Made by a program: the position numbers and the translations under genes
Shown: one piece after another, positions 1 to 64,000 of the stretch
Numbering within the stretch: the stretch's first letter is position 1
How the letters are laid out: the number at the start of each line of letters is the position of its first letter
Notes under the pieces: model-generated
What the model was told of the DNA's origin: nothing
Seen by the model: the letters and a program-made list of their open reading frames with translations, nothing else
Databases searched by the model: none
Source of the DNA: Orobanche coerulescens
Taxonomy: Eukaryota; Streptophyta; Magnoliopsida; Lamiales; Orobanchaceae
DNA: 64,000 nt
Assembly: GCA_033398695.1 (NCBI GenBank)
Contig: CM065811.1
Span: 115,057,501-115,121,500, forward strand
Reading direction: 5' to 3'

Positions 1-984
1 TTCGATCTTCTTTTTCCCCTTGTTCACTCCCCTCAACCTATATGGTTTCTATGGTTCGTGAACAAGTTAAGTTTATACCATCGACGCAAATCAGTTTCAC
101 AATTGAATCTTATCCGGCAACCTATCAGGTTTCTAGGGATAAAATTTGCTCCAACCGAAGGCATCCAATGCGCTCCCGGTAATTTATCCATCCTCCCCGA
201 ACGACTACCCCGATAACTCGGAAGCATAGAACATCCGGTTTGGATTTCAATTTCCCGAAAAGTCGATGGAGGGAAGGAAAACCTTGAAACCTTATAAACT
301 TAATTATTTGTTGTGGGAGAATTATCGCGATTAACGTTACACTTTGCACATTAATCGTTTAAGCGCGTTTGTGGCATTCATACAATATGAAACAACCATT
401 CACAACCTAGTTGCTACCAACATGTGGTTCATGGACCGTTCCTAGAAAACAAAAAATCCGTAATCTAATTACAAGTCTTCGTCTTCTCGAAATGGATCTT
501 CCTCCGGTCTTCGTCATTACATATAAATTTTACATTGAAAATTGCATCCTAGATACAAATTTTTCTAGTAAAATAAATAGGCTCAAAACGGCCTTTACAA
601 CCCAATCGAATAAAACGAACGATTCAAAACTAAGTCTACGAACCACATCCCCATTCAAAAGCATTCATCCAATAAATACTAAATAAATGGAAAACGTAGA
701 GATACATTGATCCAATCAACAATACGAACCGATCAAATCGATTCACACAATCGGTAATATGATAACATTCAAAATAATTCGGTCGACCATAAATATTCCA
801 ATTAATCAAATTTCCCTTATAAAATGAAATACCATAAATCATTTTAATCATATTAAATCCAATTTAACATGCGGGAGATTAATTTTCAAGAATACACGAA
901 AAAATCGAGCCGGGACAAAAAGGGGCTGCCTGGTCGAGTCACCCTCGTGACTTCCGTGATCCGGCTGGCATGGCGAGTCACGCT

Positions 985-1105
985 CGGCAGCTGTCGGCCA
1001 GGCACGGCCCGTGTCCCCTGACACGGTCGGGTCTGCCTGGCAGTGGCCTGGGGACTGCCGAACACGGCCCGTGTCACCAGACACGGCCGAGTCACCGTGG
1101 CAGCA
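985..1105. repeat. Cluster of GACACGG/CCGTGTC palindromic motifs
   Basis: Several copies of ACACGGCCCGTGTC, GACACGGTCGGGTC and GACACGGCCGAGTC lie within about 120 bases, together with CGAGTCACC and GGCAGC spacer words. The same motif and spacer vocabulary recurs in the LTRs of element F (26450-26835 and 28985-29370). It is strongly GC-rich against an AT-rich background. Confidence 0.7.
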
Positions 1106-1378
1106 ACCTGCCCTTTGTCCGAAAAATCGTCCGACGACGATTCGGAACTCGATTTTCGACCGGATATCCAATATCAATATTTTTCAACATTAATATCTTC
1201 AATATAAATCATATTTACAAGAAATTAGGATTTATATTTAGACATAAACTTACGAAAAATATAACTACAACGAACGTAAAAATATATACCACGATTATGA
1301 CTAAAATGATTCCAAATCATTCACCATGTAATCAAGCATTCCAAATGCCAATATCGTATATACGATCGCAAGACCTAC

Positions 1379-1390
1379 GCTCCGATACCA
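1379..1390 (-). other. Primer-binding site (initiator tRNA-Met type), minus strand
   Basis: The plus strand reads GCTCCGATACCA, so the minus strand carries TGGTATCGGAGC, the usual plant PBS complementary to the 3' end of initiator tRNA-Met. It is one base from the LTR edge at 1392 and fixes that LTR as a 5' LTR in minus orientation. Confidence 0.8.
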
Positions 1391-1391
1391 C

Positions 1392-3366
1392 TGTTGGGAT
1401 TCGGTGCCTAAAACGAAGGCCCAGCGGAAGCGGTAAAACGAAAATTAATTCAATCCGAATCCCTACGAGGATCGATCGAGCTATGTATATACGAATATAT
1501 AAACGAAAAGCAAGAGTCGTAAGAAACTAACCCTCGAAGTCCGTTGATTAAATGGTAACCTTCTCTTGAGCTATTCCCCAAGCTCTTGAACGATCCAACG
1601 CCGAAAACACCGCGTCTCTACTTGCCACGCGCCGGAGAAACAACCGGAACGACGATCACCTTGCTATCCTCCGAGGATACGGCTAGAGCTAAGTGATGAA
1701 GCTATATATGTAAATATTACTACACTCTAAGTGTTTTAATCTTACTCTCTCTATATGATTTTCTCTCAATTTTTCTCCAAGAAAAATGAAGAAGAAAATG
1801 AATGAAGTAGATGAAGATAATTGAGAAAATGGTTTTTCTCTCTCTCTCTCAATCTCACTCACGTAGGAAGGCTTACACAAGGAATCAAAAGGTGCATGTG
1901 AAATGAGATATCTTCTTCCCTTTATTCAACTCTCACTTCAATAATACAAATAATGCCACATTATTTTAAACCCCACAATGTCATGTTCTTTCATATAAAA
2001 TGAAAGCAACAAGACAAGAGGAAAGTGAGTGGAAACAAAGGGGGGGCGGCTATTATGCAAAAACGGACGAGTTTGGTTCGTTTCGGACTCCCGTGAGTCC
2101 AAACAGATAAACTACGATTCCGTTCCGATGTATTTGTATCGATTAATTAATCCAATTAATTAAACATATCAAATACAAAATAACATAATTAATTTCTCCA
2201 AGAAATAATTATATTCATGAATTAAATTAATCACCCAGTGATATATTTAATCCATTAAGCCGTAAATCAATTTATCCGATAAATCGATTTAAACATCCAA
2301 TGTCCCAAATTAGATATCCAATATCTAATATTCATAATGAGAGAATTAGCTTAATTCATTCCGTCGTCAATCCTAATGTGCGACTCGGTAGGTCCGTCTC
2401 AGTCAGCAATGGGAGGAACCAAAGAGTAGTAGCACCACCTAGCCAGCCTGGTAGCCTACACTGTACCCCGACTGAGAACGAATGATTGGGATCATTCAAG
2501 AACCATTCTGTCGTGAATACCAGTATACGTATAAACCCTTCTTTCAAATATCCCGATCAAGTTATAGGGTCACGGTCAGTCAAACCCTATCTGTACTTGA
2601 CGCTATGCATGCGTTAATGCAAATCGAGATCATCGAGCTCTCCAGTATCTAATACATCTAGCTCCAATGCATTGGCCAAAGACTTATGATCTCATCTGCC
2701 AATAACCGCATAGGACATATAACCCGTTCACTAACAGGAGAAAGAATTCTATCTTGGTATTCAGTAGGACCTACTACTTGCCCGTCAAGATGCACGTCGA
2801 GGTTGACCCCCGCCTTCCGGTTTACAGGGTCGAACTACTCTAATGAAAATCTTGACGTCACAAGCACATCCCTACTAAATCCTCAAGTCAAAGGTTCACG
2901 AATACCTATCACAACCTTTCGATTCCGTCATTGACTGTCCCGGAGTGAAATCCGTGTGACGAATCGAGGGTGAGTCGGTTCGAGTATACTAATCTAATTA
3001 GCATACCTATACCGTGTGCTCCCACTAACCATTAGTGTTCGACAGGCACTCTCCATGTCAAAGAACACGTCATACAAGTCTTCACATAAACTTAACACCC
3101 AGTCAAGTTTCATCGACTTGCGAACGATTAAGTATTTGAGCTATAAACCTTTCCAGTGCCGACCCCCTTATCCAATAAGGAGTGGAACGTTTTGCTCTCA
3201 AATACACGGACTAGTTTCTATATGTTTATTTACGAGTTAGGTATGCCAGTAACTACCAGTAAATAAAGAAACATACATTTGCCTTATATAAATGGTTTAC
3301 ATAATTACAAGTACAATGCCCTCACTCAACAACCTCTGAGTGGCATTCGAGGGCATACTCCTAACA
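1392..3366 (-). mobile_element. 5' LTR of a minus-strand copia-like retrotransposon (about 1.97 kb)
   Basis: On the plus strand the LTR runs from TGTTGGGATTCGGTGCC to GGCATACTCCTAACA, giving imperfect terminal inverted repeats (TGTTGGG / CTCCTAACA). The adjoining PBS marks its inner edge at 1392. The block CAGCGGAAGCGGTAAAACG just inside the terminus resembles the same position of the copia LTR at 51462 (AACGCAGCGGAAGAATTA). The outer edge at 3366 abuts coding sequence of another element, so this element inserted into that ORF. There is no coding content inside. A CT-rich stretch lies at about 1836-1860. Confidence 0.75.
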
Positions 3367-4911
3367 GTAAATGGAGAAGAAAATGAAGAAGTTGTTGTTT
3401 CAGATGATGAAGAAGAAGAGCAGGAAGAGAGAAGAACAGAAGAAAAGATTTTAGTTGAAAATCAACCTGAGGAAGTTGAGAAGACAGAAGAGTTGAATGA
3501 AGAAGAAGAAGAAGAAGGAGAAGAAGTAGAACAGGAAAAAGATGAGGGAGAAAAGAAGGATGATGATGATGATGAAAAAGATGGGAAGAAGGGTGATGAT
3601 AACAATAATGATGATGATGATGATGAGGATGGTGATGAAGGAGGAGATAAAGGAGCTGAAAAAGAAAAAGAAAAAGAAAAGGATGAGGAAAAAGAAAAAG
3701 AAAATATTGAAGAAGAAAAGGAGGAGGAGCAGGAGAAAGAGGAAGAGAAGGCAGAAGAAGAAAAGGAGCCGGAGCCAGAGCCGACACAAGAGGCTGCAGA
3801 TAGGACTGTGGTACCTGCCCGGTACACCAGCCTAGACGCGGAGTTAGCTGAGGACTCCAGATCAGGGACCCCAGATAAGACCCTATCTGGAGTACCAGCG
3901 GCAGATCGGAGCTTGCAGACCAGTGCTTCAATTGCAGAAGGCTCAGGTGAGCACTCTCCACCAGCTCAGATCTCAACTGCCTTGACTGAGCTGATCAGGC
4001 AGATCGTAAAAGATACGATTGGAGAGCTGCTGGCATCTCAGGTCACTCCTGACCTTCAATCCATCAATGCAAAGATCGACACTTTGCTGCAGAGAGAAGT
4101 TCCTCAGCCTCCTCCCCCTACCAACAACAGAATGCCATTTGGCATGTCTGATTGGATGAGCAGAATGGAGCAGCAATTGACTACCCTAGTTGATGCTGGC
4201 AAAAAGAGGGAAGAGAGAATGCAGGGGGAAGGAAATGATCAAGAAGAGATAAGGAAGGAGTTTAGATCGAAGAAAAGGCAGGATGTCCAGATGATCACTG
4301 CTGGGACATCCTCAGCCAAGAGGAAGGGAGGAGCAGATCCAGAAGATCAGGCTGACCAGCCTGAAGGCAAGAAGAGGAGGACTAGAGGAGGTCTTGAGCC
4401 TACTCTAGAGTGGGAAGGAAATGAGTTGTGGTTTGTGGAGGATTTTGTTCCATATGAAGCTCTGGAAATGTGGGGATCTTCAAGAAAGAAGTTTATCAGA
4501 GACTACTACATCTGGGAAATACTCGAGGATGATAATCTCTCCCCACGGAAAATCTTCATAAATTTCATGGAGGAAGCCCATCCGCAACTCTGGGCTATTC
4601 TGAAGAAACATGATGGGAAACAAAATGCCTATCCCATGATTCCTCTATTCACTGCCAAAGATCCTCCTACTTTGGAAAGAGGAGGTGCGTTGGATGAACT
4701 TACGCTACAAAGGAAAATCAAGAAGCTATGTCTTGAGAACAAATTCTCATCCCAAGAAGAGCAAGCCTTCGCAGCCCTTGTCGTGAAAAGGAAGTATGGT
4801 CTTGCCCAGTCAAAACAAGACCAATCGGAGCTAAACCCTTCAGACCTGCCAAATAGCCTATTCGAAGAGGCAGAGGAAGAGGCAGATGACTTACTTATTT
4901 TTTACTTGTAA
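3367..4911 (+). pseudogene. 3' ORF of a SIRE-like copia element, 5' end cut off by an LTR insertion
   Basis: An open frame of about 515 codons runs to a TAA at 4909-4911. The first 140 codons are an extreme Glu/Asp/Lys tract encoded by GA-rich DNA. The middle is hydrophilic and basic (SKKRQDVQMITAG, KRKGGADPEDQ, GKKRRTRGG). The last 180 residues look like a folded domain rich in W, F and Y (LEWEGNELWFVEDFVPYEAL, IRDYYIWEILEDDNLSPRKI) followed by an acidic tail. An in-frame ATG at 3340 lies in the neighbouring LTR, so the first 9 codons of the open frame are foreign and the true start is lost. The ORF ends about 200 bases before a polypurine tract and LTR, the position of the extra env-like ORF in SIRE/Maximus copia elements. 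I see no signal peptide or clear membrane segment and do not recognise the domain, so the env-like label is only positional. Confidence 0.55.
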
Positions 4912-5096
4912 TGATTTATGTACTTGAAACTTTTCTTGTAAAATTCAGCCATGTACTTGTAAAATTAATTTTATAACAGTCTTTTTGAATGACAATTTCC
5001 AGTTGTCTCAAAAATTAGACTGACTTTAGTTTGTGTCTTGTACTTAAGTGCAGAATTGATCATTTGATTACTTGTTTAAAGTTTTGCCATGATCAA

Positions 5097-5109
5097 AATA
5101 GGGGGAATT
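5097..5109 (+). other. Polypurine tract before the SIRE-like 3' LTR
   Basis: AATAGGGGGAATT lies directly before the LTR start TGTTAGG. It is preceded by TTTTGCCATGATCAAA, the context typical of SIRE-type copia elements (TTTGCCATCATCAAAAAGGGGGAGAT). It is the expected start of plus-strand DNA synthesis. Confidence 0.8.
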
Positions 5110-6547
5110 TGTTAGGAATACTTGTTAGATTTTGATGATGTCATTAATATAAATTCAAATGTTTATTACTTGGCAAAAATGTAAGGAAGAACCAAATGAG
5201 TATCTTCCATAGGACAAATATATTAAGTATAAAACTTGGCATAATGTAAAGAAGAATCAAATGAGTATCTTCTATAGGTCAAAAATAAGTTAGGCTAAAA
5301 TCGGCTAAGTACTAAGTACAGCTAAGTCCATCAGAGAGGATCAGCCGAGTCAAGTCAGAGTAGCTCTGGTCAACAAAAAATTATCAGGGATGTTTGACCA
5401 GACTGCAGCCAAGGTACCTCAGACAAGTCACCTGATCAGTGAAGTCATAAACAGTGAACATCAGAGAGGTCCAGACTGCAGAGAAGTTAACTGCTCATCA
5501 GCCTAGTCGAGATCAGCCAAGTACTCCAAGTCCACGTCAACATGCGTTGAAAAGTCAAGTATTACGGAAAGTCACATGCAACGTGAAGAGACAAATTGGA
5601 GTGATTCCCGCAAGAGATATGATTTAAATAAATCATCCAGACCCACCTTAAAGACTTTAATCGTTTTATATTCAAAAGATTCGGCGCATCACATGCAGAG
5701 TCTTCACAACGGTCGGAAGATAGATTAAAATAATGGGAATCCAGCCTTGCAACGTTCAGAAAGAAAACAAAGAAGTCTCCCTCCAACGGATGGATTTGTT
5801 TAAAAGATTTGCAATGGCTATGAAGGAAAAGCTCAGAGATCGTGACCTATATATATCCGAAGATTTGAAGCTGAGCAACTACCGGTGCGAACATACTTTC
5901 AAGCGATCAAAGCATTCAAGCAATCAAAAAGCAATCTATCGCATCGTGAAAAGAGCGGTTCTAAAAGTTCATACTTAAAGAAGCTCTTAGTTGGAGAAGA
6001 CAAAAACTCTTGTCTATAATCCTGAGTTCGGGGTACTTCACTGGTTGAAGTTAGAGACTGTAAAGGCATCCGAGGATCGAGGATCAAGAGGTGCAAGGCA
6101 GTCAAGTGTGGTACAACGACACGGATTTCCACTGGTTGGAAGCTGTTGTAGTTTTGTTTGAATCACTGTAATATTTATCACTGGTTGAGAATTATAGTGA
6201 ATTAATCTCCAACTGGTTTGGAGAAAAGTGGATTAGTAGAGGATTACCCCACCTCTGAGACCACTATAATCGCCTGCGTTCTTTACTGTTTTATTGCATC
6301 ATACTTTAACTGCTGCATTCATCGTTAAGTGTTTCATTAGTTGCTTTATATTCGTCATCAGCTGACTTCCGCATATATTAAAGAACAAACGACTCCAAGT
6401 CATTTGTTTACCTATCAGCTGAAGAAACTCACTCTTCGTGAAAAAGAGTTTAAGAGTTTCAACAAGTCTATTCACCCCCCCTCTAGACTTGTTCCTGGAC
6501 GACTTGTGACCTACAAATTGACCATATGAATTACGAAATTCTTAACA
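5110..6547 (+). mobile_element. 3' LTR of a SIRE-like Ty1-copia retrotransposon (1.44 kb)
   Basis: Begins TGTTAGGAATACTTGTTAG and ends GAAATTCTTAACA, with near-perfect terminal inverted repeats (TGTTAGGAAT / ATTCTTAACA). The start TTTTGATGATGTCATTAAT and the end region with TTCACCCCCCCTCTAGACTTG are hallmarks I know from SIRE/Maximus LTRs. The flanking 5 bases GGATA (6548-6552) would be one target-site copy; the partner lies outside the window with the rest of the element. A TATA-like ATATATAT is at 5850-5857. Only one LTR is present in the window. Confidence 0.8.
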
Positions 6548-7440
6548 GGATACAAAATATCCAATACGAAATTCTAAATTCGTAACAAAGTTATAACCTT
6601 ATTATGAAAATCACATTTTGTATCACTTATTCTTGCTTTTCGTATCATTGCCCCAAATGTGTTACGAAATTCAAATTTCGTAACTTCGTAACCATATCTC
6701 ACACAACAGAATTAGTTATAAATTTCGAAATTCGTAATATCTGTTACAAAATTGGTAACATTTGTTACTGAATAAGAATTTCATAACAACATAATTAACG
6801 GTGTTACTAAATCGCACAAAAAAAACCAATAAGCATAAAAATGACGATACAAAATATGAATTTCGTAAGAGGGATACAAAATATCCAATATAAGATGCTA
6901 AATTCGTATCATTTATTCTTGCTTTTTGTATCACTACTTCAATACGAAAATCTAAAATCGTAAAGAATATTCAATACGAAATTGAATTTTTCGTAACATG
7001 TGTAACAGATCTGAGAAAAAAACAGGCGATAATAACAAGATTCGTATTAATTCACCCATTAGTTCAACCACAAATCGTATCAATTAACCAATCGTAACAG
7101 TTACGAATTCGTAACATATATACCAAATCTCCAATACGAAAAATTCAAATCGGCACAAATATGTTATGAAATTCGAATTTCGTAACTTCATACTGATACG
7201 AAATAATAAAATCTTAACAGAAAATCAAGGCATAGTGATACGAAATGACAATATTGTAACATGGTAACCAAGTACGAAATTAATAAATCGTAACAACTGT
7301 AAATTCGTAACCACGTATGTAAACATGCGAAAAACTAGATTTAAAACACCAATACATACAAATCGGTCGGAAATCACCCCAAATATACTACGAATCACCA
7401 GGAATCGTAAAAACTTGTAAATCATCAAAAACAAATACAA
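6548..7440. repeat. AT-rich block with many dispersed TTTCGTAAC / TACGAAAT motifs
   Basis: About 900 bases of non-coding DNA in which the 9-12 base words AATTTCGTAAC, TACGAAATT and ATTCGTAAC recur more than 20 times on both strands without a fixed period. A longer duplicated phrase (GATACAAAATATCCAATA) occurs at 6549 and about 6873. No ORF of interest. It may be decayed satellite-like DNA or a low-complexity host region into which the SIRE-like element inserted. Confidence 0.55.
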
Positions 7441-8577
7441 AAATAACATTATTTCAAGCTAGATCTAGGATTTTTCTAGAGAGAGAAAGATGGAGAAAGA
7501 GAAATAAAATCGAAAGAGAGAGTAGGGAAGATCCCGAACCTTGAGTTCTGTCGAGAATATTACGAGCTCCATGGTGGTTTGGGGGGCAGCGGCGGCGGCG
7601 ACGGCGGCGACGGTTTCCGGCGAGATTTTGAATATTTTTAAATAGAGAAATAGAAAGAAACAGAGAGAGAAAGATGAGAGGAGAGGAGAAAGTGAAGGGT
7701 AAAATAATGAATGAAAAGATGAAAAGAGAGGAGAGAAAAAAAAAAGATGAGATAGAAAACGGAGTGGAGAAAGATGAAAAGAGAGGAGAGAGAAAAATAA
7801 TGAATGAAAAGAAAAGGATGAGATAAAAGTAGGTGGGTTGAAGGGTAAAATCGTCCACAAGTTGTAAAATTGGCTAGAATTTGACAATATTAAGTTGCAT
7901 GACATAATTTGTAATCTAAGAGGTCCATATGGCTACATTACTACTCCTCTCTATTAATATTCCAGATTTAAAAAAAAGTTTCAATTTTATAAATATTCCA
8001 GATTTTTTATCTTTTATCTTTTTTAAATTTTATTTTTTTATTATTATTACAAAAATAAGGAAAAAAATTTATTATTTTTTTATTATTATCGATCAATAAA
8101 ATGCTGACATGTGGCACTTAACGACCATGTCAGCAATCCATTAAAACTTAACGGATTAAAAGTAACGAATTCCTAACGTGTATAACAGAATAAACTTGAG
8201 TCCCGACTTTGATACACTTTAAACTTTAATCCCTTAAGTGATAAAACAGCCAAACTTCAGTCCCTATTAGAGCTATTTTGCCTTTGAAAAATCATAACTT
8301 TTGAGTTTTGACCACTTCAAACAAGAGCCTTCTTCAACTTTAATCCAATTTAAAGTCATTCTCGTATTTCTGATTAAGATTCATTTCCTATATTTTGCGT
8401 GCCAATTTAAGGCCCTTACCCATAAACTCTATTTTAAAAAATGACAGTTCCTAGATGTAACAATGAACTTGCCATCGCCATCCTTTCATCATCAGCAGCC
8501 ACGGCACCACCCATGATTGTTGTTTCCATTGATAATTTTTTGAGTGTGGGCTGTTTATATTTATATATATATATATA
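7441..8577. other. Non-coding AT-rich DNA with GA-rich and GCC/GGC triplet tracts
   Basis: From 7480 to 7850 the plus strand is rich in GAGAGA/GAAAGA. Around 7586-7613 it carries GGC triplets (GGCGGCGGCGACGGCGGCGACG), which give poly-Ala frames on the minus strand. A T/A-rich tract follows (7970-8100). At 8103-8140 GCTGACATGTGGCAC and ATGTCAGCA form an inverted pair within a phrase seen in many plant intergenic repeats. Open frames here are low-complexity and not supported as genes. Confidence 0.5.
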
Positions 8578-8625
8578 CTAGTTTTTTTGGTCCCGTGCAA
8601 TGCATGGATTGCCCATATATGAATC
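8578..8625 (-). mobile_element. Candidate Helitron 3' terminus (minus strand)
   Basis: The minus strand ends with an imperfect hairpin (CCATGCATTGCACGG), then GACCAAAAAAA and CTAG, followed by T. A short GC hairpin a few bases before a terminal CTRR and insertion next to T is the Helitron 3' signature. The hairpin is close to the CCCGTGCATTGCACGGG form seen at many plant Helitron ends. The RPA70-like remnant at 12931-15320 lies upstream on the same strand, as in plant Helitrons. I could not find the matching 5' TC end, which would lie right of 15.3 kb, so this remains tentative. Confidence 0.35.
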
Positions 8626-8829
8626 AGACCACATTTTATGTATTCGAGTTGGAACTTTATAAATATCGGGGTTAATTGATTAGATTCGAGCTTTTTATAC
8701 TCGGAAATGGCTATTTTGGTTAGTTCTGTACTCTTGGTTGCCATGCTACATATTTTTTTATTAATTTATATTCATTTATAATTTGAATTTTAGAAATAGC
8801 AGGTATTTGAATAACGAGATTTTTTCGAA

Positions 8830-8965
8830 TCTAGACTATTTTTAAAATTGGGCTTTTTTCATACTACATATCAGTTAGTTAGGCAAGATATTAACTTTTA
8901 AATAAATTGGGAGTATAATTTTATATATTATTCATTTATTTATTTTTGAAATAGATAATATTCAG
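8830..8965. repeat. Repeat unit 1 of three (about 140 bp)
   Basis: Shares the words AAATTGGGCTTTTTTCATACT, ATATCAGTTAGTTAGGCAAG and TATATTATTCATTTATTTAT with units at 11351-11493 and 11494-11630. The solo LTR at 8966 separates unit 1 from unit 2, so the array was contiguous before that insertion. Confidence 0.75.
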
Positions 8966-11350
8966 GGTAATACCCGGTTGTAATTCAGTCATTATCATTC
9001 AATAATTTCATTCGGTAATTGTCTCTATGTAATTTTTCACTTGTTATAATCATTCATCTGTGTTCACCATTCGGAATAACTTCGAGTTGTGTATCGATAT
9101 TGTTCATTGTTTCAACCTTACTCGGGAATCGAAACAAGAGTATTATCATAATTGTTGTAATTGATTCATTAGTCGATGTTGACGTTGGAATTCATGTCAT
9201 TTCAGATCTTTTCATTGTTCAAATCGTGTTTTTGTTGGACGAACCCTTGTAATCATTGCTTGGAACCACCGTTTTGGGGTTTCCGCACTTCCATTTCGTG
9301 TTATTGTTTCCGAAATACTGATTCCTATTGCTTTTATTCCCTCCCCGGGTCATTTTTCATCATTTTAGGACCCAAGGGGGCATGGGCCGCGGCACACACA
9401 TTTTTCCAGTATTGGCCGAGCAGCCTGTACCGTGGGCCGCGGCACATGCCGGCAGGGCCGCGGCACACTGTCGAGTCATTGCCGCGGCACACCCGTCCGG
9501 GCTGCGGCACACTCGTGTTGCAATTTTTGGCCGACCCGTCTGTACCGTGGGCCCCGGCTCATGCCGACAGGGCCGCGGCACACTGCCGAGTCACTGCCGC
9601 GGCACATTCGTTCGGGCCGCGGCACACTGCCGATCACTGGGGGCAGTTTTGGCCCTGTGCCGCGGCACACTTCGACTGGGCCACGGCACACAGTGCAGTC
9701 AGCACTATAATTGCGTTTTTTCAGCGAGAAAAAATCATTCTTTCCCATTTCTTCAACCTACACGAGAGAGAAGGCTTGAGGGATAGATTTTTCCTTCATC
9801 TATCACTTGAGTACTTGGTTTTCTTCATCTCCTTTCAATCTTGAAGCTCGAATTGTGGATCTAACGCGATTTCATCGGATTAAAGTACTTGGATCTTCAA
9901 AGGTAATATTCATCAAACCTCTTGGATTTCGATTTTGTATAGAGATATGATGTTTTGGATGTTAAGATCATGTTGTATGAAGTGATATACGCATGATTAT
10001 GGACATGTTTGATTATTCATTGGATTATTGAAGGATTATTCAAGAATACTTTGAATATTGTGTTGGATTTGGGGGTTTTCGATTAATTGTTGTTGAAATC
10101 GCGATTTTGGATATTCATAATGGATTATTGATCGTATTGAAGATATTTTGTTGGTTTGAAACACTTCTTGGGGATTTGATGTTGGTATTATTGAGGTTTG
10201 GTTATAAACAATCGAAGTTTGGCCACAAAGTGTTCGATATAATGCCCCAATGAACTTGGTTTAATCGTATCGACGTTTTGAGTTCATTATATTCGTGTTT
10301 GATTCGTATATTGAATGGATTGTTGGTAATTGTATTATTCAAGGTTGTTCGAGCGACCGATATCTCAATTAGGACGTTGTTCGTGGAAGGATAATTGTCA
10401 CCGGTGTTGTGTAAGTTAATTCTTACCCAGTTAAAAGGATATTCATTCCTTTTGTTGTTGTTCATTCATAATCATAATTCATTCATAAGGTACTAACCGT
10501 TTCAAAACTTGTAATTGTCACTTAATTACTTCATTCACGAGGAACGACGGTTCCAATCATTTCATTGAGCTGTCATTCATTTCACCATCATTTCATCTTG
10601 GTGAGTCATTATTCATTTTTGATGTCACTTTTGTTATATCGTGGCATTCCGGGTCATACTGGCGTGCCGGTTGGTATGTGTAGAATTTTCATGTCGGGCA
10701 CATTTAAGTCGTGTGTTGGTTGGTGGCCTCACATTGGACTGTGCACACGATTTGATGGCTTCGTGAGACTGATTAGGTACAAGACCACACGTGTATTCGA
10801 TCGATACTCGTTGGTGGCTTGTGCACGGACACATTTCCATCCCGGGCGTAGTGTGGCACCATTCCTTTGAGCCGTACTGTTAGTTGAGTCATATAGCATG
10901 TTTGATTGCGTATGTTTCGGCATGATTGTGTATATTCAACTCTTGAGGATTGTTGTTCTGTGTAACTGACCCCGTTTGGGGATTTTGTTTTCAGGTCATG
11001 GCAAGGCAAAAGCACGAGAATAGCATGTTGACGGCGAGGAGTCCCAGTGATACTAGTAGGGGGCCCAAATCCTTTCAGTCATTCCTATTGTTGTCATTTA
11101 TTTTCCGCTGCATATTTTCATTTGGTTACTCCGTTTCATTCAGTGTTGTGTATTTTATCTTCATATAAAATATACTAGTATTCGGTATTGTCCTGGTGTT
11201 TTATACTTAAACTCCTCATCGGAGTAATTATTGTTGTAATGTGGTTCGGTACTACATTTATCCTGTGTAATTCATTCATTTTGATTCGCCTAGTGGGTCC
11301 CAGTCGGGGGTCCACGGCACTGTAATATCCGCCTAGTTTGGGGTGTTACA
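8966..11350 (+). mobile_element. Solo LTR of family D (2385 bp) with perfect target-site duplication
   Basis: Starts GGTAATACCCGG (expected TGTAATACCC, first base changed) and ends TTTGGGGTGTTACA. It is flanked on both sides by TTCAG (8961-8965 and 11351-11355), a 5-base target-site duplication. There is no internal region, so it is a solo LTR left by recombination between the two LTRs of one element. The U3 holds an array of GCCGCGGC palindromes (9380-9690) followed by a TATA-like CTATAATT at about 9702. The 3' end carries CTGTAATATCC and GGGGTGTTACA, shared with families B, C and E. Ty3-gypsy type is inferred from the termini. Open frames inside are fortuitous. Confidence 0.9.
9380..9690 (+). 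repeat. GCCGCGGC palindrome array in U3 of family D
   Basis: Eleven copies or near copies of GGGCCGCGGCACA lie in about 310 bases, for example near 9386, 9433, 9457, 9479, 9500, 9571, 9594, 9615, 9657 and 9677. Two larger blocks share the order CCGTGGGC..., CATGCCG.CAGGGC..., CGAGTCA.TGC, so part of the array arose by duplication. The core CCGCGG is perfectly palindromic. The array ends just before the TATA-like box. Confidence 0.9.
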
Positions 11351-11630
11351 TTCAGCACTATCTAAACTGCTTTTTAAATTGGGCTTTTTTCATACTGCAT
11401 ATCAGTTAGTTAGGCAAGATAGTTAACTTTCAAAATAAATTGGTAGTATAAATTTATATATTATTCATTTATTTATTTTTGAAATATATAATATTCAGCA
11501 CTATCTAGAATGCTTTTTAAATTGGGGTTTTTTCATACTACATATCAATTAGTTAGGCAAGATATTAATTTTTAAATAAATGGGTAGTATAAATCTATAT
11601 ATTATTCATTTATTTATTTAGTTAGACAAA
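11351..11630. repeat. Repeat units 2 and 3 of the about 140-bp array
   Basis: Two direct tandem copies of the unit seen at 8830-8965. Each holds CACTATCTARA, GGCAAGATA and ends in TATTCATTTATTTATTT. They are AT-rich and non-coding. Confidence 0.75.
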
Positions 11631-12930
11631 ATAAAATACATCATAATTTATGTTGAGTTATGAGAAAACAACACAAAAGAGATGAATCTCTTGTAATATT
11701 GACAGTTGCAGTTTTGCTAGCTCATTCTTTAATGGTATTCTGCATAGAATATAATAAATACATAAGTGCGGAATAACTGCAGGATCCCTTCTTCCTGTTC
11801 TTAAAATATATGTTTCACTCACTTTATTTGGTTAGGTAAAGAGTTTCCGGAATTGAAAATAAATCATTGATTAATAATTCATGAAAATCGTGGGAAACTT
11901 GAAGATTGTTGCAGTTAAGAAAGTTATGTTGGGAAGAAGAAATAGGTTTGTGAAAGCACTTTTAGCAACTTTTATGGCGCAATGTGTATAATGTGTACCT
12001 TATTAGCATGAAAATTGCAAATAAATAGTGCTTATTAACATGAAATGTGTATAATGTGTATAATGTGTACTTTAGATCATGTATCCACTATTAATTTTCT
12101 TTTTTTAGAAACTGGACAATCAAATACCATATATGACAAAGTAAAAATATTATATTTAGTAGACATATTTTATGGCTTTGTTTGCTTGAGTTCCTCCTTC
12201 AAATCTCTCATAGTCTCCAAATCGCATGCTAAATGTTAATCTTTGATTTTCGTTAGCTAGTGACAAAAAATATGAAAGTAAACTGCAGGAACCATTCTCA
12301 CCGGCAAATGCAAGATGTATTTCTAGAAATATCCTAGCTTTACTGATCATGAGATGGGATACAAAAAACATATCGACCTCAATTATCGAAAGCATCCGTA
12401 CTTATCTTTTGTTGGCCTATATGCAACATACAGTCATAAAACTTGATGCAATGGGCTTCCAAAAAATTACACAAACCCTAACTTCTGAGGTAGGAATATA
12501 ATTTAAAGACAATGCAATAAAGTATAATATATTGGAGAAAATTATATGGTCTGATATTGGAGCACAGCTATAATTTTCAGGAATGTCAAGGCAGTTTGCA
12601 TACTACTCCGGAAAATGCTGATATAACTTTAGGGGCTCCATATAACTAAGTTATTCTTGAAATAGTAAAACGCGGCATTTATCTTTCAGGAAAAAGGAAA
12701 TAACTACAAATTAGGAATTTACAGATATGACACACAAAACTACGTCAACAAGTTTGGTAACAACCACAACCGAGTTAGGAAATACCTAAATCAACAGGAA
12801 AGTAAAATAAAATTTCCAATCGTAATTTGACAACCAAAATTGTGAAGCTGATCATAGATAAACTTTCAATATACAAGCAGGGATCAAGGCTGGTGGAGGT
12901 CTGATTATACAGGCAGGCATCAAAGTTGAG
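11631..12930. other. AT-rich non-coding stretch
   Basis: No convincing gene. It contains short direct repeats of TGTATAATGTGTA at 11985-12070 and several short frames without domains. It may be the 3' flank of the RPA-like gene remnant, inside the putative Helitron. Confidence 0.4.
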
Positions 12931-15320
12931 TTAGTCCATTTTTTTTGTTTTCAATGCTCGTCCGCGAGATAATGTATTGATGTGTGGGTCAGGGTCAGGA
13001 TGCTCTGAAATAAGAAATATGCGGTAATATATATTTAGTGAATGTATACGAGCAGAACATGTTGATAAGAAATTACCTTTGGTTGTTGGTGGGAGTGTTT
13101 TTGTTTCGTTTTTGTGCGATGTGGAGATTTTAAGGGCATCTGTGGAAGATGGTGAAAGACAATACGTCATTGGTTAGAAGAATGGGGTGTGGTATAATAG
13201 ATATTGAAATGAGAGCCAAAGCTGTTAGGCAAAATAATGAAAATCATGTCTAACATTCTATCAAACAAAAAGCATCAAATCATCCAGGCACGTTCATTAA
13301 AAAATAGAACAAGACTACATTCAACGAGAAATTTGTAATGAGGTGAAATGTTTATTTAATCGAGAGAGGTCGGAAGCGAAAGAGGAAGCCAAATGTTTAA
13401 GAAACTAAATGCACTGAAAAAATATGGTATAAACATGTGCTGCTACGAAAGAAAAACCGCACGTTTATTCAAAAATAGAACAAGACCACATTTGACAAGA
13501 AATTTGTAAAACGAAGTCGCGTAAGACTGTAAAGAGAGCCATGTATCCCAAAGATTTTGATACAAAAAATATGTTAGGCCACGGCATTCGAGATATCGTG
13601 TATAACTGAAGGAAAACCAAACAGGTAATCTTTGATATAGCAGCAGAAAATATATAACTTGGAAAATCGGCCCATATGAATAAACATAGGCTATACGTCT
13701 GCCATTGCTATGTAATGCAATAGCATACAAATTTTCTTATGTAGAGGTGGGCTATTAATGCGATAAATCTGAATCAGATCTTATTATATAGACAAACGAG
13801 CAGATGAGGCTGCAATCTTCAAAAAAACGCAGACATTAGACATACCTGCTGAGGATGAGGTTATTGTTTCGCTATTGGAGATAGTCAGAGAATGTAATTG
13901 CTGACATTCTAGTGTTTGCATGGTATGTGACATTGTTGTTGTGCCATCCTATTTATTAAACACCTTTGACTGAATTTTCACTTTCAGTTGGACCTGAGCT
14001 AGTTTGGAGTCAATGGAGTCTAATATTAAAGCTTCGTCCTGCAGGTTAATGTTGTTTAGAGTCAAATAAAATATACATTAAAATAGTTTAGTTGTGAGCA
14101 GGAAGAATACTATTAGGAGAAGTTATTTACACTGCAATACTTTTCAAGAAAGTGATTTGCTGACATTTACATGATTTTTTCGCCTTCGTTTCGAAAAACA
14201 GTAACTTCTATTTCGCCGGAATCATCATATACTAAGAGGGAGAACATGAATCTGTTGATGCATGGAAAATGTAATGTAGTCATTTGAGTAAACGGTGACA
14301 GTGTGAGGCAGAGTGAGGTTCTGTATTGTGTTGTACCTTGGAATGGCAGTCCTATTTTGTTGACAATAGTGGCACTCGAATAAAGAGCCATACTCTACGA
14401 TTGTCAAACGGTGACATTTCTCGCAGCAAGGGTAGATAAAATGTTGGCGTCTGCGGGATAGTTTACCTCGTAGGAACAAGCTGGATCTGTCTGGCTGTAG
14501 GATAAATGAATTTTCGTAAATGTAGTAATGGGTGAGGAAAATATTAGAGATAGGGTATTCGGAGTAGGTGCAGCTGTATTTTACGTGGCTCGGTTTGAGA
14601 TTAATTTGGAAGTGTTTACCTGTTCGATTGCAAGGAGTGCCTGAACATATATGATTGTTTGAGAATCATTACTAAAATTGGTCTGTGCTTTCTTGAAAAT
14701 ATCACCTTGCTGTTGATGTTCGTCGATTTTCTCTTTATGTATGGAATACCTGTCAAAAAATATAATGTTATAATAATTGTAAACAACAATATAGGTATTT
14801 GGAAATATGTACTCCCCATTTCTGAAGCTGTTGGACACGGTCGATTTTGGAGTTCATGAGGACAAGAGATGCAGATGTGGAGCTAAGTGAGATATCTGAA
14901 AGTAAGTGATGGAGGGAAGAGATTAATAGAAAGTATAAATGTGAGGTAATTGTTTTGTTATATATAATGATTTTTATTGAACGAAGGCCAAGGGAGAGCG
15001 ATATTACTGTGATAATCTGTAACATTGAAGTTTAGAGCTGCTATAACATGTTTGCCTTTTATAGAATCGAGTAGGTTGTAGACATCATCTGTTGTAGCAT
15101 CATTCTACAAAGTAATGATGGAGGGTTTGAGCCTGCAAGAAGGAGCGAATAAAGTAATATTTTTCAATATTTGGTTTGTAGTGGAATCATAAAATAGTGC
15201 AACAATTTCATACATTTCATCTACTGCTGCATATTCACGGAGCATGTTTTGCTTTCCTCTTAAGGACACCATTCCTGGACGGTGGCTATCAATTATAATT
15301 GCGACAGTACCTACAGAAGA
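12931..15320 (-). pseudogene. RPA70-like (replication protein A large subunit) multi-exon gene remnant
   Basis: Minus-strand exons can be threaded through GT-AG borders. Approximate exons are 15320-15000 (OB-fold-like, with ALNFNVTDYHSNIALPWPSF), 14895-14813 (STSASLVLMNSKIDRVQQLQ), 14749-14620 (FKKAQTNFSNDSQTIIYVQ), 14494-14337, 14251-14168, 14038-13846, 13139-13077 and 13004-12931 (SRGRALKTKKMD, stop). The 14494-14337 exon encodes YPCCEKCHRLTIVEYGSLFE then CHYC, a CxxC-x(n)-CxxC zinc ribbon, followed after splicing by LLVYDDSGEIEVTVF. That order matches the C-terminal DNA-binding domain of RPA70, which binds single-stranded DNA. An in-frame TAA/TAG problem at 14168 or 13951 and a stop in the first exon suggest decay. 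Plant Helitrons carry RPA homologues, so this may be transposon cargo rather than a host gene. Confidence 0.6.
13442..13650. repeat. Dispersed duplicate within the RPA-like locus (copy 1)
   Basis: About 200 bases, including TTCAAAAATAGAACAAGA, ATTTTGATACA and AATCTTTGATATAGCAGCAG, recur at 15395-15600. A shorter relative is at 13285-13345. They appear to lie in intron or flanking DNA of the RPA-like remnant and point to internal duplication. Confidence 0.7.
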
Positions 15321-15394
15321 GGTATAGTTAAAAATGTGTAGCAGGACTTAATGTGGCAGAGGTTGATAAGAACTGATTATAAACTCAAAATTGG

Positions 15395-15600
15395 AAGCAA
15401 CAAACACTGCACGTTCATTCAAAAATAGAACAAGAACACATTCAACGAGAAATTTGTAAAACGATGCCACGTAAGAATGTAAAGAACGGCATGTATCCCA
15501 TAGATTTTGATACAGAAAATATGTTAGGTGACTGCACAGCGAGTAGGTAATCTTTGATATAGCAGCAGAAAATAAATAAACTGTAGAAAGCTGACTAAAT
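15395..15600. repeat. Dispersed duplicate within the RPA-like locus (copy 2)
   Basis: Second copy of the segment at 13442-13650, direct orientation, with scattered substitutions and a small deletion in the middle. It lies just upstream of the first recognisable RPA-like exon. Confidence 0.7.
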
Positions 15601-16075
15601 TGCAAATCTTTTCGAGAACATGCAGCAGAAGGAGCAGTCCCAGACACCAGTAAAAAACAAGGCCGACCGAATGAAGAGCGAAGTCAGAGCAAAGAGAGTT
15701 TAAACAAAGTCAGACCAACAACCATCAAACCATAATCTAAAATCAAACCAATAAAAATTGTTAAAGTAAATAAATACGAGCATAACATAAAACCAGTAAA
15801 AACTCTTACAAAATGAATATTATGTGTTTTTATTCATGGCATTGTTACACCTACTTAGACCTAGGCTCTATTCAGAGGTTTTAAGGGGCCATATCAGGTT
15901 TCCAGTCGATAAACCCAAACACATGACATTATCGCAATGTTTGTTTTAAAAAAGGATACGAAGCTGACTTTAAAAACTATTATGTATTTTGAACCTAAAT
16001 TGCCAACAAACAAGCAAGATCAAAGTGTATACAGAGAAATGAATGAATATGATAAGAACAGGGAGATTTTTGTAA
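15601..16075. other. Non-coding spacer
   Basis: AT-rich sequence between the RPA-like remnant and the LTR at 16076. No gene, repeat or clear transposon end was recognised; the missing Helitron 5' TC end would be expected in or near this stretch. Confidence 0.4.
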
Positions 16076-16278
16076 TGTAATACCCGGTTGTGAATTCATT
16101 GATTATCATTCAGTAATTATCACTCAGAAATTTTTCGCTCAGTAATAATCATTCATCAGTCATATTCATTCAATTGTGTTCACCATTCGGCGTATTTTAG
16201 AATCGTGTGTCAGTTGTTATTCGTCATTCATCACTGTTTGAGATCGAGATGATAATATTTTCATCATTGTCATCATAT

Positions 16279-16735
16279 TTTAGTGGTATGTGTGTGAGGT
16301 AGCGCACACTACATACTCTTCTTAGTGCGTGCTAATGGAGTACAGGTAGCGCACCCTATCGCTTAGTATTAACGCACGCTAGCGCAAGCGAGGCTGACAG
16401 TCCAGAAGGTACTGGGCTGATTTGGGAAATTCGTAGTGCACGCTACAAGTGGTAAGTAGAATACACTAATTGTGCTGGCAATGCATGCTAAGGCATAAGA
16501 GTAGCGCATGCTAACGCGAGCAGGGCAGAGGACAGTAGGTTCTGGATGCCAGTTGCTGGGTATCGAACATCAGTTAGCGCACGCTAACATTTTGGGTTAA
16601 CGCACGTTATCAGAAGGCGTTAGCGTACACTACCAAGTTCATAGCGCACGCTAACGAAGCAGTCAGAGCTCACTGGACTGCCCAGTAACCCGCTAGCGCA
16701 CGCTAAATATCAGGACATAGCGCACGCTAAACTGG
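16279..16735 (+). repeat. TAGCGCACGCTA quasi-palindrome array in U3 of family G
   Basis: About 13 copies of TAGCGCACGCTA or close variants (TAACGCACGCTA, TAGCGCATGCTA, TAGCGTACACTA) in both orientations over 460 bases, ending just upstream of the TATA-like box. Many differences are C-to-T or G-to-A at CpG. The same motif is used by family B LTRs. Confidence 0.85.
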
Positions 16736-18257
16736 GATCAGCATAAATTGGACAGTTCAGTCCAGTTTCTTCTCTCTTCCTCCTCCCGTCGGTTTAGGGC
16801 GATTTTGGACTTTTGGTGAAGGGTTCTTCGATCTGGAACCACCTATCATCATTTTTAAGCTTCTAAGTCAGATTAATCATCATTCAATCCTTTCCAACAC
16901 ACCAAATCAATGTAAACATCTCTTGGAGCTGGAATTTCGGAACTTGAGTGTTTTACTTCCGATCTCTTCAAGTTAGCTTGATATTATGTTGGAATATGTT
17001 AGATATGGATTATCTACCTTAGATACATGTATTTCTACAGGTTTATTGGTGTATATTTCGGAATGTGTGAATATTTGGAATTGTTCAAGAACACCTTGGG
17101 TGTTGACTTTGGAATTTGGGGGGTTTTCGACTAGATGTTGTCGTAATCTCGAATGAAGTATTCGTATTGGATTATTAGTGGTATTAATGAGATTTTGTTG
17201 GATTGAATCATTCATTGGAATTCAGTTTTTGGTATAATTGAGATTAGTTGTAAACAATTGAAGATTGTTTACAACATGTTTGTTAAATTGCTCCAATGAG
17301 TTTTGGGTAGTGTTGTATCAACTTTTGAGTTGGTTGTGATCATGCTTGATTCGTATATTAAGCGAATCATTGGTATTTGTGTTATTCAAGGTTGTTCGAG
17401 CGACCGACAATTCCATTAAGGACGTTGATCATGGAAGGACTTTATCGCCTTCGGTTTGAGGCAAGTTTTATATTTGTACTAGTCAATGAGATTAATGTTA
17501 TCATATATGTGTATGAATGTGTTGTATCATTTCGAGACTTAGTCTCTTCATGAATTCATTGATATTAGGGGATCATTCGATATGATACTCTTCGATAATT
17601 ATGCCAAATGTTATTATTGTTCATTAATGGCCGGTTCAAGGCATTGGGATACTCGTTGTTAATGTTATTGTCGATAGCCGGTTCGCGGTATCGATGTATC
17701 GATTGTTATAGTTAATATTGATGTCGATCTAAGACATTGTTGTAATCATTGTCATTAATGTTGGTGTCTTGTCATTCATATTATATTGGCCGATTGAAGG
17801 CATTGGCGTATTCATTCTCATCTTCCTCGTCGGTAACCGATTAAAGGTGCCGAGGCATTCATTGAGTCATTGTTATCGATTGGCCGCTCTAAGACAATCA
17901 AAGTGTTCAATCATTCATGGGATCATTTTTATCGGTTGGCCATTCTAAGGCAATCGAGGTATTGAATCATCTGCTGCATCATTGTTATCGGTTGACCATT
18001 CTAAAGCAATCGAGGTATTGAATTGGGCTGTCGAGGATAGTTCCCATCCGTTGTGTCATTGTTATCGATTGACCATTCTAAGGTAATCGAGGTATTGAAT
18101 TGGGACCGCTGAGGACGGTGCCCATCCGTGAGTCAATGTTGTCGTGTTGTTTGACTCAAGGCAGCACACTATCATTCTCGTGAATTTGGTAATTTTGGGG
18201 ATCGTTGCCGTTTGTGATTAATTATGTTTTGGAGGATAGTCTCGGCTAGTGCTCGAT

Positions 18258-18701
18258 GGGTAAGTTTGGGGAGTTTGAAACCTTCGCAGTTGACTTCCCA
18301 ACACCTACAGTTCAGTAGGTCAACAATCATTGGGTGATTTCATTATGGGTAAGTTTGGGGAGTTTGAAACCTTCGCGGTTGACTTCCCAACACCTACAGT
18401 TCAGTAGGTCAACGGTCACTGGGTGATTTCATTATGGGTAAGTTTGGGGAGTTTGAAACCTTCGCGGTTGACTTCCCAACACCTACAGTTCAGTAGGTCA
18501 ACGGTCCTGGGTGATTTTATTATGGGTAAGTTTGGGGAGTTTGAAACCTTCGCATTTGGCTTCCCAACACCTACTGTTCAGTAGGTCAACGGTCTCTGGG
18601 TGATTTCATTATGGGTAAGTTTGGGGAGTTTGAAACCTTCGCGGTTGACTTCCCAACACCTATAGCTCAGTAGGTCAACGGCCATTGGATGGTTTCATTA
18701 T
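18258..18701 (+). repeat. Five tandem copies of an 89-bp unit
   Basis: Units start at 18258, 18347, 18436, 18524 and 18613. Each reads GGGTAAGTTTGGGGAGTTTG, then a TTCGCGGTTGACTTCC core, CACCTACAGTTCAGTAGGT and a TGATTTCATTAT end. Unit length is 89, 89, 88, 89 and 89. CCTAC and GTAGG form a short inverted pair in every unit. High similarity between units indicates recent amplification within the LTR. Confidence 0.95.
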
Positions 18702-18889
18702 GATATGGCTTCGTGCCGTGGCTTCGGCCCTTACTGTGATACGGCTTCGTGTCGTGGCTTCGGCCCTTATTGATATAGCTTCGGGCTGTTTTGGCTTCAG
18801 GTGATTGTGTTGATTGACAGTTTCGGTTGAGTGGCTTTCAGGCCTTTGTAATGCCTTGGTAATTTCATTGGAGTCTTCGGCAATGTGAA

Positions 18890-20024
18890 AGACAATTAAC
18901 ATTCGAAACCAATATTCCACCTCTCAGTAAAGAGGACTATCTCAACGAGTACATACCAAACGACTCAGTGTTTACACCACCATTTTAATCACAATTCTGA
19001 GCACTATTGCCCAAACAACGGTAACATCATCACCACACATCTTTTGTCTGACAATCATCAAACCGAAAAGTTACGAGCGAGAGTCACGTCTTGAGTAAAT
19101 TTTGTAGACCTCATTTAAGTTTAAAAATCGCGTTTTGAGAACTTATAATACAAGATGAAATGAAATATCAATAGTTTGAATTCTCACTAAAGCCAAAGAC
19201 TCACTAAACAAAATTTTGTTCTCTATTGTTTCCAATAGAGCCAAAGTCTCCTTATTTTTTGGTTCTGGATTATAATGGAATAAAACAAAATGACTCACTA
19301 AACTGGCTGCACTTCTTTTTCATCATGAAGTACTAGTCATTCCATGCAATTCTCGATGCAATTTTCATTTTGGATCATCCGGAAACAGCCTCTCTGTGTT
19401 AAGACAGGGGTAAGGCTGCGTACATTCGATCCCCCCTTACCCCGCTTTTTGCGGGAGCCGTTGAGGCATTGGGGTAATGTTGTTGTTGTTGTAATAGTTT
19501 GAATTCTCAAAAAATTTTGGCCTTGAGGTCATCATACGAAAATCAAAAATTTTCCTCACTGGAAGGATGTTTCAAAATTTACGTGACTCCCCAAAAACAT
19601 TTAAAGTTTTAAAATATCACACTGATGAACCTTGCTTGCGTAACCACACCAAAGCCATTACTCCTATAAAAACAATTTATCCAAAGATATATTATATATA
19701 CATATATACCGTCACTACTTTTCATTCTAGCACAATACGAGAATCAAACAAGCATAGGTCATGTATTCACAATTCACATTTAAACACCACTTCATAACAT
19801 AGAATCACACAAGCTCGTATAACACAAGGCACAAAATAGTAGGGAGACTTACATCCACAGGTCGCATGAAGATGATGGCTGCACCTTGATACTAATCACG
19901 ACCGACATCTCAGATGACGCGTCGCGACACGACTTAGTCAGACACAATCCGACAAGACAAGACTTGACAACACACAACTCAACCCGACATAGGTTTGCAC
20001 AACCTTAGCTCCGATACCATATTC
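18890..20024 (-). mobile_element. Family B internal leader fragment, minus strand (B1)
   Basis: Matches in reverse the region between PBS and gag of the plus-strand family B element at 58945-59750: ATTCGAAACCAATATTCCACC, the GTCACGTCTTGAGTAAATTTTG segment and TAGTAGGGAGACTTACATCCA. It is cut at 18889/18890 where family G begins, so gag is absent. A SINE interrupts it at 19186-19492. The PBS in reverse is at 20007-20019, adjoining the LTR at 20025. Confidence 0.85.
19186..19492 (+). mobile_element. SINE (Au-like, TTG-tailed) with 16-bp target-site duplication
   Basis: A 307-base insertion flanked by the exact duplication AATAGTTTGAATTCTC (19170-19185 and 19493-19508). Its 3' half reads GGGGTAAGGCTGCGTACATT, then CCCCGCTTTTTGCGGG (a 6-bp stem with a 4-base loop), then TTGAGGCATTGGGG and a (GTT)n tail. 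These are features of the plant Au-type tRNA-derived SINEs. The GGAAACAGCCTCTCTGTG block just before is also typical. It is moved by LINE machinery and encodes nothing. It is younger than the family B copy it interrupts. Confidence 0.9.
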
Positions 20025-22039
20025 TGTAACACCCCTAAACCACTAGGGAATATTACATCGCCATAGACCCTCTCTGTGAGGATCTACAGGCTAAATACAG
20101 AAACAATACATCACATTACATGCCGACACAGCTAAATAACGAACCATTTGGACCGATTTGGTCTTTCATCATAATATACAAACCAGGCACACATAACTCT
20201 GATACCAATCAAACCCAAACAAGGTTCAAATACACGAACCATACTCTTACAATCAGAAAATACAACAGTGGAAAAGACACCACAACATGCCTTGACCAAG
20301 ATACTCAGCACTGGTCTTCATGTGATTAGTATCGTCGTCTTCCATCATCCTTCGTACCGGTCCTGTATTTTGCTCCCCTAGAACCTTCATGTATGTGGAC
20401 GCAATACAGGCATCCACCCCCGATTACTCAGGGGTTAGCAAAACTCCACTGTTTTGCTAGTGCAAGTATAAAATGCAAATACGAGCCATACAACACATAT
20501 TCTGAAAACATAACAATCGAGAACATCCAACCAGTTAATCATAACAAAGACTTCCCGAGATAATTCACTTGATTAAAACCCTTCAAACCATGAAAGATAG
20601 GAATGAAATCAATGTACGTCTTACGAAACAGTTTAAGATCTCGGGAGTTTGAAAAACATTTGGAATTTAAGAATTTTCATCTTATTAAAAACCACTTAGG
20701 GACACAGCCCCATAGATCATTTTCCAAAATTCAAATCCGATTACAAAACACGGGGTCCACGACCCAATCACACATATCAACATATTCCCAAGGATTACTC
20801 GCGTCCCGTGCTAACAAGCAACGAACCTCAGATGCTCCCACAGAACATACCCGAGTGAATAACCCAATGGAAAACCACACAATATCACATGTCACCATAA
20901 CCACAATAACATAACCACAACCATGACATACGTTCATAGTTATCTCGGCATTGGTTTAGCAAGCTACAAACCTCGGATTCTCTGCGAGACATAACCGATT
21001 AGACATTCAATGGCACGCACCCCACACAACCAAACCACAACCATAAGTTATCCCGGCATCGCGCTAACAAGCTACGAACCTCGGACTCCCCGTATCGACA
21101 TACCCGGTTTGGATAACCCCACAAGTTATCCCGGCATCGGGCTACCAAGCCACGAACCTCGGAGTCTCCACAAGACATACGCGATTGGATAACCCTATGG
21201 TCATGCCCGATCCGTACTAGCAAGGACGAATCCCGAAGATTCAACAAATCCTACCAGGTGGCACATCACTTTACAAGAATCACACAACAACAAGAAAGTA
21301 CCATTTCCAAACAACAATGAGCATCAACCTCCTTACAAGGAGTAACAACTTATATCACACAACATCACATATTTATCAAATGAGTACACGTACTAACACA
21401 CAATCCTTGACAAGTGAAAGGAAAGACATACTATAATAACGTAATATGATCACAACACCCTCCACATACAACACTAATACACATATTCAGAAATGCACAT
21501 TTGTTCACAAAACATACAAGTTATCTTTGGAGGAAAACCTTTATCGAGAATATACCGATCCTTTCTAGGAGTTCATTAAAACATTCAAATTGCACATATA
21601 ATCAATAACCAACTATTAAGTCTACGAAACACGAAGTGTATGGGTAAGATACTTGCTTTGAAATCGGCAAGCAAATACCCCGACGAACACGGCTCGGCCG
21701 AAGTGCCTCAAAACCTACAACTTCCGCAAGAAACAACGAAAACACGATCACAACGAGGAGCAAGACCCAAAACAATGGAAATAATCTCAAAACCAACAAA
21801 GAAAAACTCATACGAACATTTAATCGAACATTAAATGCTCATGGTTTCTCAAGAACACTCGAATCATCAATCGAGTTGAACAAGTCGGAATTATGGATAT
21901 ACAATCCATGGAATATGATGAACAACAATGTTTAAGCCCAATAGATTCATCAAAATCAGGCTAGAAACGAGAACTAAATCTACAAAATGGTCAACTCAAT
22001 GAAAATCAATGGATTACCTCAATCCTAGAAATTCTTGAC
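20025..22039 (-). mobile_element. Family B LTR, minus strand, R/U5 part (B1), truncated at a family C junction
   Basis: Begins TGTAACACCCCTAAACCAC (reverse of the U5 end) and runs in reverse along the complete LTR at 56242-58944 as far as about 56950 of that copy. The leader and PBS on its left show it as a 5' LTR for the fragment at 18890-20024. Family C starts at 22040. The missing U3 part of a family B LTR is found at 33290-33577 on the far side of family C, so the two pieces may be one LTR split by C and then trimmed. Degenerate repeats around CGGGATAACTT occur at 20800-21190. No coding capacity. Confidence 0.85.
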
Positions 22040-24932
22040 TATAACACCCCCAATCCACTCAGGGATATTACACGCCGTAGACCCCTTTCCACAAGGAGCT
22101 ACCAGGTGGAAGACTACAAATCAAAACCCACATGCGGTCAACTTGACCAAAACATAATACCGTAGACCGATTAGGTCTCTCAGAACACAGCATAACCGTA
22201 CATTTGATGAATCAAATAAATACAACTCGATCACATAATCCATCCCCTCAAGGATGACAAGAACTCAACCCGACGGATCACTGACGGACAACAGACTACA
22301 ACTGTGACTAGTATCGCTGCTTTGCATCATCCTCCGAGTCAATCATGTGGTTGCTCACTCTCCAGTCAGAACACCTGGAATAAATAACAAAATCCCCAAC
22401 GAGGGATTAGCGATGGAATCGCTAGCAAGTAACCAAGCTATAAAGTTATACATCAAGAATATAACTGTTATGAAAATAACCTTTTGACAAGGTAGTAACA
22501 CGATCCCCGAGTCTAAAGTCTTTTCGAAAACATTTCCCTCAAGTGAGGATCATAGAGACAAATTCAAAACACGTTTTAAAGAATAAAGGAGGACGGCGGG
22601 GGTCTTAGTGTAAAATCATGAAAAGATTTGTAATTCTCCTTTTCAAAAGGGTTTTCTTTCAAAATCATGAAGACGATTCAATTCTCAAATAAGCCTCAAA
22701 GGAAGAACCACAAACACCAAAATAACCGGAATCCATGATTCACACAATCATAGTTCATAGATATCCAGTCAAATACTCAAATCACCTTCGTGGCCTCGAT
22801 GGGACCCATCCCGGATTAGATACCGAAAAGCAAGCTCAAACCACCCATAAGTTATCTTGACATCGTACTCGCAAGTAACGATTCTCGGAGCCCTCTCCAG
22901 ACCTACCCAATTAGATAACCTTATGGTCAAAACATATCAACTGGCCATACTCGCAAGTAACGCGCCGCCGGAGGCCTCATGGGTCCCTACCAGGTTAACA
23001 TCATTCAAACACGCCCACAAGTTATCGTGACATCGCACTCTCAAGTGATGATTCTAAGATCCCTCTCCAGACCTACCCGATTCGATAAGCTTATGGCGAA
23101 ATCATATCAACTGGCCATACTCGCTAGTAACGCGCCGCCGGAGGCCTCACGGGTCCCTACGCGGTAATATCTCAATCACCGATTATACAATAACAAGGTA
23201 TAATATTCTCTGCAATCACAAACACATGAAATTATGAGTTAATGCAACAAACACTTTCACAAAGCGTAACATTCACGTCACACCATCATCTAGTACACAT
23301 TTTAACAAGTGAACAGTACAAATATTCCACAATTTCTCGGATAACTACTCAATTCAAAATATCCATCTCAAACATAATATAACATGAGATGGTGGTTGTC
23401 ATTCTTTAAGAAATTCAAGTTACGTTCTTATTTACTTTCATAGAATCACATATTCATTTAAAAGCAAGTTACGGTCATACGTTCAATCACTATCAAGTCC
23501 ATGTTAAATTCACGATACGCTACATTCTCAAAGTATAAAGATTATAGTCAAGATACTCGCCTTAATAACCGCTACCGAATACTCCGAAGAACACGGTTCA
23601 ACCGGGAAGCTCGGACCCTGAAGAAGACAACGAACGGAAGGATTCAACCCGGGTTCCTCACAATAAGATCGACCCTAACATCATATAATTTATAAATCAA
23701 CGATCATACGAGGAAGAATAATCGTAGAACGCCCGAATCCCCCTCTAAGACCTTTTATCGGACACCTTCAAGGCGTCGATTAAGAACTCAACCAAACGAA
23801 GTATTCTTAGCAATGAAACCATGGAACAACAAGGAAACAGATAGAATACAACTTAATAATCAATAATCCTTCAATAATCTAAGTTATTACTGATCAAACG
23901 GACGAAATCCAACAAAAACCCCAATTTCATCAAAACTAGATTTTTAAGAAATCTAACCTTGATTCGGTAGATTGGAGGAGGTTATGGGATGATTGATCGA
24001 TGTTAGAAACTCAAGAACTTCGTGGATTGATAGTTGAACAACATCTCTTCATGTTCTCCAAGCCCCAACCGTGGAAAGGAAATGAGAGGAATGAGAAAAA
24101 TGGGTGTAAACCCGTCTGTTCGATCATATATATACTGCCCAGCAGCCTGCCGACCACGTATGGACGTAGCCAATCCGCCTTACGGCCGTAACTGTCCTTC
24201 GTCCGGATGCTGACCAGCACCTTACGGCCGTACCCGATCACGCCTTACGGCCGTAAGCGACATTCGTCCGGAACCTGCCTAGCACCTTACGGCCGTACCC
24301 GATCACGCCTTACGGTCGTAAGCGGCATTCATCCGGAACCTTCCTAGCACCTTACGGCCGTATCCGGCACCTTACGGCCGTAACTCGGCCAGGCGGGTCC
24401 CTGGCCCAAAACGTGCGGCCGTGACTTGGCCGTGGCCAACTCCGACGGCCCGGACGACCCCGAAACCCGAACTTGAATATGAAACGAAGATAAAGTTACG
24501 AAGTAGTCGCAAAGACGAATCCAAGCACTAAGAGAACACACGATTCCGACCATCCGAAGGCTCAAAATTCGACAACGGAAAGTAATTACCCCAAACTTTG
24601 GGAAATTACGAAAATGGCCCAAAACATCCGAAATACACGATACACGATCGAAACACCAAGCCAAAGCTCGCAACATGAATAATAACATTAAATGAACTTA
24701 CGAGAAACTCGAAACAACAGTTTCGGACGAGATTCGCAAGAATCGAACTCAAGTGCGGAAAAGCCGCTTAAGAACACAGAACTCAACAAAATAATACCGA
24801 AACGAACTCAGATGACAAAAAGTGTAGAATTAAATACTCTCGAAATAACAAAGCGATCACGAGAGAGTCGTCAAAACGGGCTCCCACCGAAAAAAAAGAA
24901 AATCACTGAAATCCGAAATTGCGGGTATTACA
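22040..24932 (-). mobile_element. 3' LTR of family C, minus strand (2.89 kb)
   Basis: On the plus strand it runs from TATAACACCCCCAATCC (expected TGTAACACC) to GCGGGTATTACA. A reversed polypurine tract (24933-24950) lies at its right edge, so internal DNA lies to the right and this is the 3' LTR. The R/U5 part (22040-24110) is almost the same as 31180-33289. U3 holds the CTTACGGCCGTAAG array (24170-24440), next to the minus-strand TATA-like GTATATATATG at about 24125-24140. The end block GGATATTACACGCCGTAGAC matches families B, D and E in reverse. Confidence 0.88.
24170..24440 (-). repeat. CTTACGGCCGTAAG palindrome array in U3 of family C
   Basis: Seven to eight copies of CCTTACGGCCGTAA or variants at about 24178, 24221, 24243, 24288, 24309, 24349 and 24368, with a divergent GTGCGGCCGTGAC at 24412. 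Spacers share GCACC and CGTCCGGA words. ACGGCCGT is perfectly palindromic. The array lies immediately upstream of the minus-strand TATA-like box. Confidence 0.9.
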
Positions 24933-25498
24933 TTCTACCCTCCTTAAAAGAAGTTTCGTCCTGAAACTTAAAACAAGTAGGGAGAAGAAATATACCATGA
25001 GGAATATTTCAATGAGATACACAGGAATGCGTAATTTACGCCCAACGGTGAAACGTTACAAACAACGCAAAGGAATATACGGTGTGAAATCACGCTCCAC
25101 GATGACCAACACAACGTCGCCGGTAGAGTTATAATAAAACCAACAAGTGGCAAGCGTCATCAAACAGATAATACAACCAAGTCGATTATCCGAATAATCA
25201 CAAAACACAAAGCACCCATTACAAGGAAACACGCACAATCAAGAAAACAGAAATAAACACACAAATGATCCACAAGGACAACCACAAACAATTCGGACTA
25301 CGCCAAAATCCTCAAAAACTACACTAGGCATTTCTGTGGCCCTTCGGAGCAGAGACGCAACCTCAATCCCCAAATCTCTCAGCTACCGTCTCGCAATGCA
25401 CGGCTCGGTGACCCACCCGGCCACACTCGAAACAGCTGACTAACAGTGAACGACAATTCTTCGCGGTACGAGATCAGGCAACAACAGTCAGAGAACCC

Positions 25499-25637
25499 CG
25501 ATCGAACAACAACGATCGAACAACAACGACCGAACAAAAACGATCGAATAACAATGATCAAAAAGCAATGATCGAGTAACAACGATCAAACAACAACGAT
25601 CGAACAACAATGATCGAATGACAACGGTCGAACAATG
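25499..25637 (+). repeat. Minisatellite of about 13 bp (GATCGAACAACAAC)
   Basis: About ten tandem copies of GATCGAACAACAAC and variants (GATCGAATAACAAT, GATCAAAAAGCAAT). The matching place in the family B internal region (33950-33990) has only two to three copies, so it expanded in this family C copy. Confidence 0.85.
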
Positions 25638-26310
25638 ACTCTGAAGTTCACACTTCAACCCAAGACATCAAAAGAACTAGTAGAACCAAAAGACGTTACT
25701 ACCGAACAAGGTTCACAAGAATCGAACCGAACTCGGAAAAGTCACAGCGATAACCAGATCGACCCCAAAACAAGATCATGGCTCATTCGAATGATGAAAC
25801 CGATATACAGAACAGGTCCAGAAAGTATCAACAAACACGAGCGAGTCGATAGACCTGGGAAAGAGGAAATGCAGAAGTCCAAAAACAATACGGGTATTAC
25901 ATTCGACCTCTTATAAAATAAATGTCGTCCCCGCAACTCATAACAACGGAAACAAGGCAACAACACAAAAAGCAACCGATAGAAAAATCTCCCATGGGCC
26001 TCTCAGAGCCAATCCTGATATCTGTGCTGAAGCACAACTTTGAAAGTCTCGGTAGTCAATTCGCAAAACTGAATTCGGTGTCCCTCGAGTCCTTACTTGA
26101 AACGCGTTACTGACGAGAAGGACAATTTACATGTGCATGCCCCGGCACATCACGGTTGAAACACCTCGGCTCGGCATACCGAAAATACAAATGCCAGACA
26201 CAATGGGGCATAACGCCGCAAAACAACATAGCGGAGATGCCAACTCAGCACAACAAAGAATCATAACACATATCATATACAACGATTACCATCGTAAAGT
26301 AATACACACA

Positions 26311-26315
26311 CAAAC
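26311..26315. other. Left target-site duplication of element F (CAAAC)
   Basis: CAAAC here is repeated exactly at 29960-29964, bracketing element F. Confidence 0.9.
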
Positions 26316-27424
26316 TGATATGGAATTGACTAGTCTGAATAAAGAAAACGAAGCAAGGATCGACGTAAATGGCCTTACAACGCGTCATGCACGTACGAAG
26401 ACATTTTTAGACGAGAAAACGGACACAAAACGAGAAAGACCAAGGTGCCTGGTCTCGGCCGTGTCATATGACACGGCCCGTGTCATGCTATGCCGGAAAG
26501 GGCCGAACTTTCTGCCTGCCGAACTCGGCCGTGTCGTCCGACACATCCCGTGCCGAGATGTACCGGATAAGCCAAACTGACTGCCCGCAAGACTTGACCG
26601 TGTCCCGAGACACGGCCGAGTCGAACTCTTCCAGATAAGCCAAACTGACTGCCCAGACGCCCGACCGTGTTCCAGGACACGGTCGAGTCAATGTCGATCA
26701 TCCTTGTCGCGCCGCGCGGTCGAGTCACCGCCGAACGTCCTTGTCGCGCCGCGACCGTGTCAAGCGGACACTGTCGAGTCACTGCCGACCAGCCTTATCG
26801 CGCCGCAGCCGTGTCAAGCGACACGGCCCGTGTCCAGCAGCCAGCTTCCTTTGTTTATGATTTTTGTGTATTGTTTTGTCTTCCCTTTTCTTTTCTTTAT
26901 CCCTCTATTATTTGATGATGTTATCTTTATAATTTTATTTTGTTTCTTGTCTTCCTTTTCAAGATCATTTGACCTTGCTTTTGATTTCTTTACTTGATTT
27001 TGTTTTCCATTTCTAAGATCATGTGATCTTGTTGTTTTTAATTCCTTAGTTGTAAGAGACTACACACCTATAAGTAGTCTTGGTGTTTATTGTAAATATA
27101 TATGAATTGAATGTTGTTGTGAAAGAATACACTTTGTATTTCTATCCTTGGTAAATGATTTTTACCGAAACTTGATTTTTATTCGATGTGTTTTCGAGTA
27201 TTAATCCGATTGATTCTCAATAGGTCTTGAGAAGAAATCTCTTATCAAATTATAGGTCTAATTCGATAAACCCTTGTTCTTGTTCGAAATTTTCATTGTC
27301 ATTTCCAATATTACTTCCATAAAAATACACTCAAAACACCCTAGTCGTAAAAAGCCTTCCGCTATCATACACTTACGTATACTCCGACCGATACGTATCC
27401 ACTCTTCCGGGCGAATTCGTATCA
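26316..27424 (+). mobile_element. 5' LTR of element F
   Basis: 1109 bases with termini TGATATG / CGTATCA. It holds an array of CCGTGTC/GACACGG palindromes (26450-26835). Then come two AT-rich palindromes of the AAGATCA-NN-TGATCTT type (26961-26976, one base changed, and 27015-27030), and a TATA-like TATAAGTA at 27069. Confidence 0.92.
26450..26835 (+). repeat. GACACGG-CCGTGTC palindrome array, 5' LTR of element F
   Basis: At least seven paired motifs such as CCGTGTCATATGACACGG, CCGTGTCCCGAGACACGG, CCGTGTTCCAGGACACGG and CCGTGTCAAGCGACACGG, where two arms face each other across 2-4 bases, separated by words like CGAGTCACTGCCGA and TTGTCGCGCCGC. Repeated in the 3' LTR at 28985-29370. Confidence 0.9.
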
Positions 27425-27428
27425 TAAG

Positions 27429-27460
27429 TGGTATCGGAGCCCAAGGTCATCTCCTTGGGC
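27429..27460 (+). other. PBS and adjoining hairpin of element F
   Basis: TGGTATCGGAGC (27429-27440) is the initiator tRNA-Met type primer-binding site. Overlapping its end, GCCCAAGG (27439-27446) pairs perfectly with CCTTGGGC (27453-27460) across the 6-base loop TCATCT. Confidence 0.85.
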
Positions 27461-27507
27461 GATTTATTCAACGATTTCTTGTGAATAACTATCTCTTGAT
27501 TCTTGTT

Positions 27508-28722
27508 ATGGATTTCTCCAATCTCGATTTCTTGATGAAACTCTGTGACGCACTAAACGGCTTACCGGAGCAATGTATGCAAGCAAGACACAGAGACGAC
27601 GCCAACGATATTGATTTCTTGGCTAAATTCCGCAGCATACCGGAGTTTTATGGATCTAGTAATCCAGATGCGTGCATAGATTGGCTCTATGCTTGTGAGG
27701 AGCACGTGGACTTCCAGGCTACCCCGATCAACCGCCGTATTTCACTGCTGACAAAGCGCCTCCGCGGTAGCGCCGTCTTCTAGTGGCAAAAATTGAAACA
27801 GTCCCGTTCAGAACAACGTAAGCCTAAAATTACAGATTGGCAAAAATTCAGAAAATATTTCAAGCGAAGGTTCAAATCCACATCTTACCACCATTCATTG
27901 TTTCCCCACCACCAATCCTTCGACGCCCCGCCGCCGACCTTCGATCAAAGTTTTTTTTTTCATCGAAGAATTTCCAGCGAAGCTTTTTTTGATGAAGACG
28001 ATGTCCCTACCACCATTTTCAATGAAGTAGACGAGATAGAGTTTTCAACAGCGCAATTCAACGAAGAAGATGAGTTAAGCCGTGTCTCCCTAGTTGACGA
28101 ACCTGGATCTTGCTACTTTGAGCATGGGCCAGTTGGTTGTGTTGGCCAAATTGACCAAAACGGACCAAATTATTTTAATGGTGAGGAGCCTTTTAGTGTC
28201 ATGGAAATTGAGCCGGATTATGAAGGGCCACCAGTATTTGATACAGAACCAGTTGATGAAGAGGAACCCATAATTGATTCCGTGTTTCCCATTTTTGATG
28301 GTGAACCCGATGTGAAATCATTAATGCTTCCCATTTTTGATGTTGTGCCCGACGACGATCCATATCTCGATGAAAGTTGTTTTGAAGACTTTTGTCCAAT
28401 TTATGAGGCAGACTCCAATGAGGCGTTTTCAGTTTATGATACGGAGCATGAGGATGTTATGATTCCGGAACATCTATATCCCTAGCCTTACCAAAAGTTT
28501 GACACGAAAGACGACGACGAGGCATTTTTCCCAGGGCTTGAAGTGGCATCCGATGAAGAGCGACCTATTATTACTGTCGTGCTTCCCATTTCAGATGTCC
28601 GGTTATATGATGATTCATATCTTGATATCGGTATTACCTCGCAGAATAATTATTATTATTATTTCATTAATAATGATAGTTATTTGTTTGGTGATTCCCG
28701 TAGATCCCATATTACCTATTGA
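27508..28722 (+). pseudogene. Gag-like protein of element F with two in-frame stops
   Basis: An ATG at 27508, about 70 bases after the PBS hairpin, opens a frame that continues to TGA at 28720-28722, broken by TAG at 27781-27783 and TAG at 28483-28485. The first part matches the retrotransposon Gag core: FRSIPEFYGSSNPDACIDWL, then LTKRLRGSAVF, and after the first stop WQKLKQSRSEQRKPKITDWQ and YHHSLF. The first stop sits where this family normally has a second Trp, consistent with a G-to-A change. The C-terminal 200 residues are acidic with repeated PIFD/FDxEP phrases and no zinc knuckle. Gag would form the cytoplasmic virus-like particle. An ATG at 27274 lies in the LTR and is not the start I favour. 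No pol follows. Confidence 0.75.
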
Positions 28723-28834
28723 CTCAAGATTTTGGGCCATATACGCACTGCGAATATTTTCGAAATCAAGTACGTGGAGGTTTTAGCTATTTCATTTGGA
28801 AACGACGGGAGTTCGGAATTGAGGACAATTCACT

Positions 28835-28850
28835 TTAAAGGGGGAGGGAA
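28835..28850 (+). other. Polypurine tract of element F
   Basis: TTTAAAGGGGGAGGGAA immediately precedes the 3' LTR start at 28851; it is the expected plus-strand priming site. Confidence 0.85.
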
Positions 28851-29959
28851 TGATACGGAATTGACTAGTCCGAATAAAGAAAGCAAAGCAACGATCGACG
28901 TAAATGGCCTTACAACGCGTCATGCACGTACGGCGACATTTTTAGACGAGAAAATGGACACAAAACGGGAAGGACCAAGGTGCCTGGTCTCGGCCGTGTC
29001 ATATGACACGGCCCGTGTCATGCTATGCCGGAAAGGGCCGAACTTCCTGCCTGTCAAACTCGGCCGTGTCGTCCGACACGGCCCATGCCGAGATATACCG
29101 GATAAGCTAAACTGACTGCCCGCAGGAATCGACCGTGTCCCGAGACACGGCCGAGTCAAACTCTTCCGGATAAGCCAAACTGACTGCCCAGACGCCCGAC
29201 CGTGTTCCAGGACACGGTCGAGTCAATGCCGAACGTCCTTGTCGCCCCGCGCGGTCGAGTCACCGCCGAACGTCCTTGTCGCGCCGCGATCGTGTCAAGC
29301 GGACATGGTCGAGTCACTGCCGACCAGCCTTGTCGCGCCGCGGCCGTGTCAAGCGACACGGCACGTGTCCAGCAGCCAGCTTCCTTTTTTTATGATTTTT
29401 GTGTATTGTTTTGTCTTCCCTTTTCTTTTCTTTATCCCTCTATTATTTGATGATGTTATCTTTATAGTGTTATGTTGTTTCTTGTCTTCCTTTTCAAGAT
29501 CATTTGATCTTGCTTTTGATTTCTTTACTTGATTTTGTTTTCCATTTATAAGATCATGTGATCTTGTTGTTTTTAATTCCTTAGTTGTAAGAGACTACAC
29601 ACCTATAAGTAGTCTTGGTGTTTATTGTAAATATATATGAATTGAATGTTGTTGTGAAAGAATACACTTTGTATTTCTATCCTTGGTAAATGATTTTTAC
29701 CAAAACTTGATTTTTACTCGACGCGTTTTCGAGTATTAATCCGATTGATTCTCAATAGGTCTTGAGAAGAAATCTCTTATCGAATTATAGGTCTAATTCG
29801 ATAAACCCTTGTTCTTGTTCGAAATTTTCATTGTCATTTCCAATATTACTTCCATAAAAATACACTCAAAACACCCTACTCGTAAAAAGCCTTCCGCTAT
29901 CATACACTTACGTATACTCCGACCAATACGTATCTTCTCCTCCAGGCGAATTCGTATCA
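28851..29959 (+). mobile_element. 3' LTR of element F
   Basis: Same length as the 5' LTR (1109 bases) and closely similar. The palindrome array is at 28985-29370 and both AAGATCA-NN-TGATCTT palindromes are perfect here (29496-29511, 29550-29565). It is followed by CAAAC, the right target-site copy. Confidence 0.93.
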
Positions 29960-29964
29960 CAAAC

Positions 29965-31179
29965 ACTACAGCAAAGACGGTATCGTTCGGCGCCCTCAAC
30001 GGCCCGAACGATAACAAGCACATAATTACAAACATCATGAAACAATCACACATGTACACAAACGTACAAACCCAAGCTTTAACAGCTCACACAGGTGCGA
30101 TAACACCCAAACCACCACGAAATGACAACATTAAAGATCATCACCACACCTCCCACAAAGGGCTAACAAAATATATGCGTGGCGAACGACTCAACGTTCA
30201 CAGCACCAATTCAATTATAACTTGGAGGGCTCACACCCTAATGACAATACTAACATCATACACACCTTCTCGGACCACAAGCAGGAAGTGATAGGTTTTA
30301 AAAACGAAAACCACCTTTTTGAAAACAATTTGGAAACACCGGTAGATCTTGAGTATCACCTTACAAAAAGTAGTACAAACATCATTATCGAGACTTTGAA
30401 AACCATCTTGCGTTTGAACAAAAATGAGGACACTTTTCTTTTAGTGAAAAATTTTCAGAAATATTCGACCCTCGGGTCTAAGCAAAGCATTTCTAAATAA
30501 TTGAAAATATCTCAAAATATTTTGGTCCTCAACTGGGATAATTTTGAATCATACTATGGCACCTTGAAAGTACCACGAGAAAGTAATTTATTTTAAAATG
30601 TACGTCTCGAAATTTATTTTCTAAGATACTCAAGGTTTTCAAAAATTCAATAGGCCAGAATACTCAAAACTCACAAAATCCTTTATCAAATCGTCATAAA
30701 ACATTCGAGGCCAAAATGCCAAAACTCGATTTAGGGAATCGATTTTATGAAATAAAACTCAGTTTGCAAAATACTGGAAGTCATTTTGAAAGAACTCACG
30801 CGGCGGATAGAATACCATTTGAAAATACATTAGCAGTGACACCGCTCCTTATATAAATAAAATATGAGAGTCGAATACCCACATCTCACAAAATCAAAAT
30901 CCATAGAAGGATTCCATCACTCAACGATATAATCATACAAGCATCTCATGTCACAAGAGGCACAACACAAAGAAGGGAGACATACGTCCACAGGCTGCGT
31001 AGAGATGATGGCAGCACCACGATACTAATCACAACTTAACACAATTTATCACAACGGATCGCCACGATCACACTTGTTCACAATTGCTCACCCGGGTGAG
31101 ATGACAAGACACGACTCGACAAGACCCAACTAGACCCAACTGCCTAGGTTTTCGCAAACCTAATCTCCGATACCATTTA
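29965..31179 (-). mobile_element. Family C internal region, 5' (leader) part
   Basis: Continues family C after element F. Near the right end the reverse strand has the leader shared with family B (TACGTCTCCCTTC, GATTAGTATCGTGGTGC), then the PBS hairpin (31142-31167) and the PBS (31163-31175 in reverse). No gag N-terminal coding sequence is recognisable, so gag has been deleted between here and 26165. A block of AAAACTC/TTTTGAAA-rich DNA (30290-30800) is non-coding. Confidence 0.75.
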
Positions 31180-33577
31180 TGTAACACCCCCAATCCACTC
31201 AGGGATATCACGCCGTAGACCCCTTTCCACAAGGAGCTACCACGCGGAAGACTACAAATCAAAACCCACATGCGGTCAACTTGACCAAAACATAATACCG
31301 TAGACCGATTAGGTCTCTCAGAACACAGCATAACCGTACATTTGATGAATCAAATAAATACAACTCGATCACATAATACATAAAATGTCCATCCCCTCAA
31401 GGATGACAAGAACTCAACCCGACGGATCACTGACGGACAACAGACTACAACTGTGACTAGTATCGCTGCTTTACATCATCCTCCGAGTCAATCCTGTGGT
31501 TGATCACTCTCCAGTCAGAACACCTGGAATAAATAACAAAATCCCCAACGAGGGGTTAGCGATGGAATCGCTAGCAACTAACCAAGCTATAAAGTTATAC
31601 ATCAAGAATATAACCATTATGAAAATAACCTTTTGACAAGGTAGTAACACGATCCCCGAGTCTAAAGTCTTTTCGAAAACAATTCCCTCAAGGGAGGATC
31701 ATAGAGACAACTTCAAAACACGTTTGAAAGAATAAAGGAGGATGTCGGGGGTCTCAGTGTAAAATCATGAAAAGATTTGTAATTCCCCGTTTCAAAAGTG
31801 TTTTCTTTCAAAATCATGAAGACGATTCAATTCTCAAATAAGCCTCAAAGGAAGAACGACAAACACCAAAATAACCGGAAACCGAGATTCACACAATCAT
31901 AGTTCATAGATATCCAGTCAAATATTCAAATCACCTTCGTGGCCTCGATGAGACCCATCCCGGATTAGATACCGAAAAGCAAGCTCAAACCACCCATAAA
32001 TTAGCTTGACATCGTACTCGCAAGTAACGATTCTCGGAGCCCTCTCCAGACCTACCCGATTACATAACCTTATGCTCAAAACATATCAACTGGCCGTACT
32101 CGCAAGTAACGCGCCGCCGGAGGCCTCATGGGTCCCTACCCGGTTAACATCATTCAAACACGCCCACAAGTTATCGTGACATCGCACTCGCAAGTGACGA
32201 TTCTCGGAGCCCTATCCAGACCTACCCGATTCGATAAGCTTATGGCGAAATCATATCAACTGGCCGTACTCACAAGTAACGCGCCGCCGGAGGCCTCACG
32301 GGTCCCTACCCGGTAATACCTCAATCACCGATTATACAACAACAAGGTATAATATTCACCACAATCACAAACACATGAAATTATGAGTTAATGCAACAAA
32401 CACATTCACAAAGCGTAACATTCACGTCACACCATCATCTAGTACACATTTTAACAAGTGAACAGTACAAATATTCCACAATTTCTCGGATAACTACTCA
32501 ATTTAAAATATCCATCTCAAACATAATACAACATGAGATGGTGGTTGTCATTCTTTAAGAAATTCAAGTTACGTTCTTATTTAATTTCATAGAATCACAT
32601 ATTCATTTAAAAGTAAGTTACGGTCAAACGTTCAATCACTATCAAGTCCACGTTAAATTCACGACACGCTACATTCTCAAAGTATAAAGATTATAGTCAA
32701 GATACTCGCCTTAATAACCGCTACTGAACACTCCGAAGAACACGGTTCAACCGGGAAGCTTGGACCCTGAAGAAGACAATGAACGGAAGGATTCAACCCG
32801 GGTTCCTCACAAGAAGATCGACCCTAACATTTTATAATTTATAAATCAACGATCATATGAGGAATAATAATCGTAGAACGCCCGAATCCCCCTCTAAGAC
32901 CTTTTATCGGAAACCTTCAAGGCGTCGATTAAGAACTAGACCAAACGACAAATTCTTAGCAATCAAACCATGGAACAACAAGTAAATTGATAGAGTACAA
33001 CTTAATAATGAATAATCCATCAATAATCTAAGTTATTACGGATCAAACGGACGAAATCCAACAAAAACCCCAATTTCCTCAAAACTAGATTTTTAACAAA
33101 TCTAACCTTGATATGGTAGATCAGAGGAGGTTATGGGATGATTGATATACGTTAGAAACTCAAGAACTTTGTGGATTGATAGTTGAACAACATCTCTTCA
33201 TGTTCTCCAAGCCCCAGCCGTGGAAAGGAAATGAGAGGAATGAGAAAAATGGGTGTAAACCCGTCTGTTCGATCATATATATATACTGCAGTCGAGACCC
33301 CAGTCACAGTCCAGTGGCTCCTGGACTGTCAGTTAGCGTGCGCTAGAATCCACGTAGCGTGCGCTAACCGCGGCACAGTAGCGCGTTCTACATCACTTAG
33401 TAGCTTGCGCTACACTACAATGAACCAAAACTATCGCAACCATCTAAATCGCAACCAAACACGTGTCAAACATTGTACATCCAAACATGGCACACGATTC
33501 CAAAGACATGGACGACAACAATCTGCTAAACCGCGGAAAAATCCAATGAAACCAGAACGACGATCTCGGGTATTACA
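31180..33577 (-). mobile_element. Hybrid LTR: family C R/U5 joined to family B U3
   Basis: From 31180 to about 33289 the sequence follows family C LTR 22040-24120 closely, ending in the TATA-like ATATATATACTGC. From 33291 to 33577 it follows family B U3 in reverse (compare 56242-56540), including the TAGCGTGCGCTA motifs at 33333-33411, and ends GGGTATTACA before a reversed family B polypurine tract. The left side adjoins a family C PBS, the right side a family B polypurine tract. It therefore serves as 5' LTR for C and 3' LTR for B. The switch is at the promoter TATA region. Confidence 0.85.
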
Positions 33578-34713
33578 TTCTACCCCTCTAAAAATAAGTT
33601 TCGTCCTGAAACTTAAAACATGGAACAGTCAAGGCAGGGCAACTCTGGATAACCCCCGTTATCTGTTTCTGACGGCTCACAAGATACCCCATGAACTACA
33701 GAATTGCTACAGTCCAATTCGCTACGCAAGAGCGATAATGAAATGGAACGAGCAACAACACTACGGTAGATTAATTCGAACAGCACAACGACCAAAACAC
33801 AAGTCTAATGCTGAACAAGTATGAAATCCCGATAGTCCCAAAGATTTGGAAGATCCGATACCAAGACCATCAGTTGGAACTCTGGAAAATTACAAAAAGG
33901 TTCAGACGCTCAACAATCTCGATACGAGATCAAACGACAGCAATCGGACAATAATGATCGAACAGCAATGATCGAAAAACAATGCCGAAGTTTACACCTC
34001 ACTCAAGACATGAACTGATCTTTTAAGGACTACAAGATATTCATTTGCATAGGGCTCACAGGAATCTCACCGAACTCGTAAAAAGTCACAACAATAAATA
34101 GATTAATCCGAACAATATCATAACTCGCTCGAACAACAAAAACAAAGAACAGAACAAGTTCAGAAAATATCAACAAACACAAACGAGTCGATAAAATTGA
34201 AAATACAGAAGTTCAAAAATCCAATCCGCTTCTAATAAAAGAAGTTTGTCCCTGAAATTCGAAACAAGGAAATAACATAACAAATAACTGGTAGACTACA
34301 CCTCTCAGGGACTTCTCAGAGTCGATCCTGATATTGGTGCTCAAGTTTGTGCCTCGGAAGACTCGGTGACCAACTCACAAAACTGAATCTGGTGTCCCTC
34401 GAGTCCGCACTTTTAACACGTTACTGGCGGGGAAGGACAATGGCCTTACCAGGAGTCAAAGCTGACGACTTGGAACTCTTAGTGCCATTCATCGAACGAT
34501 GGAGCATCACAGCAGAAAGACTACGGCGTTGCAGTTTAGAAACATAAACTCCTGTACTGACCATAAGATCATCAGACTTCCTCTATTTCTTCGACTCGGG
34601 CACATATTCCGACGATAACGAAGCTAGCTCGTAGTCTAAGGCTTGATTCTGATAATCTCTCAACGTAGTGCAAGTGAGTCCCACCATATACTTGCGAATC
34701 TCTGCCTTTATCC
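33578..34713 (-). mobile_element. Family B internal region, 3' part (B2), minus strand
   Basis: Begins with the reversed polypurine tract (TTCTACCCCTCTAAAAATAAG), then about 700 bases of non-coding 3' region matching 61206-61921 in reverse. The end of gag is at 34296-34713: YELASLSSEYVPESKK and the second zinc knuckle (region 34370-34440) are visible. The first knuckle is deleted and the Tyr codon of the second is a stop. The gag is cut at 34713 by the copia insertion and resumes at 52967. Confidence 0.85.
34709..34713. other. Left target-site copy of the copia element (TATCC)
   Basis: TATCC here pairs with CATCC at 52967-52971; the single difference is C-to-T. The interrupted gag reads through if one copy is ignored. 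Confidence 0.8.
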
Positions 34714-36221
34714 TGTTGGGTTTTCCATGCATCGAATACATAAATAAAGAGTAAAACGCAGCGGAAGAATTAATATGAAAACCCAATTTAGGATCTCATG
34801 CGGTAATTTAATTGTTTGATTAAAGGGTTAATCGAATTACCGTAATCCGACGAACAGATCTAGATCTGGCCTAGAAGTAGATGAATATCCCCTTCCTCTT
34901 TGGGTGATCCACACATGAACAATTCCACAATCCGAATTGCTATATCCTTACAAATAATATTGATAAACAGTACAACACAAATTTCTTACTCGAAGGTTTG
35001 TACTATTAATCAAGATCAACAAAGGGAAGACAAGATGACCAATATTAATCTTCTAAAGTTGAAGAATTTTGGCTAGGTTATTGATAACAGAGGGGGCCGA
35101 TTTTTATCTTTGTAGGCTCGGGTTGTGTAATTTTCTTCTTCTGACAACTCCTTATCATAGACCCCTTATTTATACTAAGTAATCTCTAGAGTCAAGACTC
35201 TAGTATTTAATTAGATACCCCTCAACTTATTAAATAATACAATATGTACAATATCCAATATTATATATTACTTATTATTTAATCTCTTCATAAATATAAT
35301 ATCCAATATTATATTTATTATTCCCAGTTGATATTTATTCCTACTTATCTATAATTGTCGTACGTGCGACCCAAAAGGATTATATTATATTGGCAATTAT
35401 TTAATATCTTATTAAATAATAAAGCATAAGCGGCCTCTAGCAAGATATTATGATTACCCAAATAATATAAGTTAATAGTCCATTAAACCTTTTAATGTGT
35501 CAAATCCCTTTGTCACGCGACATCATATTTGAACTAAGTCATGGAGTCTGTCATACTTATTTATGCTCAAATGCTTTCTCGATATTAAGTAGACTGATTG
35601 AATCAAATGACTCTTCATTTGAGCATAGCCATGCATTTCCTTTAGTATTACTTATCGAGGGGCCCAGTAGATATCTCTCTCATTAAAGAGAGAGACAAAT
35701 TCTCATCTTGATTATTCATTGCCCTCTACATGACTGCCATTAATCTCGATCGCTAAACTTTATGATCACCATGTTTCAGATGACGTTAGATTACGTCAAG
35801 GCATAGCAGTTATCATGTTGGACTCTATGATAATCTCAGGTGCAAGGATTTATTAACATACTGTTATATTGAGATTCACTTATGACATTTCCATGCAGTG
35901 ATCTCAATGCGGGTCTGTCCAGTATTAGTTCTCCAACCAATACCCATGAGACTGATCCGTACCATACGCATAATCATTCGATGATTATCAATCAAACTTA
36001 TACTAGTATATTAATCACTTGAGTCTCTACTCAACGCGATTGTACTAGGGACATTTGAATAATCTTATTATTCGTGAATAATTATTATTCAATTAATATA
36101 TTATTAAAACATGCACATATTTTAATAATCAATGAGAAATAAATGATATCAAATAACTTTATTTAAATGTGACAATTACAAATCTAGGCACGTCGAATAT
36201 CCTAGGGCACTATTCCCAACA
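34714..36221 (-). mobile_element. 3' LTR of the Ty1-copia element
   Basis: 1508 bases, ends TGTTGGGTTTTCC and CTATTCCCAACA. AT-rich in the middle with TTATATTATTTAAT-like runs; no coding sequence. The polypurine tract lies on its right side, confirming minus orientation. Confidence 0.93.
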
Positions 36222-36329
36222 ATCTCCCACTTGCACTAGGACCATTCATTCATGACTTTTAGTCATATCGCTCTAGAATGCTCAACATACTTTCCTTGTG
36301 AGAGAGGCTTGGTAAGTGGATCAACAACG
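36222..36329 (-). pseudogene. Copia polypurine tract and C-terminal end of the RNase H region
   Basis: Reverse strand holds AAGTGGGAGAT directly before the LTR and, upstream, the last codons of the pol ORF region up to the element E insertion at 36329/36330. It continues at 45981 on the other side of E. Confidence 0.7.
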
Positions 36330-39300
36330 TGTAATATCCTGAAATTCTACTGCGATTGTTTAATGTTATTTTATCCGAGCTATATTGTACAGGATGGAAT
36401 CTGTGCCGTATGGATAAAATAATAGAAAGATTGAGGCAAATGTACTTGTATAATTATCGTATTTGGTTGACAATTACAATAGAGGATATCGTGTATCAGG
36501 TCATCGCACTTTTGATATGAGGTATATCGTATGAGAATACTATTGGATTCAGTATATGTATTCAGTAAGTGTATATGTGTTTTCGGTATGTCGAGACAGG
36601 CAGTAACAGTTGAAATTGGTTAAGTATAGAATACTTAGCGTACGCTAATGTTGAAGACTTACGTACGCTAAATCAAAAGATTTACATACGTTATGGCCGG
36701 AACATTACGTACGTAACATGGGAATCAGACGATTGAGTCATGGTTGGTAGGTGGGACCCTATGTCGGCAGCTTTCGGCGGAGGATGTGGACAGCGAGTCA
36801 ACCTCGGCCATTACGTACGTTATGCATGGCGTATTACGTACGTAATGTGGGTAGTACTGTAGCAAGTCAACGTACATGTTACGTACGTTATTAAGGAAAC
36901 ATTACGTACGTAAGCATGTTAACAAAACAGTTCAGTTAGTTCTGGGATGATGATTACGTACGCTATGTGGGACGAATAGCGTACGCTAAAGTGCATTACG
37001 TACGTTAATGATGAAGGATAACATACGTAATGAGTTATGCAGTTTAATATAATGAAGTTCGTCTTTCATTTCACTTCAGCTTTCCTTTTCATTTTTTCGT
37101 CTCCAAACTTTGAGAGAGAGAGAGAGAGATGTTGGCCTTCCTAAGTCGATTTTGAGCTTGAGGACTTGGACTTGAGGCTTGGATATGGAGCTATGGATGA
37201 TTCTTGAAGTGTTTTCTAGTGTTTTTCATCTTCTAAGAGGTATGTTGGATAATCCTCCTTTTCATTTCGGATTTTTGATGTTGTTATTGATAAATGATTC
37301 GTATGAAGAGGATTAAGATGTTGTTTTTTCGATTCTTGAGGTTATATGAATTATATGTTGAAGGAAGATGGTGATATGATGGTTTATACCTTGAATATGT
37401 TGATTATGATTATGAAATCATAGAGTTCTTGATGTTCTTGGTATTATTATCCGTATTTGATCCGTATGATGATGATTAGGGAGTTGTTGTTACAATCCTT
37501 GAGGTTATGTAGAGTGTATATTGAAGAATACGATGATTCATGACTTGGATTACGAATTGGAAGATTATATTCATGTTAAAGGATATCGAGTTATGTTGTT
37601 TTAATGGTTATGAACATGAGTTCGAATCCCTTAGTGTTCTTGAGGAACTTTTGATGAATTTAACATAGCAAGACGATCGTATATTGAATTATCAGTATTT
37701 TTAGATATGAAGATCGAATATTCGTTGGTTTTAGTGGTAGAATTCGTATGTTTATGAAATACGAATCATGATATCAATTTGGAATCCGGAAAGATTGTGA
37801 TTGTTCGTCGAATATGATTTCCTTTACGTTTGTATCCGTAATCGCATTGTGGTTTTGAGTTCGTAATTGTTTGAGTTGGATTGTCCGGACTTGTGTCTAA
37901 TCGAGATATTATGGAACCGTTGGGGTTTATTGATCGGTTGTATTGATTGATTATGATCATCGAGTTGTAGTTTGTATTGTAGATATCATTGAATCGTTGA
38001 GATGATTTGGTTGGTCATGTCGGTTTTTAATTGTTATTGGATATGTGTTATTTGATTACTTCGATAGGTTGAGATTATTGATCGGTGATTAGAACCGTAT
38101 GTTGCTGTCGTGTTCGAGTACGTTCGTGAATTGCGTTGGTCAGGGCCGAGGAGCTCGTAGACGAAGACAATGAGATTGGTAGCGGCTTCATCGTCATCGT
38201 ATCGGTATCGAGGCAAGTTATTACTTGCTTAGTTATAATGTTTAATGAATGGTTTCAGTTTCATTTCGTTTATAATGCATATAGCAATGATTATATGTTG
38301 TCATTCCGATTCTGGGAGTTTAATCATAATGTGTCTGATTTATTTCGGTTATTGGCATATTCGGGTATCGAGGTTACATTATGGTAAAGACCAGGATATG
38401 AGTATCTGTAGTCCATGGTATGTTTGGATCGCCGAGCATTGCGGATAATCGTCGGTGATGGTTTGATATCGAGATTTCTCCCGAAGGACTCGGGGCAAGT
38501 ATCTTATATCGATTCAGTTAGTGTTAATGATTTGATCATGCATATTGTCATTCATGTTTTCGAACATGAGGTCGTCTTATTTGATTTGTCATATTTTCGT
38601 TCATGTTGCGTTGTTCATGTTGATGAACATTTTGATTTGCATATGTGTATGCATAATTGTGTTGTTTGTGTTGTGTTGATCCGATGGGATCGTGTGATCT
38701 ATGCTGAGGGCGCTGGATCAGATGTCCACCTTGTGTTGGTCCGACGGGATCATCTTGGGATCTATGCTGAGGGCGCTAGATCATTGGACGGGTTTTTCCA
38801 CCTCGTGTTGGTCCGATGGGATCATCTTGGGATCTATGCTGAGGGCGCTGGATCGTTGGATTACCCAGTGTTGTGTTGTTTTGCATATGTATATTGTTGG
38901 TTATCCACCTCGTGTTGATCTTTTAGGATCATCTTGGGACCTATGCTGAGGGCGCTGGGTCATGGGATTTCCATTGAGTATACACTGTTGATATTGTTTT
39001 GAGCATATTGACGTGGTCATATGAGTATGCATTTGTAGGTCTTGTGTTAGGACCGTGTCCATATTGCATTGATCTGATCTCGGATTAGACTGATATGATT
39101 GTCGTGGCACTTCATATCTCGAGGTATGTTCTGTATTTCCTTTGGTATTTGTCTTTGATGGACAATCGGTTATCGTCTTGGGATTTGATGATGTTATTCG
39201 ATGGATCATTTTGGTCAGGAATGGTATATTTACGTATCGTGAGTTGGTGATGATAGTTTGATAATCTTGAGTATTGTTTGAGATACAATACAGATATTAG

Positions 39301-39942
39301 GTTCGAGTTTATTGGTTAATCAAGTACGAGATGTGAAATGTGATAATGGTTATTCTGATGAGAATGACTTAAGTAAGTAAAGTTATGGTGGTAAGATTAC
39401 GTTGGTCGTATTCTTATGTTGAATTCTCATTGGTATGTAATTATTAATGTGATGTGACGGTTATCATTGTTGGATATTATGGCTGACCCTGTCGTGGGAT
39501 TTCTTTTTAGGTTCTTGGAGTATCGAGCTTGTAGCAGTCGTGAAGATATGAGTTTCCCGGAGGATACTGGCTAGGACATGTTTTGTGCATTGAATTTCTT
39601 GATTGGTTCTTGTATTCCTCTGCTAGAGTATCTTTATGGTTGGTCTTTTTCCGCTGCGTGAGTATTTTGAAATGCTCTTTTGGTATCTGATAACTGAGAT
39701 TACTTTGGAAATCGTTTTCCCAACTTTTGAGTGTCGGCCGTTTGGCCTTGCGATTTCAAATGAGTTTTTATGACGGTTTTTGATAAATGTATTTTATAAG
39801 TCTTAGTGAATTTTTAAAGATAGTACCGTCGTTGGCCTCTTGGGCATTTGTAAATGTTTGCGAAAATTTCCTTCAGCCTTGTGGGTTCCATCTCGGGGCC
39901 CACGGCGCTGTAATATTTCCGGTTAAATCTGGGGGTGTTACA
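36330..39942 (+). mobile_element. 5' LTR of element E
   Basis: 3613 bases. U3 carries about 12 TTACGTACGTAA-type palindromes (36650-37035), then a TATA-like TAATATAAT at 37045 and a GAGAGAGA run at 37113. R/U5 holds degenerate repeats built on CTATGCTGAGGGCGCTGGATC (38700-38960). A 98-base segment at 38142-38239 is missing from the 3' LTR. Ends with GGCGCTGTAATATTTCC and GGGGGTGTTACA. Confidence 0.93.
36650..37035 (+). repeat. TTACGTACGTAA palindrome array, 5' LTR of element E
   Basis: About 12 copies: TTAGCGTACGCTAA, TTACGTACGCTAA, ATTACGTACGTAAC, ATTACGTACGTTATG and similar. The core TACGTA is invariant in most copies. Spacers include GTCGGCAGCTTTCGGCGG and CGAGTCAACCTCGGCC, words also seen between palindromes in other families. 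Repeated at 42770-43165 in the 3' LTR. Confidence 0.92.
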
Positions 39943-42460
39943 GAATATGGTATCGGAGCTTAGGTTGAGAAAACCTAGGCAGTCGGGTCGAGTTGGGTCG
40001 CATTTTTGTCGCGTCATTCGAGTTGTCGATTGACAAATATTGGAGCCGTGAGTTTTTGCGTTCACTCAGGCTTGTGCGTTATGTGATTTACCAGTGTGGT
40101 ATTGGGATTGTTGTAAACTTTTCCAAATGGTGTTAACGTGATTCTCTGGAATGAGATGTATTGTGTTCTTGAGTTGAACTGAGTTTGCAAAATGTGTGTT
40201 TTGAAAATATCTGTGTCGAGTATTTTCTTGAGTCGAGACATGTGCCAGTATCACGGGGAATCATCGGCTTCACGATTTGTAAGTATTTGGATTTTTGAGT
40301 TGCATTAAGATTTATTGCCATTCTAAGTTGATATTCTTTGAGATTCAGAAAGATGTTATGCGTTACAGTATGAGGTGACAGAGTTGGGACATGATTGATG
40401 ATCTTGAGAAGTTATGATTTTGGAAATCAATATGTCGATTAAGTTTTGGAACGGAGCTGTGCATTTGGGAGAAATATTCTGGATTGTTCAGGAGAACATG
40501 TAGTCATGTTAGTTCATCTTGAGATATACGAACTGTTTTTGAGCATTTGAAAATGATACTTTTCAAAATGAATGTTTCACGGATGTTTTACGGAAAATGA
40601 TTTTTGGGCCGAGACCCAATCGATTTTGAAATGGTTTTATAACTCAGGACTTGGGGTCCGAAAAAAGGTTTTCTACTTTTTTAAAAACTTCTTGTAATGC
40701 GGAACGAGATACGGGCTGAGACCCTAATGTTTCAAAAGATTTTCTGTTTTCTAAAACTCCCGAGAATTGTAAAAGACTTTATCAATCTTTATCGATTTCG
40801 TTTCTGCCTTTCGCGGTTTTAGTTTACTTGTTCAAACGAAACTCCTAGGGAAGTCTTTCGCTGTGTTGATTTGTTTCAATGTCTTGTCATAGCATAACTG
40901 AGGTGATCCAGGATGGGTAAATGGTTGACATTGCGAGTCATATATGGAAAAGGAGTTTTTATCGGAGTCGATATATTGAGGTTTTGGAACTCGATCGTGT
41001 GGTTTCCGTTGGAATGTCAATGGATTTGGTGACAAGCCGAAGTGGTATACAGGAGTATGTATATGGACAAGCATTTGCATAAATTCCATTTTATTTAATC
41101 GTGTGTATTTGAAAGGAATTTTTATCGAGAACTTGGCACCAGCGAGCCAATTTAATATTTAAAATTGATTTCGTGGTCTTACGAAAATTTATGTTTTGAG
41201 TTTTCAAACTCTTGAAAGAATTTTCGAAAATCTGTCTTTTGACAAGACTATATGATTTCAAACTGGTTTTGAAAATGTGATTAATAACCATACGCATTTA
41301 GTGTATATTACATATTATGGTGAAGTTGTGAGTGCAACTCACGAACTGCATAATCTCAATGTGGAACGATGAATAGGGATCCGAACTTTGGTGTGGTCGT
41401 TTGGTTATCCAAGTATGATCGATTGATTTATCGGATAAGAGAAATATACTGCGTGTTGTAGATTCATGCACAGGATGTAATTTTGGAACTTTGGATTTTG
41501 CGAAATCGGGGCATATGTGCTATGTAATTCCATTGGTATGGTAATAGCGCGATTTTTACCATAGTGATTTTTGAATGATTTCTTTTGCAGATTTGGGGAT
41601 GGTGACCCCATGTTGGTTGTTTTAGATGTTGAGCGATCGTTTCCACTCCAGGTATGATTGGTTATTTTCGTCAGCTTGATTGGGTGTTTGTATGCCGAGG
41701 GGTATGTTCACCAACCGGATGTGTTTCGTTCAGATCCACTGTATGTGATTTGTTTAGCGTTTCAAGAATTTTGCTCTTCCATATATCTGTCTCTGTGGTT
41801 TTGTGTTTATCGTGTTGGAATTTACCGTGTGAAGGTATTCCCGATTATTGTTGCTCCTTCGTTGGTAATAATAGAGTTTGTCATGTTGATGATATTCTTG
41901 ACTGTGTTTTGACCTCTGGTTGGTCATATTGGAGTTTATCATGTTGATGATAATCTCAGTTGTGTTTTGACCATTGGATTAATCGTATTGGAGATATCTT
42001 ATCGATGACCTTCTCGGTTAGTTAGTTGGTTGATCATTGTTAATGATCATATAAGCGTTCGAATTTTGTGTCGATGTTTCGGGATTGATTGTCATTGTTT
42101 TGGACAGTTGTTTCACAGATATATCGGATATTATTCATTTTATCGGAATTGGAACTTGATCATGCGATCAGGCAAACATGATTTGTCACGGATAGATTAT
42201 TTCATCTGACGATGATATAATTTTGTTGAGACTCATGGGATTGTGATTGTAAGCGTATTGAGGCTTTACAGTGAGTCACTCGCTAATATCTCAGAAGATC
42301 GTCAACTTTGCGCAGTTGTAAGTATGCGATTTTGGTTATTCAGTAATAATGATGATTGATCGTTGTCGTATTGATTTCGGGATATTTTGTTGAACGGTTT
42401 GTTTGTCTTTGGAACGGATTGGAAGTTTCGAGGACGAAACTTATTTTAAGTGGGGTAGAA
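39943..42460 (+). other. Internal region of element E: PBS, hairpin, non-coding DNA, polypurine tract
   Basis: PBS at 39948-39959; hairpin arms GCTTAGGTT (39958-39966) and AACCTAGGC (39972-39980). Beyond that there is about 2.4 kb with stops in all frames and no Gag-like motif. Short open frames around 41650-41950 are repetitive (GTTGATGATA...CTCGGTTGTGTTTTGACC phrases). Ends with TTTCGAGGACGAAACTTATTTTAAG and the polypurine tract, the same 3' context as families B and C. Confidence 0.85.
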
Positions 42461-45400
42461 TGTAATATCCTGAAATTCTACTACGATTGTTTAATGTTAT
42501 TTTATCCGAGCTATATTGTACAGGATGGAATTTGTGTCGTATGGATAAAATAATAGAAAGATTGAGGCAACTGTAATTGTATAATTGTCGTATTTGGTAG
42601 ACAATTACAATTGAGGATTTCGTGTATCAGGTCATCGCACTTTTGATATGAGGTATATCGTATGAGAATACTATTGGATTCAGTATATGTATTCAGTAAG
42701 TGTATATGTGTTTTCGGTATGTCGAGACAGGCGGTAACAGTTGAAATTGGCTAAGCATAGAATACTTAGCGTACGCTAATGTTGAAGACTTACGTACGCT
42801 AAATCACAAGAGTTACGTACGTTATGGCCGGAACATTACGTACGTAACATGGGAATCAGACGACTGAGTCATGGTTGGCAGGTGGGACCTTGTGTCGGCA
42901 GCTTTCGGCGGAGGATGTGGACAGCGAGTCAACCTCGGCCATTACGTACGTTATGCATGGCGTATTACGTACGTAATATGGGTGGTACTGTAGCAAGTCA
43001 ACGTACATGTTACGTACGTTATGAAGGAAACATTACGTACGTAAGCATGTTAACAAAACAGTTCAGTTAGTTCTGGGATGATGATTACGTACTCTATGTG
43101 GGACGAATAGCGTACGCTAAAGTGCGTTACGTACGTTAATGATGAAGGATAACGTACGTAATGAGTTATGCAGTTTAATATAATGAAGTTCGTCTTTCAT
43201 TTCACTTCAGCTTTCCTTTTCGTTTTTTCGTCTCCAAACTTTGAGAGAGAGAGAGAGAGATGTTGGCCTTCCTAAGTCAATTTTGAGCTTGAGGACTTGG
43301 ACTTGAGGCTTGGATATGGAGCTATGGATGATTCTTGAAGTGTTTTCTAGTGTTTTTCATTTTCTAAGAGGTATGTTGGATAATCCTCCTTTTCATTTCG
43401 GATTTTTGATGTTGTTATTGATAAATGATTCGTATGAAGAGGATTAAGATGTTGTTGTTTCGATTCTTGAGGTTATATGAATTATATGTTGAAGGAAGAT
43501 GGGGATATGATGGTTTATACCTTGAATATGTTGATTATGATTATGAAATCATAGAGTTCTTGATGTTCTTGGTATTATTATCCGTATTTGATCCGTATGA
43601 TGATGATTAGGGAGTTGTTGTTACAATCCTTGAGGTTATGTAGAGTGTATATTGAAGAATACGATGATTCATGACTTGGATTACGAATTGGAAGATTATC
43701 TTCATGTTAAAGGATATCGAGTTATGTTGTTTTAATGGTTATGAACATGAGTTCGAATCCCTTAGTGTTCTTGAGGAACTTTTGATGAATTTAACATAGC
43801 AAGACGATCGTATATTGAATTATCGGTATTTTTAGATATGAAGATCGAATATTCGTTGGTTTTAGTGGTAGAATTCGTATGTTAATGAAATACGAATCAC
43901 GATATCAATTTGGAATCCGGAAAGATTGTGATTGTTCGTCGAATATGATTTCCTTTACGTTTGTATCCGTAATCGCATTGTGGTTTTGAGTTCGTAATTG
44001 TTTGAGTTGGATTGTCCGGACTTGTGTCTAATCGAGATATTATGGAACCGTTGGGGTTTATTGATCGGTTGTATTGATTGATTATGATCATCGAGTTGTA
44101 GTTTGTATTGTAGATATCATTGAATCGTTGAGATGATTTGGTTGGTCATGTCGGTTTTTAATTGTTATTGGATATGTGTTATTTGATTACTTCGATAGGT
44201 TGAGATTATTGATCGGTGATTAGAACCGTATGTTGCTGTCGTGTTCGAGTACGTTCGTGAATTGCGTTGGTCATGTTTAATGAATGGTTTCAGTTTCATT
44301 TCGTTTATAATGCATATAGCAATGATTATATGTTGTCATTCCGATTCTGGGAGTTTAATCATAATGTATATGATTTATTTCGGTTATTGGCATATTCGGG
44401 TATCGAGGTTACATTATGGTAAAGACGAGGATATGAGTATCTGTAGTCCATGGTATGTTTGGATAGCCGAGCATTGCGGATAATCGTCGGTGATGGTTTG
44501 ATATCGAGATTTCTCCCGAAGGACTCGGGGCAAGTATCTTATATCGATTCAGTTAGTGTTAGTGATTTCATCATGCATATTGTCATTCATGTTGTCGAAC
44601 ATGAGGTCGTCTTACTTGATTTGTCATTTTCGTTCATGTTGCGTTGTTCATGTTGATGAACATTTTGATTTGCATATGTGTATGCATAATTGTGTTGTTT
44701 GTGTTGTGTTGATCCGATGGGATCGTGTGATCTATGCTGAGGGCGCTGGATCAGATGTCCACCTCGTGTTGGTCCGACGGGATCATCTTGGGATCTATGC
44801 TGAGGGCGCTAGATCATTGGACGGGTTTTTCCACCTCGTGTTGGTCCGACGGGATCATCTTGGGATCTATGCTGAGGGCACTGGATCGTTGGATTACCCA
44901 GTGTTGTGTTGTTTTGCATATGTATATTGTTGGTTATCCACCTCGTGTTGATCTTTTAGGATCATCTTGGGACCTATGTTGAGGGCGCTGGGTCATGGGA
45001 TTTCCATTGAGTATACACTGTTGATATTGTTTTGAGCATATTGACGTGGTCATATGAGTATGCATTTGTAGGTCTTGTGTTAGGACCGTGTCCATATTGC
45101 ATTGATCTGATCTCGGATTAGACTGATATGATTGTCGTGGCACTTCATATCTCGAGGTATGTTCCGTATTTCCTTTGGTATTTGTCTTTGATGGACAATC
45201 GGTTATCGTCTTGGGATTTGATGATGTTATTCGATGGATCATTTTGGTCAGGAATGGTATATTTCCGTATCGTGAGTTGGTGATGATAGTTTGAGAATCT
45301 TGAGTATTGTTTGAGGTACAATACAGATATTAGGTTCGAGTTTATTGGTTAATCAAGTACGAGATGTGAAATGTGATAATGGTTATTCTGATGAGAATGA

Positions 45401-45975
45401 CTTGAGTAAGTAAAGTTACGGCGGTAAGATTACGTTGGTCGTATTCTTATGTTGTATTCTCATTGGTATGTAATTATTAATGTGATGTGATGGTTATCAT
45501 TGTTGGATATTATGGCTGACCCCATCGTGGGATTTCTTTTTAGGTTCTTGGAGTATCGAGCTTGTAGCAGTCGTGAAGAGATGAGTTTCCCGGAGGATAC
45601 TGGCTAGGACATGTTTTGTGCATTGAGTTTCTTGATTGGTTCTTGTATTCCTCTGCTAGAGTATCTTTATGGTTGGTCTTTTTCCACTGCGTGAGTATTT
45701 TGAAATGCTATTTTGGTATCTGATAACTAAGATTACTTTGGAAATCGTTTTCTCAACTTTTGAGTGTCGTCCGTTTGGCCTTGCGATTTCAAATGAGTTT
45801 TTACGACGGTTTTTGATAAATGGATTTTATAAGTCTTAGTGAATTTTTAAAGATAGTACCGTCGTTGGCCTCTTAGGCATTTGTAAATGTTTGCGAAAAT
45901 TTCCTTCAGCCTTGTGGGTTCCATCTCGGGGCCCACAACGCTGTAATATTTCCGGTTAAATCTGGGGGTGTTACA
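42461..45975 (+). mobile_element. 3' LTR of element E
   Basis: 3515 bases, nearly the same as the 5' LTR apart from point changes and the 98-base absence at about 44273. The palindrome array is at 42770-43165. Ends GGGGGTGTTACA followed by the target-site copy CAATG. Confidence 0.93.
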
Positions 45976-45980
45976 CAATG

Positions 45981-48883
45981 TTCTCTTCCATTGCTACTTT
46001 GCATATTGTAATATCTCCTCGTTTGACGATCTCTCTGACTAGGTGATATTTTATGATCATATGTTTGGAATTATAATTCGTTCATGACTCTTTAGCTCGC
46101 GCAATAGCACCATTATTGTCGCAGTAAAGACTTATAGGACCTAAAAGGTTCCACATATTCTCCTTAGCTACATCCGATGCTGCCAGGTACTCAGTCTTAA
46201 GTTATAGAATCTATGAGCATGTTTACTTGGAACATTTCCAACTCACAACATCTTCATTTTAAACAAAACACAAAACCATCTGCGATCTTAAATCGTCTCC
46301 ATCGGTTTTGAAACTTGCATCGGCGTAACTATTTACAGCCAGCTCATTTCCCACACCTCCATATATTTGGAGCGCATCCTTAGTTCTTCTTAAGTACTTT
46401 GGGATGGTTTTCACTGCTGTACAGTGACTTTCACCTGGATTTGATTGGTATCGACTTGTCATGCTAAGGGCAACGATACATCTGGTCGAGTACAAGGTAC
46501 GTTGACTCAGACCAATCATTCTCTTTGATCTATCGCTATAGATTTTTATACCAAGAATATACACAGCTTCTCCCAAGTCTTTCATTGAAAAACAACTTCC
46601 TAACAAAGCCTTTACTGTTTGTAAGGTAGGCATGTCGTTTCCAATGAGTAATATGTCATCTACATATAAGACTAAGAAAACAACTATGCTCCCACTAACC
46701 TTCTTGTACACACATGGTTCATCTTCATTTTGATTTAACCCGGCTCCGAGAAGCCTGCTTCAAGCCATAAATGGATCTTTGAAGCTTGCAAACCTTTTAG
46801 AATTTTCTGGATTAACACCCTCATGTTGTGTCATGTAAACATCCTTGAGTAAGTTTCCATTAAGGAATGTTGTTTTTACATCCATTTGCCATATTTCATA
46901 ATCATAGTATACAGCAATGGCAAATAAACTTCTAATTGATTTAAGCATGACTACTGACGAAAAACTCTCATCATAGTCAACACCATGAATCTGTCTATAA
47001 CCTTTTGCCACTAGTTTAGCTTTATAGGCTTGCAGATTATCGTCCATGTCTTTCTTCTTTTTGTAGACCAATTTCCACCCAATGGTTTTAACACCCTCAG
47101 GTGGATCTATCAAGTTCCAAACTTGATTGTCATACATGAACTGCATCTCTGACTTCTTGGCTTCTAGCCATTTTTCGGACTCTAGTCCTGAAGCAGCTTC
47201 TGTATAGCTACTAGGCTCATCATCTATGACCAATGCGTCATCATCCTCTGTCATGATATAACTATATCTCTCAGGTTCATGTCGCATCCTATCAGATCTG
47301 CGAGGGACTTGTGTACTTTGAATGGGCTCTTCAACGGATTGTTGAGCCTGTTTGGTTTCCATCGGTGAATCTATGTCTTCTTGTGGTTCTCGAGTTTACT
47401 CTAGAATTACTCTTCTCCTACTGTCTCTTTTGGAAATAAATTCCCTTTCTAAGAATACAGCATTTCGAGCAACAAACACTTTGTTCTCTGCGGGCTTATA
47501 AAAGTATTATCCTTTAGTTTCCTTAGGATATCCCACAAATAAACATCTTTCAGATCTGGCTGCCAGTTTGTCAAACACTTGGCGCCTTATGAACACTTCG
47601 CAACCCCAGATCTTTAGAAAAGACAAGTTTGGTCTCTTACCAGTCCATTTCTCAAATGATGTCTTTTCAACTGCTTTAGATGGAACACGGTTAAGGGTGA
47701 ATGCAGCTGTTTCTAAGGCATGGACCCAAAATGATAATGGAAGCTCTATTTGACTCATCATGGATCAAACCATATCTAATAAAGTTCGATTCCTCCTCCC
47801 GGACACTCTATTGTGCTGAGGTGTTCCAGGAGGAGTAAGTTGTGAAACAATTCCACAACTCCTAAAATGATCATCGGATTCTTGGCTCAAGTATTCGCCA
47901 CCTCGATCCGATCAAAGGGCTTTAATTATCTTGACAAGTTGATTCTGTACTTCATTCTGGAATATTTTGAACATTTCAAAAGATTCATGTTTATACTTCA
48001 TAAGATATACATATCCATACCGGCTAAAATCATCGGTAAATGTAATGAAGTATTGGTATCCGCCTCTGACATGAGTGCTAAGAGGTCCGCATACATCAGT
48101 ATGTATTAGGCCTAATAGATCACTAGCCCTTTCTCCATGACCGGTGAAAGGATTCTTCGTCATCTTGCCCAATAAACAATATTTGCATGTCCCATATGAT
48201 TCACAGTCAAAAGAGTCTAAAAGTCCATCATTATGGAGTTTAGAAATGTGTTTTTCGTTTATGTGATCAAGTCGGCATTGCCATAAGTAAGTCGGATTAG
48301 AATCATTGAGCTTAGGGTTCTTGGATGCGATGTTATAGACTTCCAAAGTGTCGGACTCATCTAGATCAATATTGTAAAGGCCAGTATATAACTTTGCAGT
48401 ACCATAAAGCAAGTCATCAAAGAAAATACGAATAATCTTATTCTTAATAAGAAAACTGTAACCATCACAATCTAATGTAGAAACTGAAATAATATTCTTA
48501 TTCATAGCAGTAACATAAAAGCAATTGTTCAAAACTAACAAAAGCACATTGGGTAAAACTAGATCATAAGTTCCTACGGCTAGTGCAGCAACTCTTGCTC
48601 CATTGCCGACTCTTAGATCCACTTCCCCTTTCTTCAGCTCTCTACTATTTCTCAACTCGTACACATTTGTACAAATGTGAGATCTACATCCAGTATCCAA
48701 TACCCAGGAGTTAGAAGTAGATAAGTTAACTTCTATATTAAATATACCTCTGGTAGTCTCACCACCCTTGGTACACTTTAGCTCTTGCAAGTAAACCTTG
48801 CAATTTCTTTTCCAGGTGGCAATTTCCATCTTTGGGAGCTTTAGCCTTGAAAACTGGCTTTGTAGAGTCTTTAGATTTGGCAA
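45981..48883 (-). pseudogene. Ty1-copia Pol (protease, integrase, reverse transcriptase, RNase H), broken
   Basis: Read from 48883 downward. Protease active site LDTG (48689-48700) within NSWVLDTGCRSHICTN. Integrase zinc region CRLDHINEKH...GTCKYCLLGK, then catalytic-core residues HTDVCGPL and TFTDDFSRYG (about 48090-48030). Reverse transcriptase start WNLIDPPEGVKTIGWK and MDVKTTFLNG (about 47100-46850), then LYVDDILLIGND (46655-46666 is YVDD). RNase H motif SLYCDNNGAIARA around 46100. Breaks: in-frame stops at 47912-47914 and 47765-47767 (both TGA, likely from CGA), TAA at 47507-47509, a frameshift near 46800, and deletions between the RT fingers and YVDD and between RT and RNase H. It would have copied and integrated the element. 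The frame is offset by one from gag. Confidence 0.92.
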
Positions 48884-49574
48884 ATTTTGCCTTACCCTTG
48901 CCCTTGCCTTTGTTCTTAAAGGACTTCCCTTTGCTGACCATCAACACGTGGCTTGGTTTCTTCTTAATATTCTGCTGAGTCGTTTTAAGCATCCCATGCA
49001 GCTCAGCAATGGACTTCTCCATCTCATTCATATTATAGTTCATAATGGACTGACCGAAACTATCGGGCAATGAGTTTAGGGTCACATCCGTGTAGTGCTC
49101 CTTAGAAAGTGGAAAACCAAGCCTCTCAAGATGATCAATATATCCTTTCATCTTGAGTACATGAGCACTGACAGATGTCCCCTCAACCATCTTGCAAGCA
49201 TATAAGGCTTGAAAGGTCTCATGCCTCTCTTGTCTAGCATGCTTCGAGAAAGTTTCCTTGAGGTGAGCATTTAGCTCATAAGCTTCTATTTCCTCCAGAT
49301 TCTTCTGAAGTCCTGGACAAATGGTAGCCAACATAGGACAACTGAAATCAAAGTAATCATCACAATGTTTCTTCCATTTGCCTTTTATTGCTTTGTTTGC
49401 ATTGTTAGCTGGCTCATCGGGAATTTCTTCCTCAAGAACATACAACTTTCTTTCTTGCTTGAGAACTATTCTCAAGCTCCGGATCCAATCCATATAGTTG
49501 ATGCCGTTTTCTTTGAGTTTGTCCTTCTCAAGGACTGATCGTAGTGAAATGGTGGACGTGTTGTTTGATGCCAT
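48759..49574 (-). pseudogene. Ty1-copia Gag (271 codons, C-terminus altered by frameshift)
   Basis: Starts at ATG 49574 with MASNNTSTISLRSVLEKDKL, followed by NYMDWIRSLRIVLKQERKLY, the typical copia Gag N-terminal domain (DUF4219/UBN2-like). The UBN2 part continues through HARQERHETFQALYACKM and HVLKMKGYIDHLERLGFPL. A Lys-rich stretch (KGKSFKNKGKGKGKAKF) precedes the end. The expected CCHC knuckle is damaged: only WKRNC remains, in the pol frame at about 48810. A small deletion with frameshift there separates Gag from Pol. Gag packages the element RNA in cytoplasmic particles. Frame otherwise open. Confidence 0.88.
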
Positions 49575-51461
49575 TCTATATTATATACAAAATTCAATAT
49601 GCAAAGTATTTAGTCACGTAATTTTATTTCTCAAAAAATACTCCCACTAAAATAAAGTACCCTCAATTTTACAATATTTGTAATTTTAGTGGGCTAAGAT
49701 CCCATTTCGCACAATCCTAAACTCAGCTTTGGCATGACGCCTATAACTGAGCTACTTTAGGTGGATAACTCTTTAATGATTACATCATATGTAACTCTTA
49801 GATTATATTCATTTGATTTGGAATCTTATGCCCAAGCATGTTATAATCTCATCTTATGCCTTAAGGTTCAAAACTCTTATGAAATCTTAGTTCATTAAAC
49901 ACATAGGTATCACTATTACCCATCCTACCTTACTAAGATAATTCGAGCGCCCAACTTTGGCTTGACCCACTCAAGATGATCGAAGTCTTGATAGGTGTTT
50001 TTCAAATGAACGGTATTTAAAAAATTTAACGGGGGATTTTTATCCTACGTTAATGTCTATATTTGCTAACATACATCTAAACATACATAGCATCACATAC
50101 ATGCACAAATTTAAACATACATCGCATCACATGACAATTAAAAGCATAGGACCGTGTATAGCATGACCATAATTCCTAACGTGATTTCCATGAGCCAACA
50201 TGAAAATCACAAGGGTCAATCTAAAAGGTAGCAATTAGTCTTCATTGATCTTCACAGCTCCTTGGAACGTCATACGCGATCAATTGGCTCCTCGAGTCCG
50301 TCCTTCTCTTTCTTCTTGTCTTCATTACATTAATGAATTCTAATACTACAGTAGTAAATTAAATTACAAGAGGTGCAAACGACACGCAGGCCGTAAAATA
50401 ATTAACTAATTTAAATAGACAACTCGCAGGCCGTAAAACCAAAAATAATTAAACGACACGCAAGCCGTAAAACCAACTCATAAGGAAATAAAGTATCCAA
50501 TCACATTGGTCAATTTATGGTTATGCCATACACCATACACATACCATAAATAATTATCAAATAATTAATAAAAGCATGTAATTATAGAAATTAAAATCTG
50601 TCTAACAGTCAGACTATAAATAAAGTCTGAGTCATCAAATGAACAATCCTGGACTATAGACGAGATGGCTGGTTGCGCGCTCTGCCCACGGATCCGCACG
50701 GGTTTGAAACCCGGCAGTAGCAGTTGGAACATTTTGAAACTATTATTTCCAAAAAAAATTATTTTAAAACAGATTTGATACCTTTTATAAAAGATACGTG
50801 TACCATTCAACAAGCAAACTGGCAGACCACATGGTAAGTCGGTCAGGTGTATCCGACACACACGGGATCGAGTCCCACGTTCAGCAAATATTTTGCTGAC
50901 ATTTTCACAGCCCGCGGATCCCGACCCGACCCGATCCAGCGACCCGACAGATCTGTTCCAAAATAGTTCTGGACAGAAAATCTCAAAAACAATCCACAAA
51001 TTTGATTTCTGACGATCTGATTTAATCAAATAATACCAGAAAATTTGTTTTATAAAATTTCTATTTTATAAACATAATCAAGAACATAATTTACACATAA
51101 ACATGTTCTACATAAACAATTAAATTACTTGCAAGTTGGCTCCGTAAGTCAGTCGGGTATATCCAGCACACACGGGATCGAGTCCCGCGTTCAGCAAATA
51201 TTTTGCTGACATTTTCACAGCCCGAGGATCCCGACCCGACCCGATCCGGCGACCCGGCAGATCTGTTCCAGAACAGTTCTGGATAGAAAATTGCGAAAAC
51301 AGTCCAGAAAATTGATTTTTGACGATCCGATTTAATCAAATTAAACCAGAAAAATTATTTTATAAAATCTCTATTTTATAAACATAATCAAGAACATAAT
51401 TTATATATAAACATGTTCTACATAAATAATTAAATTACTTTCAAGTTGGCTCCGATACCAC
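49575..51461 (-). mobile_element. Ty1-copia 5' leader with PBS and duplicated segment
   Basis: Non-coding leader of about 1.9 kb between gag and the 5' LTR. It holds three short repeats of CGCARGCCGTAAAA (50395-50475), a 310-base direct duplication (about 50845-51420) and the reversed PBS GGCTCCGATACCA at 51448-51460. The rest is AT-rich without recognisable genes. Confidence 0.85.
50845..51420. repeat. Two direct copies (period about 310 bp) with tRNA-like B-box sequence
   Basis: Both units hold CACACACGGGATCGAGTCCC, TTCAGCAAATATTTTGCTGAC and CCCGACCCGACCCGATCC, at 50870-50935 and 51170-51245. GGATCGAGTCC differs by one base from the pol III B-box GGTTCGANTCC and sits in a potential T-arm (CGGG-N7-CCCG), with TAAGTCAGTCGGG about 30 bases before it. 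Confidence 0.8.
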
Positions 51462-52966
51462 TGTTGGGTTTTTCATGCATCGAATACATAAATCAAGAGT
51501 AAAACGCAGCGGAAGAATTAATATGAAAACCCAATTTAGGATCTCATGCAGTCATTTAATTGCTTGATTAAAGGGTTAATCGAATTACCTTAATCCGACG
51601 AACAGATCTAGATCCGGACTAGAAGCAGATGAATATCTCCTTCCTCTTTGGGTGATCCACACACGAACAATTCCACAACCCAGATTGCTAGATCCTTACG
51701 AATAATATTGATAAATAGTACAACACAAATTCCTTACTCGAAGATTTGTACTATTGATCAAGATCGACTAAGGTAAGACAAGATGACCAATATTAATCTT
51801 CTACAGTGAAGAATTTCAGCCACGCTAGTGAGAACAGAGGGGGCTGATTTTTATTTGTGTAGGCTAGGGTTGTGTAATTTTCTTATTCTGACAACTCCTT
51901 GTCATGTACCCCTTATTTATACTAAGTAATCCCTCGAGTCAAGACTCTAGTATTTGCTTAGTTACCCCTCAACTTATTAAATAATACAATATATACAATA
52001 TCCAATATTATATATTACTTATTATTTAATCTCTTCATAAATATAATATCCAATATTATATTTATTATTCCCAGCTGATATTTATTCCTACTTGTCTATA
52101 ATTGTCGTACGTGCGACTTAAAAGGCTTATATTATGTTGGCAATTATTTAATACCATATTAAATAATAAATCATAAGCGGCCTCTAGCAAGACATTATGA
52201 TTACCCAAATAATATAAGTTAATATTCCGTTAAACCTTTTATCGTGTCAAATCCCTTTGTCACGCGATATCATATTTGAACTAAGTCATGGAGTCTGTCA
52301 TACTTATTTATACTCAAATGCTTTCTCGATCTTAAGTAGACTGATTGAATCAAATGACTTCATTTGAGCATGGCCATGCATTTCCTTCAGTCCTACTTAT
52401 CGAGGGGCCCAACATATATCTTTCTCACTAAAGACAGGGACAAATCCCCATATTGATTACTCATTGCCCTCTACATGAATCCCACTAATCCTGATCGCTA
52501 ACCTTTATGATCACCATGTTTCAGAGGACGTTGGATTACTTCAAGGCACAACAGTTATCATGTTGGACTCTATGATAATCTGAGGTTCAAGGATTTATTG
52601 ACATACTATTATATTGAGATTCACTTATGATATTTCCATGCAGTGATATCAATGCGGGTCTGTTCAGTATTAGTTCTACAACCAATACTCATAATATTGA
52701 TCCATACCATACGCATAATCATACGATGATTATCAATCAAACTTATACTAGTATATTAATCACTTGAGTCTCTACTCAACGCGATTGTACCAGGGACATT
52801 TGAATAATCTTATTATTCGTAAATAACTATTATTCGATTATTATAATATTAAAACATGCACACATTATAATAATCAACGAGAAATAAATGATATCAAATA
52901 ACTTTATTTAAATGTGACAATTACAAATCTAGGCACATCGAATGTCCTAGGGCACTAATCCCAACA
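51462..52966 (-). mobile_element. 5' LTR of the Ty1-copia element
   Basis: 1505 bases from TGTTGGGTTTTTCATGC to CACTAATCCCAACA, very similar to the 3' LTR at 34714-36221. The reversed PBS adjoins its left edge; CATCC (52967-52971) is the right target-site copy. Confidence 0.95.
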
Positions 52967-53578
52967 CATCCATATGTCAAAATGACGGATCTTCTCTTCT
53001 TCAGTCCTCACCTGATCTCGCACATAACTGAGTTGTTTGCTATAGTCGATAATGGCTTGCAACACCGATATATCCCGCGGTTCTGCCAAATAAAAATCAC
53101 GAATCCTATGATCTCTAATCGGTTTCGGACAAAACTCAGCTTCCATAAATTCCTGGAACTCCGCCCACGTGACAACACGATCATGAGGTTTAACAGCTTC
53201 CCAACAATTAGCAGCATCTTTGTGAAGAAGGTATTGAGCGATAGGTACCTTCCGATCTTCGAGACAATCAACTGCCTCGAATATATTTCCCAACTGGAAA
53301 TTCTAACCATCCCAGCCCAAGGTATCCGCAGCACCGGCGAATCGAGGTGGATTCATACGAACTACCTTTCGAAGCCATTGATTTACACCGACGTTCTGAG
53401 TCGCGCCAGTGTTGTGTTGAACCGTCTGGGTCAACTGAGTCATCTGTGCTGCTACTTGTTGCAATATAGTAGCAACACCGACACTAATATCATTCCCAGC
53501 AACATTCTCTCAATCCCGTGTCTGATCCCCATGGCCATCTGTACCATGGTTACGACCACGACCTCTGCCCCTTGGCAT
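52967..53578 (-). pseudogene. Family B gag, N-terminal part (B2), interrupted by the copia insertion
   Basis: ATG at 53578 starts MPRGRGRGRN, as in the plus-strand copy (MSRGRGRGRN at 60139). The frame continues through NIFEAVDCLEDRKVPIAQYL, EFMEAEFCPKPIRDHRIRDF and IIDYSKQLSYVRDQVRTEEE, the Ty3-gypsy Gag core, to the copia target site. A TAG near 53302 replaces a Trp codon, and one Trp of the usual NWW is Cys (NCWEAVKP). The C-terminal part lies at 34296-34713. Gag would build particles; no protease or polymerase follows. Confidence 0.85.
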
Positions 53579-54439
53579 ACTAACAAATAACCACCTAGCG
53601 CAACGAAAAATCATAACACATAATCACACACAACAATTGTCATCACTAGACAACACACATAGAATACGGTCACAGATGATCGGTCTAATGACCGCAAAAG
53701 TTAGACCTAACGGACAAAATGCAGTTCCATGGCTTCTGTCCAAACTGATTAGCGTGCGTTACAATAGAGATTTAGTGTACGCTAGCCATGCCACATTAGC
53801 ACGCACTAGCTTCATATTTAGCGTGTGCTGACTGCTCTAATTCAGCAACACGTTTATGAACATATACCAAACAATACCCGAACCGAAGGTTACAAATAAA
53901 CAACAACATACGAATCCAAACGCCATCGATTCACATGATTACAACATCCCACGAGCAACCATCAAAAGACAATTCACATTCGAAACCAATATTCCACCTC
54001 TCAGTGAAGAGGACTATCTCAACGACTACATACCGAACGACTCAGCATTTACACCACAATTTTAATCACAATTCCGAGCACTATTGCCCAAACAATGGTA
54101 ACATCATCACCACACATCTTCTGTCTGACAATCATGAAACCAAAAAGTTACAAGCGAGAGTCACGTCTTGAGTAAATTTTGTAGACCTCATTCGAGTTTA
54201 ATAATCGTGTTTTGAGAACTTATAATACAAGATGAAAATGAAATATCAATAGTTTGAATTCTCAAAAAATTTCGGACTTGAGGTCATCATACGAAAATCA
54301 AAATTTTCCCATCCTTGAAGGATGTTTTAAAATTTACGTCTCCCCAAAAACATTTAAAGCTTTAAAATATCACACTGATGAAATTTCCTTGCGTAACCAC
54401 ACAAAAGCCATTACTCTTGTAAAAATGATTTATACAAAG

Positions 54440-54515
<76 letters not shown>

Positions 54516-54786
54516 CAGCACTACTTTTCATTCCAGCGCAATACTAGAATCAAACAAGCTTAGGTCACATATTTACAATTCACATTTCAACACCACCTCA
54601 CAACATAGAATCACACAAGCTCGTATAACACAAGGCACAAAATAGTAGGGAGACTTACATCCACAGGTCGCATGAAGATGATGGTTGCACCTTGATACTA
54701 ATCATGACCGACATCTCAGATGACGCATCGCGACACGACTTAGACACAATCGGACAAGAAAAGACTCGCCAACACATAACTCAACC
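53579..54786 (-). mobile_element. Family B internal leader (B2), cut at an inversion junction
   Basis: Reverse-strand leader matching 58983-60138. It contains four TAGCGCACGCTA-like motifs (53748-53835) about 175-260 bases before the gag start and an (AT)n/(AC)n microsatellite at 54440-54514. The expected continuation (PBS hairpin, PBS, LTR) is missing; at 54786/54787 the sequence changes to plus-strand family B gag. Confidence 0.85.
54440..54514. repeat. Compound microsatellite (TA)n(CA)n(TA)n
   Basis: TATATATA, then CACACACA, then TATATATA over about 75 bases. The corresponding place in the plus-strand copy (59268-59291) has only a short (TA)n run. Confidence 0.95.
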
Positions 54787-56241
54787 CGACAGGAAGGTAC
54801 CTATCGCTTAGTACCTTCTTGAAAAAGATGCCGTTAATTGGTGGGAAGCTGTTAAACCTCGTGATCGTGTTCTCATGTGGGCGGAGTTCCTGGAATTTAT
54901 GAAAGCTGAGTTTTGTCCGAAACCGATTAGAGATCAGAGGATTCGTGATTTTTATTTGGCAGAACCGCAGGATGTATCGGTGTCGCAAGCCATTATCGAC
55001 TATAGCAAACAACTCAGTTATGTGCGAGATCAGGTGAGAACTGAAGAAGAGAAGATCCATCATTTTGACAAACGGATGAAGCCAGAGATTTACAAGTATA
55101 TGGCGAGACTCACTTGCACTATGTTGAGAGATTATTAGAATCGAGCCTTAGCCTATGAGCTAGCTTCGTTATTGTCAGAACGTGTGCCCGAGTCAAAGAA
55201 ACAGAGGAAGTCTGATGATCTTATGGTCAGTACAGGAGTTGATGTTTCTAAACTGCAACGACGTAGTCTTTCTGCTGTGAAGCTCCATCGCTCGATGAGT
55301 GGGACTAAGAGTTCCAAGTCGTCAGCTTTGAATCCTGGTAAGGCCAGGAGGTGTTTTAACTATAATGTGTCGGGGCATGTACATGCACATTATCCTTCCC
55401 CGCCAGTAACGTGTTACAAGTGCGAACTCGAGGGACACCGAATTCAGTTTTGCTAGTTGGTCACCGAGTCTTCCGAGGCACGGACTCGAGCACCAATATC
55501 AGGATCGACTCTGATAAGTCCTTGAGAGGTGTAGTCTACCATTTGTTTGTTATGTTATTTCCTTGTTTCGTTGTTTCGAATTCGGGGCAAACTTCTTTTA
55601 TTTTAAGCGGATTGGATTTTAGAACTTCTATATTTTCAATTTTATCGACGCGTTTGTGTTCGTTGATATTTTCTGAACTTGTTCTCTTCTTTGTTTTTGT
55701 TGTTCGAGCAAGTTCTGATATTGTTCGATTAATCCGTTTATCTTTGTGACATTTTCCAAGTTCGGCGCGATTCCCGTGAACTCTATGCGAATGAATATCT
55801 TGTAGTCCTTACAAGATCAGTTCATGTCTTGAGTGAGGTGTAAACTTCGGTGTTGTTGTTCGATCATTGTTGTCTGATTACTATCGTGTGATCTCGTATC
55901 GTGATTATTGAGCATCTGAACCTTTTCGTAATTTTCCAGAGTTCCAACTGATGGTCTTGGTATCATATCTTCCAAATCTTTGGGACTATAGAGATTTCAT
56001 ACTTTTTTAGCGTTAGACTTATGTTTTGGTCGTTGTGCTTTTCGGATTAATCTACCGTAGTGTTGTTGCTCGTTGCATTTCGTATCGCTCTGGCATAGCG
56101 AATTGGACTGTAGCAATTCTGTAGTTCATGGGGTTTGTTGTGAGCCGTCAGCAACAGATAACGGGTGTTATCCAAAGTTGCCCTGCCTTGACTGTTCCAT
56201 TTTTTAAGTTTCGGGATAAAACTTATTTTTAGGGGGTAGAA
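54787..56241 (+). pseudogene. Family B gag C-terminal half and 3' region (B3), plus strand
   Basis: Starts within gag at GAAGGTACCTATCGCTTAGT. The Gag core continues with WWEAVKPRDRVLMWAEFLEF and IRDFYLAEPQDVSVSQAIID, stop TAG at 55136-55138 (DY*NR), then ESKKQRKSDDLMVSTGVDVS and the knuckles, ending at a TAG (55454-55456) where the other copy has Glu. The first knuckle has two Cys-to-Tyr changes (CFNYN, HAHYP); the second, CYKCELEGHRIQFC, keeps C-C-H-C. About 780 non-coding bases and a polypurine tract (56231-56241) follow. The 5' half of the element is missing. Confidence 0.85.
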
Positions 56242-56397
56242 TGTAACATCCGAGATCTTTGTTCTGGTTTTGTTTAATTTTTCTGTGGTTTAGCAGATTG
56301 TTGTCATCCATGTCTTTGGAATCGTGTGCCATGTTTGGGTGTACAATGTTTGACACGTGTTTAGTTGCGATTCAGATCGTTACGTGAGTTTTGGTTC

Positions 56398-56760
56398 ATT
56401 ATAGTGTAGTGCACGCCACTAAGTAGTGTAGCGTGTGCTACTGTGCCGTGGTTAGCGCATGCTACGTGGATTGTAGCGCATGCTAACTAGCAGTCTGGAG
56501 GCAGTCCAAGAGCCACTGGACTGGGACTAGGGTCTCGATAGCGCACGCTAGCGCTTGTGGTTAGCGCACGCTATCATTTGTCTTAGCGCATGCTATTTAT
56601 CCTTTTTAGCGCATGCTACCTTGAAGGTGCAGAACTATCCAGAAGCTACTGGACTGGGTCGGCAGGTCTCAATAGCACATGCTAACGACTGTAGTTAGAG
56701 CACGCTGACTGTATGTGTTTTGTTAGTGCACGCTACTCCTCAGTATTAGCACACGCTAAT
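56398..56760 (+). repeat. TAGCGCACGCTA array in U3 of the family B LTR
   Basis: About 12 copies, for example TAGCGTGTGCTA, TAGCGCATGCTA, TAGCGCACGCTA, TAGCACATGCTA and TAGCACACGCTA. The other LTR (62085-62440) has the same layout, with more copies in the TAGCGCACGCTA form. Spacers carry inverted words such as GTCCAAGAG-CCACTGGACTGG. Confidence 0.92.
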
Positions 56761-56761
56761 C

Positions 56762-56783
56762 TGTCCGGTATAAAAACCGGACA
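56762..56783 (+). promoter_or_regulatory. TATA box inside a perfect 8-bp inverted repeat
   Basis: Arms TGTCCGGT (56762-56769) and ACCGGACA (56776-56783) flank ATAAAA, so the TATA box TATAAAAA spans the loop and arm edge. It lies directly after the palindrome array and is the likely core promoter of family B. In the second LTR the left arm is changed to TATCCAGT while the right arm is kept. Confidence 0.75.
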
Positions 56784-58949
56784 ACAGTCGTATTTGTTCA
56801 TTTCACGTTCTTTTCCTTTCCTCTCCATGGGTGTGAGTCAAGAGTTCCTAGGGTTGATAATCTTGGTCAATTTTTGCTCCATCCAAGGTGTTTTGGAGTA
56901 TCCTAGGTGATTATAACATCACCTAATCTACTGTTCTTAATCGGATCGAGGTAATCCATTGATTTTCATTGAGTCGACCATTTTGTAGATTTATTTCTCG
57001 TTTCCAGTCCAATTTTGATGAATCTACTGGGGTTAAACATTGTTGTTCATCATATTCCATGGATTGTATATCCATAATTCCGGCTTGTTCAACTCGATTG
57101 GTGATTCGAGTGTTCTTGAGGAACCATGAGCATTTAATGTTCGATTAAATGTTCGTATGAGTTTTTCTTCGTTAGTTTGAGATGATTTCCATTGTTTGGG
57201 GTCTTGCACCTCGTTGTGATCGTGTTTTCGTTGTTTCTTGCGGAAGTTGTAGGTTTCTAGGCACTTCGGCCGAGCCGTGTTCGTCTGGGTATTTGTGGGC
57301 CGATTTCGAGGCAAGTATCTTGCCCATACACTTCGTGTTCCGTAGACGTAATAGTTGGTAATTGATTATATGTGCAATTTGAATGTTTTTAATGAACTCC
57401 TAGAAAGGATCGGTATATTCTCGATAAAGGTTTTCCTACAAAGATAACTCGTATGCTTTGTGAACAAATGTATGTTTCGGAATATGTGTATTAGTGTTGT
57501 ATGTGGAGGGTGTTGTGATCATATTACGTTATTATAGTATGTCTTTCCTTTCACTTGTCAAGGATTGTGTGTTAGTATGTGTACTCCTTTGATAAATATG
57601 TGATGTTGTGTGATATTAGTTGTTACTCCTTGTAAGGAAGTTGTGATGCTCAGTGTTGTTTGGAAATGGTACTTCCTAGTTGTTGTGTGATTGTTGTAAA
57701 GTAATGTGACACAGGGTAAAATTTGTTGAATCTAATGGATCCGTCCTTGCTAGTACGGATCGGGCGTGATCATGGGGTTATCCAATCGGGTATGTCTTGC
57801 GGAGACTCTGAGGTTCGTGGCTTGCTAGCCCGATGCCGAGATAAGTTGTGGGGTTATCTAAACTGGGTATGTCGATGCGGAGACTCCGAGGTTCTTAGCT
57901 TGTTAGCGCGATGCCGGGATAACTAATGGTTGTGGTTTGGTTGTGTGGCGTATGTGTCATGGGTTGTCTAATCGAGTATGTCTCGCGGTGGCTCCGGGGT
58001 TTGTGGCTTGCTAGCCCGATATTGAGATAACTATGAACGTATGTCATGGTTGTGGTTACGTGACTGTGGTCACGGTGACATGTGATATTGTGTGGTTTAC
58101 CATTGGGTTATTCACTCGGGTATGTTCTGTGGGAGCGTCTGAGGTCTATGGCTTGTTAGCACGGGACGCGAGTAATTCTTGGGAATATTTGATATGTATG
58201 ATTGGGTCGTGGACCCCGTGTTTTGTGATCGGGTTTGATTTTTGGAAAATGTTCTCTGGGCTGTGTCCCTAAGTGGTTTTCAATAAGATGAAAATTCTTA
58301 AATTCCAAATGTTTTTCAAACTACCGACATCTTAAACTGTTTTTCAAGACATATATTGATTTCCTTCCTACCTTACATGGTTTGAACGGTTTTAATCAAG
58401 TGAAGTATCTCGGGAAGTCTTTGTTATGATTAACTGGTTGGATGTTCTCGATTGTTATGTTTTCGGAATATGTGTTGTATGGCTCGTATTTGCACTTTAT
58501 ACTTGCACTAGCAAAACAGTGGAGTTTTGCTAACCCTCGAGTAATCGGGGGGTGGATGTCTGTATTGCGTCCACGTACATGCAGGTTCTAGGGAGGAAAA
58601 TACAGGACCGGTACAAAGGATGATGGAAGACGACGATACCAATCACATAAAGACCAGTGGTGAGTATTTTGGTCAAGGAATTTTGTGGTGTCTTTTCCAC
58701 TGTTGTATTTTCTGATTGTAAGAGTATAGTTCGTGTATTTGAACCTGGTTTGGGTTTGAGTGGTATCAGAGTTATGTGTGTCTGGTTTGTATATCGTGAT
58801 GAAAGACCAAATCGGTCTAAATGGTTCGTTATTTAGCCATGTCGACATGTAATGTGATGTATTGTTTTAGTATTTAGCCTGGTAGGTCCTCACGGAGATG
58901 GTCTGTGGCGCTGTAATATTCCCCAGTGGTTTGGGGGTGTTACAGAATA

Positions 58950-58982
58950 TGGTATCCGAGCTTAGGTTGTGCAAACCTAGGC
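58950..58982 (+). other. PBS and adjoining hairpin, family B
   Basis: TGGTATCCGAGC is the initiator tRNA-Met type PBS (one base differs from the other families). GCTTAGGTT (58960-58968) pairs with AACCTAGGC (58974-58982) over loop GTGCA; nine pairs including one G-U. Confidence 0.85.
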
Positions 58983-59883
58983 TGTCGGGTTAAGTTGTGT
59001 GTTGTCGAGTCTTGTCTTGTCAGATTGTGTCTGACTGAGTCGTGTCGCGATGCTTCATCTAAGATGTCGGTCGTGATTAGTATCAAGGTGCTGCCATCAT
59101 CTTCGTGCGATCTGTGGATGTAAGTCTCCCTACTATTTTGTGCCTTGTGTTATACGAGCTTGTGTGATTCTATATTGTGAAGTGTTGTTTAAATATGAAT
59201 TGCGAATACGTGACCTATGCTTGTTTGATTCTTGTATTGTGATGGAATAAAAAGTAGTGCCGGTGTATATATATATATATATATATATATCTTTGTATAA
59301 ATCGTCTTTACAGGAGCAATGGCTTTGGTGTGGTTACGCAAGGGAGTGTGATTTTAAAGGTTTAAATGTTTTTGGGGAGTCACGTAAATTTAAAACATCC
59401 TTCAAGTGAGGGAAAATTTTGATTTTCGTATGATGACCTCAAGGCCGAAGATTTTTGAGAATTCAAACTATTGATATTTCATTTTCATCTTGTATTATAA
59501 GTTCTCAAAACACGATTTTTAAACTCAAATGAGGACCACAAAATTTACTCAAGACGTGGCTCTCGCTCGTAACTTTTCGGTTTCATGATTGTCAGACAGA
59601 AGATGTATGATGATGATATTACCATTGTTTGGGCAATAGTGTTCGGAATTGTGATTAAAATTATGGTGTAAATGCTGAGTCATTCGGTATGTACTCGTTG
59701 AGATAGTCCTCTTCACTGAGAGGTGGAATATTGGTTTCAAATGCTAATTGTCTTTTGATGGTTGCTCGTGGGATGTTGTAATCATGTGAATGGATGGCGT
59801 TTGGATTCGTATGTTGTTTATTTGTAACCTTCAGTAATGATATTGTTTGGTATATGTTCATAAATGTGTTGCTGAATTAGAGT

Positions 59884-59972
59884 AGTTAGCGCACGCTAAG
59901 TATGAAGCTAGCTAGAGCTAATGTAGCATGGCTAGCGCACGCTAAATATCTGCTGTAGCGCGCGCTAATCAG
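59884..59972 (+). repeat. TAGCGCACGCTA motifs in the family B leader
   Basis: TTAGCGCACGCTAA, a degenerate TAGAGCTAATGTAGC, CTAGCGCACGCTAA and GTAGCGCGCGCTAA within 90 bases, about 170-255 bases before the gag ATG. They match the U3 array motif and also occur in the B2 copy (53748-53835). Confidence 0.85.
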
Positions 59973-60138
59973 TCTAGACAGAAGCCATGGAGCTACATAT
60001 TGTCCGTTAGGTATAATTTTTGTGATCGTTAGGCCGATCATCTGTGACCGTATTCTATGTGTGTTGTCTAGTGATGACAATTGTTGTGTGTGAATATGTG
60101 TTATGATTTTTGATTGTGCTAGGTGGTTACTTGTTAAT

Positions 60139-61205
60139 ATGTCGAGGGGCAGAGGTCGTGGTCGTAACTGTGATACAGATGGCCACGGGGATCAGATGCG
60201 GGATCGAGAGAATGTTGCCGGGAATGATATTAGTGTTGGTGTTGCTATTATATTGCAATAAATAGCAGCACAGATGACTCAGTTGACCCAGGAGGTTCAA
60301 TGCAACACTAACGCGACTCAGAACATCGGTGTAAATCAATTGCTTCGAGAGGTACTTCGTATGAATCCCCCTCTATTTGCCGGTGATGCGAATATGTTGG
60401 GGTGGGATGGTTGGATTTTCCAGTTGGGAAAGATATTCAAGGCAGTTGATTGTCCCGAAGATCGGAAGGTGCATATCATTCAGTACCTTCTTGACAAAGA
60501 TGCCACTAATTGGTGGGAAGCTGTTAAACCTCGTGATCGTGTTCTCATGTTGGCGGAGTTCTAGGAATTTATGGAATCTGAGTTTTGTCCGAAACCGATT
60601 AGAGATCATAGGATTCGTGATTTTTATTTGACAGAACCACAGGATGTATCGGTGTCGCAAGCTATTATCGACTATAGTAAACAACTCAGTTATGTTCGAA
60701 ATCAGGTGAGGACTGAAGAAGAGAAGATCCGTTATTTTGACATACGGATGAAGCCGGAGATTCGCAAGTATATGGCGAGACTCACTTGCACTACATTGAG
60801 AGATTATCAGAATCGAGCCTTAGCCTACGAGCTAGCTTCGTTATCATCGGAATGTGTGCCCGAGTCGAAGAAACCAAGGAAGTCTATGATTTTATGGTCA
60901 GTACGGGAGTTGATGTTTCTAAACTGTAATGCCGTAGTCTTTCTGCTGTGAAGCTCCATCGCTCGATGAGTGGGACTAAGAGTTCTAAGTCGTCAGCTTT
61001 GACTCTTGGTAATGCCAGGAGGTGTTTTAATTGTAATGTGTCGGAGCATGTACATTCACATTGTCCTTCCCCGCCAGTAACGTGTTACAAGTGCGGACTC
61101 GAGGGACACCAGATCCAGTTTTGCGAGTTGGTCACAGAGTCTCCCGAGGCACAGACTCGAACACCAATATCAGGATCGACTCTGATAAGTCCCAGAGAGG
61201 TGTAG
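60139..61205 (+). pseudogene. Family B Gag with zinc knuckles, two stops and a frameshift
   Basis: ATG at 60139 (MSRGRGRGRN, an RG-rich start), chosen because B2 shares it. TAA at 60259-60261 and TAG at 60562-60564 interrupt the frame. The Ty3-gypsy Gag core is clear: WIFQLGKIFKAVDCPEDRKV, DATNWWEAVKPRD, FCPKPIRDHRIRDFYL, IIDYSKQLSYVRNQVRTEEE, EIRKYMARLTCTTLRDYQNR. Near 60890 a small deletion shifts the frame. In the new frame two CCHC knuckles follow: CFNCNVSEHVHSHC and CYKCGLEGHQIQFC (about 61022-61125). Stop TAG is at 61203-61205. Total about 355 codons. The protein would form particles and bind RNA; no pol follows, so enzymes must come from elsewhere. The family B copies at 52967-53578 and 54787-55456 have different lesions. 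Confidence 0.9.
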
Positions 61206-61921
61206 TCTACCAGTTGTTTGTTTTGTTATTTCCTTGTTTCGTTGTTTCGAATTTTGGGGGAAAACTTATTTAATTAGAAGCGGATCTGATTTTTGAACTG
61301 CTGTATTTTCAATTTTATCGACTCGTTTATGTTCGTTGATATTTTCTGAACTTGTTCTATTCTTTGTTTTTGTTGTTCGAGCGAGTTCTGATATTGTTCG
61401 GATTAATCCATTTATCTTTGTGACTTTTTCCGAGTTCGCTGCGATTCCCATAACCCGATGCGAATGAATATCTTGTAGTCCTTACAAGACCAGTTCATGT
61501 CTTGAGTGAGGTGTAAACTTCGGCGTTGTTGTTCGATCTTACTGTTCAATCATTATTGTCCTATTGTTGTCGTTTGATCTCGTATCATGATTATTGAGCG
61601 TCTGAACCTTTTCGTAATTTTCCAGAGTTCCAACTGATGGTCTTGGTATCGGATCTTCCAAATCTTTGGGGCTATTGGGATTTCATACTTGTTAGACTTG
61701 TGTTTTGGTCGTTGTGCTGTTCGGATTAATCTATCGTAATGTTGTTGCTCGTTGCATTTCGTTATCCCTCTTGCGTAGCAAATTGGACTGTAGCAATTAT
61801 GTCGTTCATGTGGTTTGTTGTGAGCCGTCAGCAACAGATAACGGGTGTTATCCAGAGTTGCCCTGCCTTGACTGTTCCATGTTTTAAGTTTCAGGACGAA
61901 ACTTATTTTTAGAGGGTAGAA

Positions 61922-64000
61922 TGTAATACCCAAGATCTTCGTTTCGGTTTCGTTGAATTTTTCTACGGTTTGGTAGATTGTTGTTGTCTATGTCTTTGGA
62001 ATCGTGCTCCATGTTTGGGTATACAATGTTTGACACATGTTTGGTTGCGATTTAGATCGTTGCGTGAATTTTGGTTCATTGTAGTGTAGCGCACGCTACT
62101 AAGTGGTGTAGCGCGCGCTACTATTCCGCGGTTAGCGCACGCTACGTGGATTGTAGCGCACGCTAACTGGCAGTCCGGAGGAAGTGCAGGAGCCACTGGA
62201 CTGGGACTGGGGTCTCGATAGCGCACGCTAGCGCTTGTGGTTAGCGCACGCTATCATCTGTCTAGCGCACATTATTTGTCCTTTTTAGCGCACACTACCT
62301 GGAAAGTGCAGAATTGTCCAGAAGCTACTGGACTGGGTTGGCAGGTCTCGTTAGTACACACTAACGACTGTAGTTAGCGCATGCTGATTGTATGTGTTTC
62401 GTTAGTGCACGCTACTCCTCAGTATTACTGCACGCTAATCTATCCAGTATAAAAACCGGACAGCAGTCATATTTCTTCATTTCATGTTCTTTTCCTTTCC
62501 TCTCCATGGGTGTGAGTCAAGAGTTACTAGGGTTGATGATCTTGGTCGATTTTTGCTCTATCTAAGGTGTTTTAGAGTATCCTAGGTGATTAAAACTTCA
62601 CCTAATCTACTGTTCTTCATCGGATCGAGGTAATCCATTGATTTTCATTGAGTTGACCATTTCATAGATTTAGTTCTCGCTTCCAGTCCAATTTTGATGA
62701 ATCTATTGGGGTTAAATGTTGTTGTTCATCATATTCCATGTATTGTATATCCATAATTCCGACTTGTTAAACTCGATTGATGATTCGAGTGTTCTTGAGG
62801 AACCATGAACATTTGATGTTCGATTAAATGTTCATATGAGGTTTTCTTCATTGGTTTGAGACGGTTTTTGTTGTTTTGGGTCTTGCACCTCGTTGTGATC
62901 GTGTTTTTGTTGTTTCTTGCGGAAGTTGTAGGTTTCTAGGCACTTCGGCCGAGCCGTGTTCGTCTGGGTATTTGCGGGCCGATTTCGAGGCAAGTATCTT
63001 GCCCATACACTTCGTGTTCCGTAGACGTAATAGTTGGTAATTGATTATATGTGCAATTTGAATGTTTTTAATGGACTCCTAGAAAGGATCAATATATTCT
63101 TGATAAAGGTTTTCCTCCAAAGATAACTCGTATATTTTTTGAACAAATGTATGTTTCTGAATATGTGTATTATTGTTGTATGTGGAGGGAGTTGTGATCA
63201 TATTACGTTATTATATTATGTCTTTCCTTTCACTTGTCAAGGACTGTGTGTTAGTACGTGTACTCATTTTATAAATATGTGATGTGTGATATTAGTTGTT
63301 ACTCCTTGTAAGGAGGTTGTGATGCTCAATGTTGTTTGACATGGTACTTCCTTATGGTTGTTTGATTGTTGTAAAGTGATGTACCATCGGGTAAGATTTG
63401 TTGAATCTCTGGGATCCATCCTTGCTAGTACGGATTGGGCATGACCATGGGGTTATCCAATCGGGTATGTCTTGCGGAGACTCCGAGGTTCGTGGCTTTC
63501 TATCCCGATGCCGGGATAACTTGTGGGGTTATCCAAACCGGGTATGTCGATATGGAGACTCCGAGGTTCGTAGCTTGTTAGCGCGATGCCGGGATAACTT
63601 ATGGTTGTTATTTGGTTGTGTGGCATACGTGTCATGGGTTGTCCAATCTGGTATGTCTCACGGAGGATCCGAGGTTCGTGGCTTGTTAGCCCGATGCCGG
63701 GATAACTATGAACGTATGTCATGGTTGTGGTTATGTGACTGAGGTCATGGTGACATGTGATATTGTGTGGTTTCCCATTGGGTTATTCACTCGGGTATGT
63801 TCTGTGGGAGCATCTGAGGTTCGTGGCTTGTTAGCACGGGACGCGAGTAATCCTTGGGAATATGTTGATATGTATGATTGGGTCGTGGACCCGGTGTTTT
63901 GTGATTGGATTTGAATTTTGGAAATGATCTTTGGGCTGTTTCCCTAAGTGGTTTTCGATAAGATGAATAATCTTAAATTCCAAATGTTTTCAAGCTCCCG
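61922..64000 (+). mobile_element. 3' LTR of the plus-strand family B element, cut by the window end
   Basis: Starts TGTAATACCCAAGATC after the polypurine tract AGAGGGTAGA and follows the LTR at 56242 for 2079 bases. The palindrome array is at 62085-62440 and TATAAAAA at about 62448. About 620 bases, including the U5 end, lie outside the window. Confidence 0.92.

Follow-up and report, generated by a model that had tools for sequence, protein, structure and literature searches.

Short palindromes are arrayed in the U3 regions of LTRs along 64,000 nucleotides of the Orobanche coerulescens genome (the window), and their strongest signal, absent from the original prediction, is a fixed distance between neighbouring sites. 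Judged from the DNA letters, we consider it likely that these are proximal-promoter operator (upstream activating) arrays of Del/Tekay-like LTRs, to which a trans-acting protein, probably encoded by the host, binds as a dimer. Each palindrome would bind a dimer of a sequence-specific DNA-binding protein via half-sites predicted to consist of CG and a few variable bases (CGYWA in the families B, G, E and C). Dimers bound next to each other, most often 23 bp or about two helical turns apart, would probably be in contact and bind cooperatively, often in fours, and the bound arrays would activate LTR transcription. In each of the five Del-like families in the window, 10–24 bp separate the last site from a TATA-like box.

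Palindrome arrays in LTR U3 regions

An unbiased 12-mer palindrome search recovered 10 copies in D, 10 in G, 12 in each E LTR, 9 and 8 in B, 7 in C, and 4 and 5 in F. The maximum in 100 dinucleotide shuffles per array region was 3 copies, which confirms the arrays where they had been predicted, and all stretches of the window with at least 5 copies of one non-AT-rich 12-bp palindrome per 400 bp overlap LTR U3 arrays. With 2–3 mismatches allowed, the sites number 12 in D, 15 in G, 12 and 13 in E, 12 in each B LTR and 9 in C, chance overlaps included. Exact copies are fewer than the stated 7–13 would imply, namely 8 of GCCGCGGC in D, 1 of CTTACGGCCGTAAG, 3+3 of TTACGTACGTAA and, for TAGCGCACGCTA, 4 in G, 2 in one B LTR and 5 in the other. 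The F arrays are weak as 12-mers and better described as CCGTGTY-N4-GACACGG, present four times in one LTR and five times in the other. Sites with at most one mismatch number 36 inside arrays versus 0 in 61,065 other bases for B/G, and 24 versus 0, 7 versus 1 and 10 versus 4 elsewhere in the window for E, C and D, respectively. The reported reuse of spacer words stands for CGAGTCA, of which 14 of the 20 plus-strand copies lie within arrays or a cluster at 900–1110 (3,623 of 64,000 bases) and no copy occurs on the minus strand of the window; GCCGACC (4/8, both strands) and GGCAGC (5/11) are less concentrated in arrays.

Array D (9385..9690, plus strand) consists of two quartets of the GCCGCGGC core with spacing 21/24/20, followed by a TATA-like box at 9706, in a plus-strand solo LTR (8966–11350) flanked by TTCAG on each side. 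Array G (16300..16729, plus; LTR start 16076) comprises three quartets and one pair of TAGCGCACGCTA. On the minus strand, array C (24158..24424; LTR 24932–22040) contains pairs of TTACGGCCGTAA 20–23 bp apart, recurring every ~65 bp. The 5′ F copy (26457..26836, plus; LTR ~26317–27427) is built of CCGTGTY-N4-GACACGG dyads, the first ones 67–70 bp apart, and CGAGTCA words; its 3′ counterpart lies at 28992..29371 (plus; LTR ~28852–29962). In the 5′ LTR of E (36330–39942), 12 sites at 36636..37030 (plus) include 7 of 11 spacings of exactly 23 bp, and the 3′ LTR (42461–45975) carries its array at 42767..43161 (plus). Both B arrays, at 56407..56758 (plus; LTR 56242–58944, TATA at 56769) and 62087..62437 (plus; LTR start 61922, truncated by the window end), comprise three quartets.

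Related sites also occur outside these arrays. The B element has an extra quartet outside its LTR, at 59887..59967 (plus), ~170–250 bp upstream of a gag-like ATG; a diverged counterpart is seen in a minus-strand copy near 53750. A single B quartet (33334..33423, minus) resides in a chimeric LTR, in which a B U3 (from 33577) is fused near 33290 to the TATA/R/U5 of C (to 31180), and which could have originated by template switch or by later deletion. F-type dyads (1009, 1069) and CGAGTCA words are found outside F at 925..1105 (no strand assigned), adjoining a minus-strand primer-binding site at 1390. When the D and G LTRs are compared, the first ~115 bp and R/U5 align at 64–86%; this is at most suggestive of motif replacement between conserved flanks, and is weakened by near-chance similarity across the whole intervening stretch, not the array alone.

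The last site precedes the TATA-like box (loose patterns; CATAAAT in G) by 17 bp in D, 12 in G, 16 in E, 10 in B and 24 in C, in agreement with the 10–40 bases predicted for all families except F, near whose arrays no TATA-like box was found. From the last good site of C, the distance is 45 bp.

A fixed pitch of 23 bp

Of 206 neighbouring spacings in a 200-kb sample taken at regular intervals (sites at most one mismatch from the pattern; spacings of 12–150 bp only), 102 are exactly 23 bp. The spacers differ: 105 of 132 are distinct, and the 78 distinct 11-bp spacers are 27% alike versus 25% expected. Exact pairs genome-wide lie at 23–24 bp in 87 of 100 listed places, as do 47 of the 50 listed pairs whose second site is inverted and 37 of the 50 listed E-type pairs. 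Site identity is partly a matter of choice, the sites being selected by similarity; the pitch is free of that bias.

Within the window, 40 of 55 spacings measure 19–24 bp versus 10.3 under random placement, the second copies (E 3′, B 5′) and the chimera being left out and three sites (D 9584, G 16380, C 24424; chance overlaps or too degenerate) being removed by hand. With these three put back the count is 39 of 58, and without tandem duplicates it is 29 of 39 versus 7.1 by chance. Among sites with at most one mismatch, spacings of 19–24 bp account for 18/30 in B/G, 16/22 in E, 6/9 in D and 3/6 in C, and sites of the window are mostly in groups of four. The pitch of array C, taken alone, is weak (4/7, p=0.02; 2/4 without duplicates, p=0.13), and the F type departs from the 23-bp pitch with steps of 18–19 bp and ~67–70 bp.

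Longer tandem units exist within some arrays (115 bp in D, 65 bp in C), as would be expected if the arrays were functionless local duplications of a short unit. Across seven B/G modules, however, the sites are 80% alike and the spacers 35% (random 34%), and chance-level spacers beside retained sites and spacing rule out neutral tandem duplication as the sole cause. Moreover, 13 of 18 sampled LTR starts bear the array in the same LTR part (of 27 rows, 9 had been excluded on visual inspection as LTR ends, two of them with 5 sites), and we regard a purely neutral origin as highly improbable. One further listing gave four different LTR starts, three with sites. In the 200-kb sample, just 8 of the 13 array-bearing LTR starts have a TATA-like word no more than 80 bp beyond the last site.

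Half-sites, RNA folding and CpG content

Covariation between half-sites is absent in 7/7 site sets, the halves re-pairing at random (p 0.25–0.98); although the power is low and the sets are partly related, this speaks for a dimeric DNA-binding protein rather than for RNA pairing. Self-complementarity is lacking at the second pair from the outside in seven of 12 E sites, and in the B and G sets the centre pair is complementary in just 0–25% of sites. Nevertheless, the arrays fold more strongly as RNA than their shuffles (z between −2.4 and −6.4, as against −1.9 and −2.1 in two control stretches), and in the available part of a 2023 paper (PMC10760457) regions of palindrome clusters in maize Sireviruses have an excess of mapped small RNAs. 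As proposed for those elements, the palindromes might thus be hairpins or dimer contacts in genomic RNA, or a source of small RNAs. Given the lack of covariation and the mismatched pairs, and since sites held 23 bp apart by random spacers suggest helical DNA more than RNA, we find an RNA function, including the RNA dimer sites suggested previously, rather improbable.

CpG density reaches 5.3–13.1 per 100 bp in the arrays compared with 3.5 elsewhere in the window, so that CpG-dense islands might themselves be selected for their content or methylation, the sequence being irrelevant. Such selection is very unlikely, because particular 12-bp words, dyad symmetry and pitch are all maintained, and because CpG transitions after insertion are not significantly rarer in arrays (23/242) than at other LTR CpGs (61/484; p=0.27); symmetric methylation targets, another of the initial suggestions, likewise find no support in these counts. 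The GC content of the E arrays (0.43–0.45) falls below the usual CpG island threshold of 0.5.

Separately varying dyad halves, the fixed pitch and the TATA-adjacent place instead argue for the protein binding sites that had also been proposed. A comparable arrangement is known from the EBNA1 and papillomavirus E2 operator arrays, in which rows of palindromes for a dimer lie upstream of a promoter at near two-turn spacing; the resemblance is in working only, without a claim of homology, as these are viral activators and not plant elements. Counting against a dimer, the centre of TAGCGCACGCTA is non-palindromic and most copies share one orientation (251,942 direct versus 25,860 converging pairs, these two arrangements being counted), a bias that a perfectly symmetric dimer does not require. 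Attempts to assign a plant transcription factor to the half-sites gave no consistent match across motif types, and none is put forward.

Motif sharing, known systems and host elements

The motifs were initially described as family-specific. Yet one form, TWRCG-N2-CGYWA, is common to B, G, E and C, whose motifs diverge chiefly at the central 2 bp, close same-orientation pairs of TAGCGCACGCTA occur at 251,942 places in the 3.65-Gb genome, and 2 of 50 listed E-type places also contain a C-type site. This abundance, together with the mixed E/C-type places, rules out private family labels. A protein co-evolving privately with each family, as once suggested, finds no support either, since a great many elements whose spacers are unrelated draw on a few motif types. 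The 200-kb sample holds 26 arrays of three types. Fourteen loci chosen by motif all have arrays (7–18 palindromes) and were excluded from the evidence because of that choice; no close B-type pairs were found in the viral contigs searched.

Element E lacks a reading frame of 200 amino acids, and for this reason the factor would act in trans; as unrelated families moreover use the same few motifs, it is more likely to be host-encoded. Alternatively, an autonomous relative could encode an anti-silencing protein like VANC, which coats the arrays and removes silencing, the motif types being dialects of different proteins. VANC targets in VANDAL elements (Hosaka et al. 2017, PMC5735166) resemble the present arrays, according to the available text, in being short motif arrays in noncoding transposon parts that change between relatives and grow in tandem, and several motif types coexist in this genome. 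In contrast to our LTRs, VANDALs are DNA transposons with a known element-encoded protein, and the word palindrome has no occurrence in that text. The array-bearing copies of the window offer no candidate gene, the B copies having gag-like pieces only, and the occurrence of one motif with unrelated spacers in many LTRs and of E and C motifs within one array also speaks against an element-encoded protein, which we therefore consider unlikely.

A bolder version of the operator reading, possible though in our view doubtful, is that one dimeric protein family, possibly element-derived, recognizes a small set of operator 'dialects', interchangeable with one another, at LTR promoters numbering in the hundreds of thousands, a figure extrapolated from the 26 sampled arrays and the 251,942 exact pairs. 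The 23-bp pitch would allow a cooperative filament in fours that both turns the promoter on and keeps it clear of nucleosomes or methylation, and elements would compete by swapping whole array modules. Should a single factor read this many promoters, it would rank as a main switch for retrotransposon activity in a large plant genome, and losing or silencing it would be relevant to the question of why genomes of this kind grow. The sharing of motifs across families also opens a way of studying promoter sharing or exchange between elements.

Contrary to the initial view that no such system had been described, palindromic LTR motifs of Sireviruses and variable CpG islands of Del elements were known, and the available parts of these sources suggest that pitch, quartets and wide motif sharing are what is added here. 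The repeated motifs of Ty1/copia Sireviruses, reported in 2010 by Bousios et al. (PMC2829016; the part available), are palindromic and element-specific in sequence, number at least 8 per element, start 200–400 bp into the LTR and lie in a CpG island that is followed by a TATA box at a mean distance of 37 bp; some elements have extra internal copies. Similarly, D, G, E, B and C have at least 8 palindromes with mismatches (F just 4–5 as 12-mers) in a CpG-rich stretch directly before TATA, with the exceptions of E by GC content and of F, with no near TATA-like box. Of the 13 motifs in that part of the paper, 12 have a CGG-CCG core; among the present families this core is confined to C and F, being absent from B, G and E, and D carries CCGCGG. 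For Sirevirus motifs, no fixed pitch, fours or single motif common to so many LTRs is reported in that text, and unlike them the present arrays appear to reside in Del/Tekay-like LTRs and the further family F.

Del LTRs, as described in the available text of Cruz et al. 2014 (PMC4029996), measure 1.1–4.8 kb, most often start with the 10-bp TGTAACACCC and contain plastic 5′ CpG islands. LTR kind and place match, a CpG-rich, fast-changing stretch lying in the 5′ LTR part. In that text the word palindrome is absent (0 occurrences) and the eudicot Del group has no island, whereas the stretch in our LTRs resolves into pitched palindromic sites. No account of arrays like these in LTRs of Del/Tekay or other Gypsy elements was found in the literature searched, outside which most subscription papers lie. 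A record so far descriptive, of Sirevirus palindromes and 'plastic' Del islands, thereby becomes testable, as half-site, pitch and group size define a binding assay.

The host elements themselves are best described as Del/Tekay-like Ty3/Gypsy LTRs, plus family F, on the evidence of LTR starts and lengths. The first 10 bp of U3 in B, C, E and G (TGTAATACCC, TGTAATATCC or TGTAACATCC) resemble the Del consensus; D starts with GGTAATACCC, and the F start differs from the Del type. Lengths of 2385 bp (D), 2703 bp (B), 2893 bp (C) and 3613/3515 bp (E) are inside the Del range. In the window, the array-bearing copies yielded no pol, Gypsy pol included, and a protein search with one gag-like piece gave no match. 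The copia pol pieces of the window are flanked by LTR copies without CpG palindrome arrays. A copia piece had 1,979 matches; among the 120 listed, the named organisms are eudicot plants except for one labelled E. coli.

Palindromic sites in the LTRs of the window

Nested LTR retrotransposons make up the bulk of this plant DNA, a window at C11:115057501-115121500 in a genome of 3.65 Gb. In the array families B, C, E and G the LTR starts with TGTAATACCC or a near variant, and in D with GGTAATACCC; wherever the end is visible in these five families, it is GGGTGTTACA or close to it. The starts resemble the 10-bp start of Del elements, mostly TGTAACACCC in sorghum and maize according to the Del study (PMC4029996). 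Family F, with LTRs of ~1.1 kb starting with TGATACGG or TGATATGG, is a different kind of element. The D copy is a solo LTR flanked on both sides by TTCAG. Coding content in B is restricted to gag-like pieces, the zinc knuckle of which scores slightly below the Pfam cut-off (20.4 versus 20.8 bits). Another LTR is present in two copies (34713-36221 and 51461-52966); the full E element (LTRs 36330-39942 and 42461-45975) is inserted between these, and copia pol pieces lie there too.

Scored against all 4,096 12-bp palindromes, the U3 arrays of G, B, D and E contain 8-12 sites each, that of C has 7 and those of F 4-5; in 100 shuffles of each region the maximum is 3. On scanning the window in 400-bp stretches, every stretch with at least five sites overlapped an array or held an AT-rich palindrome. 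Strict sites (at most one mismatch) number 36 in arrays versus 0 in the 61,065 bases outside for B/G, 24 versus 0 for E, 7 versus 1 for C and 10 versus 4 for D. Families B, G, E and C share the form TWRCG-N2-CGYWA, the usual centre being CA in B and G, TA in E and GC in C. D sites are GTGCCGCGGCAC-like, and the F site is a dyad with a free, varying centre (CCGTGTY-N4-GACACGG), present in 4 and 5 copies in the two F LTRs and twice outside F, at 1009 and 1069. The B and G modules have an additional common box near CAGTCCAGAAGCTACTGGACTG past the fourth site, and CGAGTCA is a second word common to D, E, F and the 900-1110 cluster, where the dyads outside F lie.

The two halves of a site do not covary. 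The E half-sites CGTAA, CGTTA and CGCTA combine freely, and the second pair from the outside is complementary in just 5 of 12 sites. When left and right halves were re-paired at random, the match stayed about as observed in 7/7 site sets (p 0.25-0.98), in a test of low power with one set of four sites and three sets from B. Because re-pairing changes so little, the sequences better fit halves that may be read singly, for instance each by one subunit of a dimer, than base pairing, and a reading of the palindromes as RNA elements is less likely. A dimeric protein would bind each site.

Spacing of neighbouring sites

Neighbouring sites mostly keep a fixed pitch. In the window, 40 of 55 spacings measure 19-24 bp versus 10.3 under random placement, three sites having been removed by hand beforehand (39 of 58 with them included); the 40 average 22.4 bp (SD 1.3). 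Within the 55, C taken singly is weak (4/7). With tandem duplicates excluded, the overall count is 29 of 39 versus 7.1. For strict sites, spacings of 19-24 bp amount to 18/30 in B/G, 16/22 in E, 3/6 in C and 6/9 in D. The B sites fall into three groups, each of four sites (22/24/21, 23/21/23 and 23/28/23), and the G sites into three such groups and one pair; D shows two, both spaced 21/24/20, next to which lone or paired sites lie, whereas E opens with one group (23/23/23) and closes with one (23/19/23). Cross-comparison of the seven B/G groups found sites 80% alike and spacers 35% alike versus 34% by chance; since sites were picked by similarity, their identity is partly by construction, which leaves the pitch unaffected.

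Genome-wide, same-orientation pairs of TAGCGCACGCTA, 13-43 bp start to start, occur at 251,942 places (126,697 + 125,245) and the reversed control of the pattern at 0. Among the matches listed, 87 of 100 lie at 23 or 24 bp, all 100 coming from the start of the first contig and some being LTR pairs and hence not independent. Converging pairs, with the second site inverted, occur at 25,860 places (47 of 50 at 23-24 bp among the matches listed) and E-type pairs at 26,663 (37 of 50 likewise among those listed); a C-type site stands amid E-type sites in 2 of the 50 listed E-type places, the two being identical in sequence. CTTACGGCCGTAAG was found at 11,452 places, and its reversed control at 0.

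An even sample of one contig (20 stretches of 10 kb, one every 11 Mb) contains 32 arrays with at least five CpG-containing palindromes: 19 of TWRCG type (the B, G, E and C form), 5 of D type, 2 of F type and 6 others, mostly AT-rich. Its 261 TWRCG-type sites (at most one mismatch) yield 206 spacings of 12-150 bp between neighbours, 102 of them exactly 23 bp and 132 at 19-24 bp. These 132 spacers comprise 105 distinct sequences, and similarity among the 78 distinct ones of 11 bp is 27% versus 25% expected. Constant distance combined with free spacer sequence is characteristic of proteins bound next to one another on DNA; neighbouring dimers would touch, two helical turns apart. In F-type arrays of the sample a short step of 18 bp was seen in 4/8 spacings at locus L034 and 1/5 at L024.

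The original prediction knew of no described system of this kind. Sirevirus repeated motifs, described in PMC2829016 as CpG-rich palindromes in many copies in the upstream LTR half before the TATA box, are of the same kind. For Del LTRs, PMC4029996 reports a variable 5' CpG island, absent in eudicots, and does not mention palindromes. In the literature searched, the main 2016 maize Sirevirus palindrome paper excepted, we found neither such arrays for Del/Tekay LTRs nor a fixed pitch or groups of four; the spacing is the new observation.

Arrays beside the TATA box

A TATA-like box (loose patterns) follows 10-24 bp after the end of the last site in D, G, E, B and C. One B quartet is not in the LTR but in the leader, ~170-250 bp upstream of the gag-like ATG; it recurs, diverged, in a second copy. 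The LTR-start query TGTAATAYCC gave 27 sample places with adequate downstream sequence (1 skipped), 15 of which have at least five sites within the next 900 bp; of 200 stretches drawn at random from the sample, 26 do. Nine of the 27, judged by eye, are in LTR-end context (ctacggcg or similar before), two of them with 5 sites. The remaining 18 LTR starts have at least five sites in 13 and at least four in 16, and are not all independent, because four in L031 look like mutual copies, as do two in L020. Most such LTR copies of this small sample thus carry arrays; a lack of arrays in most copies is what the original prediction named as a sign of local chance amplification. In the 13, sites begin ~170-390 bp from the LTR start; a TATA-like word follows 11-18 bp past the last site found in 8, and none was found within 80 bp in 5, two of these five arrays reaching the end of the examined stretch.

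The motifs had also been called family-specific. Two sampled LTRs with a TGTAATAYCC-type start carry the F-type motif, which is therefore not private to F. Another LTR of this start type (L023, minus strand, from 6844) has a further, TCCGGATAA-like motif at spacings of 22 and 45-46 bp. Since the same few words recur in unrelated families, a host protein is a likelier factor than a private element protein, and the element-encoded (VANC-like) reading of the arrays is less likely. Neither strand of E's internal part contains a frame of 200 aa (longest plus-strand stop-free stretch, 104 aa); because E lacks coding capacity, the factor would have to act in trans. The bound arrays would activate the promoter.

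Within each of E, F and B, the two LTR copies were compared; together they differ at 83 of 1,227 array positions versus 229 of 5,477 elsewhere (p=0.0002); 66 of the 83 and 152 of the 229 are transitions, and CpG transitions number 23/242 versus 61/484 (p=0.27). Resident copies therefore decay, CpGs included. The clean sites presumably stem from selection in multiplying copies. CpG observed/expected is ~1.0 in the whole window and the 200-kb sample, despite clear CpG transitions between LTR copies.

Further features of the elements

A chimeric LTR (33577-31180, minus) joins a B-family U3 with one quartet to a C-family TATA/R/U5, the junction near 33290 being the array-TATA border; it is possibly a promoter-module swap. 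One B TATA box sits within an inverted repeat (56762-56783, TGTCCGGT-ATAAAA-ACCGGACA), less perfect in the other B LTR. LTRs of B and E have a second repeat zone 3' of the TATA box with units of 72-78 bp (57773-57922, 63447-63604, 38671-38860 and 44722-44893), and an 89-bp unit is repeated five times in tandem at 18256-18702 (matches 93%). Two frames are without Pfam match: 3340-4911 (+), open over 523 aa with a very acidic, repetitive first half, and 27784-28485 (+), acidic, 3' of a gag-like stretch in a short F element.
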